64,000 bases of DNA from Penicillium oxalicum (taxonomy: Eukaryota > Ascomycota > Eurotiomycetes > Eurotiales > Aspergillaceae). Shown here in pieces: positions 1 through 64,000 of this stretch. Both the position numbers and the translations under genes were made by a program. Where the stretch lies: NCBI RefSeq assembly GCF_001723175.1, contig NC_064652.1, positions 2,170,001-2,234,000 on the forward strand, given 5' to 3'. A model generated the notes under the pieces. That model worked only from the letters and a program-made list of their open reading frames with translations, was not told the DNA's origin and searched no databases. Positions within the stretch are counted from its first letter, which is position 1, and every line of letters starts with the position of its first letter.

Positions 1-329
1 TGCCCCCCAATCCCGAGAATGCAACGTCGCAACCCCACACCCACTCACCCTCCCGCCCAAGTATGCAGGAAGAGAGGAGATGGAGGGGAGGAGGGGAAAC
101 CAGTCTTGGCAGTTATGTCACCGTCACCCGGCCAGCAGACGGAGCCCATCTCAGGGAGGATCCTTGCCGTCTGGCGAACCTGGTGTGGTTGGCAGTTTTG
201 TACCATGAGCGAGTTCTGGAGAAGCCGCAGAGACTAGATTATCAATAATGCTAATGCTTAATGAATTCTTGAGGAATCACGTGCCGGATCATCCCTCATA
301 TATGTATTCTACCACACACTAGAATACCT
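1..329. other. Left flank of the giant element, no gene seen
   Basis: This stretch lies outside the proposed element. Only short overlapping open frames with biased composition are present, and I support none of them as genes. The last bases hold ATACCT (324-329), which recurs at 60903-60908 beyond the opposite end and is the candidate target-site duplication. Confidence 0.5.
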
Positions 330-600
330 AGGCCACTATACGTAACATTTTTCCTATGCCAGGTGGGGCTTTCCTATTTTAGCTGCCGCCGCTTTTATGA
401 GGGCGCTCAGAGTCAGGCTCACTGAGTAAATTTCAGTCCGGGAATCAGAGTCACTGAGCTGCTCAGCATCGTCACGTGACAATCAGTGAGTGCTCAGTGA
501 GTGCTCAGTGAGTGCTCAGTGAGTCTGATTGGATGCTCACTGAGCCATCACTGATTACTCAGATATTCGGCAGAGGCATCTATTGAGCACCCAGTCGATG
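330..600 (+). repeat. Left terminal inverted repeat with CTCAGTGAG motifs
   Basis: The outer part (about 338-375) matches the reverse complement of 60852-60894 with gaps. Inside it the motif CTCAGTGAG or its complement CTCACTGAG, full or one base short, recurs about eight times (418, 451, 483, 493, 504, 514, 537 and 548). Three of these are in tandem at a 10-11 nt period. Similar clusters sit inside the right end. Such subterminal repeats may be recombinase-binding sites; that role is inferred. Confidence 0.65.
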
Positions 601-973
601 CTCAGCCTATACCCAAACGAGCGCTTTGCCCCACCGTATTGTTTATCTTCCAACCTACTTTTTGATGGGCCTCATTCTTCACCATGTCCTGTTTTTTGAG
701 GTACTCGACCCTCCAATCTCTTTCCTCAGCCCCCACAAATTAATGAACAGGGGCACGGTGACTCAATAATGGAGGGTTTAGGGATTCCGCCATGCACCGG
801 CGCAGGAAAAAGGCGATCCGCTATTATCAGAACCCGAGATCTGTGCTTAAGTCCCGGAGTACAAATTGTAGCTGCATCCCGCATTTCAAGACGCAACCCA
901 TATTCTCTTCATCCTTAACTCAATAATTACTTCCATTCATTCATTCAGGCGTTCTACGAGAATACTTTCCGTT

Positions 974-3900
974 ATGGGTCAGAAGACCTTCTTTGCTCAA
1001 CAAGATGAGGCCTCCAAGCAACTGGCAAAGAACGGCTATGTTTTTGGCGCTTATGCGAAGGAGGATGCTATCAGACAAAAAGACAAAAGGATACCCAAGA
1101 CGAAGAAGATGTATTCCAGTGTTGTCCGTCGTTGGATGGAGTGAGTTTTATTATCCAGAGGATTGCCCGCCGCATGCGTTGCTGACTGCTCTTAGATTCT
1201 TTGAACAAAATGGCATCAAGGGCTATGAGTTTGGGCCAGGATGTGCGACTCCAGACTATGTGCTCCTCAAAGAATTTTTCCGCTGGTATGGTCATACCGC
1301 GCGAGGCAAGAAAAGTAAGAACGGAAGACCGGTGATGACATCGTTTCTGAATTGTGCAGAAAGGCTGTTTGGTGGGTTTGAAGAAGAATTGCAGATCAAA
1401 ATTGTGATGGAAGACAGGAGCGAGATATATAATGTAAGCTTTTGCTGAACTCCATGGTACACGCAAGACTAACCGCAGCACAGTGGATAAGGAGAACATT
1501 AACAGGCAACGAAGGGTGGATTGAGAATGTTGAAGATCCAGACCACAGTTTCACCAAGAAGGATTTTCTCCGAGTGATATCATCTATATGGAAATCGGAT
1601 CATCGCCGATTCATCCCCGGATTACTTAAGGCTATCATCACGCTAGCTCTTCAACTATATCTTTTTACCGGAGCAAGAATTGGAGCATTTATACCAGCCC
1701 ATGAGGATAGAGACAAGAGAGGCCTAAGATATAAGGTGAATATATCCTGGCGTTGGAGTTGTGCTATGCTAATTCTTGTCTAGGACATAGAGCTGGTGTT
1801 ATTTCCATCCCCTACGGCCCCTTGGAAGGTCGAGTGGAAAGTCAATCAAGTCTGGTTAAAGAATAATCGAAACCCAGACTACACTGTGTAAGTCAACAAA
1901 ATATAAATTCTTTAGCATTCTGCCTATAAATGAGAGTTTACACGCTGATATAATTTGAAGGTTTGGAATTGGAATCCGTGATACTAAGAAACCACAGTTC
2001 GCATCTGGCTATGTCCTTCTAGCTATTGCCCTTCAGCATGGTGCCCTATTTGGTATCAATACAGCGGAAGACCTAGCGAAGTACGATCTTTCAGATGGAC
2101 GCCCAATTCCATTACGCTGGAAGGATGAGTATCTGAATAAGCCGGTGCTCAGAAATGTCACGGCCGATGGCCCACAAGATGTCCCCCTCACCAAGGAGCG
2201 GTTTTGTGAGATACTGCGTGGAAGAGTCACTGCTGCTGGATATAGCGAGAGTCTGACTATTCATAAAGTTCGGAAATTTCTGGGAAGTGTAATTGAAGGT
2301 GGGTATACAAGTTCGATGTTCTGTCGGTCAGAGTTTTGCTAATTGTGGGTACAGGAAAGCATGGTTCTGCCTTGGTATCACAAATATACGGACACAAAGA
2401 TGCGGGAACATATCCTAAAGACTATGTGTTACACTGCTCTTCGATCGATACCGTCTCAGCCGTTCTAGGCGAGGAAGACCAGTCAAGTCACATTGAGTAT
2501 TTCCAAGGATGTGAAAAATTTTATGAGCGCGGACTTCCAGGGGAGCTGCCAGCAGAGGTAGAGGAAAAAATTCTGCTAAAGCCAGAAATGGTTGAGATCA
2601 GAAGTCGGATCAAGGAGCTTGAAGCTCTAGGCGACAAAATATCCATAAATGCGGAGAGACTGAAATACAGAAAGACCTTGGTTCGATTCCGCCTTTCCGA
2701 GCTGAAGAAATACCAAAGCAGCTGGATACGGGAGAGAAGAGACCAAAGAATTCTCAACAAAGGGAAAGACGAGCGGGCACTTGATGATGATGACGTTTGC
2801 ACACGTGTTCAAGCCTTGATTATGCCTGATTTTGCGCGAATTTCAACCTTGATGAATTTCGACGGCGAGCTTTCCTTCGATGAAATGCTCCTTTTTGTGG
2901 AAGACCTAAAAAATCACTGTGAACGTGACTTTGATGTGATCTATCTTCCACAAGAAAGCCCCGTTAAGGGTCGCTGCCCCGCTAGAGATTGCAATGAAGA
3001 GATTACACGGTGAGCTGTCTAGCCGCAGAAGAATGAAACTATACTAATGTTCTCAGTCTGAAAAAAACCGATAGGAGTACCCACATTCACAACTGTGTTC
3101 GACGCGAGATTGCTTTGAATCATCAAGTCTTGGAATCAGAGTTGAAATTTTGCTACGAGTGCATGAAGTGGTTTCAGCTAAGTCACTGGCGAGACCACTG
3201 CTCTTTCCACATCCAATCATGGGTAACTCGGCAATGTGAGGTGATCGTATATCGTCACACTGTGATCCGCCCCGGCTACTGCCCTTTCTGTGTATGGAAC
3301 AACGATCTTGCCGCCGAAGACCGCTTACACTACTGGCTGACCAGTGGTAATTTGAGACAACACATTGAAGAGCAACATATGAATGGAAATCAAAGTCATG
3401 GAGAGAAGTCAATATGCGGATGTGGCGAAAGTTTTGACGAAGAACGTGGCCTCCGACACCATTTGCATGACATTCACAAGCTAAACAAAGCCATATGGCT
3501 AAGTCCAAAGCGCCAGAGGAAGAGAAGGAATACCTGCAAAGCGGAATCGCGAAAATCTTCAGAAGAGCCAGAGGAGCGATGCTCGAAAAGAGTTCGGTTC
3601 TACCGCTATCCGCCTCCACGTCACGAACATGAGTATCAACTTTCAAACACCATTTTCATTCCAGTTCCCACATTGCATGCCTTTGTTGAAGAACATCCCG
3701 AGCAATATTATTGTTCAAGTTTGAGCAGTAAGGCAACTCAAAGCAGCGGAAGTAGCTCAGGTAGTCTCTGCTCTTCTGCAACAATTTCTCCGCTCAGCTC
3801 GCGACCAACAACGCCTGGTTTGGATGTGATTGATCCAAGAATCCTCACCCCATTGGATTTCTACCAAGCCCGGAGACCTCAGCTTTATGGCCAAGATTAC

Positions 3901-4647
3901 TCGGAGACGGATGTCCTTGAAATACCACCAGATGGACAAGATATCAAATGCCAAACCCTCAGCGTCGGAGCCCATACAGGGGCTCCAATTCGAATTACTG
4001 CTGATCAATCCACTACCGGTCTTGAGACCATTGGTTCTTGCTCTCTCGAGCCAGCCGAGAAGAACACAAATGATGGATACAAAGATCGTGGTGGTGTTAC
4101 CAACCAGCTACAGTTATCTAGCCAATCATCAATCGAGACCAACGCCATAGAGAAGGCCACAGGAGTAAATTCTATGGATTTGCACATTCTGGGGGTGTCT
4201 ACTACTGGCTTTACCGCAAGTGAAGCAAACGAGGAAAAGAAACACTCTCGAGATGCGCAGCCTGATTCCAAGTCAGCCAACAGCATATGCTCTGATGCGG
4301 AGATTGAGTCAGAAAGCCATTACCCCGCCCATCAAGGACTCATTGATCGGGTCACATCTCTTGGTACGGACTCGATCACTAATCTCAAGAAACCTCTTAC
4401 CCGAGCCCAGGCCAGAAGACAACAACCTATGCAACAGTCTTCAAACCATTCGACAGAGAAAACGCTTCGACAGAAGCTTAATGCAACAGAGAAACGGAAG
4501 CTTCGTGAGCTCAAGAGCAAAAATTGGACTCTGAGGCAAATTGGGCCTCATTTTGCCGATATAGATATGACCTGGTTAAGGCAAGCTTGGATGGATATCA
4601 AACCCCCTCAGCGATGCACTCGATCACGGGCAACTCAGATAGCTTAG
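974..4647 (+). CDS. DUF3435-type tyrosine recombinase, Starship captain
   Basis: Probable transposase of the giant element. Joining 974-1140, 1196-1433, 1484-1735, 1784-1887, 1961-2298, 2355-3009 and 3057-4647 gives 1,114 codons plus stop with no frame break. All six introns are GT..AG and 47-73 nt long. Candidate catalytic residues are R200 in TGAR, H355 and R358 in IHKVRK, H380 in YGHKD and Y390 in TYPKDY. Cys/His fingers follow (about 574-725: CPARDC, CYEC, CPFC, CGCG with paired His). After a Ser/Thr-rich linker, a Myb-like helical end lies at about 1055-1110. It is the first gene and reads inward, as expected for a captain. The start is the first ATG giving the typical N-terminal region. 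It shows no RIP damage, unlike the retroelements. Exon ends are read by eye. Confidence 0.88.
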
Positions 4648-6500
4648 TTAAGCAACTGAATATTAGATCAGAAGACAACCACACTTTTATGATAAAGCAC
4701 TGTTTAATTGTGAATTATGATTTCCAATCATAGTTCCCCCCTTCCCCCGAGAGGATTCAAACCTCCTTAAAGGTTATCCTCTGTACATATTTTTCGTTTC
4801 GCCGGCAAATAAGTTGATGTGGTTTCGTTATTCTTAGTAGACAAATTCAGTTAAGTATGAGCTAGTAGTTATGCCAGAACTGGAATTAGTGCATCACAAT
4901 CTTTTGTAATACTGTAGAATTCAACCCTCGATTGAAAAGAGTCAAGATCATATAGGCTTTCCTTCCTGCAAAGATATATTACAATAAATTTACAATTACA
5001 GTTCTGTTACGTCAGTGCACCGCCACACTCTGGAGAACAATCTTGCTTGAGGTTTTTTTGAGAGGTACTGTACTGTATGAATTACGTTTCGGCGTGACCT
5101 GTACAATACCAATCAAGGGCCTCTTGGCAGCCAATCGAACCTCAAAACTCACCCTGGAACTACTGTCAGGCTCCGAAATCGATACATGATGCCTCTCGCT
5201 GCTGGTATAAGAACCTGGAGAAGGCACAATACAGTGGTTGGAACATAATGCTGATTTAGTTCGCCAAAAAATGGGGATAACGGGGATCCGATTCCCGATA
5301 TTCGTGGCCTTGTAGTTAAGCCACAGGCACAGGCTAAGGCTGCAATTTCCATTAGTAACAGTACCGGTCGCCAGTCTACTGAGTGGTATCTCAACACGTG
5401 CGTGTACAAGTCGTCATGTCGTATATCGTATAAACGAATCAATATGCAAAATTATCGATGACAATCATGTTCTGGTGGAATTCTCTGATTTTTAAGGATG
5501 GCCTTGATTCTGGCTTGATTCTGGGGTTGATTCCTAAATAACCCCTAGGAGCCATGTGTTGGGGATAAATTCTTGTAAATAATAAATCCCAGGTCGTGCA
5601 GAGGCACCTCAGATACAAGGTTGGAATCAGCCCCAGGAATATGGCGGACATCTTTCAGAGGGATAGTTAGGCTATTTAACTTCGTATTGACTATTGTAAC
5701 ACCAATGGCACGTTTCTTGGCCCCCTGGATCGACGATCACACTCCTTTTGATTGGAGTATAGGAGGTAAAAAGTTCTCGGTCTGATACCGCTGAACATAA
5801 GGATAAACATGGCAAGGGAAAATCCAAACCCTTAAGATTGTGGCTATTTTGCAAAATCACTGACTAACAGGAGTCCACCAGTCTCTCCATGAAATCTACA
5901 ACTATATGAGTGTCTGAGTGTCGAGGTTTCGGGAAAGTGAACAATAGAGTAAGTTTGGTTTTTCTTTCATTACAGCACACAGTAAAAATTTCAACAGTAT
6001 GATCGCTGTGCCCGGACTTGACTTATTCGAGGCAAGCGGCAGTTGCTGGGATTCTTCTTGGCATGGCCCCCAGCAACCGAGAAAATGGATGATGGTTGGA
6101 GGCTTCTGCTCGAGATATTTCTATGAAATCCAACCTCCTCAAGGTACGGCTGTTTGCTTACCAATTTGACTCCATCTGGACTTCTGTACGAGCGCCGACG
6201 GTGTTTCAAGACAAGCAGATAGCCTTTTGCAGCAAATCTGCCAGCATAGGTCTCCTGAGGTGCGTGCCCTTTGACCAGCAATCTAAGAGCGAGAACTCAT
6301 GGCAACAGGGTGAAGACAACCCAATTGTTTTTCTAGGTCAGGGCTTGGGGGCGGGGAGGAGGGGGAGGGGGGTGCTCATCAAACAGGTAAATGAGGAATA
6401 GCCTGCATCGTGTCGGTCTCGTAACTGATCCAATTGATAGGCGCTAGTGAACGCTTCATCAATTAGAGTTTATTCAGGAGTGAAGGATGCGACGTACTCT
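4648..6500. other. Gene-poor interval after the captain
   Basis: I find no convincing gene. Short open frames on the minus strand at 5012-5442 and 5672-5860 lack recognisable motifs and splice context. A purine-rich G-run lies at about 6346-6372. Confidence 0.4.
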
Positions 6501-6529
6501 AAGTGGATTCTTACAGTGTGAATTATTCT

Positions 6530-7024
6530 ACTGCTGACTATACAGGATGGGGATTTGCTTTTTTCGGTACCCCCCACTCTGTGGAGAATGCAACACCAAG
6601 CGGTTGTTCCAAAATACTGGTGGAAAATCTACAAGTTCCTCCGGAACATGGCGGTCTTATTAGTGAACAACTCAACGACTTCAACTTCTTCTCAATCTAC
6701 GGTGATAGGGATGAGGTTGGATATCCGATTTTCATTACTACACGAATTGCTTGGATTTGTTGGTTTAAAGTTTGAGAGATTGACTTATCTTGTTTAATAG
6801 ATCACGCCGTTTCGTTCAGCGGTACTCAATCTACCAAGTGACCGAGAAGCCCAGGTTGACTGGCCGGAAACCACGAGGAGCTGTGTCACTTCCCTGTTGG
6901 CTCGGAAAACCATAGGAATGCCACACGGTGGTTATAGATACTCTGTGAACAAGCCTTCTGGAAACGGTGTGCAAGAGCATGAATGCGTTTTGGCCGAGCA
7001 CAATATCAAATCGCCTATTTCCTA
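6530..7024 (+). pseudogene. Decayed serine-esterase-like domain fragment
   Basis: The frame from about 6540 reads AFFGTPHSVE, then a stretch ending in FFSIYGDRDE. After a plausible short intron ending in TTTAATAG at about 6800, it continues as ITPFRSAVLNLPSDRE to a stop at 7024. FFGTPH followed later by a V/ITP..SAVL.LP block is the order seen in the alpha/beta-hydrolase (DUF676-like) domains of fungal esterases and of NLR-type proteins. Neither the upstream nucleophile region nor a downstream NACHT or repeat domain is visible, so this is a fragment. Such genes are common Starship cargo. The family call is moderate to low. Confidence 0.45.
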
Positions 7025-7119
7025 ATCTAATTTTGAGCACTTGTCTTTTCTTTTGGCAATTGACGATCATAGAATTTTTTTTCGGTATATTCATGGGAAA
7101 GAATGGAAATCACCTTACT

Positions 7120-7310
7120 TATCTAAAAAGCAAAGACATGTACGTAATCTTGGTAATCTACGACCCTCGGACAACGGATTCAGGGGCATTGGTTGGACCA
7201 TGACCTGGAACACACGATAATTACTTGAATTAATTGAGTCTGCTTTTCGAACACACATGCTGCACACTTGACCGTGTACACACAGCTAGGAACTACCTTA
7301 CCGGTCTTTA
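7120..7310 (+). repeat. Dispersed repeat, copy 1 of 3
   Basis: This stretch aligns with 21240-21425 and 37046-37215. Shared blocks include AAGCAAAGACATG (copies 1 and 3), GATTCAGGGG, a CCTGG block, and a GTGTACACA-type block near the end. Copies differ by many substitutions and small indels. No coding capacity is visible. It may be a solo LTR or MITE-like remnant. Confidence 0.6.
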
Positions 7311-7431
7311 CTGTACTCCAGGCCCCACATGAAGGAAAACTTAATGCTCTAAATGCTGACTTTACATATCTTCTTCAGGCTCATCGTATTTGCGAGGTTG
7401 AAGGATAATGACTGTTATTTTGAATTCACTT

Positions 7432-7935
7432 TAATCCGACCCAAATTCATAGTTAATTGACAGTGATTTCACTTTAAATCTCCGGAAAGTGAAGCCGAAG
7501 TAGCGTTCAATAATTTGGTAAATAATTTGTTAAGCAAGCTGTTATTGTCAAATATTTGTGCGCAATTGATGTGTGAGCCGGCGAAGTGCCATTATTTGAT
7601 CAATCTTCAGAGGCTGTGATGGTGGGCAGAGATGAGCGATTAATTGAGAGTGATTAATGGAGAGTGATTAATGGAGAGTGATTAATTGAGAGTGATTAAT
7701 TGAGAGTGATGAATTGAGAGTGATGAATTGAGAGTGATTAATTGAGAGTGTTTATGTTGAGATAAGTGATTGTCTGATTGATTCTTATTGATTGATTTTA
7801 AATAGTGTTTTCATTAAAGGGCGGGATGCCTCATATACATCACTTTCCAATCCCTGCCATAAGGTTCAGCCACCGTGATACTCAACAGATTAATTGAGAG
7901 TGGTTAACTGAGAGCGATTAATTCAGAGTGATACC
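7432..7935 (+). repeat. Inner inverted repeat, left, with 14-nt array
   Basis: It starts with TAATCCGACC, whose complement GGTCGGATTA closes the partner at 55865-55874. The two arms align with gaps (CTACTTC, GTGAAATCACTG, TGCGCACAAATATT and GCCCACCAT blocks in the complement). The array of GATTAATTGAGAGT-type units lies at about 7630-7755, about eight copies, with three more at 7888-7935. The partner array at 55445-55665 is in the opposite orientation. This marks the ends of a 48.4-kb inner segment. Confidence 0.7.
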
Positions 7936-8329
7936 ACCCCTTACTAGCTCTAGGATGACTGTTATAAGACGGGTACAGTACAAAGAGGGGTTTCATATGA
8001 CGTAGACCCTCTCATGGGGCATTTCGTCTTCGGTTGGGGTTCCCAGAACTAACTTCCTCTCAAGAAGATTCTCTCAAGAGGTCTAGCCTCCCAGAATAAT
8101 CGTTTTATTATAGGGTTTCCAAGTACACACACACACACAATTCATTAACGCCCGGCGGCTGAGCCGAAAGGGCAACTAAAACTAATCTATCGATACACGT
8201 CCTAATATATATCTGCCGTGTCTCCTTCGAGCCCATACATGGATCCTTGGGCAGTATATGTCCTCTCAGCTGTCAATATCAAAGGGATCCTTGTGGGTTA
8301 GTAAGTTGATTAGTAGACTGGCTTGAAGG

Positions 8330-11247
8330 CGCTTCTTCAAGTGTTCAACATCCTATCCTCGGCAGTTGAAGCGCGTCCACCATTTGTGGCACAAGGTGGT
8401 AGGTGTAGGTTGGTGAAGGGGGAGGAGGGTGTCGTTGCGTTGGTTGACGTGGTTAGGTGGCGTCGAGTCGGCCCGTGGCGATCGCGAATCGTATTGAGGC
8501 TCGCACCGCTTCCAAGTTCGGCATCCATCGCTGATTGTCCGAGGGCGATTTCCCGCCCAGGAAGAAGGAGAGATTGCCCCGGTGAGTTTGACTAGTCTGC
8601 AGTAATGCTATTCGTTGTGTGGTCTACTTCCGACATCGAAAGAGGAAGTGTTCCACGGTCTCTCTTGCTTGTCCATATACACACTAGTCCGTGTCTGTAA
8701 CGTTAATCCGACGGAGATAGCTATTGAGTCTAGCTATGCCAGTCCGGAGTTGGGCTAGCACGCTCGCTTCTTTCTATAATAATCGATTATATAGCTATCG
8801 AGTGTGTTTCCCTGGCAGTGCTATATCTACTCGTTTCACGTGTCTTCCTACGTTCTCCGGCAAGTTATTACTAGGAGCTACTTAAGACCGAGCGATCTTC
8901 AGTGTTGTCGACTTTATCCTAGGGGCAGATTTTTGCAGGGCGGTATCCTTCTGGGTCGCGGTCCTAGCTTGCTCTTTAGCTAGACTTAGCAGTTTATTGT
9001 CCGCGCTAGTAGGAACCTATAGGATATTAATATTGTTTCCGTTTCTCCGTAACCTTTTTATTAACTTGTACGTTTAGCAAACGAATTCCTAGCCCGACTA
9101 TTGCCGAGGATTCCTTATCGTAAGGGCCGCTACTTTGTTACTTATAAGTAGCGTGATCCTGTAGTCTTTTAGCCCTACTAGTATATTTAATATATATACT
9201 AGTGCTACTAGCTCCGCGGAGAATGGATTTTGCTCTAATCTTAGGCCTAGTGTCGTGGAAAAGGTCTTTAGTTTTAGCTTCCGATATCGAGGCGGCTATT
9301 TCTTGATCGCTACCCCAAAACCTACGAGGCCGTTTCGTGCTAAACTGCTAACCGTAACTTATAATAATCCGCCCGGTATAGTATACGAGTGCGGTATTAC
9401 TTTAATATCGCTCTGTATACGAGTCTCCTACGGTGCTAACACGAACGGATTAATAGTTTCTAGAGTTTCTATCTTAATATTTTTTAGCGCGTCCGCTACC
9501 TAGTATAGCGGCGAACGGTAGTATCTCCTAAACTTCTTTATACAGGCTGTACTCCTGCGGAGCGGGTAGGTTTCTGGAAGGGTGTAAATATCTGTCTATA
9601 TTTTCACGGCCCGTCTCTAGAAGCGGTGTTGTACGGTAGTAATATAAGCCTCGGCCTCCGCTACGCTAGTCGCAACGGTGAGAAATATCCCGATAATTAC
9701 TTGCGCTCCTACCCTTTAGACTCGATTAATCGGCCTACTAGCCTTATCCTTGTAGGCGTATATCCAGACACTAGAAGCATAGTCTACTACTAGCGCTACT
9801 ATCGATATAAATAACTGTCGAGCGGTTGCTAGCGTTAGGCCACGAAGTCGCTAAAGCTCTATCGCTACCCCTAGGCCTTTAGATACCGCCCTCGCGATAT
9901 GTTCCTTGTACTTGAGTCTTGTGTCTATAAGAACGCCTAGGATCTTAACGTAGTCTCTAGGTATAACGGTCTGTCCCTTAATAGTAAAAGGCACCTTATC
10001 TGTTTTGTGAACTTTAGGAGCGAAGTATATAATAGTAGTTTTGTCGGCCTCAAAAGTCGCTTCGCTCCTTTTCTCCTAGTCGAGCGCTTCCGCGATAATT
10101 GCTTTAATACCTTCCCGATTACTCTGCGCCGTTAGTCCGGTTACCTACGCGGTAAAATCGTCTACGAACGTAATTACCCCTCCTTAGCTATCGATCTGTC
10201 GTTAAACGAGGTCTGCGTTAAAGAAGAGGAATAGGATTAGAGATAGCGGTAAGCCCTATAGTAGTCTAGCCTAGGGTAGGCTTTAGACCTCAGATAGTTA
10301 CCTATTAATTTGAATGGTCGTAGTCCTTTCCGAGCAGAACGCCTTAACCTACCGGAGCAGGTCCTCCGGTATGCCTCGCGCTTTTATCCTTTGAAGCAAT
10401 CGTTCTTTGTATACTCTATTATAAGCTCCTTTAATATCGAAGCTGATCAAGCTTAATACCCGTCGGCCGCGCTACGCTATATAGATTTGCTCTTGCAGGA
10501 ACATAAGTACTTGTTCCGCAGACCGCTATTTTCGAGCCCCGAAGTGGCTAGTTAGGAGTAAGCCGTACGTCTCTACTGCGTATAAGATTCTTTCTGCAAC
10601 CACTGACTCTAATATCTTACCTAGCATCGCGAGGAGCGAAATTAGTCTCTATACTTTAGTAATATTGTAGCTCTCTTTATTCGGCTTTTTGAGCGGTATA
10701 ATCTTCGCGTGTCTCTACTACCTTAGTAACGTGCCTCCTTCTAGTAAGGCTCGAAAGAGATCAAGAACCCTGTCCTTAACCGTGGGCCACGTTATCTTCT
10801 AGACTATTACTAGCAGGCCGTCTTCGCCAGGCGCTTTCTAGGATTTCGCCGCTAATAGTTACTACTCTATCTCTTCTATCGTGATCGCTAGCATTTCTAC
10901 CGCTACCCTTTCTAGTCTCGTCCCTTTATCGTTAATACTCTCTGGCAGAGGCGGGAAGAATATGGTTAGTAATTCTTCTGCTTACTCCTTGTGATCGGTA
11001 GTGGTCGTTCCGTTTGCTCTAAGGAGCTACGGGACCTTTCTAAACGCTACGTCGTCTCCCGACTTTAGGTATTTAGCGGCTTTCTATATATTATCGTTGT
11101 CTGCAAGGAATTTATTCTAGTGCTTTTTCTTTTGTTACCGGATAGTATCGTAGTATTGCTTCGCTGCGCCCTAGGCCATCTCTTCTAGACAGGAGACCTT
11201 TCGTCCCGCCCGTTACTCCGAGCGGGCGTGATTTCTCTAATATATAT
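8330..11247 (-). pseudogene. Tad-like LINE reverse transcriptase/RNase H remnant
   Basis: Read on the minus strand, a coherent frame runs from near 11000 to about 8340. It has reverse-transcriptase blocks including FVDDFTA near 10160, then KILGVLIDTRLKYKEHIA near 9920, an RNase H region, and a C-terminal GGKSPSDNQRW..NLEAVR block near 8500. That order is the 3' half of a Tad-clade LINE. It is interrupted by many TAG and TAA codons where Gln or Trp is expected, fitting RIP. ORF1 and the endonuclease are missing, and the 5' side is cut off by the LTR at 11248. The last 300 bp are little mutated. It is non-functional. Confidence 0.85.
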
Positions 11248-11595
11248 TGAAGAGGGGAATGCTCACGGCAGTCTGATCTCACCAGACAGGTCGAGTCATA
11301 GAGGAACCAAACCAAACCCACAAGCACGCAAGTCCTGGAATCCTCCAAAGTAATCGTGAGATCCGATGTCAGGTACCAAAGGCAGGAATCAAAAAGAGTA
11401 TGATATTTCAAGTGTAAGGAATCTGACTGTAAAGACTGTCCTGAATCCTCCGTCCAAACTGTTGTTCAAGTATGATGATGATGCCGGATCCCGCAAGCTA
11501 GGTCCTAGATAACCTTCCTCGGCGGTAAGGCTCTCAGGCATCTCCTACTACTGAATATCCGCCTTTAAGTACATGCAACCGAATCCCCCACTACA
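11248..11595 (-). repeat. Solo LTR (copia-type), 348 bp, minus orientation
   Basis: On the minus strand it begins TGTAGTGGGGGATTCGG and ends CCCCTCTTCA (TG..CA). By eye it is identical to 35217-35564 in the opposite orientation. Flanks are AT-rich with a shared ATAT, so any duplication is only approximate. It cuts the RIP-damaged LINE yet carries no RIP damage itself. Confidence 0.8.
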
Positions 11596-11834
11596 ATATT
11601 TAATAATGCGGTGCATAGTGTGTCCTCACGACCTTTTATCCCATACACTACTTTAATGCTTATTTTAAGGTTAATCTTCCTGAGATTTGGAAACATACAC
11701 AATAGACGTTTAGTAATTGTACTAGTAAATCCAGGATTCTATTCTAATCTTTATCAATGCCAAATCTGGCCCTCAAAGGCATATCACTATGGCTCTGTGA
11801 GACTTACGTGTTTTTTTTTTCGAACTACGAAGGC
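11596..11834. other. Spacer between solo LTR and hAT element
   Basis: AT-rich DNA with no gene that I can support. It ends in a poly-T run (about 11812-11820) directly before the GAGGGT-rich left end of the hAT element. Confidence 0.4.
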
Positions 11835-14800
11835 CGCGAGGGTCGAGAGGGTCAGGAGGGTCTCCTACGGGTGACCCTCAGAATACGAGGGTAAATCTGC
11901 GGGTGACCCTCGCGACCCTCATATATTGACCAATTAAGAGATATGAGACCCACTGCTAAGTGGGTTGTATGATGATCTATCAACTTATGAGTCTTTAGCC
12001 CTCTGAATCCCCCTAGCTATTATGAATCCTACTGACTTGAGTTTTTGTCGGTAAGTCCCTCAATTTCTTGTTATACCCTCTTCTTCGTCTCTCCTTGCTT
12101 AGCGCTACGAATATCCTCCACTATATACTATGTCTCTACACTTCTCTGATCTTCCATCCTCCTCTATTTACGAGGGGGATTCTTCGGCAGATCCGCTTGC
12201 CTTTAGTTTCCCTATCGACTCTCAGCTATTTACACCAGAGATCTCAGGAAGTCAAACAGCCTCAATCGTCAACTCAGACTTCACTCAACCTCTGCCTACA
12301 CCTCCTATCCCCGACTGCCTACAGCGCGTAGGCCCCGACCGGCATAGACAGTATATTATATATACTACTATGTCAAGAGATGATTTTGTTACTTGGTGGT
12401 TAATGACAGAATATGGGATGAAAAAACGAATTAACTGGGACACAAACCACCAATCTGAGTGTTGGAAACAGTTTGAACAGGTAGCAGATATAAAGACTGG
12501 GAAGCCTATGGCTATGTGTAAGGTATGCGCCGCGACTCTGGAACATCCAGCCCTTTGCCGCCATGGAACGTCTTCTATGAATAAGCATATGAAGGGTCCA
12601 ACATGTCGCAATAAGAGTACCAAAAGGCCAAGTATTAAGCAGATAATGGAGAACGCTGTGAGTTAAAGCTCCGCCTCTATTCTTAATAAAATACTTATAT
12701 TACTAGGCAAAACACACTCCGAAAGCTACAGTCTTCACCCAGGACGAATGGGAGCATAAACTTCTAAGACTACTCGCGATGTCACGACTTCCTTTTCAAT
12801 TCATTGAACATCCGGAGTTCCATGACCTTATTTCCTTCGCGCGCCTTGCACCACAGCGGCCTATCATTCCTACTGCAAAAACCATTCGCGCGCGGCTACG
12901 AGGCTTTGTAGCGGAACAGCAACAGAGTATCCTACGACAATTGCCAGAAGGCTCAAAGCTTTCACTGGCATTAGATTGTTGGACATCTCCCTTTCAGCAG
13001 GCGTTTATGGCGGTGACCGGCTACTTCCTCGACCATAGCTGGGAGTACCGGGAGGTCCTTCTTGACTTTGAGCCTCTTTCTGGCTCCCATTCAGGTCTGA
13101 ATCTTAGTGAGGTACTAATAAAGCTCCTCCAACAACATGATATTACAGACCGAGTGCTCGCAATTACCACTGATAATGCGTCGAATAATAATACCTTGGT
13201 GAACTTCATGAATGAGGCTATCCAGTCACTTGAGCTAAGTGATAGCTCTGTTATACGCGTTCCATGTATAGCACATGTTATCCAGCTTAGCTTAAAGGAT
13301 CTCCTTGGTCAATTGAAAGCAAACCCGAAAAACGAGATGGCTGAGACAGAGTGGTCTGAAGCTTGTGTCCAGTCTCTTCGTGCGACGCAGCAAAAAAGAG
13401 AGATTGTTAACACGTTGAATAAGGTGTATACATACTCCTTCTACATACTTTTCTCTTATTTTCTAATCTAAGTATTAGATACGCAGCCCGGCTATTTACA
13501 TCAACAGTAGTCCCCAGCGTCGAGAGGCCTTCTACAACCTTCAAACAGAGGAGCCAAAACTTGTTCCTATCCAGGATGTCAAGACTCGCTGGAATTCGAC
13601 CTTTCTTATGCTCCGGCGCGCAAAGCGGCTACAGTCTACCTTTGATGAGTTTTACGAGCATTATGGCCAAGATCAGTTTGCCATAAGTGCAGAGGAATGG
13701 CGCCAGATTGAGTATCTGCTTTGGATTACACAACCATTCTTTAAATTCACTTCCCTTCTCTCGCAGACGAAAGATGTGACTATTCATCTAGTCTTCAGCA
13801 TCTACAACAAACTCTTTGACCATCTAGAAAAGTCAATCCGGCAGCTTCAGCGAAAGAAGGTCCCTTGGAAACAGTTGATGTTAGCTGCCCTCTACGCAGC
13901 TAAAAGGAAGCTTTCTCAATACTATAGCATGACTGATCAGATCCCTGGTGACCTTTATGCAATCGGCACAATAATTGCACCGCAGCAGAAGCTTCAGTTC
14001 TTCTCGACCAAGGATTGGGATAATGACTGGCGTTCACGGTATCGCAATAGTTTTGAACATTGCCTTGAACCCTATCAACGGCGGCTTTTGAGCACCCAGT
14101 CGCCGGCTAAGGTTCAGCCATCAGTCTTAGCTATCTCTGAGCTTGAGATGATATGTGAACCAGAAGCATCTCAACAGTCAACGACTAGCCAACATGATGA
14201 GCTTTCGCGATATCTTGATAGTGGTATGTGATCCATATCACTAATTCGTACATTTATAACTAACATTACTAATAGCACCAGTTCGATCTGTTCCTCGTGT
14301 CTTCTGGAAGGAGCACCAGCACGAATTTCCAGCTCTTGCGAGCCTTGCCCGTGACATTCTCTCAATTCCCGCTACTGGTGCAGGTGTAGAGCGGCTTTTT
14401 AACTCTGCTCGAGATATCTGCCACTATCGCCGAGGCTCTCTTAATCCTACGACTATCCAAGACCTAATGCTATTCATGTGCACATCCCGGTTCGATTTGG
14501 AGGATGAACAGAGGGTATTGATCAATGAGTATCTCTCATATGAAGAGATGCAGACAGCTAGGGAGGAAAGGGATACCCAGGCGAATGGATTTGATCCAAT
14601 CAGTGACGACGAGGAAGGAGAAGAGGAAGATTCCACTCAGATACGGTGCACAGATCAAGCTCCTAGTGAAAGAAGTCAAGGCAAGCGGCGAAGGAGTGCT
14701 GGATCTAGGCCAGAAGAGAGCCGTGGAGATGAAGATGAAGATGCAGAAGTCCTTCCACTACCTAACATGGAGCAGCGCTTGTCAGGTAGGGTCCGGAAAC

Positions 14801-15155
14801 GATCTAGACTTCTTGATGGATATGAAACACCTTAAAGTAGTTCTGTAGCTAAATTTAATCTGAAAACAAAGCTCTTTCTTCTGATCTATAAAAAATCTAT
14901 TAGACTTTCTCTGTAGTCCGAAGATACAAGCGAAATACTCAAAAAATACAGCAAAATCTACATAAAATATGCATACAGCGAGGTCCTACTGTTTGTTCTG
15001 TTTGACCACCCGCGGGTCACCCGCGGGTGACCCTCACGAGGGTCGGAGCTAGCCTGGACCCTCGCTGCGGGTGAGAATGTCAGACCCTCGACCCTCAAAA
15101 CGAGGGTCTGAGGGTGACCCTCTGAGGGTCACCCGCGGGTGAGGGCGAGGTCTAC
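11835..15155 (+). mobile_element. Intact hAT-family DNA transposon
   Basis: An intact transposase gene (12130-14835) lies between two clusters of GAGGGT/ACCCTC and CGGGTGA motifs, at about 11838-11925 and 15008-15150. Subterminal repeats of this kind are typical of hAT elements. I could not fix the exact terminal repeat or the 8-bp duplication by eye. The element shows no RIP damage and was probably inserted recently, next to or into an older Tc1/mariner remnant. Confidence 0.7.
12130..14835 (+). CDS. hAT transposase
   Basis: It would cut and paste the surrounding element. Exons 12130-12657, 12707-13423, 13479-14223 and 14276-14835 join in frame to 849 codons plus stop, with three GT..AG introns of 49-55 nt. 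A BED-type zinc finger lies near residues 120-165 (CKVC followed by paired His). The catalytic core follows, with LALDCWTSP, the acidic/Asn block ITTDNASNN and CIAHVIQLS. Near the C-terminus is the hAT dimerisation motif PATGAGVERLFNSARD. The tail is acidic and basic. No stops or frameshifts are seen, so the gene may be active. Confidence 0.9.
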
Positions 15156-15159
15156 CCAC

Positions 15160-16031
15160 GAAAGCTTAATGAGGATGATATTAGGAAGATTGATGAAATG
15201 ATTGAGGAAAACCCGAGAATTATGATTGAGGATCTGCTTGAAGGTGTCTCGAATAAGGTTAAAAGGACCTCGATTTGGCGCCTAATGCACGAACAAGGCC
15301 GCAGAAAGTGGCTCGTCCTTGACCGACCGGGGCTAACCCCCGAGTATACAGCCGCACGCCTTCGCTGGGCACTTGAGTACCAGGACTTTACCCCTGAAGA
15401 TTGGGCCCGAGTCTTCTGGTCCGACGAATGTACGGTCGAACGGGGTATCGGCGAGCGCCGTGAGTACATATTTACGCCGAGGAATAAGCAGATTCAAAAG
15501 CGCGATGTACGCCCGGTCCCTACGAGGGGTAAACAGACTAAATAGATGTTTTGGGCTGTTTTCTCAGGATCTGCACGGCGTACTGGCCTTATCCCTCTAT
15601 TTGGCGATCCGAATAGTGCGCGCGGCGGTGTAAATCGCTTTATAATTCGCGATCTTTACCAGCGAATCTTACCTACTTTGATCGACCACCAAGATGGTAT
15701 TTTTCAGCAAGATAATACGTCTACACACACTGCAATCGTCGTACGCGAAGCTCTACGAGAGATAGGATTTATCGTGATGGATTAGCCTGCCAAATCACCA
15801 GATTTAAATCTAATTGAGAACCTGTGGACTTTGCTAAAGGATAAAATCTATAAGATTTGCCCAGAGCTAAAGACTATGCGAAATAACGATACTACGCATA
15901 CGATTTTTATTGAAAAAGCACAGGAAGCGTGGGATGCGCTGGATTTAGATATCTTGGTCAATTTATCTTCTGCCATGCCACATAGGGTGCAGGCAATTAT
16001 CGATGCAGAGGGGTGGTATACTAAGTATTGA
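15160..16031 (+). pseudogene. Tc1/mariner transposase, broken
   Basis: One frame carries the DDE region of a Tc1/mariner transposase: RVFWSDECTVERG, IFQQDNTSTHTA and SPDLNLIENLW give the three acidic positions. TAG codons interrupt it near 15541 (Gln expected) and 15783 (Trp expected in the block MDWPAKSPD). Both fit C-to-T changes on one strand or the other. The DNA-binding N-terminal part is missing, the remaining sequence beginning just after the hAT end at about 15155. It is non-functional. The reading frame ends at 16031. Confidence 0.85.
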
Positions 16032-16429
16032 TAGATTTGGTTGATTTTTGTACTTAGTTATGAGGTTTCTTAGCGTGGGCAGAAAATCCCTTGGCGCGGC
16101 AGAATAAAAGGGGTGGACGAAGACTTATGAAACACCACTGTATTGCGTTTCGAGAGTGAACTAGCCGGTTGGTCTTGTTCAATGAACGCTCCAGTCCAGT
16201 TGGACCCGTATGATTGATCTGGTAGTGATGCGTTTGACAATCTAGGAGCGCCATATTAAAGCGCCATTCTTTTTGTCGGTGCTTCGACTAGCTGCTTTGT
16301 GGGCTAAGCCCGTCATCTCCCTGGCCTAGGCATCGAGCCTAGGTAGCAACATCGCTGGGCCACCTCTTGCCTAAATGCTATTTTAGTGCAGTGAGTCATC
16401 TATCATTGTGAATAGGTGGAAGTATGCCT

Positions 16430-16600
16430 GGTGTTTCAACCAAAATGTTTTTGGTATGTCTAGCTGCGACGTCGACCAGGCTTTCTCCAAGAGAGGCCTT
16501 GGGCAAGAGTTTCTTTCTTCACCTTCGCGGAGAAAAAAAGAAAATGATATCGGGCAGTACTCTATGTTATAACTGGTGGATACACGTGTTAAAAAAGCCG
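16430..16600 (+). pseudogene. Scrap of an older hAT transposase C-terminus
   Basis: Two overlapping frames together give LAATST and DVDQAFSKRGL, the pattern at the hAT dimerisation region of another subfamily than the intact element nearby. A small indel separates the frames. Nothing upstream supports a longer gene. The assignment is tentative. Confidence 0.4.
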
Positions 16601-16625
16601 AACCAGTATACGCATGATGAATTAA

Positions 16626-18716
16626 TCACTCATATGGCGATTCCATTAAACTATTCTCTGGGCAAACGGATAGAAAATTAATTTCATCCATCTTAATGTC
16701 GTTCCATAGGAGGGGGTCTGTGCCGCTCACAACGCAGAAAGACATGCCCGCCCAGCAACAACAATCTCTGTCTCCGCCGACTCGGGGCCCTGCACCTTGG
16801 CTGCTAAATCTTCGACGAAATAAAAATTGCTGGTTTTCGTACCGGCTCTCAAACGAGAAGTCTCCAAAAGCCAAAACACGCAGGTTGGGCAAACCTCTCG
16901 GGCCAAATGCCCATTCGGCGAAGCAGATGAACTCGTCTGCATCCGTAAAAAGAGGGGACGATGTAGTCGTTACATCCGGCTCATGGAACTCATGCATTTC
17001 TGGAGTGCTTATAGAGCTTTCACAAACGCGGGTATCGTAATTGCTCGCTATTAAGGCACAGGAGTGGGCTTCACTAATATCGGCTCGAAAACTGCAATAC
17101 GGACACCGGGCTTGTCTTTGACTCAGTCGAAAAATCACTTCGTTCTGGACATTCCTGTGGTATAGCTCGGAACCACTGACACGAAAATGTAGAATACGCA
17201 AAGTTGAATCACTGGCCACATGCTGGAGTTTTGATTGCTATTCCTGTCAGCGGGTTCTTACTGATAAGCAAGACTACTTACCACAAACGAAGGGGGAGCA
17301 TTCAGCGCCAAGGCAATGATGTGGCTTGTATCGACGGTCTTTGGAAGCCGAAGAATCCAAGCTGCGGAGTGATCTCGGGTTTCTTCGAACAAGCCTTCTT
17401 CGCCAACGGACACTAGTTGGCGCTCATGATAGGCGAGGCTTTCCAGTGTGGAGCAATGATGGGCAATTGCGTTTTGAATTTGAGGCTCGTTAGAAAAGTT
17501 AGATAATTTGAGATACAAATTTCTGAGACCTTGAAAGGAAACCAGGAAGTCTGTCAACGGTTTCAGGTTCACATCACGACTTTCGTTGACGCCGTAAAAC
17601 AAACTGTCACTACAGAATTCAAATCTAAGAAGGCGCACCCCATGTTGTGAACGAGCTAAACACTTCAAGAATGACAGCTCGTTGGCACATTCGCGCAGGG
17701 TCAGTGACTTCAGCGAACAAAAAAGCAATTCGTAGTTTTGGCGCAGCCTTTCGGGCAAAGGGGCTTTTGACAGATTCAGTGACTGTAGCAATGGATACTT
17801 TGCCGACGAGTCAGATAATGTCGCGCCAAGCGGTATCATACTAGGTGCTGGCAACCCAAGGATATCGCGACAAAAGTCAAGGTTGGCCACATGTACGACG
17901 AAACCGATGGATAAGTTGGACAAGTGTAGGCTGTTCTGACGAACGCACCTTCGTAGAGAATCGACGTCTGCAGGATGTTGAACACCCTCCCATTCTAACG
18001 ATTTCAGGGATTTTAACTCGTGGAGGCCCCCTAAACAGCGACCAGCATGAGGACAAGATCCATCCGTTACCAATACCAGACGTGTCAGGCAACTCTGTTG
18101 CCGGTTAATCAATCCACCAGTATCTAAGAGCCCAGCAGGTATGCAGGTACCTAGACGCCATCTGTTTCTGAGAGTTAATATCTATAAATTTCCAAATTCC
18201 AAGATTTTTGACGACACTGAATGGAAAGAATGGAGATTGTGCGGTTGAAGATGTGCTAGGACAACTTTGGTTTGGCGTGAGATGTCGTCTAAAAATTGCT
18301 CATGTGCTTTTGCCTCATTAGAAGTGCCGAGAGTGCCGAGAGATTCTACCAGACCGGATGTGCGGAAAACATTGTAGTATGTACAGCGGTTGAATCTGGC
18401 CACGTGAATAGGCGCAACAAAACTCAAATGTTTTGTATGAAGAAGTTGGCAATATTCTTGTAGATTCTGATGCAAATTGAAGAATGAATCCACGTCGAGT
18501 ACGTTTAGCGCCCATTCGCTGGCAGCACGAAAGGTGACTGAACGGTAAGCCAGGGGAATCAAGGTTGAGTAGAGTTTAGAAGAAACTCGACTTAAAGAAC
18601 GAATTGATTGTGGCGGAAGCTGGAAAAATCAGCCTCCCGACTGGCTTAACAAACCCAGAAGTACGCACCCACTCTGCAATGCTGAACAGAAGTTCGCATG
18701 GAAGTGCCTCAAGCAT
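16626..18716 (-). CDS. F-box/leucine-rich-repeat-like protein
   Basis: A likely SCF ubiquitin-ligase adaptor of the large fungal F-box group. Proposed exons on the minus strand are 18716-18669, 18619-18218, 18181-17282 and 17237-16626, giving 653 aa. The F-box is N-terminal: MLEALPCELLFSIAEW, then SIRSLSRVSSKLYSTLIPL. Irregular Leu-rich repeats follow (LKSLEWEG, LQSLNLSKA, LKSLTLREC, LRNLYLKLS). The last exon has a CPYC pair and a YHRNVQNE block. Intron 1 (GTGCGT..TTCCAG) and intron 3 (GTAAGT..AATAG) are clear. The middle junction near 18182-18217 is short and uncertain. No RIP damage is seen. Its substrate is unknown. Confidence 0.75.
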
Positions 18717-20183
18717 GCCGCTGAAATTTCCTTAAGTGGATATCTAGCGAGGGCTCGTATGTCCTACAAGTGTCACTGAAGTCGGTTCACCTGACGAATT
18801 TATGTTAGACAATGCCGGCTTCACCACCAGCGTGCGTAAATTGACCATGACAAGTTTTGGAACATACGTATATCCGACAAAGCAACAGCTTTTTATGACA
18901 GCAAATACGAGAGCTATACTTAATTGATCATGAGTCACACTGAGCTGTTTGGGTGCGCAAAGGTCATTTAGAGATACCTTCCCTAAAATTTGAATTATAC
19001 AGACTGGTAATGCGCAATTAAACATTTAGCCTGCCTGTATTTCACTATGTTTTGGAAAGAAATGATAGATTGCTAAGCTCTCCCAAACTTTTGGATGCCC
19101 AGCAAATTCACCGCCAGGACAATATGTACCTTCGCTAAAGATCAACTTGTTATCAAAATAGCGAGGGAAGGCATAGCGGATGTGCGGAGGAAATTTAAGT
19201 ATTCAACTTTACAGATAATTCAATATCCAAAGACGGAGCGTAAATCGGATAAGCACATCGATGTTTACTGTCAATCCATGCAGTGCTACAGAACTCTTTC
19301 TTTGAGTTTTCGTTACCGAACGAATAGTTTCCTTTGTATATATACATTGCGTCCTACCTATTATTGTCGGCGAGCTGTAAGAGACTCAAGGTGGTACCGG
19401 TGAGCCCATCTAGCGTATGGAAGACCGAATCATTTACCCGACACTTTTACAATAATCTGTCTTGATTGGAGAGGAGGTTAGAGTATTATTGTATAATGTG
19501 GGAGTCCACTAATTGCATTCGGATGCAGGGACCCTGTAGGCTAGCCCAAATTCGTGTAAGAAGCCGCCGGGTCGCTAGACTATCGCGCATTGAGCAGTCT
19601 CGTATGGCCGACTTCAGCAGTCAAACGTTCTGTAGTTATTAGAGGCTGGGTATTTTGTAAGTTTGAACTAAAACCTATATGCAAATGTATGAACTAGACA
19701 GCCCCACATCCTTTGCTCGCACATGCTCAGCTTCCAAGTTCAAACACAAGATGCGGTGTAGGATAATGATTACAGATAGACACATCGACCTAGAGTATCT
19801 TCATTGTGTTTCATTTAAGGATCTACTTTTTTCTATCGTGTGTAATTGAACCCCACCATCGAACTGTTTGTAGGCTTACGAAAGGAAATCCCATATTATT
19901 AAATTACATGGACGTGTCCTGGGGAAATAGAACGGTGCTCGGTGCAAAAATAATTCCCCGATCAAAACTATTGGACCTGGGAATTACTCTTTGGAACTAA
20001 TCAGATTAAATGGAAGCTGAGAGCGGTTCATGATGCGCGTGTAGCTCAAGAAACAAGCTGATTTGGGCTCAAGCGATTTAATTAACAAGGCAATGTGCCG
20101 GTATGGCATTTGTAAGGACTAACTCGGAAAGTTATACGTAGCAGTCAAATTTGTGGCTGAGTCCCGGCAAATTAACGTCACAA
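18717..20183. other. Interval without a supported gene
   Basis: Short open frames exist at 18744-19025 (minus) and 19095-19403 and 19806-20000 (plus), but none has a motif, signal peptide or splice context I recognise. The first few hundred bases probably contain the promoter of the minus-strand F-box gene. Confidence 0.35.
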
Positions 20184-20891
20184 TCAGCTCCCTAGAACGC
20201 CGTGCAAGATATCATTGGAATAAACCACCATGCTATAAACTAGAGCCAAGTGCATAGTGTACAAACTAGGTCTCCAGCCAGGGACGAGACCCATTCGTTC
20301 TAAAGGCCTCAGAAGATAATGGAGGGCGCCAAGGGAATTGCAAATGACCATTCGGCAGAATTGGAATGCCAAGGGCGATGGAACTGATGCGGGTTCTGCT
20401 AGAGCGTAGATTGCTGGTACCAGCGATAATAAACCCAAAGAAGCGCAATGGTACGGAAACCTTTCCTGTGCCACTAATGCTCTGCAGTCTACCACTAGGA
20501 AGTCCACTAGATATCCAACGGCCGCCAAAGCCAATGCACACATCGATCCAATCTGAATTGGAGGTTGATTTGAAAATTGAAGGATCACATAAGGTATAGC
20601 CGTGGCGCTGATGAGAATCAGTGCTCCACTGAACTCAAGCCTTTGCCAATTTGGTGCATTGCCGTGGCCGAATGCTTCAATGGTTCGATATATCAGGCTT
20701 GTGAGACACCAAAATATGACAGCCCCGCAGAAGAAAATCACGGACAATGATTTCAATATAACCTCTGGAGATGAAGGGAAATGAAAAATTAAAAAGTGAA
20801 CTAAGAATAGGAGGAAATAGGATGCCCCAAAGAGATTAATGATAGCAACTATGGCACAGTCGCGAAGTCGTTCTGGTTGAAGGCTGGCCAT
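20184..20891 (-). CDS. PAQR (AdipoR/haemolysin-III-like) membrane protein
   Basis: A 235-aa protein with about seven hydrophobic segments: near residues 12-34, 47-68, 87-105, 118-134, 146-162, 175-190 and 210-225. The block NWQRLEFSGALILIS, followed by a helix and then Y-L-x-D, resembles the conserved second and third helices of PAQR proteins. It has Glu where the family usually has Asp. A short HLALVYSMVVY segment near the end takes the place of the usual His-bearing last helix. The usual N-terminal cytoplasmic region is missing, so either an upstream exon is unrecognised or the gene is truncated. PAQR proteins are integral membrane sensors or hydrolases. Substrate and role here are unknown. 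Confidence 0.65.
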   Translation of the reverse strand: MASLQPERLRDCAIVAIINLFGASYFLLFLVHFLIFHFPSSPEVILKSLSVIFFCGAVIFWCLTSLIYRTIEAFGHGNAPNWQRLEFSGALILISATAIPYVILQFSNQPPIQIGSMCALALAAVGYLVDFLVVDCRALVAQERFPYHCASLGLLSLVPAIYALAEPASVPSPLAFQFCRMVICNSLGALHYLLRPLERMGLVPGWRPSLYTMHLALVYSMVVYSNDILHGVLGS

Positions 20892-21239
20892 TGCGGAGAG
20901 CTGAAGTTATGATAAGTGAGCCCCTGAAGCAAGGATCTGCTTCTTATATACAGGAAAACGATCTGACTATAGTAGAAATTATCTAATGGGCGGAAAGTTG
21001 AGGCCTGGGAAACATGCTTATTGCTGGCAAATAGCGAAATAATTCTGCTGGTACTCTGAAATCTGGGGCGGCTGGCACACAACACAGGTTGAAGGCTATA
21101 CTGTATCGAACTGTAAGTATTAGTATTAGACAAAAATACTCCTCGTCATTTGATATATTGCCCTTCCAAAAGCTCTTATTTACTCAGGGAGAAACAGGCG
21201 TTGTTATTGACTACGTGTACGGTAGGATCCCAGTCTGTA

Positions 21240-21425
21240 CTGTAACATCTACAGAATATACCTAATCTTGCTAAGCGGCTCCCGCCGTATGAATCCAGGG
21301 GTACAGTGTATTAGGCCTTGACCTGGAATATCCATCTGTCTACATGAATGAATTGACTTTGGTTTCGAGTATACATGCTGTCCACTTAAATGTGTACACA
21401 GTACCTAGCCGTTGATGCCAACCGC
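21240..21425 (+). repeat. Dispersed repeat, copy 2 of 3
   Basis: Homologous to 7120-7310 and 37046-37215. It shares the CGGCTCCCGCC and CTTGACCTGG blocks and the GTACACAGTACCTAGC block with copy 3. It lies in an otherwise gene-free interval between the PAQR gene and a broken gene near 21860. Confidence 0.65.
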
Positions 21426-21854
21426 AGATTTAGGATGGGGACTGAAATTTGCCTCTGAATATTAAGATATGATAAAATAAAACTGCTGATGATGGACGCA
21501 GCCGTGTTACTAGTAATAAATCTTGTTCTTCTTGTTTAGATCCCTGAACTCCAGGATCTGTTGGATAAATGAAACATCTTGCTATTGCGTTCTTACGCGG
21601 AAGGATGGCCGGATTTTGGTTTGAGATGTGGCTGCCATGCCCACTTTATGCCATAAGAAAATTCATTTTTTAATTTTCCTTTGGCATCTGTGGTATTCCC
21701 CATAATCATGGGTATCCCCATGCGCAGATCGCGACAATAAGGCCGACGTTGTCTAGCTTATCTGAAGTAGAAGTCGACAGCAACAGCCCTTTCGAAAAGG
21801 GATAGTCCACCTCCGATTCTGGTGATATGACTAGCTCCGCTGGCACTGGATGCA

Positions 21855-22432
21855 ATTACAAGGGCAGTACTAGTAGCCCTTACGGAAGTAGTATTATCGA
21901 AATCTCTGCTGCAGCTGCCAATGACCGTAATACTGTACATAAACAATTTTGAAGGCCCAGGTTCTAGCCAATGGACTGTTGTCATCTGGAATAAGCTTAG
22001 CCCCGACTGCCTTCTTGATGGGTGGTACAGAGATGCCTGCAAGGACTTTACACTGTTGCCCGGTGAAAATCGTTACATTGCTTGTGCCGAGGACTCCCAG
22101 GGAGATTGAGCCGCTGTGCCCGGTTTGACTATTCGAAATGATTCCAACGGCGACTACGTGTCAAAATGGGTCAAGTTTAATTCTGGATCAAGTACTACTA
22201 ATTCTGGATGGTTTGGCTTCCAAGTTTCAGCAATCGTCGCACAGAGTTAGGGTTTGAACGCCCAGGGGATGAGAATTTGTGATAGTATTAATGGAATGTG
22301 TCCTTGCACCAGTGCTGATGCAGCTTTGGTTGGAAATGTCTATGATTGGGACAATATAGAACTGGATTGCCTTGGTGGGAATATTGCGCCCGGTTCAGTC
22401 CAATTAGTTATCACCCCTGACTACCGTTAAAA
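21855..22432 (+). pseudogene. Broken gene for a hypothetical protein
   Basis: A coherent frame from about 21937 to 22430 reads through two stops: TGA near 22108 and TAG near 22248. An upstream piece (about 21850-21955) in another frame encodes a Cys-bearing, Ser-rich stretch that may be the 5' part. The C-terminal part has Cys residues spaced as in secreted proteins (ICDSINGMCPC) and ends in QLVITPDYR. I do not recognise the family. The stops and frame change indicate loss of function. Confidence 0.45.
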
Positions 22433-22439
22433 GATGTCC

Positions 22440-23043
22440 TCTATCTCACGTTTCTCGGGTCTATCGGAAGAATTCAGTGGAATTTAGCTTTTTCATCATC
22501 ATTCGTTATACCATTACCATAAGACCTATTTTTCTGCAGTGAATTTACATACCCAAATAGTTGCTTTTCACATCTACATGGCCGTTTCGGAGGTTCCAGG
22601 CAAGATTGATGTGTTTTCTGTAGTGAGCTAGCAAAACTCCATAAAATAGTTTAGCTGCGACATGAATCTTCCCGGGCTTTGTGTACATCACTATGCAGAC
22701 TTTGCTTTATGATCCTGAAGAAGGCCATGATGAGAGAGGGAATGACAGGAATATCGTCATTAATTTTCATAATTAATGGTGTCTCAGACATATTGTCCGT
22801 GAATTGGTAAAGTTTATTGAAAACTGGGCTTTGCTCTAGCGATATCGAGACAAAGCAATTCAAAATTCTAGTCGAAATCTAGAGGTCTCTTTTCGGCGGG
22901 GCAAACTCACCTCCTATGTTTTTCATCAGAAGCAGTCCATATACCCACCTTGTGCCGAGGTTGCCGCGAGAGTATTTATTCATAGCTTATTGTAACGCTG
23001 TTCGCTCTCATCATCTCAACTCAGAATAATTATTCCCTGCATT
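22440..23043. other. Interval before a small gene
   Basis: No gene that I can support. The last 100 bases are a pyrimidine- and TCAACTC-rich leader directly before the ATG at 23044, consistent with a promoter and 5' leader. Confidence 0.35.
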
Positions 23044-23364
23044 ATGGACGAGATAGCTGAGATTGTTCGAGTAATTGGGCAGCAGCAGGGCGAAAATTCC
23101 TTTTATCGCGTTTGTTATGGCCTTTTAAAGCAGCTACAAGATCTAGTGGCTCAGGCATCTGACGATCTACTTTATCTTTCCCGGCATGAGTTCCACAGTT
23201 CCTCCAGTGATATCTGGACGGTGAATCAAATTGCTGCGCAGTTGAGAATATACCTCGACAACTTTGAAGAGCAGGAAAAGGTTGCTGAGTTGGCTTTAAG
23301 AGAATTATACGTCATTAAAGCAGACGATTTTGTTTATCCAACGAAGAAAGAAGACTTTCGCTGA
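23044..23364 (+). CDS. Hypothetical 106-aa helical protein
   Basis: A single-exon frame starts at an ATG behind a typical fungal leader. The product is acidic and almost wholly helical in character (amphipathic blocks YGLLKQLQDLVAQ and AAQLRIYLDNFEEQEK), with no signal peptide or membrane segment. The family is not recognised. The tail repeats EDFR just after the stop, so the 3' end may have been altered by a small duplication. It could be an annotation artefact. Confidence 0.4.
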   Translation: MDEIAEIVRVIGQQQGENSFYRVCYGLLKQLQDLVAQASDDLLYLSRHEFHSSSSDIWTVNQIAAQLRIYLDNFEEQEKVAELALRELYVIKADDFVYPTKKEDFR

Positions 23365-23580
23365 AGACTTTCGCTAGCTATATCAGGAAAGCATATTATC
23401 CTGTGCGGTGTCGTTATTAATCACTCTACGTCATTTTAAGGCAATCTAAGCCACCGAAGGCTCAATTGATCTCCATTGCTTGTATCAACACATTTCCTAT
23501 ATTACGGTTGAAATATCGACTACTTTCAAGTATTTTCATAGTCTCCCTTTAGCTACCGACAAGTTTCCAGATACACAGAC

Positions 23581-23925
23581 CTACCACCCTTCTGCAGCAA
23601 TCCGTAGGTGATAGGGTGCGGTGTTCGTGCCGTTTTGAATAGTTCCGTCTAAGACACCATACGTATAATCTGTCAAACGACAGGTTTGCGAGAGTGTGGT
23701 GGCTGGCTCGACCAGATTTCCACAGTCCGTAATAATATCATCGCCATTCTTTTCATAGTTAACGGAAGGTTCGGTGAATGCCAAGGATGAAAAAGAAAGG
23801 ACTTAGCATACATCATTGCACAAGAAAATACCTGACTGATCCTGGTAGGCAACCCGTGTGCAACTGTTGGGAGTTGCAATACACGGTGTGTCTTTTACAA
23901 CTTTTAGGTGCTCAATGTTAGCCAT
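23581..23925 (-). CDS. Small four-cysteine fungal protein
   Basis: Two exons (23925-23812 and 23748-23581) are joined across a 63-nt intron (GTATGC..GTTAACT..AAAAG) to give 93 aa. The core reads SCTRVAYQDQSGIFLCND, then DIITDCGNL and LSQTCRL. The order C..G-I-x-L-C-N-D, then C, then C is a common pattern in small fungal proteins, many of them secreted. A classical signal peptide is not visible at the proposed start, so an upstream exon may exist. The function is unknown. There is no RIP damage. Confidence 0.55.
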
Positions 23926-24151
23926 GGTGGAATTTGTATAAGCTATTCCAAGAGTCCAATCGCAACTTATAACCGATTGTGTCTATGTCATAACGTTAAG
24001 ATCGAGTTTCAGTGATAGAAGACGAAAAAAGGGAAATACATCGCGCTTTGCCGTGGACACAATACGTGAGCGATCGGGAGTTGGAAAGCTTGGAGAGTCT
24101 ATGATCTTGGACTTATTAATGAGGTATTTGAATGATATTCGTGGCTTAACC

Positions 24152-24310
24152 TCACGGATCTTGCGTTAAAAGTACTATGGAGGCTCCGCGGGTTTGAAGT
24201 CGGTCCGCCAAGCTGTTAAATATCAGCAGTGATAAATTTGTTGGTCTTAGTTGACTGACAGCCTGGAGGAACATAACACACAGAATCAAGGTGCCTCGTA
24301 GAAAAGACAT
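24152..24310 (-). CDS. Possible small secreted peptide
   Basis: A frame starting MSFLRGTLILCVMFLQAVSQ resembles a signal peptide, followed by about 32 residues of no recognised family and no cysteines. A longer in-frame upstream start exists. A 3' exon may be missing. It is weakly supported. Confidence 0.25.
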   Translation of the reverse strand: MSFLRGTLILCVMFLQAVSQLRPTNLSLLIFNSLADRLQTRGASIVLLTQDP

Positions 24311-24763
24311 TTTGAATCTTACTTTGCCAGGTTGACGGTGATGAACCGGTAGTGAGAATGTTCTAGGAGGGGAGGGAACGCCTGCTTTATAGTTCCTCCG
24401 TGTTAGCAAAGAACTCAGCAAAGTGTTAAAAATCAAAAGTTGCCGCCCGCATTTTGCGAAATTTAATCGGCGGTGAAATTCTAGAGTAGTTTTTCATTAT
24501 TTAGGAATACCTCACGTTAAATCTATCCAGTTTAAAATGGCGGTTGAGCTCCAATGGCGACTCAGAGTAAGACATCCGAATTCATGGTTGCCGTTCCGCA
24601 TGTTTCGTACGGATTTGGGAGTGGATCTCCCTGTTGACTTTTTTTTCCTTTTGATACTGAATAGGTTTTCATACTCTTACCGGGATATAAAAACCACCGC
24701 TTATCCGCGATGGCTAACTTCACAAACAGATGCAACTGAACTCCCAACCTGCTCCTTTAAAAC

Positions 24764-25483
24764 ATGGTCATCCAACTTCTGGTTATGTTTGCCACTGTGG
24801 CAATGGCAGACTTCCAACTTCAGCAATTCACCAAAGACACCTGTACTATATTAGACACATGGGATCAAACGCCCCACGGTGTGGCCTCTGTTCAGTACAT
24901 ACTGAATGGGCAGGAGACAACGAAGTCCCTCTCGTCGAATTGTGAAACCCAACTCCAATCCTCTCTAGAAGACTGTAGAAAGCCCGTCCTTGATGGTTTG
25001 AGAGCATTATCTAACTGGCTGTTTACAGGTTTGCGTGGGTCCAGCCTAGTTTGTAGCCAGCTGTTAATCTTGATATCAAATTCAACGTCACCCGACCCTG
25101 TGCCCCGTAACGCGAAGTATGGCAAGAGACTAGTCTCTGCGCGGGCAAATTCCGACTGTTCATGTGAGAAAAATGAGCCATCTCAAGTAGGTGACTCAGC
25201 AGCCACTACAACGTCTCGGGTTACGCTTCTCTCTGTAGCTTCCACAGACCCTTCAGAAACAACAGATGCCCGCGGTAGAACCTCTTCCACACCAGTTAAT
25301 ACTGTGAGCACATTATTAAATGACAATACAACTCCAACTGCCAGCCCTACGAGCGCCCTGTCTAAAGATCGCGTTTGCATTATCAAGCATGCCGATTGGG
25401 CGTCAATTCCACAAGGAAGATGCTGGTGCTTGGACAAATCATCTATCGCCTTTTCTTCTGAGGAATGCGATATTTATTCGTAG
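24764..25483 (+). CDS. Hypothetical secreted cysteine-containing protein
   Basis: A single-exon 239-aa frame. The start MVIQLLVMFATVAMA looks like a signal peptide with cleavage near residue 15. Two cysteine-bearing regions (about 26-120, and 205-237 with RCWCLDK) are joined by a Ser/Thr-rich linker at about 145-200, as in many extracellular fungal proteins. No GPI-type hydrophobic tail is present. The family is not recognised. Composition is like that of the other intact genes, with no RIP damage. An earlier start at 24537 lies in another frame and is not preferred. Confidence 0.55.
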   Translation: MVIQLLVMFATVAMADFQLQQFTKDTCTILDTWDQTPHGVASVQYILNGQETTKSLSSNCETQLQSSLEDCRKPVLDGLRALSNWLFTGLRGSSLVCSQLLILISNSTSPDPVPRNAKYGKRLVSARANSDCSCEKNEPSQVGDSAATTTSRVTLLSVASTDPSETTDARGRTSSTPVNTVSTLLNDNTTPTASPTSALSKDRVCIIKHADWASIPQGRCWCLDKSSIAFSSEECDIYS

Positions 25484-27047
25484 AATGCCATAAACCTGCT
25501 GTTCTGAAATCTTATTCCGGGGAGAACTAAAATTTTAACAGATACTCTTTAGTGGAATTTTGTAACCAATGCTAGAGGTTTTATGTTGACTAAATTCCTG
25601 ATGAATATGCACGTTCTAAAGCAAGACAGCAACTCAGGTGTCTAGCTATAGGGTAATTGAGGAATCAATTTCCCCTAATGAGATAAATTGTGCCTGGGGA
25701 CCGGGACTCGGCCAAGTTTATTAGAATAATGCTATAGGTGATAGATTCCTGCCCCGACAACATCGCTTTTCACACATTTACTGAGTATTAATTGACACGG
25801 TCAGCGGGGGGCCGGAAATGGCTCCCGTCCCACCGCCTGCCCGAATTCGCAGTCCCCCTGCCGCTTCGGGAATGGCGCCCGCACCATCGCCCCATTCAAG
25901 TTTAGCGCCGTCCCTGGCCGCTTTTACCGCCCAGCTCATCTGCCCACCATCTATAAAAGACCCTCCTGCTCTCCTCCTCTTTGTCGACGCACTTTCTCTT
26001 CTGTTTCCCCCTTCCAGACACTCTACCCCCTTTCTTTGTCTGCCCCACCATCACCTGCGTACTGGCTTTCAGCCTGATGCACTGCCCCTTTAATTTCGCC
26101 GGAGATGCCGCTCCATCCGATCCCGTGGTCATTGTGGCCAGCGTTGGCTGCAATGCCACCCAGTCACCGAGGATCGCGCAGGAACAGAAACACGGGGCGT
26201 GATCCAGTCCTCCACTGCATCGTCTGATTCCGTGTCAATGCTATTTTCCTCGAAAAAATTACCGGGAATCCTGCTACAAGGCTATTTCGATCGCCTTCTG
26301 CTGGTCTGGCCTTCAGATTGCGTGTCTCTGTGATTCCGCTGGCGTCCCTTATTGCGAAATCTCCACGATTGCTCTCACCGATGCTCCATGTTCTGCTTCA
26401 TCTGCCCCGCCTAACTTTCCATCCGAGGTTACATTGCACAGCCCTTGGCGTCGCAGATCTCCTCGCGGGGGCTTGCTCCCAAACGTCTTGACCTTTCAGT
26501 TGTCGTCATCATCGGGCTTTGCGGTCCATCCTCGCCCAATCGATGAATCTCGATGACATGCAACGGTGATGCGAGCCAATAGCGGAAATACCGCACACTT
26601 GCCTAACCGAGGTCGATGCCGCATCATAAAGTAAGCCCCTAGTCGGGCGGCAGCAAGACCCCATGATCACGCAGTCTGACGCATAGATCATTGATTGGGA
26701 GCCATTGAGATTAGTAGGGATTGTTGCCGGTGTTCTAAAGCCTCACAGGTGCGGAATTTGTGTGCTCTCGTACCTTTTGGATGTATCGGCATGGCTTGGT
26801 GGAAGCTGGTCCGCATCTCTACGTTATGAAGTATACGGATTACGCCTCGTGATCTATAAAAGAGACTCCAATTACCCCCAAATGGCAAAGCTGCAATTCA
26901 ATCCTCCCAGAGTCTTCAACCTTCCCCTTTCCTCTTCCCACTGCCCTCTGCCCCCTGCCTCAAGTCCCAAGTCTCAGTAACTCGATTTTACGAGCGACCC
27001 CAATCCCTATATCCCCTGAACTTGTTCCCTCGCTCTTTTCGCACTAT
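25484..27047. other. Long GC-rich leader or intergenic region
   Basis: From about 25800 the DNA becomes GC- and pyrimidine-rich, unlike the AT-rich DNA before it. Short frames are low-complexity Pro/Ala/Ser and not convincing as genes. TATAAAAG at about 25951 and CTATAAAAGAG at about 26854, followed by CT-rich tracts, look like promoter elements for the SANT/Myb-like gene that starts at 27048. Confidence 0.4.
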
Positions 27048-28271
27048 ATGTCAAGCACCAGCTTTCGACTAGAATCTTTCCGGCCGTGGAATCCTTTTCA
27101 GGACAAAGCGCAGCCTTCGCGGGATTCTCCCTATATTTATCGCTACCCAAGTCCTGTCTCGATTTCTGCCACCCCACCTCCCTCATATCCTAGCAACCGA
27201 TTGTCAACGAGCCAAAAGTTAAACTCCCACAGCTCCGACCGGCATCCCCTTCCTGCACGGCCACCAGCGGAGGTCTGCTTCGATGGCTGTCTAGATTTCG
27301 TGGTTCAAACCGCTGGACATGAGCCGGGGCATTTGGGCAGTATAGCCTCCGACAGTACTCACATTGACACTCTCAACCCTAACGATATTTTGCAATTGCA
27401 AGACCTACCAGGTCCAGAGGATCTTGGTCACGCCCCAATATCGGGCAGTATTGGTCTTAGTGCTGATGCTGAGCGTCGATCCCCCGATTTTGATCCGTCC
27501 GACTTGGAAGCGGCGGTTATTGCTGGTCAGCTCCCACAAGATGTCGATTCTGGAAACCATATCCTGTCCAGAGAGCCGCCAGGCATTGAAACAATCGATC
27601 CTACAATCCTGAACGATCATGCCTGTCCAGGTGTGGGGCAGATCCAAGCAGCGGAAACTATCTCCGGCATCGCAACATGTCGAGACAGAAGTCCCCCGGA
27701 GTTCTTCCACTTTCCCATTCACGATCCGCCTCTTCAATGCAGCCGAGAAAATGCAAAAGAAACGGCCGATCCTAATCGCCAGTTCACAAAAATAAATAAA
27801 TGTTCGAGTATCGGGAAGAGATGTTCAAAAATTGGTGCTGGCCGGTCCAGGAAAGGGCCCCGTCGTTGCAACAGCGTTTCGTTTCCTACCGTTCGTGCTC
27901 AATTCCTGGCCCTTCCAGTCGAAGACCGGCTACAGTTTCTATCTTGGCTATTTGAGAGCACTCTATCACACTGCGTTTCTTCACGTCCCAACACAGATGT
28001 CGCCTCTGTATCAAGCTGCGCCTCGAGTCAAGATCAGTCGAGCTCAAACACCGAACCCGTTGAAGCGCAACAGCCTCCTTCGAGAAAAGGCTTACCATGG
28101 TCCATGGAAGAAAATTGTCTATTGGTAAACCTCCGGGAAGAACAGAATCTTGCTTGGTCGGAGGTGACGAGACTGTTTGCACAGAAATTCCCCGGAAGGA
28201 GCAAAGGGTCTCTACAGGTGTACTGGAGCACGACGCTCAAGAATCAGCGGCTATACGACCACCGGGTATAG
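27048..28271 (+). CDS. SANT/Myb-like DNA-binding protein
   Basis: A single-exon 407-aa protein. The first 270 residues are Pro/Ser-rich and probably disordered. A basic patch (KRCSKIGAGRSRKGPRR) at about 258-274 may be a nuclear localisation signal. The C-terminus (about 350-402) holds a Myb/SANT-like fold: LPWSMEENCLLVNLREE, then WSEVTRLF and FPGRSKGSLQVYW, with tryptophans at the expected helix positions. This arrangement is frequent in Eurotiales proteins of unknown function. It is presumably a nuclear regulator; target genes are unknown. No damage is seen. Confidence 0.7.
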   Translation: MSSTSFRLESFRPWNPFQDKAQPSRDSPYIYRYPSPVSISATPPPSYPSNRLSTSQKLNSHSSDRHPLPARPPAEVCFDGCLDFVVQTAGHEPGHLGSIASDSTHIDTLNPNDILQLQDLPGPEDLGHAPISGSIGLSADAERRSPDFDPSDLEAAVIAGQLPQDVDSGNHILSREPPGIETIDPTILNDHACPGVGQIQAAETISGIATCRDRSPPEFFHFPIHDPPLQCSRENAKETADPNRQFTKINKCSSIGKRCSKIGAGRSRKGPRRCNSVSFPTVRAQFLALPVEDRLQFLSWLFESTLSHCVSSRPNTDVASVSSCASSQDQSSSNTEPVEAQQPPSRKGLPWSMEENCLLVNLREEQNLAWSEVTRLFAQKFPGRSKGSLQVYWSTTLKNQRLYDHRV

Positions 28272-29106
28272 CGGACAGGGCTTCCCGTACGCTCAGCCGT
28301 ACCTAAAAGTCATACCGGCCATTGAGTAGTATAGTGGATGACCACATGCGAATCCTGGCTTTTGGATGTCGGTGCTCACCCGTTTTTTGTCATTCGTTGG
28401 GATGTTTGCCCTTGCCGCTTTACCCTTCAGCCCCTTCAGGCCCCTTCACCTGAAGGCCCTGAGGGAAGTAGCTGAACCGGCTCTTAGCCTAAGCAACAGC
28501 ATTGGTATGGCTACTGCGAGTGACTAGCTGCGCCTACTCGCAAAGTTTAGAGAATGGACGAGCCGACCCGGTTCTCATGCAGCCAATAATGTGATATGAG
28601 AATGGAAAGGCGCTTTACAGCGGAGCACGAACAGATTTTACGAAGCATCAGCGTCACGCATGATAGCTTGCTGATCTAATCAATCATTGAATTGGAACCG
28701 CCTAGATTGTCTGCATTGACTAGCCTGCACAGTTCACTCAATCAATCCGAAGCTTCTCAGAACCTAGAGAAAAAGCTACGCTTATAGTCTATTCTACTTT
28801 AGGCCGTGCAATCAAGATCAGGTAACTTTAGTTGGCTACGACCAAGGAAGGCTAGTCCTGGGTCAGTCAAAAGTGCATCTGGAGATATGTATATATAAAA
28901 CAGCAATGCTCCCAGCACGATATTTCCCAGCGGTGGTATTTCTTTTGTTTGCATGCGGAATTCAAATAGGAACCCCTGTCCAGACGTAGCATCATTTGCA
29001 GACTGTCCTGGATAACTAGCCACCTCTAGAAATTGTGAAGTGATAGGAGTGATGAGGCTTGACGATGCGTAATAGCTGGACACGATGGCGGAGGCTGCTG
29101 AACGAA
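28272..29106. other. Interval without a supported gene
   Basis: The only structure noted is an imperfect GC-rich hairpin-like stretch at about 28425-28465 (CAGGCCCCTTCACCTG, then AAGGCCCTGAGGG), which could terminate transcription of the SANT/Myb-like gene. A minus-strand frame at 28799-29083 has no recognisable motif. Confidence 0.3.
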
Positions 29107-29571
29107 TTATTGAGTTTGATCAGAAGGTTCAGAGCCCGTGAGACAAAGTTTCTTCGCCGGCCTGCTTGGAGTCCCTGAGCCGGACCACTTTGAAAAAGAT
29201 GTAATAGCACCCCCTCTTTGGAACAATTTGACAATCTCTTGATAGCCTCTCTTTGCGGCCGCACATGGAGCGTTTTCGTAGCGGCCGCCCTGTGCATTGA
29301 CGTCCGCTCCCTTGTCTAAGAGCAGTTTGATAATCTCTCGATGGCCTCCCGACGAGGCAGCCTGGATCGTGTCAAACTGAGGCTCAGGGGACCGCAGGAA
29401 AGGAGACCTGGAAACCTTTGAACCTTCAAATGTTAATTGGCGACCACCATCAATCAATACCAATCCCAGAGACACTCCACTCGCTCCCGGAGGACGTGTT
29501 GCTGCTGACTTGCAAATGTCCCTGCTGTTCGTCCCAAGCAATCTTTCGCCACAAGATAGAATGGCAGGCAC
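29107..29571 (-). pseudogene. Ankyrin-repeat fragment
   Basis: The frame contains two ankyrin units, TIQAASSGGHREIIKLLLD with KGADVNAQGG and AAAKRGYQEIVKLF. This is the type found at the C-terminus of fungal NLR-like proteins and large ankyrin arrays. The flanking sequence on both sides is not ankyrin-like, and no effector or nucleotide-binding domain is present. It is therefore probably a stranded piece of a larger gene rather than a gene of its own. Confidence 0.55.
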
Positions 29572-30119
29572 AGGACCAGAACGGGAAAGGAATTGAGAAT
29601 CACAATATCCTACTACGTGGGGTTTAGTACAACTACCGCCGGATTAGGCAAGTCATAAGCCAATGAGCGCAAGGTGTTATTAACGCTAGTTCCAAACAGG
29701 AAAATTCTCAGCCAATCATAGGTCTGCTACTCTGACCTGCCAAACGCATGAAAATACTGGTGACGCGCGCTGTCGCACGCCGTGGCCCTGAAACGAAACA
29801 AGTACGAAAGGTGAATCGTAAGTTGATAATATAAGAGTTGGATTATTTTTTTAAGACAATTCACATTGGTGGGTGCCAGGCTCGCTTATGAATTACGTAT
29901 CGTCCGAGCAACGGGATAGTTATCAATCTGGATAATTTATCAAGCTCAAATAAAGGGTTATGTTAATATCCAGAAACCGGAAGCTACCAGTTGAGAGTGG
30001 CCGTTTCAAAGCCCTCTCAACATTTGGAAAAGAGCGCAGAAAAACCATAACATGTCAGGAAGGGAACAACGGCTTCGACAGGATTGTAACAGCGGATAGA
30101 GAAGAATATGACAAAAGCC
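29572..30119. other. Interval without a supported gene
   Basis: AT-rich stretch downstream of the P450 stop codon and upstream of the ankyrin fragment on the minus strand. I see nothing coding in it. Confidence 0.35.
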
Positions 30120-31715
30120 TTAGATCAAAATGCCATGGGTATAGTCACGCCTCTGTGGAATCAGTTTTATATTCACTGATGGTTTGTCCCATACGATGTT
30201 GGACTTCCAGTTGCTGACATTCCAGCTTTCCCCTTCGACTTCCCAATCAAAAGCCCAAAGCATTCTGGCAAGAATGTGCGCCAACTCCATCTCAGCAACT
30301 TGTTTACCTGGACAGCTTTGTCTACCACTTAGAAATGGATGAACGACATTAAGCTGATCCGAAGTGAACAACGGATTATTGAGCCATCGCTCCGGATGAA
30401 ACTCATGTGGATCCCGGAAGTATTGAGAATATCTACCAGCACAGTACTGGGGTGTTCGAAGAATAGTCTGTTCCGATTAGTGATTATCATGATACCGAGG
30501 CAATCAAGAAACAACTTACGCCTTTCGGTATGTATTCTCCTTCGATAGTAACCGAGTCACTGATAACCCTTCTAGGGCCTGAAGTTGGTTGAGCAGGGCA
30601 TAGTCGGAAAGTCTCAAGCATAACTGCGTTAAGATAAGGTAGCTCTGTAACCGCAGGGTGGACTATATCTTCTTCACGAGCAAAGGCGGCTCGAACCTCC
30701 TCTCTTGCTTTGCGACCACAGGCTTTGTATCGCCCCAGAAAGCCGGTTGCAGCCAAGAGCGCAGAATGAATGGTTTCACTGCTGGCGGTAACGAAAACGA
30801 TCAGGTTCGCTTCCATTTCTTCTGGCGATAAGATATCCCGTCTATAAGCAAACGAGAAAGCACTCTCGGTTTCGTGTGCTTTTGACGCTAAATTGGTCTT
30901 ACTCTTCTCTTGGACGATAGCGCGAGGATAATCGAGAATTCTTTTGGGGATGAAAGGCCAGATTGTTTTCTGCAACAATGGAGAGATTCCCACCAGAAGA
31001 ACGTAAGTCCCGATGCTAGCTAACTCTATAGCAGCGAGCCATGGGTGGCTCTTCATGTTTTTTAGGCAGTCGAATGGCTCTCGCCATATGAGGTCACCCG
31101 CAATGTCGAAGGCTAGCCAGCTGTAAAGCTTTGTGATATCGACCCTGCCGTCATTTTCCTGGACATATTTCTCGACCTTCGTCCGAAATATAGAACAATT
31201 TTTCCGAATGACTGATTCATGAGCTAGTAATGGAGTACCATTGAGCGACTGGTGAAATGCCTTTCGAAACCGTCTGTGATCTTTTTCGTGGTCGTAATTG
31301 ATAATTTCTTGTTCGCCCTTGGTGAACTTGGCGAATCGTTCAGGGTCACGAATGATGGACTCAGTGCTGTATATTTGTTGATGAGCAGCATCGCTGATAA
31401 AGGAAACTTCATTCGGAGCCGTTCTTACGACCGGACCATACTCTTCGTGAAGTTGCAGTAGCGAGCGATGGAACGACCCAGAAATCCAGCTGAGGAGCCA
31501 TGGAAGTTTGGATATACGGTTGAGGAAAGGACCAGGTATTTTCCGAAGTGGATGAAAAACAACATTATAAGTAGATATAATGCTTGAGTAAATCAACACC
31601 TAATCGTGGTTTAGAAAGTATTAAGGCTGGGCTTATTTAGGGTACTGACAATAACACCGGCCGCAAGCACTATGTTTGTATGCGCAAGGAACTCTCCGTC
31701 ACTAGAGCTAGTCAT
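30120..31715 (-). CDS. Cytochrome P450 monooxygenase
   Basis: A heme monooxygenase, probably acting in secondary or xenobiotic metabolism at the ER. Exons 31715-31650, 31599-30520 and 30467-30120 give 497 aa; introns are GTCAGT..GATTAG and GTAAGT..AACAG. A hydrophobic anchor (NIVLAAGVI to IYSSIIS) precedes HPLRKIPGPFLNRIS. Later come the I-helix block FVTASSETIHSAL, ETFR (ExxR), FHPERWL (PERW) and the heme loop FLSGRQSCPG. In the heme loop the usual Arg two residues before the Cys ligand is Gln, with Arg one place earlier. It is divergent from the 642-aa gene at 33054, 1.3 kb away. The CYP family cannot be named by eye. Confidence 0.9.
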
Positions 31716-33053
31716 TTTCGCAGGGAGGGCGGAACAGGAATTATTTGAGCTTTTTCGTTTAATTTCTCTAGACAAAAAAGTTGAAGGACCCAAAGCCAAG
31801 CGGAAGGCTTTTTTAAAGGATTAATGGAATCTCTATTTACAGTATCAGGCCCTGCAATCAGTTTTTAACCCAGCCCCTTCTCTAGAATATGCGTTCATGC
31901 AGAGATATAGATAGCTGTATTTTATCGTAACGCTGTGTAATCTTTTTTTTCCGGAAAAGAAAACAAGGAAAAGGAATAATTGATCACGGCCCCTGCTCCT
32001 CCAGCAAAGCATCTCGCAATGTTCGCTTGGTGTCTCTCCGTTACCCATGTTAGGAGACGGAGAAATGTATTTTGAGCATATTATACCAATATTGCTTTAC
32101 CAATCGTGAAGGTTATTCCTGCCCAGGTCATACAGGCTTGGGATATCTTTTTCACGAAAGATGCCAGCATGCACAAAAATGCATCCAGCTTTTCTCCTTA
32201 TCTACTGTGTAATTGATTACAATGTAAGTACCATCTTCCTTGGGGTGTTAATATGTGTGTTTGTCCATTTGTATGCAATTTCCCACAACGAGAATGCACC
32301 TCTAAGTAGCCCTCGAGTACACCGCTAGGGGAAAAGACTTCCTTAATCTTGGAACTTCAAACTTTAATATTCACCATATCTGCAAGTGTAACACTATGCA
32401 GGAGGCGTAAGCCAAGACTCTGAGTCATTGAATCTACCAAAGAAGCAAATATGCATCATCCAAGGACTCACCGCTAACGCAAGGAGTCCAGTCGAATTGA
32501 AATAGTAGGATCCCCAGCCCATTTGCGCATCAGTTCATTCAAAGAGGCCAATAATTGCAGGTACAGATATCGCTACTTTGAGCAAGGGGCACAGTTCTTA
32601 CTTTCAAATCTGATCTACATCACGACTATGCTAGGGAATTCGGTCACATATTTGTACCCAATGTAAAATAACCTTAGATATTCACCCAGAATGCTTCAAT
32701 CATGCTTCAATCATTAAACTTTACGCTGCGTGGTACTGTACCGCAGCAGGAGTTTTCCTTGCATAACAAGCCGGCAGACACACACGCCCATTTATTGGTA
32801 TGTCACATGAGCGATATCGCGGTTGTTGTGGGTGGCTTAGCTGAAGTTCGATAGTACCTCAACACTCGAAATAGTCCGCACGCTGGGTATAAATATGCAC
32901 CTCCACGAAGCAATTGTGGTAAATTTCTCGTCTACGGATTCCTTTTTGACAGGGGCTTAACTGTGATTCTAAATTTTCATCCCATAACCATCAAACTTGT
33001 TGAAAATCCAGGAATCACTCACAGAACGCGATTACAATTCGAACGAATCATCC
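31716..33053. promoter_or_regulatory. Divergent intergenic region, P450 and 642-aa gene
   Basis: It separates two divergently transcribed cargo genes and probably holds both promoters. TATAAATA near 32887 and a CT-rich leader precede the start at 33054. A pyrimidine/purine tract near 31945-31975 lies upstream of the P450. No gene is seen. Confidence 0.4.
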
Positions 33054-35038
33054 ATGGCGATCGGCTCCAATGAAAACCCTTTCCGGATGAGCAAGGTAGA
33101 CTTGGCGAGTCGAATTAGAGCTAAGGATTTAAGTATTCAAGACCAAAAGTACGCTTTTGGTGAAGGGGGAAAAGGATTGGATGTCCTCACGCGAGCATTC
33201 CATGCTTCGGATATGGAACTTTGCCAGTCCAAAACACTTGACACCGCAATCCAGAAATACAGCGGCGGCATTGTGAATACAGGTACTTTCGAGACTGCGG
33301 ATCGAAACAAGTGCCTTTCTGCCTTGATACGCCATGTTTGGTCAGTTTCTGGATGGATGGAGGCTTATTGTTGCCTTGCTGAGGCGGCTCCGGAGATGGG
33401 AATGACTCCGAGGCTTATGGCGGATGTGAAAACTGGGATGTACTGGTACCCACAGCTTCGTGTCGCTCGTCGAAAGCGACCAGTAATTGATGTTCGTATG
33501 ACAATCGTTGCATCACCCGAGAACGACTCCCTGGACCATCTTGGCCCCAAAACTGCCGGTGGCCAAGCGTGGAGAGAAAGTGAAGAATTTGCAGAAGTTC
33601 TTCAACGACCGCGTTGGAATGATCCTGGATATACCAAAGGAGTCAGTCCATGCATATCTCTGGGGTGGCTTGGTATACAAGTGGGCGCTGTACTCCCTGA
33701 ACACGTCGGGATTGCCACGACACTCTTAGCAATGAACTGGGTGGACTATGATCTAGATTTTGGTGAACACAATGCCCAGGGTTTCCAGAACGGCCTCGAC
33801 ACCGCTGCCAAACATGCTTGTATGCCGGGAACTGAAATGCAGTCTGTGGCTATCGGTGCTATGATCAGTTATGATGTCCAAGTTCGCGCACGCAGCATTC
33901 AGCAGACCTGGGCAGATAAGAACCAAGGATCCTTTATTCCAGGGCCAGAGCAGGTGCCTCCTAGAGATTGGGTCTCGCTTTTGGTCGCCGACTGTGCTGC
34001 CATATCCCCGTTCCAACACAATCCAAAACCGAAAGACTATGACGCCAGCCGGCTAGGCATGTTTGCTGCCATGATCATGTTTGGTCTTTACGATGTTATT
34101 TATGATCAAGGTTGTTCGAATAGACTGACATCTCCCCAGTAAGTTTACGATTCACGCTGTCGGGCCTGCTAAACGATACTGAACTTTTCACCAGATACGC
34201 TGAAGCGGCCGGTGTGGCACAGTACGGAATACATGCTGTCATGGCGATCGGGCTTTATGAAAAGATCGGCGAATATATGCTTGATAGATTTCGATCCAAG
34301 CCCGAAGAAAGAATGATCTTCGGCTACGCATCCGATATGATCACTGGCACATTCGACACATTCAACACTCGATATCGGTCGTGGGAACGAATCGTCAAGT
34401 ACATGCGCCAATTACAACAGTCCAAGGCCATCGAAGCAAAAGCTCTACTGGAATTGATCCACGGTGATTTCGTGCTCAGAGACTGCACTCTTGAAGAAGA
34501 CGCGGACGACGTGTGGACCAGGGCAATGGAATCTGGTCTGCAAGACCTTCGAAAGCGGCACACCGTCAAGTACTTTATCCCTTCCAAAACGACTGAACTA
34601 TTTTCTACTCCTGGTGTGCCGATTCCCGAAGTTTGCAAAAATTGCAAAGTGAGATTCGACGCTGTGATGCGAAGTCCAGAGTTGGAGGAAGTTCGCGCCA
34701 TTCCTGGTTTGCCAGAGATTGTCACGCTCGACAGAGCTGCAGGCCTTGCCGCAGGTATTCGCCGAGCCTGCTTATGGGCATTAACTGACGACTGCTGCAT
34801 CCGATGTGCGTGTAGAATCGGCTCTTGGGCAGACAAGGTTTCTTATAGTGTGCTCAGCGCGAGGACATATGACGAGGCAACAACTGGTGCTGATTTGTGG
34901 CAACTGCAAAATTACTTCATTGGCACAATTACCTATTGGCCTATTTGCATCCCTGTCCTCATATCATGCTTTGATCTGTTGGTGGATCTGACTATTGAAC
35001 CTGGAGCTATGGGCCACCGCGACGTCGTGGACATATGA
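33054..35038 (+). CDS. Unrecognised 642-aa protein, possible metabolic enzyme
   Basis: Exons 33054-34138 and 34195-35038, joined across a 56-nt intron (GTAAGT..TTCACCAG), give 642 aa with no damage. I do not recognise the family with confidence. Visible features: an N-terminal half with many aromatic residues (WSVSGWMEAYC), acidic blocks MNWVDYDLDFGE and LYDVIYDQG, a helical middle, then LEEDADDVW, and two Cys pairs (CKNC, CIRCAC). The end has two hydrophobic stretches. The acidic helices followed by CxxC pairs faintly recall abscisic-acid-type (ABA3-like) terpene synthases, but this is only a hint. Its divergent neighbour is a P450, so a small biosynthetic pair is plausible. Start at 33054 is the first ATG; in-frame non-ATG codons extend upstream. 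Confidence 0.6.
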
Positions 35039-35216
35039 GCACATCGTTTGCAGCTACCAACAGTCGTCATGGAATCAGGTTCGTGGCGTTACAGTTGAGA
35101 GAACTGGATATTCCCTTTTTCGGACAATTTAAATTGAGAAATTCCTTATTATGCGACTTAGTTCTGTTGAAGAATCGTTTTCTTTCAAATTGACTTACCT
35201 CCACCCACTTTCCTAT

Positions 35217-35564
35217 TGTAGTGGGGGATTCGGTTGCATGTACTTAAAGGCGGATATTCAGTAGTAGGAGATGCCTGAGAGCCTTACCGCCGAGGAAGGT
35301 TATCTAGGACCTAGCTTGCGGGATCCGGCATCATCATCATACTTGAACAACAGTTTGGACGGAGGATTCAGGACAGTCTTTACAGTCAGATTCCTTACAC
35401 TTGAAATATCATACTCTTTTTGATTCCTGCCTTTGGTACCTGACATCGGATCTCACGATTACTTTGGAGGATTCCAGGACTTGCGTGCTTGTGGGTTTGG
35501 TTTGGTTCCTCTATGACTCGACCTGTCTGGTGAGATCAGACTGCCGTGAGCATTCCCCTCTTCA
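35217..35564 (+). repeat. LTR (copia-type), 348 bp, plus orientation
   Basis: It begins TGTAGTGGGGG and ends CCTCTTCA, and is identical by eye to the inverse of 11248-11595. It is followed at once by a RIP-mutated copia pol fragment in the same orientation. Flank bases do not give a clean 5-bp duplication. The LTR itself has no RIP damage. Confidence 0.8.
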
Positions 35565-36832
35565 ATATCTAGTTAATAACCTTATTAAACTGACTGATTC
35601 TGGCGTAGCTACCTAAGGAGATTAAGACTAAGTTCCTAGCCGGCACGATTATAGTAGTACGGAAGCCGTTATACGGGATCCCTGAAGCCGGAACCTATTA
35701 GTAGGCGACGTACTATAAGCACTACCGGGAAAAGCTTAAGATAGTTATATCTACTTACGATCTATACCTATTAATCTCGATAGCAAATAAAGCTTTCGGT
35801 GTTATCAGAATATAAACCGATAATAATCTGATTTTAGGGTCCGACGAGTTCGCTAAGCTCGAGGAGAAGGAATTAGCAGAAGCAAAGTTTAGCGCTAAAC
35901 CTAAGGATATACTATCTCTAGAGAACCCGCTAATATTTAATAGCTATATCCTAACACAGAAGGAAGGAGATATTACTGTTAAATTACGCTAGAAGGAGCA
36001 GGGTAAGAAGCTTAAGCTTATCGACTACTAATCTAAGGATCTTGAGCAAGGATATATAGAACAACGTACTCGCGGAGCTTATATTACGATGATCTGCTAG
36101 CCGGAAGCTATATTCGACCTATCCGTTACCGCCTAACACCAGAATCCTACGGAAGCCGACATTAACGCGTTAAACAAACGTATTAAGTAGCAAATAAAGA
36201 ACCTAGATAGGGGTATTAAATATATCGCGATAGATCTCTTAACTACAAAGCTCTTCGTATTTGTCGATAGCTTATTCGCGAATAATAAAGATTTTAGCTC
36301 CTAGATTAGATATAAGATTATTCTCGCAAACGAGTCTATACAGGATAAGGAATTTGAGATCACCAGAAACCTGATCTATTAGAGCTTAACTAAGAGCAAA
36401 CGAGTTACTAGAAGCGTCCTAGTATCGGAGATCTATAGGATAGTAGGAGGTATCGATATAGTAATTACAATTAGTATAATAGTCAAGATAATTATAGACT
36501 AACTCGGCTTTAGGAAGATCCCTACTATCGTATACACGGACTTATACTCTCTTTATAAATATCTCGTTAAGCTCGGAACTACTAAGGAAAAGCGCCTTAT
36601 AATCGATATTATAGCACTTCGCTAGTTATACGAGCGAAGAGAGATAATAGAGATAAGGTAGATTAACGGGAGCGATAACCCTATAGATACAATAACTAAA
36701 GCAGACCCTAATAAGGCCTTGGAGAAGTTCGTTAATACTAATAACTTACGAGTGCGAGTTAAGGGATAGGTAGAGAGAAAATAGAATAGTATAGCGAGAT
36801 CTATGTAGGTAACGAGGCACAGTACGATTAAT
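35565..36832 (+). pseudogene. Copia reverse transcriptase/RNase H remnant
   Basis: One frame reads through many TAG, TAA and TGA codons. RKPLYGIPEAGTYW is the copia RT block before the YVDD region. The RNase H region is FVDGSFANN-like (mutated to Leu), followed by IGYEIILANES-like, DSYSLYECLVKLG-like and the terminal AMTKADPNKALE-like block. Nearly all stops fit CpA-to-TpA change. Gag, protease and integrase are absent although an LTR lies directly upstream, so the element is internally deleted. It is dead. Confidence 0.8.
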
Positions 36833-36955
36833 TGTTTTCTTTTGATCGTTTCTTTTAATCGTTTCTTTTGATCGTTTCTTTTAATCGTTTCTTTTAATCG
36901 TTTCTTTTGATCGTTTCTTTTAATCGTTTATTTTTGATCGTTCTCTTGTGTTCGT
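36833..36955 (+). repeat. 13-nt tandem array TTTCTTTTRATCG
   Basis: About eight consecutive units alternate G and A at the ninth position, and the last units degenerate into GTTCGTTCG. The array directly follows the copia remnant. It may have arisen by replication slippage. Confidence 0.85.
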
Positions 36956-37045
36956 TCGTTTTGATCCTTCATTTCTTACTTAAGGGCACTGGCCTTTGCA
37001 CAAAAGAAAAGTTGCTAGTGTCGGGATATATCCTCCCGTTAGAAT

Positions 37046-37215
37046 AAGCAAAGACATGTTGTACGTAATCCTGCTAAGCTGCGGCTCCCGCCATATAGAT
37101 TCAGGGGTATTGGACCTTGACCTGGGATACACATCTATCATACACGAATCAATCAACTTTTGCTTTAGCATAAACTGTCCACTTAACTATGTACACAGTA
37201 CCTAGCTGGTGATAC
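37046..37215 (+). repeat. Dispersed repeat, copy 3 of 3
   Basis: Homologous to 7120-7310 and 21240-21425. Best conserved are AAGCAAAGACATG, CGGCTCCCGCC, GATTCAGGGG, CCTTGACCTGG and GTACACAGTACCTAGC. No coding content. The remaining bases to 37549 show no gene. Confidence 0.65.
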
Positions 37216-37549
37216 CAACAGTTTGATTGCGGTGCAATATGTGACCTTAGATAAACGTTGCGCGCGACACAAAACGCGTGGCGTTGAAACGACGATGTCT
37301 TTAAACAATTTCAAAGTGGTGTTATGGTTGGAAGCCGCAAACTCCACAAAACGGTCTATAGGTACACATATGCGCGCGCGTGCGAAGCCGGCTCACCTCT
37401 TGTCCCCACAAGCAAAAAGCTTCTGACTATAGAGAAACATCGCTCCCATATTGCTCCAAGAAAGATTGAGATTAATGGAACTTAGCAGATGATTAATGTC
37501 AAACCCACGCCGCACCATCACTGTAGCCATATGTGAACATCACAAAACT

Positions 37550-38596
37550 TCATTCCTGCTTGATGATACTTGGACGCTCATTGGTCACAGTCCTCTCCTC
37601 AGACAGGGGCTTCCTGGCCCAAATTCTCTTCGCGCGCTGATAGGCATGAAAGTGAGGATTTTTTAGTGCTTTCCGCATTTCTGCAACATAGACTAGCACT
37701 TCCTCCTTTGTCCATGGCGCCGGATCTCCGAATTTAGTAAGCAGGTACATCGAGTAGCCCTCCATGCCCGCGAGCCAATGCTGAATATTAACTAAGCCGG
37801 CCTCTTTTAATGCTTTGTCTCTCGGCCATGCCCCAATAGGCCACTTCGTAGTCTTTTCATGAAGGTCAACGAACCCAGCTCTCTCAATAGATGAGCGCAT
37901 AGTTTCCGTGATATTAAGGGATTTTCCCAGTTTTTTGCCAGCGGCGAAGAACCGAGGCCCCCAAGTGAACAGGACACTATCCGCTGGTATGCTGCCATCG
38001 TCACACTCACAGCGGATATCCATTTCTATCTGCTCAAACCAGCCGCCAGCTTCGAGGTTGTCATAGCACTGTTTGTAGAGTGAAGCCCATTCGTCCGGCG
38101 TAAAGGCCCCAATACCGTGACGTAGATGAATCAGGTCAAACTTTGCACGCCAGGTCCACTGCTGCAATACATCGTCTACTTCGAAGATGCAGTTTGGCGG
38201 GACCCAACTGTCGGGCGGAGGATACAAATCGACACCTCGGACAATAGCGTGGGGGAACATATCGGCAACGTCGATAGCCCATGAGCCCTGTCCTGTCCCA
38301 ATATCGAGCACATGCTTTGGCGTCTGGACCGGTGCTAGGTACAGTGGATTTGGCGCGTCAGCGTTCATGAGAAGACATGCAAGATGTCCCATTTCATACG
38401 TCTCAAACTGTTGTTCGTCTGAGGGGCTGAAATATCCAGCAGCTCTCAGGGTTTGATATCGTCGGCCATTTTCCATGAATCCTTTATACAAGGAGGAGGC
38501 GATAGACGTGGTCTCGGATTTCCAGTCTTCAAGGTCGCGTTTGTTCGAGTCTGCCAAATGCAGATTCGGATCCGGGGTGATTATGAAGTCGGCCAT
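37550..38596 (-). CDS. LaeA-like SAM-dependent methyltransferase
   Basis: A 348-aa single-exon protein. The SAM-binding motif I is VLDIGTGQGSWAIDVAD (about 93-109), followed by the acidic motif RGVDLYPPPDSWVPPN and FEVDDVLQQW, then IHLRHGIG and GGWFEQIEMDI. This order is that of the large fungal LaeA-like (methyltransferase_23) family. Upstream are the family blocks RRYQTLRAAGYF.PSDEQQ and EMGHLACLLM. Members are often in secondary-metabolite clusters or act as regulators. It lies 2.5 kb from the 642-aa gene, with the LTR and copia debris between. No damage is seen. The substrate is unknown. Confidence 0.88.
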   Translation of the reverse strand: MADFIITPDPNLHLADSNKRDLEDWKSETTSIASSLYKGFMENGRRYQTLRAAGYFSPSDEQQFETYEMGHLACLLMNADAPNPLYLAPVQTPKHVLDIGTGQGSWAIDVADMFPHAIVRGVDLYPPPDSWVPPNCIFEVDDVLQQWTWRAKFDLIHLRHGIGAFTPDEWASLYKQCYDNLEAGGWFEQIEMDIRCECDDGSIPADSVLFTWGPRFFAAGKKLGKSLNITETMRSSIERAGFVDLHEKTTKWPIGAWPRDKALKEAGLVNIQHWLAGMEGYSMYLLTKFGDPAPWTKEEVLVYVAEMRKALKNPHFHAYQRAKRIWARKPLSEERTVTNERPSIIKQE

Positions 38597-38780
38597 AGTG
38601 AAAAGATCACCGCCAGTCGCAGATCAATATTTGCCGCTCTTGAATATCTGAAAAGACCGTCGCCAGGGTGTATGCTATGACCAGGGCAATTGAAAACTTC
38701 TCTGAATCTCTCTTTTCCCCAGCCAACGATGCACCAAGGTTTGTAGAAGTAGGCGTGGGTTGGCTCTTTAGAAAGTAATT

Positions 38781-39173
38781 GTGGCGAGTATCACGAATCA
38801 AAATAATACACAAGACATGCCCTGCACGGCTCGGATGACCCTATTATCTTTCGTTAATCCTGGCCGGACGCCTTCTTCCGTAAAAACAACAAGATACGCA
38901 CTGAATGTCAATGCTAAGCGAATCATGAAGGAGGTGCGGAATGGGGAAAATGTTGGACGCTGGAAATCTCACTTTCCCCTCGGTCGTTCTGTCTCCTGGA
39001 AGCGCCGTGGTGGGTCACCTCAAGTAGTGTGGCCTCCAGACCAATGTGACTCGCGAGACACGGTGGGTACAATATGCGGGCAGTCGGATTTGGTAGCTGC
39101 GCGCCGTAATACAGAAAATTGGCTTTACCACTACATGCACTCGAAACCCCAAAAATTAGCCTTCATGGCTTAG
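38781..39173 (+). pseudogene. Possible 5' fragment of a fungal regulator gene
   Basis: A 130-aa frame contains LLSFVNPGRTPSSVKTTRYA, then NAKRIMKEVR. This FVN..-S..-R...-A-R...EVR pattern is common at the start of fungal transcription-factor-domain proteins that lack a zinc cluster. The frame stops at 39173, just before the copia LTR at 39205, so the rest of the gene may have been displaced by that insertion. The call is tentative. It overlaps the promoter side of the divergent methyltransferase. Confidence 0.35.
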
Positions 39174-39204
39174 TAACGAACTGCTAGCACAGACCTGACG
39201 TACC

Positions 39205-39385
39205 TGATAGACCTACAGGTCTACAAGGCAAGGAAGCAATCTGGAGGCGAGATAACTGGGATTGGGAAGTCTAGGGAGAAGGAAGAAGAGAGAGAGAGGG
39301 AAAACCCACGATAGGGGAAAAACCCTTAAGACACATGACCGCTGCTAGGCCTAGCAAACATCTGGAGAGGGCAAACTCTCTTACA
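39205..39385 (-). repeat. Copia LTR, 3' copy
   Basis: It pairs with 52634-52814. It differs by a few G-to-A and C-to-T changes (for example ATAGGGGAAA against ATGGGGGAAA). It is much less mutated than the body between the two LTRs. Confidence 0.85.
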
Positions 39386-41780
39386 CCCCCCCTAGGACTA
39401 GTAGCAATATGAATAATAATATATATAGTAGTGTGATATAATAAAATTTGGAAGGGGAGGGTTAGTTAGGATCTCTTATGTGTAATAATCTGGTACGATT
39501 ATTTTGAAAAATCCTATTAGGCTTAGTTTTGGTAAGTATGTTAGCGGTATTGTCCTTGCTCGGGATACTAGTTAGTTAGACGAGGTTCTTTTTAATAAGG
39601 TCTCTGATTAAATAGTATCTCGTGCTAATCTAGGATAATTTTAGGCTGACTTTGGGGTTTATAACGGTCGTGATAGTATTGTCGGAATCACAAAATAGGG
39701 TGATTAGGATATTTTTGTCGAATTCTTTATCTTGGTTTAATAGGGGTATAAGTAAAAGGTTAGTAGTAATTTTAGTAAGGTAAAGTCCCTCTTTCGCTAC
39801 GGTCGTAAGGGTATAGTATTCGGCTATAGTCGATAAGGCTACTATAATATCTTGTCTTTTTAAGCTCTATAAGATTAGGGTACTAGCAAAGAACTAAATA
39901 TATACTTCGGTAGATTTTCTATCCTCTGTATTAGCGTACGATAAGTCGATAAATCCTTCTAGACCCTTTAAGGGTTCTTTTCTAAATAGGATTCCTAAAT
40001 TTGTGGTACCTACAAGGTATTATAATAAAACTTTGTACGCTACTATATTATCTTTTCTCGGGTGTATATTACGGCGCTATAGTTTAGATACGGTCGCTAT
40101 AATATCCGGGCGCATTTTGATTAAGAGCTAACTAATCTTTCCTATTATTTTAGTATAGGCTCCCTAATCGAATACGTTATCCTCTGTTAGATTATTTAGA
40201 TAGGGGATTTTCTAAGAGGGATTTATTAGAATTAGTAAAGGATTATAATTTTTATAGCTCTTATTATAGATTAAATTTGTTAAATAAGCCTATTAGCTTA
40301 TAAAGATATAGCTAGAGGGTTCTTTAATTATATTATATCTAAGGAATCTTTTAAATAGGAGGGTCTTTAGTTTTCTTTTATTTAAAAGGCCCTTTTTTAT
40401 AGAGTTTAATTAATCCTTATATCTAGTCGCGAGGATATTATCTATATAGATTATAACAAATATAGTATAGTCCTTATTAGTAAAGATATATAGTTCGGAG
40501 GGGATTAGAGAGAGGCCTAGGCTAGATAGGTTATCTTTAAAAAGTTTATACTAGAGGTGTCCTACTTATTATAATCTATAAAGCGCCTAGTTTAGTACGT
40601 ATACTAGATCTTCTCCTTTTAGGCTAAATTATTTATATCTAGTTAGTTACTTTATAAATATAATACGGTTATTAATAGCGGTATTAAGGTAGGCTCTAAT
40701 TACGTCCTACTATTCCTTTTTCTAATTACGGATAGCAGCTATAGTAATAAATAATTTAGCCGATATATCTAAGATAACTAGGGTATATCTTTCGTTAGGT
40801 TAGAAGTCTACGCCTAGACTTTAGCAGTTACTATATAGACCTATCTAGTACAGAATTCTAGGATATATCCTTCGGTATCCTGTTTAATATTATAGACCTA
40901 TTTACCTAGAAGGATTTTAGTACCTTTTAGGGGTTTAGTTACTAAAGTTATTATATTAGATAATTCAAACTTCTTTAATTAGGTCTCTTCGGCTTTAAGC
41001 TATTAATCGGCGAATTAGGATTTTATAGCTTCCCTATAGGTTTAAGGGATTTTGACTATTACCGACCGTATTATCTTAGTAGCCGTGCTTAATATACTAG
41101 GTCTAATTAAGTTATCTTCGGTAGATATAGCGAAGTATAAACTTCCTTTCGTTCTCTCTTTATACTCTTCCTTAACTAGTCCTTTTGTAGTATATCTAAC
41201 TATTCCTTCTATAAGTTATCTCGGAGCATATCTCCGTAGGCTTCTTCTTACTAGAGAGATAGAGCGTCTCTAGTCGCTCGTGAAATCTAGTTGATTTATT
41301 ATAATAGTATCGATAGGGTCCGCTAATAAAGCTTATAATATTAGGTAGCTACGGAACCTCTAAGGAATCACTATTAGAGGGGGGAGTTATAGTTAAATTA
41401 ATTAGGATAGTATCTTAGACTTTTTAATAGTAGGATTTAGATTAGATTCTAGCGTAGGTAGGAATTATCCTAGTATAGTCCTTCTCTTAATTAACGGGAT
41501 TAGACTATCCGGGTTCTAGCGTAAAAAAATTCCTCCCTAGTTAGGAATTAGGTCTCTAGGGATTTAGATTTTAGGATCCGGTCGAGTATTAGGGGCTCTT
41601 TTCCTCGGTTATATTAGTAAAATTTTGCGATGTTAGGAAGGTTGTAAAATTAGGATATTTTAGTCCTCTAGTATAGTTAGTAGTATACTTAGAGGGATTA
41701 GAGCGGGTTAGGGAAAAATTCGTTCCTCGCGTAATTCTAGGTCTTTTAGGAATTAGACTTAAGGAGGTAGAAGATTATAT

Positions 41781-44700
41781 TGTGATTCGAAGAGTAAAGA
41801 AAGGTTGATTTTTAGAGTATCTCTATAGTATCTCTTAAAAATCGGGTCTGTAAGGACAGTCACGGGGCTATACAGGGCCGAACGGGGGTACTCACGTGAG
41901 TCATAACTCACGTGACTACCCTTCCGGGATCTCATCCTCCCCCACTTAGACTAAACTCGCCCCGAGCTTCAGGGTAACTTAGCCTAAGCTTACTGCTGCT
42001 CCGTTCGGTTATGTCCGTAGGTTCCCGCCTTAGTGCGTTTGTATATACACGGTAAAGTAAAATAGTAGGGGTTTAACAAAGGAAAAGGTGCAATATTATT
42101 TTCGGCACTTATAACTACTGTGCGGCTAATAGTCGCTAAAAGCTCCTATTAGGGTAGGGGAACAAAGGATCCCCCGCTATAAGTATAGGTAAATCCCCTC
42201 GATCGCTTCTTCTTCTCTTTATCTTTCTTCCTTATCCCTTCTAACACTATCTAGGTTATCCCGTATATTCTAAGACTTTTTCCTAGGCCGGGTAGCTTAC
42301 TCCGAGTCCGAACTAGACCCTTAAGTAGCTAATAGGTCTTTAGTTCCTCCTTATCCTCTTTCTAAGCTAGTAGTTAATCCTCCTGCTAAGTTCGCTCCTA
42401 CCCCTTTATCTCCTCTCGTCCTTAAACTTCCTATACCGGACGCTCTATCGAGCCCTTAGTAATCTAAGGACTAGCTTATAAGCGATCAGGAGTTTTTAGA
42501 GTCTCGTGCTCCTGTTCCGTCGTCTTCTCCTAAGCCTTCCCTTAGTAGCTCTATTAAGCGTTAGGTCTAGACCGCTTAGTCGCGGATAGCTCCGGTAACA
42601 AGGAAGAGGGCTATCGCGGTAAAGTATACTCCGGCCTAGATTTTCGCGTATACGCGCAAGAAGGACTTCGATCCGAATACCGCGTAGACTAACGGGCTAT
42701 AGACGGGCTTAGATACCCGTAGTAATCCTCTAGGGAGTTAGTTTAAGACTAACTATACGAAGGACTTCTAGACGAATAGCTTACGAGTCCGAGATATAGA
42801 CTAGAGGAACGATAACCGAAGGATTATAGTACTCTTACGAAGGTTCGGGCAGCCTTTACCTAATAGGTCGGTAAATAGGCTCCTAACGGTAAGGAATGCT
42901 AGTTATATAGTAACCTAAATAGTCGTTCGATTCCTATCGCGTTTTCGGGACTAAGCGAGAGGGTCTATTAGGGGCCGGAGGCTATAGAAATTACTAATTT
43001 AATAGCAACGCGTCCTAGTGCTCCTTACGGAGGGATAAGCTCCTCGACCCTTAGATATAGGAATATTATAACAAGATATGTCCCTCCTACGTGCTAGTTA
43101 AGGATAAAAAGGTATATTCCCCTTCGTTTATTCCCGATCTCCTTAGCTAACCTTTAGTAGCGCGATCTAAAGGGCAAGAAGCGGGCCCGTAATAACGATA
43201 GCGGCGAGGGTAGCTCTAAAAAGAAGAAGGGCTAGGATAATAAGCCTAAGAAGGGGAAGGATAAGGGTAAGGGTAAGGCTAAGGATAAAGCACCTTCTTT
43301 AAGAATTCGTGGCTATCTAGTCCCCTAAAGGATCCTTAGGTTTATAAACAAGAACGACTTTAGTCGCGTTAGAGGCCTATAAGGCGATTCCGGAGATAAT
43401 CGCGGCTTTAGAGAGCGATCTCGAGATCCTAGAGGCGTACCTAGTCGAGAATAGGCAGATTAAGCTCGAGGATAACGATAACGATAATAACGATAATAAT
43501 AGTAATAGCGACGATAACCCGTTCGTCTCTATTAAGAAGCGTTTAGGGAAGTAATCTCCTTTTCGTGTGCTTTCGGCGTTAGTATAGGTAGTTAAATTCG
43601 ATATACTTTGTATTAGTATTAGTACCTCGTAGGGACTACGAGCGAGAGGTCCGTTAAATAAATCCCGTTCGTCTTAGTCAGCGTCCTAGCTATTCCGAAA
43701 TCCCCTAGTAGTAGTCTACTAGATCCTAATAAGTCCGTGTCCTAGAGCTCGTCCCTAGATATAGGTGCTTAGAGCTCCTCCTAGTCTATCGCGCGTTTCT
43801 TAGTCTTTCTGTTTTCCCTATCGATACGTTTACGGCTCCGATCGAGGGCTTCGTTATAACGTTCTCCTCCCCTACTTTGCTCGGGCGTGTACCGTTAGCC
43901 CGGTCGTTAGGAATTAATTCTATTCTTCCTTCGTGAAGGTAGATAAGTCCTATACATAGGGGAGTATTATCCTGTTCGATAATTTTTAGTAGCTCTCAGG
44001 GTCGTCTTAGTCGGATCCCCTATCTCCGGAGTGCTACTTATACCGCCTATAATATCTATAGGGCTCCCGGGTCCTTTACGTTAGCTCTGACTAGCCGCGA
44101 ACTATTAATTAGGTTCTTTAGGACCCGTCCGTTCGGTTCTTCTAGTATATATATACTAAGTAGGTATGCGTAAGGACTTTAAAAGGTCCGAACTACTTAC
44201 TCTCGAATTTCTGTACTAATTCGTTCCGAACGAGGACCTAATCTCCCTTTTCGAAGCTTATCTTCGTTACCTAGCTATCCCTAATCCTATTAGTCCGGAT
44301 CGCTCGGGATAGTAGTAGTTTATTCGCTTTAGGCGGGCGTCGCTTACGTCCTAGAGCTCTTTAGTCCGTCCTGCGAATACTAAGGGTTCTTTTGTTAGGT
44401 CGTTACCTAGTAAGCGGGGGTAGACCCCGTAAACTAGAAAGAATAGGCTATACCTAGTTACCGCGTGTTCCCGGACCGTATAGCTAGGGTCGCCTACGCT
44501 AGATATAGGTCCTACGCCTTCGTTAGCTTTCCTATAAGGTACTTTATTAATATACGGCCGAGTAGACGTTAAGATTTTCTACTTTCCTGTTCGTACGGGG
44601 TAGTAGGTAGGGGTAGTTAGCTAGTACCGAGTTTTTAGTAGGTTTAGGTAGTAGCTAACCGCACCCGAAAGAGGTTTGAACTATTATCGGAGAGGATCTC

Positions 44701-47700
44701 GAGTAGCGCTCGTAATTTATAAAGATTTCCTCGTAGAGGAAGGTCCTAAGCGCTTCTTCCGTAGCTTCCGGGACGGCCTTAGCTATCGGCTATCTAGTCG
44801 CGTAGTCGATTGCTATAATAATCTATCTATTACGTTCGGTATTATCGGTAGTTCTAATAAGGTCGATCCCCTATCTCTAGAAAGGCCTAATCCCTTTAGT
44901 TACTAGGTAGTAGTAGGCGTTTCTCGTTCTAGGGCCTTCTTTAATCCCTAAGAAACCTAGTACTAAGGGTACTTACGTGCCGCGGTCTCTATATCCGCTC
45001 TTATCTAGGGCTACTAAGCTCTCGGTCTTAGGACACCGTTTAGGCCGGCTATCCTAGATATCCGTATTATAAGTATATCTTATTAACTAGATCACCCCTA
45101 AATACCGGTTCTAGGTAGGGTACTTTTAGGCTATCTTTATACGTAAAGGTTAGTTAGCGGTATTAGCGTCTTCCCGGTCTTATATAGAGAGGTAATCCGA
45201 GTATCGAGTTACTACCTTAGAGGAGCTTATTATCAGGAAGCACCCGTATCTAAGAAGTTAACGGTCGCGGCTAACTATTTATCCTCGGCTACCTTTTAAA
45301 TAGTTACGTTCACGGCGTTAGGGCGGCCTTCTATATAGGTCGATCTCGTGTAATATTAGTAGGTAACCTTTTAATAAAATCCGGTCGTCGGCTTAAGGCG
45401 TCGGGCACGATAGCTTTAGTACCCGGACAGTATCGGATCTTAAGATTATACTCCTAAAATTCGCTAACCTAGCGGGCGAGGCGCTTACTATAGGTAACGG
45501 TCGTCTATAGGTACTATAGGCTAGCGTGGTCCGTTACGATTTCCGTTTAGGTTCCGTTATTAATATATTTATCCTAAAGCCGTAGGGCCTCTTTGATAGC
45601 TAGTAACTCCTTCTCGTGTACCGGGTAGTTAAGCTTAGCGCCTATAAGCTTCCGCCCGTCGTATACGATAGGGTAGAGTGCCTCTTCTAGTCCCTTCTAG
45701 AGCAGGACTAGGCGATCGCCTATTAGAAGTATAGTCTCGATAGTAAATAGCTACGTAAGATCCGGTTATAAGAGAACGGGGGCTTCCGATAACTTCTTCT
45801 TTAGCTTTCGGAAGGTAGCCTTATAAGCTATATTCTACCGGATAGGGCGGAACTTAAGCTTCCGGAGCTTAGCGTCCGATTCTTTTAGGAGTTCGTGCAG
45901 GGGCACGTATATCTCCGCGAACCCGTAGATAAACCGCTAATAGTATATCGCGAGGCCGAGGAACTATTATAGCTCGTGCACGTTCTAAGGTTATAGCTAC
46001 GTGCGGATAATATCGATCTTAGCTAGTATTAGCTATACGCTCCTATTCCCGACGATATATCCGCAGAATTCTAGTTCGTTAGTTATAATCTCGTACTTCC
46101 CTAGTTAGACGATTAGTCGTTCCCTCTCGAGGATCTCGAGTACCTTTTTAAGGTGCTCGTAATACTCTTCTATACTATCCGAGAAGATAAGGATATCGTC
46201 GAGGTATATAATACGAACTTACTAAGTAGGGCTAAAGGGCCTCGTTTATAACCGTCTAGAAGGTTATAGGGGCGTTATAAAGACTAAAGGGTATCGTAAG
46301 CTACTTATATTTTCCCTAGATAGTATTAAAGGTAGTTTTAGGCACTACGCGGTTAGTTAGGCGCACTTACTAGAATCTAGACGCGAGGTCGATCTTCGTT
46401 AGGACCGTTCGCTCCCGATTTAGTCGAGAAGGTCTTAGATCCGGGGTAAAGATACCCGTTCTTCTTAGTTAGGTTATTTAGGGCACGGTAATCGATATAT
46501 ATCCTCTACTTACTATTAGACTTAGGGGCGAATAGGACTAGAAACCCTAGGGGCTAGCTAAAGGGCGGATTAGTCCCTTCTTTAAGAGGAGATTAACTTA
46601 GCGTATCTATTCGTCTAGTTTCTCTTTAGAGAGAGAATAGGTATAGATATTCACGGGCTTCGCGTCGCTAGTATTAATATTATACTAGATCTCCCTTTCG
46701 GAGGTAAGGTATTAGGGAGTTCGTCGCGGATAATCTTCCTATATTTCCCTATAAGGGTCCGGATCCGGGGGTCCGGGTATAAGATAGGAGCCTCTAGAGG
46801 AGGGGAGTTATCTCGAGGAGCCCTAATAGAGATTATAAGGGTGCCCTCGTCTTTCTTACGTATTTACTTACGTATCTATTTAGACGATATTAGGAAGATA
46901 CCCGCTTCTTCGAGTTCGTGATTAGGTCGAGCCTCGCAAGGTTCGATAAGGTATATTCGCTAGTAAACAGATAGTTAGCCGAGAGCTAACCTAATTAATA
47001 GTCGGGTTCTGTTACTTTAGAAAGTCCGACTAAGACGATCTTAAGGTAGGTATATCTAGGATCTAGGCCTTTACGCTTCCGGTCTATATCCCTATTTTTA
47101 GTAGGACGCGAGCGCGTCCTTCTATATATAGGGACCGCCTATCGGGTAGCCTTACCTAGAGGGCGTCCGGAGGCTTCTTTAGGCGAACGGATCCTCTTAG
47201 TAATATTATAGCTCGAGAGGAGATAAACGTATAGGAGGAACCGGAGTCTAAGAGGGCGCGTATTAGTACTTCCCGAGGGCTAACTCGGGCCTAATAGAGT
47301 AGGAGACCCGCTTAGATAGCGAGCAGGGAGGCTTCGTATACGTTAGGTTAGGAGGGTTAGGTCCTAGAAGTAGGGGCACACAAGAGGCGGCTCGGAGCTA
47401 GCTAGCGAAGGCCTCTAATTCGTCTAGCCGCTTATATTTTTTGCTATAAAGAGACTCCCTTAGGGTAGTCTCTCTTGATATAACCTAGCTTCCGTATATA
47501 TAGTATTTTATAGGGGCCTGTCTACGTACCTTCCCTCGCGGGCCGTGCTCGAGCTATCGCGACCGCTAGCTATAGCGTTTATCCGGAAATCGCTATTAGC
47601 GTCTCTAGCCTTAGGGGGAGTAGTTTCCGATCTAACCGGAGATTATTTCTCCCCTCTTATACTAGATAAAGCGGTCGATTATAGCTTGGAGAGTAGTCGG

Positions 47701-49150
47701 GTATTCGCGATCCTTAGCCTACTTCTTCTAGAGGGTAGCTTTCGTACCCTTTCGGAGGTATTAGATAATAACTTCTTCTAGAAGGGCACCTCGGTATTAA
47801 TAGCTACTTACTACAGATTTATAGCGTATTCGGCGAAAGTAAGGGATCCTTAATATATATTAGCGAAGCGATCCTAGCGCTTTTAGGGCTAAGGTATTCG
47901 GAAAATTCCCGAAGGATCTAGGCGCGATAACCTTCCTAGGTCTTAATCGGTTCCGCGTACTAGTTAACGATCTGTTAGCGATAGGTATTCTATACCTTCT
48001 TAGCTCGCCTAGTTAGGGACCCTTAGGCGTAGATAATTTTGTCGGTATCCGGAATTCCTGCGCCTACGAGGTACGAGACCTTATAGAAGAACCTTTCGTA
48101 ATCGCGTAGGTACGCGAGTAGCGTCTTAGGCGATCGTTCCCGAGTAGGGACGGATACTAGGTACCTTTTTTATTAAGACCTTGCGGATCTCTAGGAGATT
48201 TAAGCTAACTACCGGAGACGGAGAAGAGCTAGTTTAGTCGGTCTCCTCCGGGGTAGTAGCGGGCGCGCCCGGGAGGAAGAGGAGGTATTCGACTACGCCT
48301 AGGTACCGTTCTATTATAGGTAGACACTAAAGGCGGTAGTCTTAATATCCTGCACGGCCTTAGCGTAGTCGTCCGGGACATAGTTTCGAAGCTACGTTTA
48401 GCAGGCTTTAGCTAATCGGAGGTAAGAAGGAGAGGGCCGGTCGGTTTTAGGAGTATTTAGGCGTTCCTCTCGCGGGAGAGGGTCCGCGGAGGTAGGTGTA
48501 AGTCGAAGTAGTATCTATTAGAAATAGGAAGGATCAAGGAGAATATAGGGAGTATCGTGAATAGTAGCCTCTTATACCTATAGGGGTTTCCCCTTTCTTA
48601 TAGTTTATTCCTAGGTATAAGGGTCCGTAAGGAGCTATATAGGGGTGTCCGGACTCTTCTGAGAAGGTAGTAAGGGTCTGCTAGTAAAGGTCCTCGGGTA
48701 TTATAGCGGATCGGTAACGTAGGAGGAGAGGCGGGGCCGTAAGGGCTATATCGGGGTAAACGCCCTCCTCCCGGGACCGTTTTTCGAGGGTTCACGAGGT
48801 CCCCCCTAAGCCGGTCCCTTATCATCTTCGTTCGTGAGTCCTTTAGATAAGGGTTACCTTCCTTCTCCACGAGTGCTTTTTTGTAAGGATCAGGGAGGGA
48901 GGGAGAAGTATATAGGGCTTCGCGCTTCCTTTCGGAAGGGGTCCCCCCTCCGGGGAGGGCCGTAGAAGGCGCCTCCTTTTAAGGGTTTGCTACTAGATAT
49001 GATTCGAAGAGTAAAGAAAGGTTGATTTTTAGAGTATCTCTATAGTATCTCTTAAAATCGGGTCTGTAAGGACAGTCACGGGGCTATACAGGGCCGAACG
49101 GGGGTACTCACGTGAGTCATGACTCACGTAACCACCCTTCCGGGATCTCA
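41781..49150 (-). mobile_element. RIP-destroyed Ty3/gypsy retroelement nested in copia
   Basis: LTRs of about 152 bp lie at 41781-41934 and 48998-49150 (TGATTCGAAGAG to GGGATCTCA). ATAT adjoins both outer ends and may be the target duplication. On the minus strand, RT carries IIYLDDILIFSDS near 46200, with integrase and chromodomain-side sequence towards 43600 and gag towards 48900. TAG and TAA codons replace Gln and Trp throughout. GC content stays high because CpG is retained while CpA and TpG are almost gone. An opposite-strand frame lies near the 3' LTR (separate entry). It is dead. Confidence 0.85.
42255..43553 (+). pseudogene. Opposite-strand extra ORF of the gypsy element
   Basis: On the plus strand, antisense to gypsy pol, a coherent protein-like frame runs from about 42269 to 42840, broken only by TAG or TAA codons that fit CAG or CAA. 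It resumes in other frames to 43553. Recognisable composition: Pro/Ser-rich start (PLSPLVLKLPIPDALSS), a basic block (TRKRAIAVKYTPA), a Lys-rich run (KGKDKGKGKAKDKA) and an acidic Asp/Asn end before SIKKRLGK. The function is unknown. It could instead be a fragment of another gene captured by the element. Confidence 0.45.
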
Positions 49151-52100
49151 ATATCCCCTTCCTCTTTCCTGTTAGAGAGGTAGAATTTTTAGAGTATAGG
49201 AAGTTTATAAAATTTAGATTTCTTCGTAGGTATCTAGGCTTATATTAGAGTAGGTATTACGGTCGGGATCTTTATAGTAGTCGTTATCCGCGCGGGTAGT
49301 CTTTTAGGTAGGCCTATTTAATCGTTTTATAGTTATATCGGTTATCTTTTTAATATTTTGGATCTTTATATTATAGAACTTTTCTTATATAATCTGTTTA
49401 ATTCGATTATCTAGGTTTAATAGTAGTGTAGATAGTTCTTCCTAAAAGTCTATATCTCTTCTGATTATAACTTTTCTCTTGTATAGGTCGTAAATCCTAT
49501 ATTAGTAGCTATTCTTACTATTATATCTAACTAGGTATCTAATCTATGCCCTCGGGGCTATCTTTTGTCCTTAGATTCGTTATTCTTTTAGAATATAGAT
49601 ATAGGCTTTAGAATACTAGATACGTAAAAACCCTAAATCGATTAGTTACTTTACCCTAGAGCTATTAGTATTATACTAGTACTTATTCTATCTTTCTAAA
49701 GGGGACAATTTTTTATTTAGTTTACGGATTTATTTTATAATATAGGTAGTAGTAACTATAGCTTTAGGCCACAAAAATACGGGAGCTTAGGGCGTAGCTA
49801 CTATAAGGGTTCGGGCCCCCTATATAATAAGATATCTAGAGCTTTTAGTAACACTATTTTGTTTATAGGTATAAGGGGCGCTTATTAAGAAAGTGTAACC
49901 CTTCTGCTTAGCCTATTCTTTAAATTTAAAGAAACTTCTGTCTCTATCTATACGGATTTCGGAAGGCTAAGTGCTAGTAGAAGTAAAGATACGCTTTAGT
50001 ATTTAGATTAGGATATCCGAGGCTTAGCCTTTTATCTTTATTAGAATAGCCTATCTGAACCTAGTAGTATCGTTAACTACGATTAGGATATATAATATAT
50101 TCCCGATTCTAAGAGGGGTGCATAGCTAGATATTAATATAGATAAATTCCTATAGTATCTTAGAGCGTGTCTAGTTTATATAGGATACGATCCTCTTAGA
50201 TTTTGTAATCTTACAAGCTTTATAATTAAAATATTCGTTACTATAGACCTCCTTACCGATTTTGTGATAGTTAATTTTTGCGGTAGGCTATCTAATATAA
50301 CCTAGACGGTAATAGGCTACTTCTAGTAAAATTATAGCAAAGGAATATACGGTCGCTATAATTAGGGAGGCCTTCTTTTCGTACGCTATAGATAGTTTGA
50401 TTAAAGTAGCCTTTAGAAATAGGACACCTTATTTCCTATATACGTATACTATAATCTTTTATTTATTATCTAGGTTAACAAAAATATTCTCCTAGTCTTT
50501 CTAGCCTATTTTGTAGTCCTTGTATATTTAGGTCGTAGATAGGAGATTAAAGTTATCTATTAGTATTTATTTGTATTGTATATCAAGGGTTTTAGTGCCT
50601 TCTAGGAGGATTAATTTAATTCGAGCGATCGCTTTTCTAAGAGATTTAATAGTTCTTCTATCAGAGGTCTAGTATTAATAGCTATATAGGTCACTTTAGA
50701 ATTTTATAATTATATTTCTATTAACACAAATCGAGCGTAATATACCTAAGTTAACGATCTACTTAGTAGAGGGGTTTCTTTTAATTAAGGCTATAGCAAG
50801 CTAGGGATCTAGGCGGTCGGCGAAGTCGAATTCTACTACTATAAGGACGTAGTAGTACTTATCTTCTTCTTCACTAGCCTATATTGCTATATTTGCGCTC
50901 GTATTATTATCTGTATTACCTCCTATATTAGTATCTTCCTCTTTAAGATCCCTTCTATATAGTTAGGATTAGGGTTAGGCCCCCTTTAAGATAATCGAAT
51001 TCTTGTTCCTATTATTCTTTCTAATAGAAATTAGTATTATTAGATTTTATTAGCTCTTCTAAGGATTTTGGAAGGTTTAGGTAGAATTCTAGGTATTACC
51101 CCCGTTCTTCTTAATTCTGTTATTATATATTATAGTCTACCCTTCTAGCGGTAGTCTATTTAGATTATTTATATTCCTCTATAGGGTATTTACCTAGATA
51201 CCTTTAATAGGCTTCTAATCTAGGGTTCGCGATATAATAACTAAATAGGCGCAGTCCTTAGTAGTATAGCCTTTTCTTCCGCAAAAGAAGTAGTTACCGT
51301 TCGGGTAACCTAATTTAGGCCTTTAGTCTATTCTTTTACCTATTCCTATAGTAATTTACCTCTCGGAGGTATATACTTTAACGGGAGGTATTTATATTTA
51401 TCTAACGAGGGTTTTGAAGATTTTCCGGTTATCGTAACGCTTGAAAATTAGTAATTCACGATTTCTAGTTTATAGATTACCTCGGTGAAGGTTCGGAAAA
51501 GGTCTAGGGCGGTGATCTTTGCGATATTCTCGTATCTGTTAGAGTAGTCTGCTAGTCTAGTAGCTACGAAGGTTAGAATATTACTTTGCAATTTATTAAG
51601 AAGTAGGGAAACGATTATACCTAGGGTAAGTTAGACTTCTTCCGTTGCTTTAGTATAGGTACTACGAAATTCATGCACAAAGTCGATCGCTAATAGGTAG
51701 TTAGCCTAGTAGGTTCGTAGGACCCTAGTTACCTTCTTTTTGCTAGGAATAAAGCCAGTAGTATAGAGGGCCTTTTTTAAGCTAATAATATATTTATTAG
51801 CGAATTCGTATCGGAATCTCATAGCTTTGACCATTGCATCGATCTCCTTTAAAACAGACTATTAGAGCTATATCTATATAGCATAGGAGTGTTCGACCTA
51901 AGTTTCTGCTTCGTTAGATATTATTTTGGGCCTGTTATATTTTGGGTTAACAAGACGATAGAGTCCTTTCTTTTCAAGGATTTAGTATATATCTCTGAAC
52001 CAGTCTTCAAAGTCTTCTGTTCTTTCTAACATTTTAAGTAGATTGAGGGTGAATTCTTTAGGGGCGCTAGTAAGTTAGTTCACTAGCTAGCCTCGGGATT

Positions 52101-52633
52101 TCAGGGTAAAGAAGTTACTATAGTCTTCGCGAGATACGGGAAATTCCTTAACACCGGCCGCTTAGCCGAGGTCTTCTTTAGCCATAGTTAGTATTCAGGA
52201 ATGTGATAGAGATTTGGGTAAATATGATGATTTGGGTGGTTTGGATAGGATTTAGGGATAGAATTTAGTAAGAAGGGAGGTTTGTAGGGGATATATATAG
52301 TATTATTGTTAGTGTGTTGTGGTAGGGTCTGAAGTGAGAGATGTTAATGTTGTGGTGGTCCTAACAAACATCAACAGACGCGTCTTTCTTTTGTTAATAT
52401 TAGATTTAGCTTCCATAGCCTGGTTGAATTTGTTGTATTTGATGAGTTTCTGGCTTCTATAGCCTAGTTAGATTTGTTGATTTGTATTGGATTTGGTAAT
52501 TTGAATTTGGTGATTTGGTGATTTTGGTGATTATGGCTTCCACAGCCGAATTTGATGAATTTGGTGATTAAAAATTTGAGAACTTGTGGTTTTCACAAAT
52601 TCAGGCCTCACTATTGCGATCGGGCTCATAACC

Positions 52634-52814
52634 TGATAGACCTACAGGTCTACAAGGCAAGGAAGCAATCTGGAGGCGAGACAACTAGGATTGGGAAGTC
52701 TAGGGAGAAGGAAGAAGAGAGAGAGAGGGAAAACCCACGATGGGGGAAAAACCCTCAAGACACATGACCGCTGCTGGGCCTAGCAAACATCTGGAGAGGG
52801 CAAACTCTCTCACT
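52634..52814 (-). repeat. Copia LTR, 5' copy
   Basis: Partner of 39205-39385. The neighbouring 52200-52620 is AT-rich leader (repeated TTTGGTGATT-like stretches) between this LTR and gag. Confidence 0.85.
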
Positions 52815-53395
52815 ATCTCTCCTCATCTCAACAGTAAATAGCCAGATATCTGAGGGACGTATCTGTGTTTAATTCTGGTGATACACCAGCAACATTATAT
52901 GTTTAGCGTTGATCAAACGAAGCCGCCAACATGACGCCGACAGCACCTAGGTGAGCGCTTAATCAAACAAGAATTGTGTCATTAAAGCGCGCAACACCCA
53001 CATTCGGTTAGGCTCGCGTTTCGAGTCAAACGCTAGACAATTAGCTTCCTATTCTTGGAACATGGGGTGAATATCGTTGAACCACAGGAATCGGTTCTAA
53101 AATGACTCAACACTCTAGTGTCGAAGTTATTTTGCGCGAGCGGCTACGAGTGCCCAAAGCGGTGTGCTATGTATATCCAACCAAGGGTTCCAAGACATGG
53201 ATGGGTTACCGGTCAGATTAGTCATCACCGCTTGGCAGGCAGTAAATTATTTCCGACGGATCACGACTTTTCTGATCGCGACGTTCGCCTCACCCCTAAG
53301 CGCCTCCCTGCTCCCGTCGACCTTTATTCTAAGATGGATCTATCTATATTCTGCTAAAGTAACCTTCTGTACACACAGGAGTCATTATTAAGATA

Positions 53396-54735
53396 CTAGC
53401 CTGGTGGATATCATACAGTCAACCTTGAAGATACTTTTAAAGATGATCGTTACAAGATATATCACAAGTTAGGATGGGGTGGCTTTTCTATAGTATAGCT
53501 TGCGAAGGACAGAGAGTCAATTTATCACTGACTAACTTTGCTTATTCTACCTAATCTCACGCCAGTCGCAATCAATAGGTCTTGTTGAAAATCATGACGG
53601 CAGATTTATCGGTGTCGCGAGAGTTGCAAATTTAAAATATCTGGAGAGGTATTCCCGAGGAGAGCTTTCTTCAAGTTATGTGGTTTAACTGCTTAATACC
53701 TTCACCCACGAAGGCCCTAACGAAGTCTACTAATGTCTTGTATTTGAATTACTTGGTCCTTTAGTTAATAAGGTCCTCTCAGACTACCATAAGAGCCACG
53801 ATAAGCTCTGCTCGGAAACTATACTCCGAATATCTACGCAACTTTTGAAAGCTATCAAATTGATTTACAGTGCCGGTATATACCATAGAGGTGAGGTCGC
53901 TTTCCGCTCTACAGTTATGCGCGAGTCAGTTCCATTATACTCACTTCTTATTAGATATTAGTGGCCGAAACATTGTATTTAGTTGCACTTATTTGTGGAA
54001 ACAGACTGAGGAGCAGCTTTTTGATGTTCTCGGATTTCCGGAAGTTGAGCCGCTAACCTAGGTTAACGGGACGCCTTTAGGAAATGGATTGCCGACCTAG
54101 CTGGTCAAAGCAGCAGAATGGGATGAGTGGATCTATGAGGACGACGAAGATATCAGGCTCTTTGATTTTGCAGAGGGCTTCTTCCAAGGACAGGAACCTA
54201 AAAAGCTGGCCCAGCTAGGTTCATTGAGGGTACCAGAGACGATTTTCACGGATAGTTTTGATTATCGGATCGACTTATAGCGCACAGGTTGCATGGTACG
54301 TCAATATATCTTTCTTTGAAGCAGACATACGGAGATATGAATTGTAGATTTATTCTTTCTTATTCACGACATGGCCATTCTGGTATCTTGGCGAGGATGA
54401 AGTCCTCATTTTCCAAATAATTGGCTTTGTGGAGAGGTTGGCGGCCGAGTGGGAGTCTAAGTGGACATCAATGTTGATGAGGTCTAGGCATCATCTGGAG
54501 GTAGACGAAGGTAAACAAACTAATACACAAATAAACCTGTTGCTAATTTTGCTCAAAGATTACGGAACGTCGAAGCTTGAACGGAAGTTTGCTGGGTTGG
54601 TGCCTAATCCAACACTTAAACCCCTACTTCATGTGATCCAAGGATTGATGCGATTTTTACCGTCTAGTCGCCTAACTGCAGAGGACGCACATGTTGTCGT
54701 CGCGGACGCGGAAGAACTTTGCATATGTTGATAAC
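53396..54735 (+). pseudogene. SRPK-like protein kinase relic
   Basis: A broken serine/arginine-protein kinase gene. The start reads PGGYHTVNLEDTF, then YKIYHKLGWGGFSIV (Gly-rich loop), with an in-frame TAG where Trp is expected. After an intron-like gap come VSRELQI-like and YLERYSRGEL, then a VFELLGPSVNKVL-like block. The catalytic-loop area is LIHSAGIYHRG, where the usual His-Gly-Asp is lost. The later parts (LRFIEGT-like, LFEKIL-side, RLTAEDA near 54675) are in other frames. Frameshifts and stops make it non-functional. SRPK-like kinases are frequent cargo in fungal accessory DNA. Confidence 0.7.
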
Positions 54736-55439
54736 CAGCAATGTCCCGTTCGCGATTGAGTCAGTAGGTACGCTCGGGTTCTTGGCAGAGACCCGTGGAG
54801 CCGTCTCATGTATTTTGCCGGCAGTGCGTTGTCAATATTGTGAAGATGGCCACCGTTCCTTGATTCTCTCCGTTCTCCTTCCCATTGGGTGTAGCTCCCT
54901 CCTTTTATGTGGGCATCTCGCGTGATAGCAAGGGATGAAGCTGCACGTTTAGTTTCAGCGGTAGTTTAACAAATGTCACACAATAATTGTTAAAGCATTG
55001 TCAAAAAGTGGATTGACAGTCTACCTGCATAAATAAGTGGATGGCCATGATGTTAAATTGAAGCAGTTCAGTCTACAAAAGCACAAATTCCTTCATGCAT
55101 AATCGCCGTACTACGGAAGTAGAATTGCCCATGCCAAGACATGCGAGACCCCGCTAATCCCGTCGTCTACAACTTTCAGGCATCCATCCTTCATTGTATG
55201 TCGTACTTTTTGAATAAATCCTATTGCCTGGAAAGAGCTAGCTATCTAACAGTGATTCCCGTCAAGATACATACAGTACGTCTGCCCTTCTTTACATCGT
55301 GTTTGGTGGTAGGATGCAGGAGACTCGGGCTGGCAATGACTTCTCGTAACCTGATTTCGCTTAAGGGTGGAGCATTCTTCTTGATCCTTAAGGGTGAGTA
55401 CCTTTGCATGATATCGTTGGCTAGATACTCTCAACTGAT
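54736..55439. other. Interval between kinase relic and inner repeat
   Basis: No gene that I can support; a plus-strand frame at 55141-55497 runs into the repeat array and has no recognisable motif. Confidence 0.35.
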
Positions 55440-55874
55440 ATTCACCTCAATTAATTTACTTTCAATTAAGCACTCTCAATTAAGCAATCTCAATTAAGCA
55501 CTCTCAATTAAGCACTCTCAATTAATCACTCTCAATTAATCAATCTCAATTAATCAATCTCAATTAATCAATCTCAATTAATCACTCTCAATTAAGCACT
55601 CTCAATTAAGCACTCTCAATTAATCACTCTCAATTAATCAATCTCAATTAATCACTCTCAATCACTCACCAACGCCCACCATAGCCACTACAGATCACTC
55701 ACTTCTTGGCAATCCGCCCGGTCGCATATCAATTTCGCACGAATATTCGAAAATAATATCGTAATTTCAAAAAAAAAAGATGATAAATAAATATATAAAT
55801 AAATGTAATTTTATAATGCTACTTCATTCAGATTTTAGGGTCTCAAAACTGAAATCGCTGTCGAGGTCGGATTA
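55440..55874 (-). repeat. Inner inverted repeat, right, with 14-nt array
   Basis: About 15 units of CACTCTCAATTAAT-type sequence (variants AATCAATCTC and AAGCACTCTC) lie at about 55445-55665. The unique arm follows, ending in GGTCGGATTA at 55865-55874. It is the inverted partner of 7432-7935. The array is longer here than on the left. Confidence 0.7.
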
Positions 55875-58230
55875 GCCGACGGGTGGACAACGCCACGGGA
55901 GATGATCGAAGTTAATTCCAAAATAACGGTTGATATAATTTAATTTCGCCTATACGATAGGCTGACGAAACCATGCAAAGCTGGAATTTAGAGCATTAAG
56001 CTGCCCTTTGTGTGGATACTAGATGTATTGGTCAATTGTCTAAGTAAAATGACCATAGCGAATTGACCACCCTCGGTGCAGCGGTGAATCGAACAGCACA
56101 GAACGGGTAGTCAGTCGCAAATACTGTGCATAATCATTAATACACTGAAATTATACAAGAAAACGGACCATACAAAATCGAAAAATAATTCAGGAGAGAA
56201 GGGGAAGCAAAATTAAAAGCCATAAGCTGTGTAAGATGAAGGTAGTCAGAACTGGATGGGCAGACGAAGTGTGTGATTGGAATGATAAATGATCAGGTCG
56301 ACATTTTCGGGATCCCGGGAGTCGCCAGAATCGTCACTCCGGTAGTGCCGACAATCGCGCAGGCAGCGAGAAATGGGGTTGAGCACTCCAGCTTGCTGTC
56401 TACCAGATTTTAGTGACATATATTCAACCCATTTTTTCATGATTAAAAGTAAACCGACCTGGACTGTCCAATTCGCGGACTTTTCAAAGGCTGGTTTGCC
56501 ATAAGCTACGACAATCTCATAGCCTTCCAACCCTGCTTACACAATCCTCGTGCCCCCAGCTATCACATCGTTTAGAGAAATACTTCGGAAACGCAATGAT
56601 TTGTCTTGTTAGTGGAAAGCCGCTTATCAAAGCCTTATATTGCACATAATCGAGAATAATCAACATTGAACTAAAGCCTTAGTGTATAAGTTGCAAGGGA
56701 GGTTACAAAGAAATTCCGAACGACACATAGGAAGGTCAGTGACTGCCTGCTTGCCTGCCGACTAAAAGTGGTGAGTATTATAATTACCTCGATCGAGCAC
56801 GAGCATAATAGCTATACCTTCCTCCTCTTCTATCCTTACCTTTTGAAAGTCCGAGCGAGACTATATGATTCATCGACGATATCTGCGGATAGTGATGTTA
56901 ACGCAATAGGGCGCAGACAAATATTAATACTAACAACCTCCTAGAGTCGGAGAGCAGCTAGAGCCCCTTAAGTAATAAATAATATCCATACTCTTATACA
57001 TTTTCCGGTCATAAATGGTCACTCTACATCTTGTAGTAATAACATATTTAATTTACTAGAGTATTAGCTTCTACTACTCTTATACCTTAAAAGAAGTGAA
57101 ACCATTCTTTTTGTCAAATTAGAAATAGAATGATATTAGGTTACATGGCGATTAGTGTAATTAGATTGCAGATGTGCTTTTCACCTAGCGGTGGTGCTTA
57201 TTTGAAGCAGTCACTCAGGCTAAGGCGGGTTAAGCAGCTGATACTTATAATACCAATAGTTCGTGACTGAACAATACTTGTTCCCTGCATACATGACTAA
57301 GTATGTAATTTGCCCCGAGAATGTGGCTGTGCAGTACTGTAATGTGGCTGTGTGGAGAAACTCGATTTACCTGATAGAACTCACGTAATCCACGGGTGAG
57401 CCATCAATATGGGCTAACCGCAGGGTTCCAACATACCAGTGATGTGAGTGGATGAATTACAGTATAGCTTCGGATCTCAACAGCGTGCCTAGTTCGCCCA
57501 TACAGATTTGTGCATATGCATTCGTGCGTATCTATAACTCCAACATGCAAGATGACTACAGCAGGTGTACCTCTAATTATCTTCCATTTCTTTCTAGTCC
57601 TAATACGAGCGGTACCACCTGTCTCCCTAGAGTTTAGTCAACTAGGCCAAGTGAATTCAAACATCTCAACTACCTTATGGCCCGGAACGACAACAATCTA
57701 TTATATTAACAGTGGCTGGGTGAAATCCTGCCAATTTGAACATGTCGAAGGCGATGTTAATTAGAGAAGGAAAGCACACAAGAAGAACATGCGAAAAGTA
57801 CACAAGCCATATGATCTGTATTTCAAAATCTGACTCAGCAAAGACTAGGGAACAACATGAAAACTCAGTACTATTGTTCCTGCACTAACCCTGGCATTCA
57901 AGACGTTGAGATGGCGCTATTCCTTAACCTTATGAGTCCGATAGGGTTGTCCGCAACCTGGAAGCTGAAACAACACAGAAGCATCAATGCAATCAACTAT
58001 GAAAATTTTAAACTCCTAGAATAGTGTACAGTATAGGGTCTGTCTCATGCATGGCAGCCATGGCTAGTCTTTTGCGTCGTGCGACTTCAAACAGTCACAC
58101 ATTTTGTTTCTCTTTTCCTACGTCTCGTCATTTAACTGTGCCTGAGGACAACTTCCCAGAGCCCCCGCCGATTGTTAGACAGATTGATTGCCGAAATAAC
58201 TCCAACGATGTATTCTGCCAAGTCTAAGAC
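55875..58230. other. Gene-poor interval near the right end
   Basis: AT-rich DNA. Short frames at 56246-56530 (minus), 57452-57764 and 58024-58227 (plus) have no motif or context I recognise. None is supported as a gene. Confidence 0.35.
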
Positions 58231-60300
58231 TTATAGTTTGCGCAAAGAAGGGTAATTGTCGTTGCTGGATCTTATGTTTTGGGCCAATCTCGCCGATCGC
58301 CTGGGTTCAGATTGATAACCGTCGTTTGAAAGTTTGCGTTTCAAACGTCCCGCAGCGGAGTCAAGTGGTGGTTTTCCCTTAGAATAAGCATCTTTTTCCG
58401 TTACTTCCTGGGTGATAGTATCGCTAGTCATCAAAGGTGCCCGTAAACTGTTACCAGTCGCAGGTGAATGTGGACTGTGCGCTGAAGACAGTGCGGAGAA
58501 GGTGAGGAAGACTTTTGAGTCTACCGTGTCCGATTGAAAGTTCAGAACAATACTCCTAAAGAACTCCTTTCGTTCCTTATAATCTGAGGCTAAAAAGGGC
58601 CAGTTCTTATAGAGTTCAATGTAGATTCGCCCTGTGAAGCCGTGCCGCCATTTAGCCCCTAGCTCGCGTTGTGCCCCGGTGGATTCAAATATCACAATTC
58701 CATCAGACCGTTTGCGAGATGCATGGAAATTAATACCATGATTACCTTGGGGGCCTAGAGGGGAGAATGTGAGAAATACACTTGGGTTTTCTCTGTCTAG
58801 ACGCACGACCACAGCACCTCGCCCGAGGAGAGTATCGTTATTCTGAAAATTCTCTAGGCTGCAAGGTATACCTGATGAGAAGTCTGTTCGGAGTATCACT
58901 CGGTTGATAACAAAGGTTTCCGGCCAAGTAGCCCCCTTTTTCGATTCCGGGGCATAGAACCGTATGGTTACGCGGCCTTGTTCGCTTTCTTCCCTTAGTT
59001 GTTTGGACCTCTTTAAGTTTCTTGATAATGTATTTTCTGCAAAATTCATGCGTTAGCAGCTGTATTGGGCGTATACTGGATAGTACGGAATCACTGACGG
59101 GGAGACTGGATTCTATCAAAAAAAGATTTAGCGTGTAAACAATCAGTACTTCGACAGTGCTCTATGTGATTGTGTATCTCGGCTAGTTTATCGCCGATGG
59201 TAGTAGACGCGGAAGAATCCTTAGTTAACGCCGCTTTGCTTAAACACTTGATTCGGTTCATATTATCCGTTACTTCTTGCGATAACCTGTGGGTCGTGTA
59301 TTCTATGTCACAGGGATTAATTGAGAGACTTTCCCCAGAGGAACTTTAGGCTATCGACGTCTCTTCTGGAACGCCGTTGCGGGTTATCAAAAGAGTATCA
59401 GTCACATTTCGGTCCTCTTTTAGCTCCTCTATCTTGGAAGCTTTTCCTTGCTTAGTTCTCCTCTCGCTTCCTAGTAATACTCAAGATTTAGCGTAGTAGG
59501 GTCAAATCATTATCAATTAAGCGTACCTTTATGGTTAATCGTAGCGCCCTCACTCCCTGTAGCGCCAAAGGGATCGTTACCGAGATTCTGAGTGACTTTC
59601 AATGTTTAGCGGTCTAATTAAAGCTATTCGACTGACTAAAGACCCTCTAGATTCTTAGAGTCTATCGGTTTGTTGGATATATGGATAGAGGACGAATTGA
59701 TAGCTGCGTTATACTTCCCTGGATAGGCAATTTTTCCACTAGTCAAAGATCCATAAAATTCCGGGGTAGTCATTATCTCAGTGTCGGCATCGGAATCAAA
59801 ATGGTCTGGCTCATCGCGAAGCCAATCCTCCTCAACCTAGATTATATTGGACTTAGAAGCCGAGTTTGGCAGAGCAGGTTCATCTTCGATCAATATAGGA
59901 TTGGCCAACGTCCCCAGCTCAGGGACAACCATAGAGTCACATAAGGCCATTTCAGACTATTCACGCGACCAACTAGGTATTGAACAGTAGACAGAAGTGG
60001 TTTAGCTCCCTGGTGATATGATCAAACAGAGGGCGATGGTGGCGGTTACTTTGATGAGAGTAGGCTTGAATATATACCCCTCAGTGAAAGTGACACCACT
60101 TGACTCTAGGACGGTATCACAAGTTCTACTTCCGTTCCAAGTTCCTGGGAATCTAGATAGTCATAGATTACGAGCGAATTTGTGAAGGAGATTTACACAC
60201 GTCAACAAAATGGCGCAAAGCCGGACGTTCCCAGGATCATCCAGACGGCTTCTCCGCCTGGAACAGTCTTCGAATCAACCAATCAATCATCCGGCAAGTT
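58231..60300 (-). pseudogene. RIP-inactivated gene of unknown family
   Basis: The 3' exon (59041-58231) is fully open: about 270 residues with FYAPESKKGATWPETFV, a VFLTFSPLGPQG block and a basic end (GRLKRKLSNDGY). Upstream, across an intron (59087-59048: GTCAGTG..GCTAAC..TTTGCAG), the frame continues through SLSINPCDIEYTTHRLSQEV. After a second possible intron near 59510 it reads GNDPFGATGSEGATINHK, then EEDWLRDEPDHFDSDADTE and beyond 59900. Every stop met in these frames (TAG, TAA, TGA near 59345, 59490, 59605-59640, 59865, 59985) becomes Gln or Arg if T is read as C. I do not recognise the family. The start is not found. Confidence 0.55.
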
Positions 60301-60659
60301 CCCAGGAGCAATCTCTTCTGAAATATTGTATTCCATGGAGATTCGTGTTTGACCAAGCATGCGTTCCGGTACGTGTGCTCAATGTAGAAAAAAGATGCCC
60401 GGAGTAAGACTTGCGGTCTTCCAGTATGTTCATGTGATATCTCTTAGACTAGCTCCTCTATGGGCAGTGGAAACCAACAGGCAAGGGTTCCCAGGAGCAC
60501 ACAGATGATTTAATAGGTTGATCAACCATACTGAGGCGCAATGACTACCAAAAATGAAACATCAGGTTCTTGATGCCAATGCATTTGGATGGGACAGTGG
60601 GGCCAATCTAGAGAAAAAGAGCTTCACGTGGATGGGGCTAGCGCGTTGCGTTTTATTGA

Positions 60660-60902
60660 GGTGCCCTTATGCTCAGGGCAGGGTGTGCTCAGTGAGCAAG
60701 TCAGAGTGCTCAGTGAGTGGATCACAGAGCGCTCAGTGAGCGGATCAGTGAGCTTACATAATGCTCACTGATCAGGTCAGGGCGCTCAGAGGCGTGCTCA
60801 GTTCTACTCAGTGAGCAAAAGCGGCGAGGGGCTGAGCACTAAAACGGAAAAGGAAAGCCACGACCTGGCATAGGAAATCCGTTACGTAGGAGGTTATAGT
60901 CT
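60660..60902 (-). repeat. Right terminal inverted repeat with CTCAGTGAG motifs
   Basis: The complement of about 60852-60894 matches the left end at 338-375. CTCAGTGAG, CTCACTGA or ATCAGTGAG occur about six times between 60687 and 60825. The hexamer ATACCT follows at 60903-60908. Confidence 0.65.
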
Positions 60903-60908
60903 ATACCT

Positions 60909-62033
60909 CTCTACACCATGACACTCTCGTCCGATCCATCATTGATTTGGGCATTACCGGGCATGTGTCGGCAACCTGATTATGTAGGCAGTCGCCCGCT
61001 CGTCAAAATAAAATTCCGTCGCAAGTGCATCGCCACTCGATCTTCCAGGAGACATCTACATAATGGACTCGTAGTACCACCTTCGTCTCGGGTAGGCACA
61101 TGGTTCAAGGTTGGAGGTATACCCAGGGCCTGTACCTTCCAGCATGTACCTATAGAGGAGGTGAGTCAGTGAGTACATACTACTATATTGTATGTGGAAT
61201 TAAAAATCACACTAGTGCGTAGCTTATATCCATACATGTATCTGTATTCCTGCTTGCTTCGCATGAGCTTTTTTCTTAGTCCCGGGCGAATATCACCTAT
61301 GGATGGAATGCCGCGGATCAAACTTTGCAACTCTGTATGTGCAGTGGAGGTGGAGTGTCTATTATCTGGTTACTTTACCGATTTACTCATACACTGGTTC
61401 ACGCCCTTGTACTTTGTCTTGGGCTGTAGTTGATACCCTTATGCAGTTCCAACATATCGATCCCGTCCAGAGAATAAGATCGATCTGATGGTACCCCGCC
61501 GTGGGGGGAAACCCCCCCTCGAAAAGGAAAAGTGGGGTGGGGTGGAATACAGCAAAATGTCAACCACGCCTTTTTTTTAAAACAAAAATAGGGGAAAAAG
61601 AAAAGGGAAAAAGGCTAGACAAGCTTAATATCACAACTCTTCATCGTGCACAGTATCCATCTCCTTGATCAATTATTGATCTCTCTCCCCGAGCCTCAAT
61701 TTGGGGTTATATGGTTCGCGATTGGATCGATTTTCGGGTTCTGCTCACACTACGCAGGTCGGGGGGAGTCACGGTTAACAGCAGCATCCATCTCACCTGA
61801 AAGGTTGGTATTCACCACCCCCTCTGCACATCTGAAATTGATTCGTTGGATGATCGAAAGGACAAACTGACAAATCTAGGATTGTCGACGCTAGGTTTTT
61901 TTTTCTTTTTCTAGTCTCGAGGATAGTCTGGCTCACTTGCTGAACGACCCTCCCACAAAGGGCGACAGCCGTTCAGCATAGCTGTCCGGAACTAGAGGTG
62001 ATCTTGGTATCGTACTAGATGTTTTAAAGCGCG
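60909..62033. other. Right flank, upstream of the FMO gene
   Basis: It lies outside the proposed element. G/C-run and A-rich tracts at about 61500-61615 and a TC-rich stretch before 62034 look like promoter-type DNA. No gene is supported. Confidence 0.45.
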
Positions 62034-64000
62034 ATGCGGGCAAAGAAAGTCGCTGTCATTGGTGAGTTGGGTCTAGTGGCTTTTCTCAATGTGATATCGG
62101 CGAGATTGTACAGCCTTGATCGAGAGTCTTTGATTTTTCTCTTCTTTTTCCCCCTCTCTTTCCTTCATGATTTATCTTTGATCCTTTTTTTGGTTTGAAA
62201 AGTAATCTCAGCTCACCAAGGGAAATCATCATGATCAGGAGCTGGCCCCTCAGGACTGGTCACTGCCAAGACCCTCTTGCATGATTCGTCCTGTGGTGCA
62301 AGTACCACGACGACGTATCACCCAGTCATCTTCGACACGCGCCAAAAAGTCGGAGGACTCTGGGCAGTTTCATCTGCACAGTCACGGGATCATGATGATC
62401 TTGAAGACGATGGGCAGGGGACACCCTCCCACGTGACTCTTGATCCAAACATGAAGACTAACCTGAGTCGTTTCTCTGTCGCCTTTTCCGATCTGTCATG
62501 GCAGTCTGCGCTGGGGGGAACAGACTTGCCCATGTTTCCACGGGCGAGAGAGGTCGGGCAGTATCTCGCTGTGTATGCGGAGCGGTATATTCCTGGTTCG
62601 TGTCTGAGGTTGGAATCACGGGTGATTCGGACGGAGCGGCTGGTGGGAGAAGATGGAAAGTTCTTTTGGAGGGTGTATTGGATTGATGAGACGCGAGGGT
62701 GAGTTTGGAATGACTTTGGATCTTCTTTTTGTTTTTTTTTTTTCTTTTTTTACCCCACTCCGCCAGTCAGTTTTGCTAACGGACACAAAGAAAACAAGAG
62801 GTCCGTCAGGGGACAGAATCCGTGCACAACAACCAGGTCAAGGTCGAAGACTTTGATTTGATCGTCGTTGCCTCGGGATACTTTGCTCGTCCGTGGATTC
62901 CAAACCTGCCGGGCTTATCAAGCTTCACCGGCCAGGTCCTTCACAGCTCGGCTCTAGGGAGGACTCTGGGGAAACAGTGCCATGTCACCAATCCCTCTAC
63001 TCGCCGGGGACACACGCTGGTGATTGGCGGCAGCATGTCAGGAGTCGAAGCTGCATCGACCCTCGCCCTCCGACAGTCTGCATCTCGACTTTCCGGTGAC
63101 GCGCTAGCCTCTGGTGATTCTCACATTGGACCAAGAATCTACCATGTTCATTCCCGTCCATTTTGGACATTGCCGCTCTGTCTCCCTCATGAACGTTCTA
63201 CCGGAACATCCGCCTTTCTTCCCCTGGACTTGGCCATGTATGACTTAAATCGCCGACCACCAGGCCCGGTAGAATACACGATTGGATCACTTACTGAAGA
63301 AAAAATTGCAAAAACGAGTGATTACTTCCGAACCATCCTGGGGACCGAGTATGAACGATTTGGGCATTCTCCTCCAACTCCTTCTTCTTCTTCTTTTCCC
63401 CAGAACATTGCTGCATCTGCGACCAAACAGACACCATCTCAGCCAGAATGGGTAGCGATTGGAAATGACTATGCCGAATTCGTTCGATCCGGTGATGTTG
63501 AACCCATTCACGGTCGAGTCACATCAATCGATACCACCGAGCTGGAAACAGGCACGGCCTCGGTCAGAATCGAGACGGGGAATGGGCCCAATGTCCTGAA
63601 TAATATAACCTTGATCATCACCGCCACGGGATTCACCCCCTTTGATTCCATATCCTTTCTACCCGCCGAGGTACTATCCAGTCTGGAGATGGACAAGAAT
63701 GACCCTTGTCTTCCCCTGATCCTCGACGGAGGAGGCACGCTACGCTCCGAGATTCCCGACCTGGGATTCGTTGGCTTCTATCGTGGCCCGTACTGGGGTG
63801 TTATGGAAATGCAGGCCCGCTACCTAGCACGGGTATGGGCCGCTGAAGGGACAGCCAGTGAGTATGGAGCCTTTCAGCTTCAGACGAGCCATGAACAAGA
63901 GAAACTGCGAAATCTGAGAAATCCCCATGGTCAAGTGCGCCGCGCCCAGTTTCCCATGGGCGACTATGTGGGATTGATGGAACAATTTGCGAGACATTTG
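62034..64000 (+). CDS. Flavin-containing monooxygenase, 3' end off window
   Basis: An FAD/NADPH-dependent monooxygenase. Exons 62034-62061, 62239-62698 and 62791 to beyond 64000. The first intron (177 nt) splits the FAD Rossmann motif VAVIGAGPSGL, and joining restores it. Next come VGGLWAV, an FMO-like DLIVVASGYFARPWIPNLPG block, the NADPH motif LVIGGSMSGVEAA and ITATGFTPF near the C-terminal side. Reading is open to the window edge, about 630 residues seen. It belongs to the host chromosome next to the insertion and may be unrelated to the cargo. The giant element ends 1.1 kb upstream of its start. Confidence 0.88.

Follow-up and report, generated by a model that had tools for sequence, protein, structure and literature searches.

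Starships are known giant fungal transposons with good support as carriers of genes from one fungus to another; their edges usually come from an empty site in another strain. As their hallmarks we used a DUF3435 captain that is the first gene and points inward, a size of 15-700 kb with cargo, direct repeats, and terminal inverted repeats (TIRs), the last being frequent, not universal. Published accounts describe Starships by such features, with edges resting on empty sites (PMC12134995, PMC12257634, PMC12289983, PMC11623301, PMC12153272, PMC12506042). Sanctuary, a Starship of Bipolaris sorokiniana, is described as likewise having a DUF3435 captain near its 5′ edge and a 6-bp direct repeat, and its haplotypes as keeping their edges while varying in the interior, which we count as a likeness (PMC12506042). 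According to the same account, its 3′ direct repeat reads ATACCT, letter for letter as in our block, and its 5′ repeat is imperfect (ATWHCT). Sanctuary is given as 47.5-196 kb with several accessory genes, against 60,573 bp here, and its captain as 786 aa long, with a DNA-binding domain predicted at the C-terminus, where our captain has a tail (residues 1046-1083) that forms three helices in the structure model only (PMC12506042). Sanctuary is placed in the Serenity family (PMC12257634). The ATACCT repeat common to Sanctuary and our block may reflect kinship or chance; it is the sole feature that points toward that family, and no Bipolaris protein was among the 32 captain-search matches listed.

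The Starships of Aspergillus fumigatus are described with the captain at the 5′ end, as here, with direct repeats of 2-12 bp in 19 of 20 and TIRs in 18 of 20; they rest on empty sites across 519 strains, whereas our block rests on one genome (PMC12153272). Cryptons, first found in fungi, are tyrosine-recombinase DNA transposons too, but the kinship between the two sets of recombinases is described as no more than very distant, and Starships as set apart by occasional TIRs and large cargo (PMC12134995).

In this study, we analysed one stretch of 64 kb, here called the window, at C3:2170001-2234000 of a Penicillium oxalicum assembly (30.8 Mb in 17 contigs). P. oxalicum is an industrial cellulase producer, and our literature search found no paper naming both 'Penicillium oxalicum' and 'Starship'. 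Block 330-60902 of the window is mid-chromosome (C3 has 4,082,221 bases), and its 60,573 bp with cargo fall within the 15-700 kb range of Starships. In agreement with the Starship organisation put forward in a preliminary description of this DNA, the captain is first and points inward, the block exceeds 15 kb, its inverted ends are imperfect, and direct repeats are present. Since recombinase, ends, direct repeat and size all agree with the hallmarks above, we conclude that the block is very probably a Starship moved by its own DUF3435 captain, delimited within one genome. The case suggests that a Starship can be delimited in a single genome by means of sibling ends and end-confined repeats, and it offers a testable link in P. 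oxalicum between captain, hexamer target and cross-genus cargo.

Outer ends and their relatives in the genome

The features that frame the block, with positions in the window, are as follows.

324-329, no strand: 5′ direct repeat ATACCT (target site), identical to 60903-60908
330-420, + strand: left terminal inverted repeat, compared with the right end below
418-544, + strand: left subterminal repeats, CTCAGTGAG and 11-bp tandem copies; five of the nine window copies, tandem array at 483-524
974-4647, + strand: captain gene, DUF3435 tyrosine recombinase, 7 exons, 1,114 aa, intact
974-1140, 1196-1433, 1484-1735, 1784-1887, 1961-2298, 2355-3009, 3057-4647, + strand: captain exons
60688-60815, − strand: right subterminal repeats CTCAGTGAG, four of the nine window copies
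60812-60902, − strand: right terminal inverted repeat, pairing with 330-420; related right end at C8:203710
60903-60908, no strand: 3′ direct repeat ATACCT, identical to 324-329

The outer ends are imperfect inverted repeats 60 kb apart. The diverged inverted ends reported at first, 338-375 and the complement of 60852-60894, align with a score of 52, against a best of 31 in 2,000 dinucleotide shuffles, and the longer stretches 330-420 and 60812-60902 score 67 (maximum 42 in 2,000 dinucleotide shuffles). A cruder control done before used 493 pairs drawn at random from the window, one of which outscored the end pair (98 vs 81). The left boundary is independently supported, because three related left ends elsewhere in the genome (L049, C2:387 kb; L050, C2:4072 kb; L052, C2:3030 kb) start to match by blastn at window base 329. 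In a fourth relative (C2:2819 kb) the match begins at 350. The fifth (C4:1997 kb), near 4447 of locus L048 (C4:1993001-1999000), comprises a left end and captain start that are 87-92% alike; it matches from 369, most of its terminal repeat being gone. Searching for the left-end pattern with up to three mismatches gave seven places in the genome, against one for the reversed control; it added C6:3766 kb (one mismatch) and C2:141 kb (three mismatches), the latter of which may be chance, since the reversed pattern also gave one. Right-end relatives were found at C8:203.7 kb, at C8:1515.7 kb (three mismatches) and, weakly, at C2:1513.9 kb, and a match at C5:3640 kb covers the inner part of the query only. 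No sibling with both ends near each other was recognised in this genome, and block 330-60902 is therefore the sole complete copy recognised in it. The sibling left tips look palindromic, e.g. TAGGTAG-GTCACT-CTACCTA at C2:387 kb, and the window's own tip is only partly so; for recombination-site hairpins of Starships, our literature search returned nothing on point.

Just outside the ends, the shared hexamer noted earlier was confirmed as ATACCT at 324-329 and 60903-60908. A lone 6-mer match carries little weight: when stretches of 46 bases were paired at random, 1,489 of 5,000 pairs had a run of at least six bases in common, and two further 6-mers besides ATACCT are common to both end regions. 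With the edge set by the sibling ends, only the anchored position of ATACCT is unusual; at a random point, the hexamer occurs within 11 offsets in 0.36% of cases. Four related left ends have different hexamers at the same place (TTAGGT, GCAGGT, CTAGGT and ATAAGT, as read), as would be expected of a target rather than of fixed element sequence. Counted on both strands, the 9-mer CTCAGTGAG has nine copies in 64 kb, all at most 215 bp from either end, where about 0.5 would be expected by chance in the window if even base use is assumed; of two flank stretches of 10 kb each, one has a single copy and the other zero. Among ten sibling loci, three (L049, L055, L061) have one copy each and seven have zero, and this sparseness in sibling ends marks CTCAGTGAG as a trait of this copy and not of the family at large. 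The repeats are putative captain-binding sites.

The captain recombinase

Consistent with the intact 1,114-aa recombinase of the preliminary description, the frame that starts at ATG 974 and whose stop codon ends at 4647 is open across seven exons, and it was the single such frame among the splice-site combinations tried. The gene was also correctly described as first at the left end and pointing inward: its ATG lies on the + strand 644 bp inside the left edge, and no listed ORF of at least 150 aa lies upstream. The assignment to DUF3435 held in a profile search of the product (PF11917, 77.5 bits against a cut-off of 25.8), and the catalytic residues of tyrosine recombinases are kept, including H365 and Y375. 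Structure modelling suggests a Cre/Xer-like, recombinase-like fold. The whole-protein AlphaFold prediction is poor overall (pLDDT 57, pTM 0.45), with pLDDT <50 over the stretch 346-410 that includes both H365 and Y375, and Foldseek gave E-values of 0.12 or worse. A sequence search of the captain against solved structures gave no significant match (best E 1.7), and an NCBIfam search none for the captain or the 642-aa cargo gene.

Among the matches listed (32 proteins), the closest relative is POX_c04207 from P. oxalicum, and identities are 42-79% to Penicillium relatives and 43-50% to two Aspergillus ones; scanning viral_contigs and genome_contigs found no captain relatives. An exon-wise DUF3435 search of the genome gave 16 matches and missed the window captain, which scores only as a spliced protein. 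Further DUF3435 genes, or remnants of them, lie in this genome at C6:10.6 kb, C6:299 kb, C5:1377 kb, C5:1576 kb, C2:861 kb, C3:3578 kb and C1:15 kb. Several of these seven places have stop codons, and they are possibly further Starships or relics. The proteins of six of the seven match the window captain in one 58-residue piece only.

Inner inverted pair and cargo

The interior of the block holds the following features.

7314-7820, + strand: left arm of the inner inverted pair, 14-bp tandem repeats at 7634-7754
8001-11240 (ends approximate), no strand: RIP-scarred repeat, RIP index >0 in four 1-kb bins (8001-12000)
12103-14832, + strand: hAT transposase-like ORFs, hAT C-terminal domain in 14260-14832 (PF05699, 48.5 bits)
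15126-15542, + strand: Tc1-type transposase fragment (PF01498, 42.2 bits)
20184-20891, − strand: HlyIII-like membrane protein, weak (PF03006, 25.3 bits, cut-off 26.2)
26853-28268, + strand: ORF with Myb-like domain, weak (PF13921, 21.1 bits, cut-off 22.9)
29110-29643, − strand: ankyrin-repeat ORF (PF00023, 31 bits)
30123-31599, − strand: cytochrome P450, two ORFs taken as exons (PF00067)
33054-35038, + strand: 642-aa cargo gene, intact, without Pfam domain, one intron (34139-34194); terpene-synthase-like in the model
37553-38596, − strand: methyltransferase, 348 aa (PF13489, 42 bits), relatives named LaeA-like
39202-52813, no strand: RIP-scarred retroelement debris with two nested LTR-like direct pairs
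55459-56027, − strand: right arm of the inner inverted pair, 14-bp tandem repeats at 55442-55662

The second inverted pair (7314-7820 and 55459-56027) is unrelated to the outer ends and absent from the preliminary description. The outer 127 bases of its arms score 100, far above a maximum of 47 in 2,000 shuffles, and every one of the seven copies of the 14-mer GAGTGATTAATTGA in the window lies in these inverted arms. The natural reading of the pair is a nested captain-less element, by which a captain shell of about 11.9 kb (330-7313 plus 56028-60902; 11,859 bp alone) was entered by an element of 48.7 kb (7314-56027) that has inverted ends and subterminal 14-bp tandem repeats of its own; we consider this plausible and lean only slightly against it. 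The inner layout, ends followed by tandem repeats that start with GAGTG, is also like that of the outer ends. On the other hand, no direct repeat of at least five bases was found around the arms (7280-7335 against 56000-56060), and the inner ends have no copy elsewhere in the genome beyond tandem-repeat look-alikes. Nor was a recombinase found inside the 48.7-kb block: the 32 captain proteins matched nothing in the window outside 900-4700, and inside the block a dispersed repeat was all that the proteins of six of the other seven DUF3435 sites matched. The shell would, moreover, fall below 15 kb, the size under which captain elements are not counted as Starships in published practice (PMC12153272). 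Alternatively, the inner arms are possibly native to this Starship. Nesting is compatible with the Starship reading, as shell and inner block would now move together if the captain works, and all 60 kb would form the mobile unit, nested or not.

Elsewhere in the genome, a long array of the 11-mer GAGTGAATTGA (L039-L043, C2:2427975-2431348) resembles the 14-mer of the inner arms. As an inner-element end this array, at C2:2428-2431 kb, was rejected, having no captain match and no similarity to the window with low-complexity filtering. A 358-bp perfect inverted pair (11241-11598 and 35214-35571) was likewise rejected as the ends of a nested element; it belongs to a dispersed repeat with at least 41 genome matches, so that its members are two independent copies. 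This repeat of about 350 bp, 85-100% alike between copies, may be SINE-, MITE- or solo-LTR-like.

As for the cargo, the mixed origins claimed at the outset were borne out: the block holds debris of transposable elements as well as genes of host type and one whose product is 97% identical to a protein from Aspergillus. Our Pfam scan took 50 of the 205 window ORFs of at least 70 aa, each singly; one of them, taken one codon shorter than listed, lies in the flank. An F-box match stayed below the Pfam cut-off, and of the accessory families that are frequent in Starships without defining them, no DUF3723, patatin, NLR or ferric reductase was found in these 50 of 205 ORFs, a scan that short exons can escape. 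The two P450 ORFs divide the profile between them, 30490-31599 covering positions 14-366 (99.9 bits) and 30123-30476 covering 367-460 (59.4 bits). The 642-aa cargo protein matches one from Aspergillus japonicus at 97%, while other relatives found reach at most 48%, which suggests transfer between genera; on A. japonicus/P. oxalicum transfer with a Starship, the literature search gave nothing on point. Structure modelling makes this protein a terpene-synthase-like candidate that may have the alpha-helical fold of class I enzymes, and a sequence search against solved structures gave no significant match (best E 0.73). The closest relative of the methyltransferase is 86% identical, and one from Penicillium atrosanguineum 81%. 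One further, unlikely scenario is a ship within a ship: a small captain shell would carry an inner second element that makes up most of the block, has lost its recombinase, kept its ends and repeats, and rides the outer captain, moving a three-gene terpenoid-like set (the domainless terpene-synthase-like enzyme shared with A. japonicus, the P450 and the LaeA-like methyltransferase) between genera. Also inside the cargo, a 13-bp tandem array of TTTCTTTTGATCG lies at 36836-36966.

Decay, mobility and flanks

The RIP index exceeds zero in the 1-kb bins of 8001-12000, 35001-37000 and 39001-52000, and slightly at 53001 and 59001. The retroelement debris contains the LTR-like direct pairs 39202-39384/52631-52813 and, nested, 41783-41942/49000-49158. 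This heavy interior RIP, together with orphan and damaged ends elsewhere that show decay of the family in this genome, would suit a real Starship that has lost its mobility. We regard such a derelict as possible if rather doubtful, because the captain frame is intact, the 1-kb bins over the captain have no RIP signal, and both ends and the direct repeat are present. By analogy with other Starships, we infer that the block would still be mobile. That it is no element at all, and instead an island specific to the lineage, with a lone DUF3435 gene standing by chance near unrelated repeats, is very improbable: lone DUF3435 genes are described as common (PMC12134995), but here matched ends lie 60 kb apart, CTCAGTGAG is confined to both of them, and three sibling left ends start at the same base.

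For the favoured reading of a captain-driven Starship, published Starships suggest how movement might proceed. Captain monomers would bind the inverted ends and the adjoining CTCAGTGAG repeats, and the bound captains would then pair both element ends. Strand exchange would take place at the short target ATACCT, so that the element would be excised with one repeat copy and reinserted at a matching hexamer. The interior has also acquired other mobile DNA and cargo, with at least one gene nearly unchanged in another genus.

Inside 330-60902 the G+C content is 0.442. On the left, 10 kb of flank have 0.508; on the right, the values are 0.497 for 60909-64000 and 0.513 for the 10 kb that follow. A tRNA scan found no tRNA, and the first 792 bases past the right edge match nowhere else in the genome. 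To the right of the element, 62780-64000 holds a flavin-monooxygenase-like ORF with weak Pfam matches that runs past the edge of the window.
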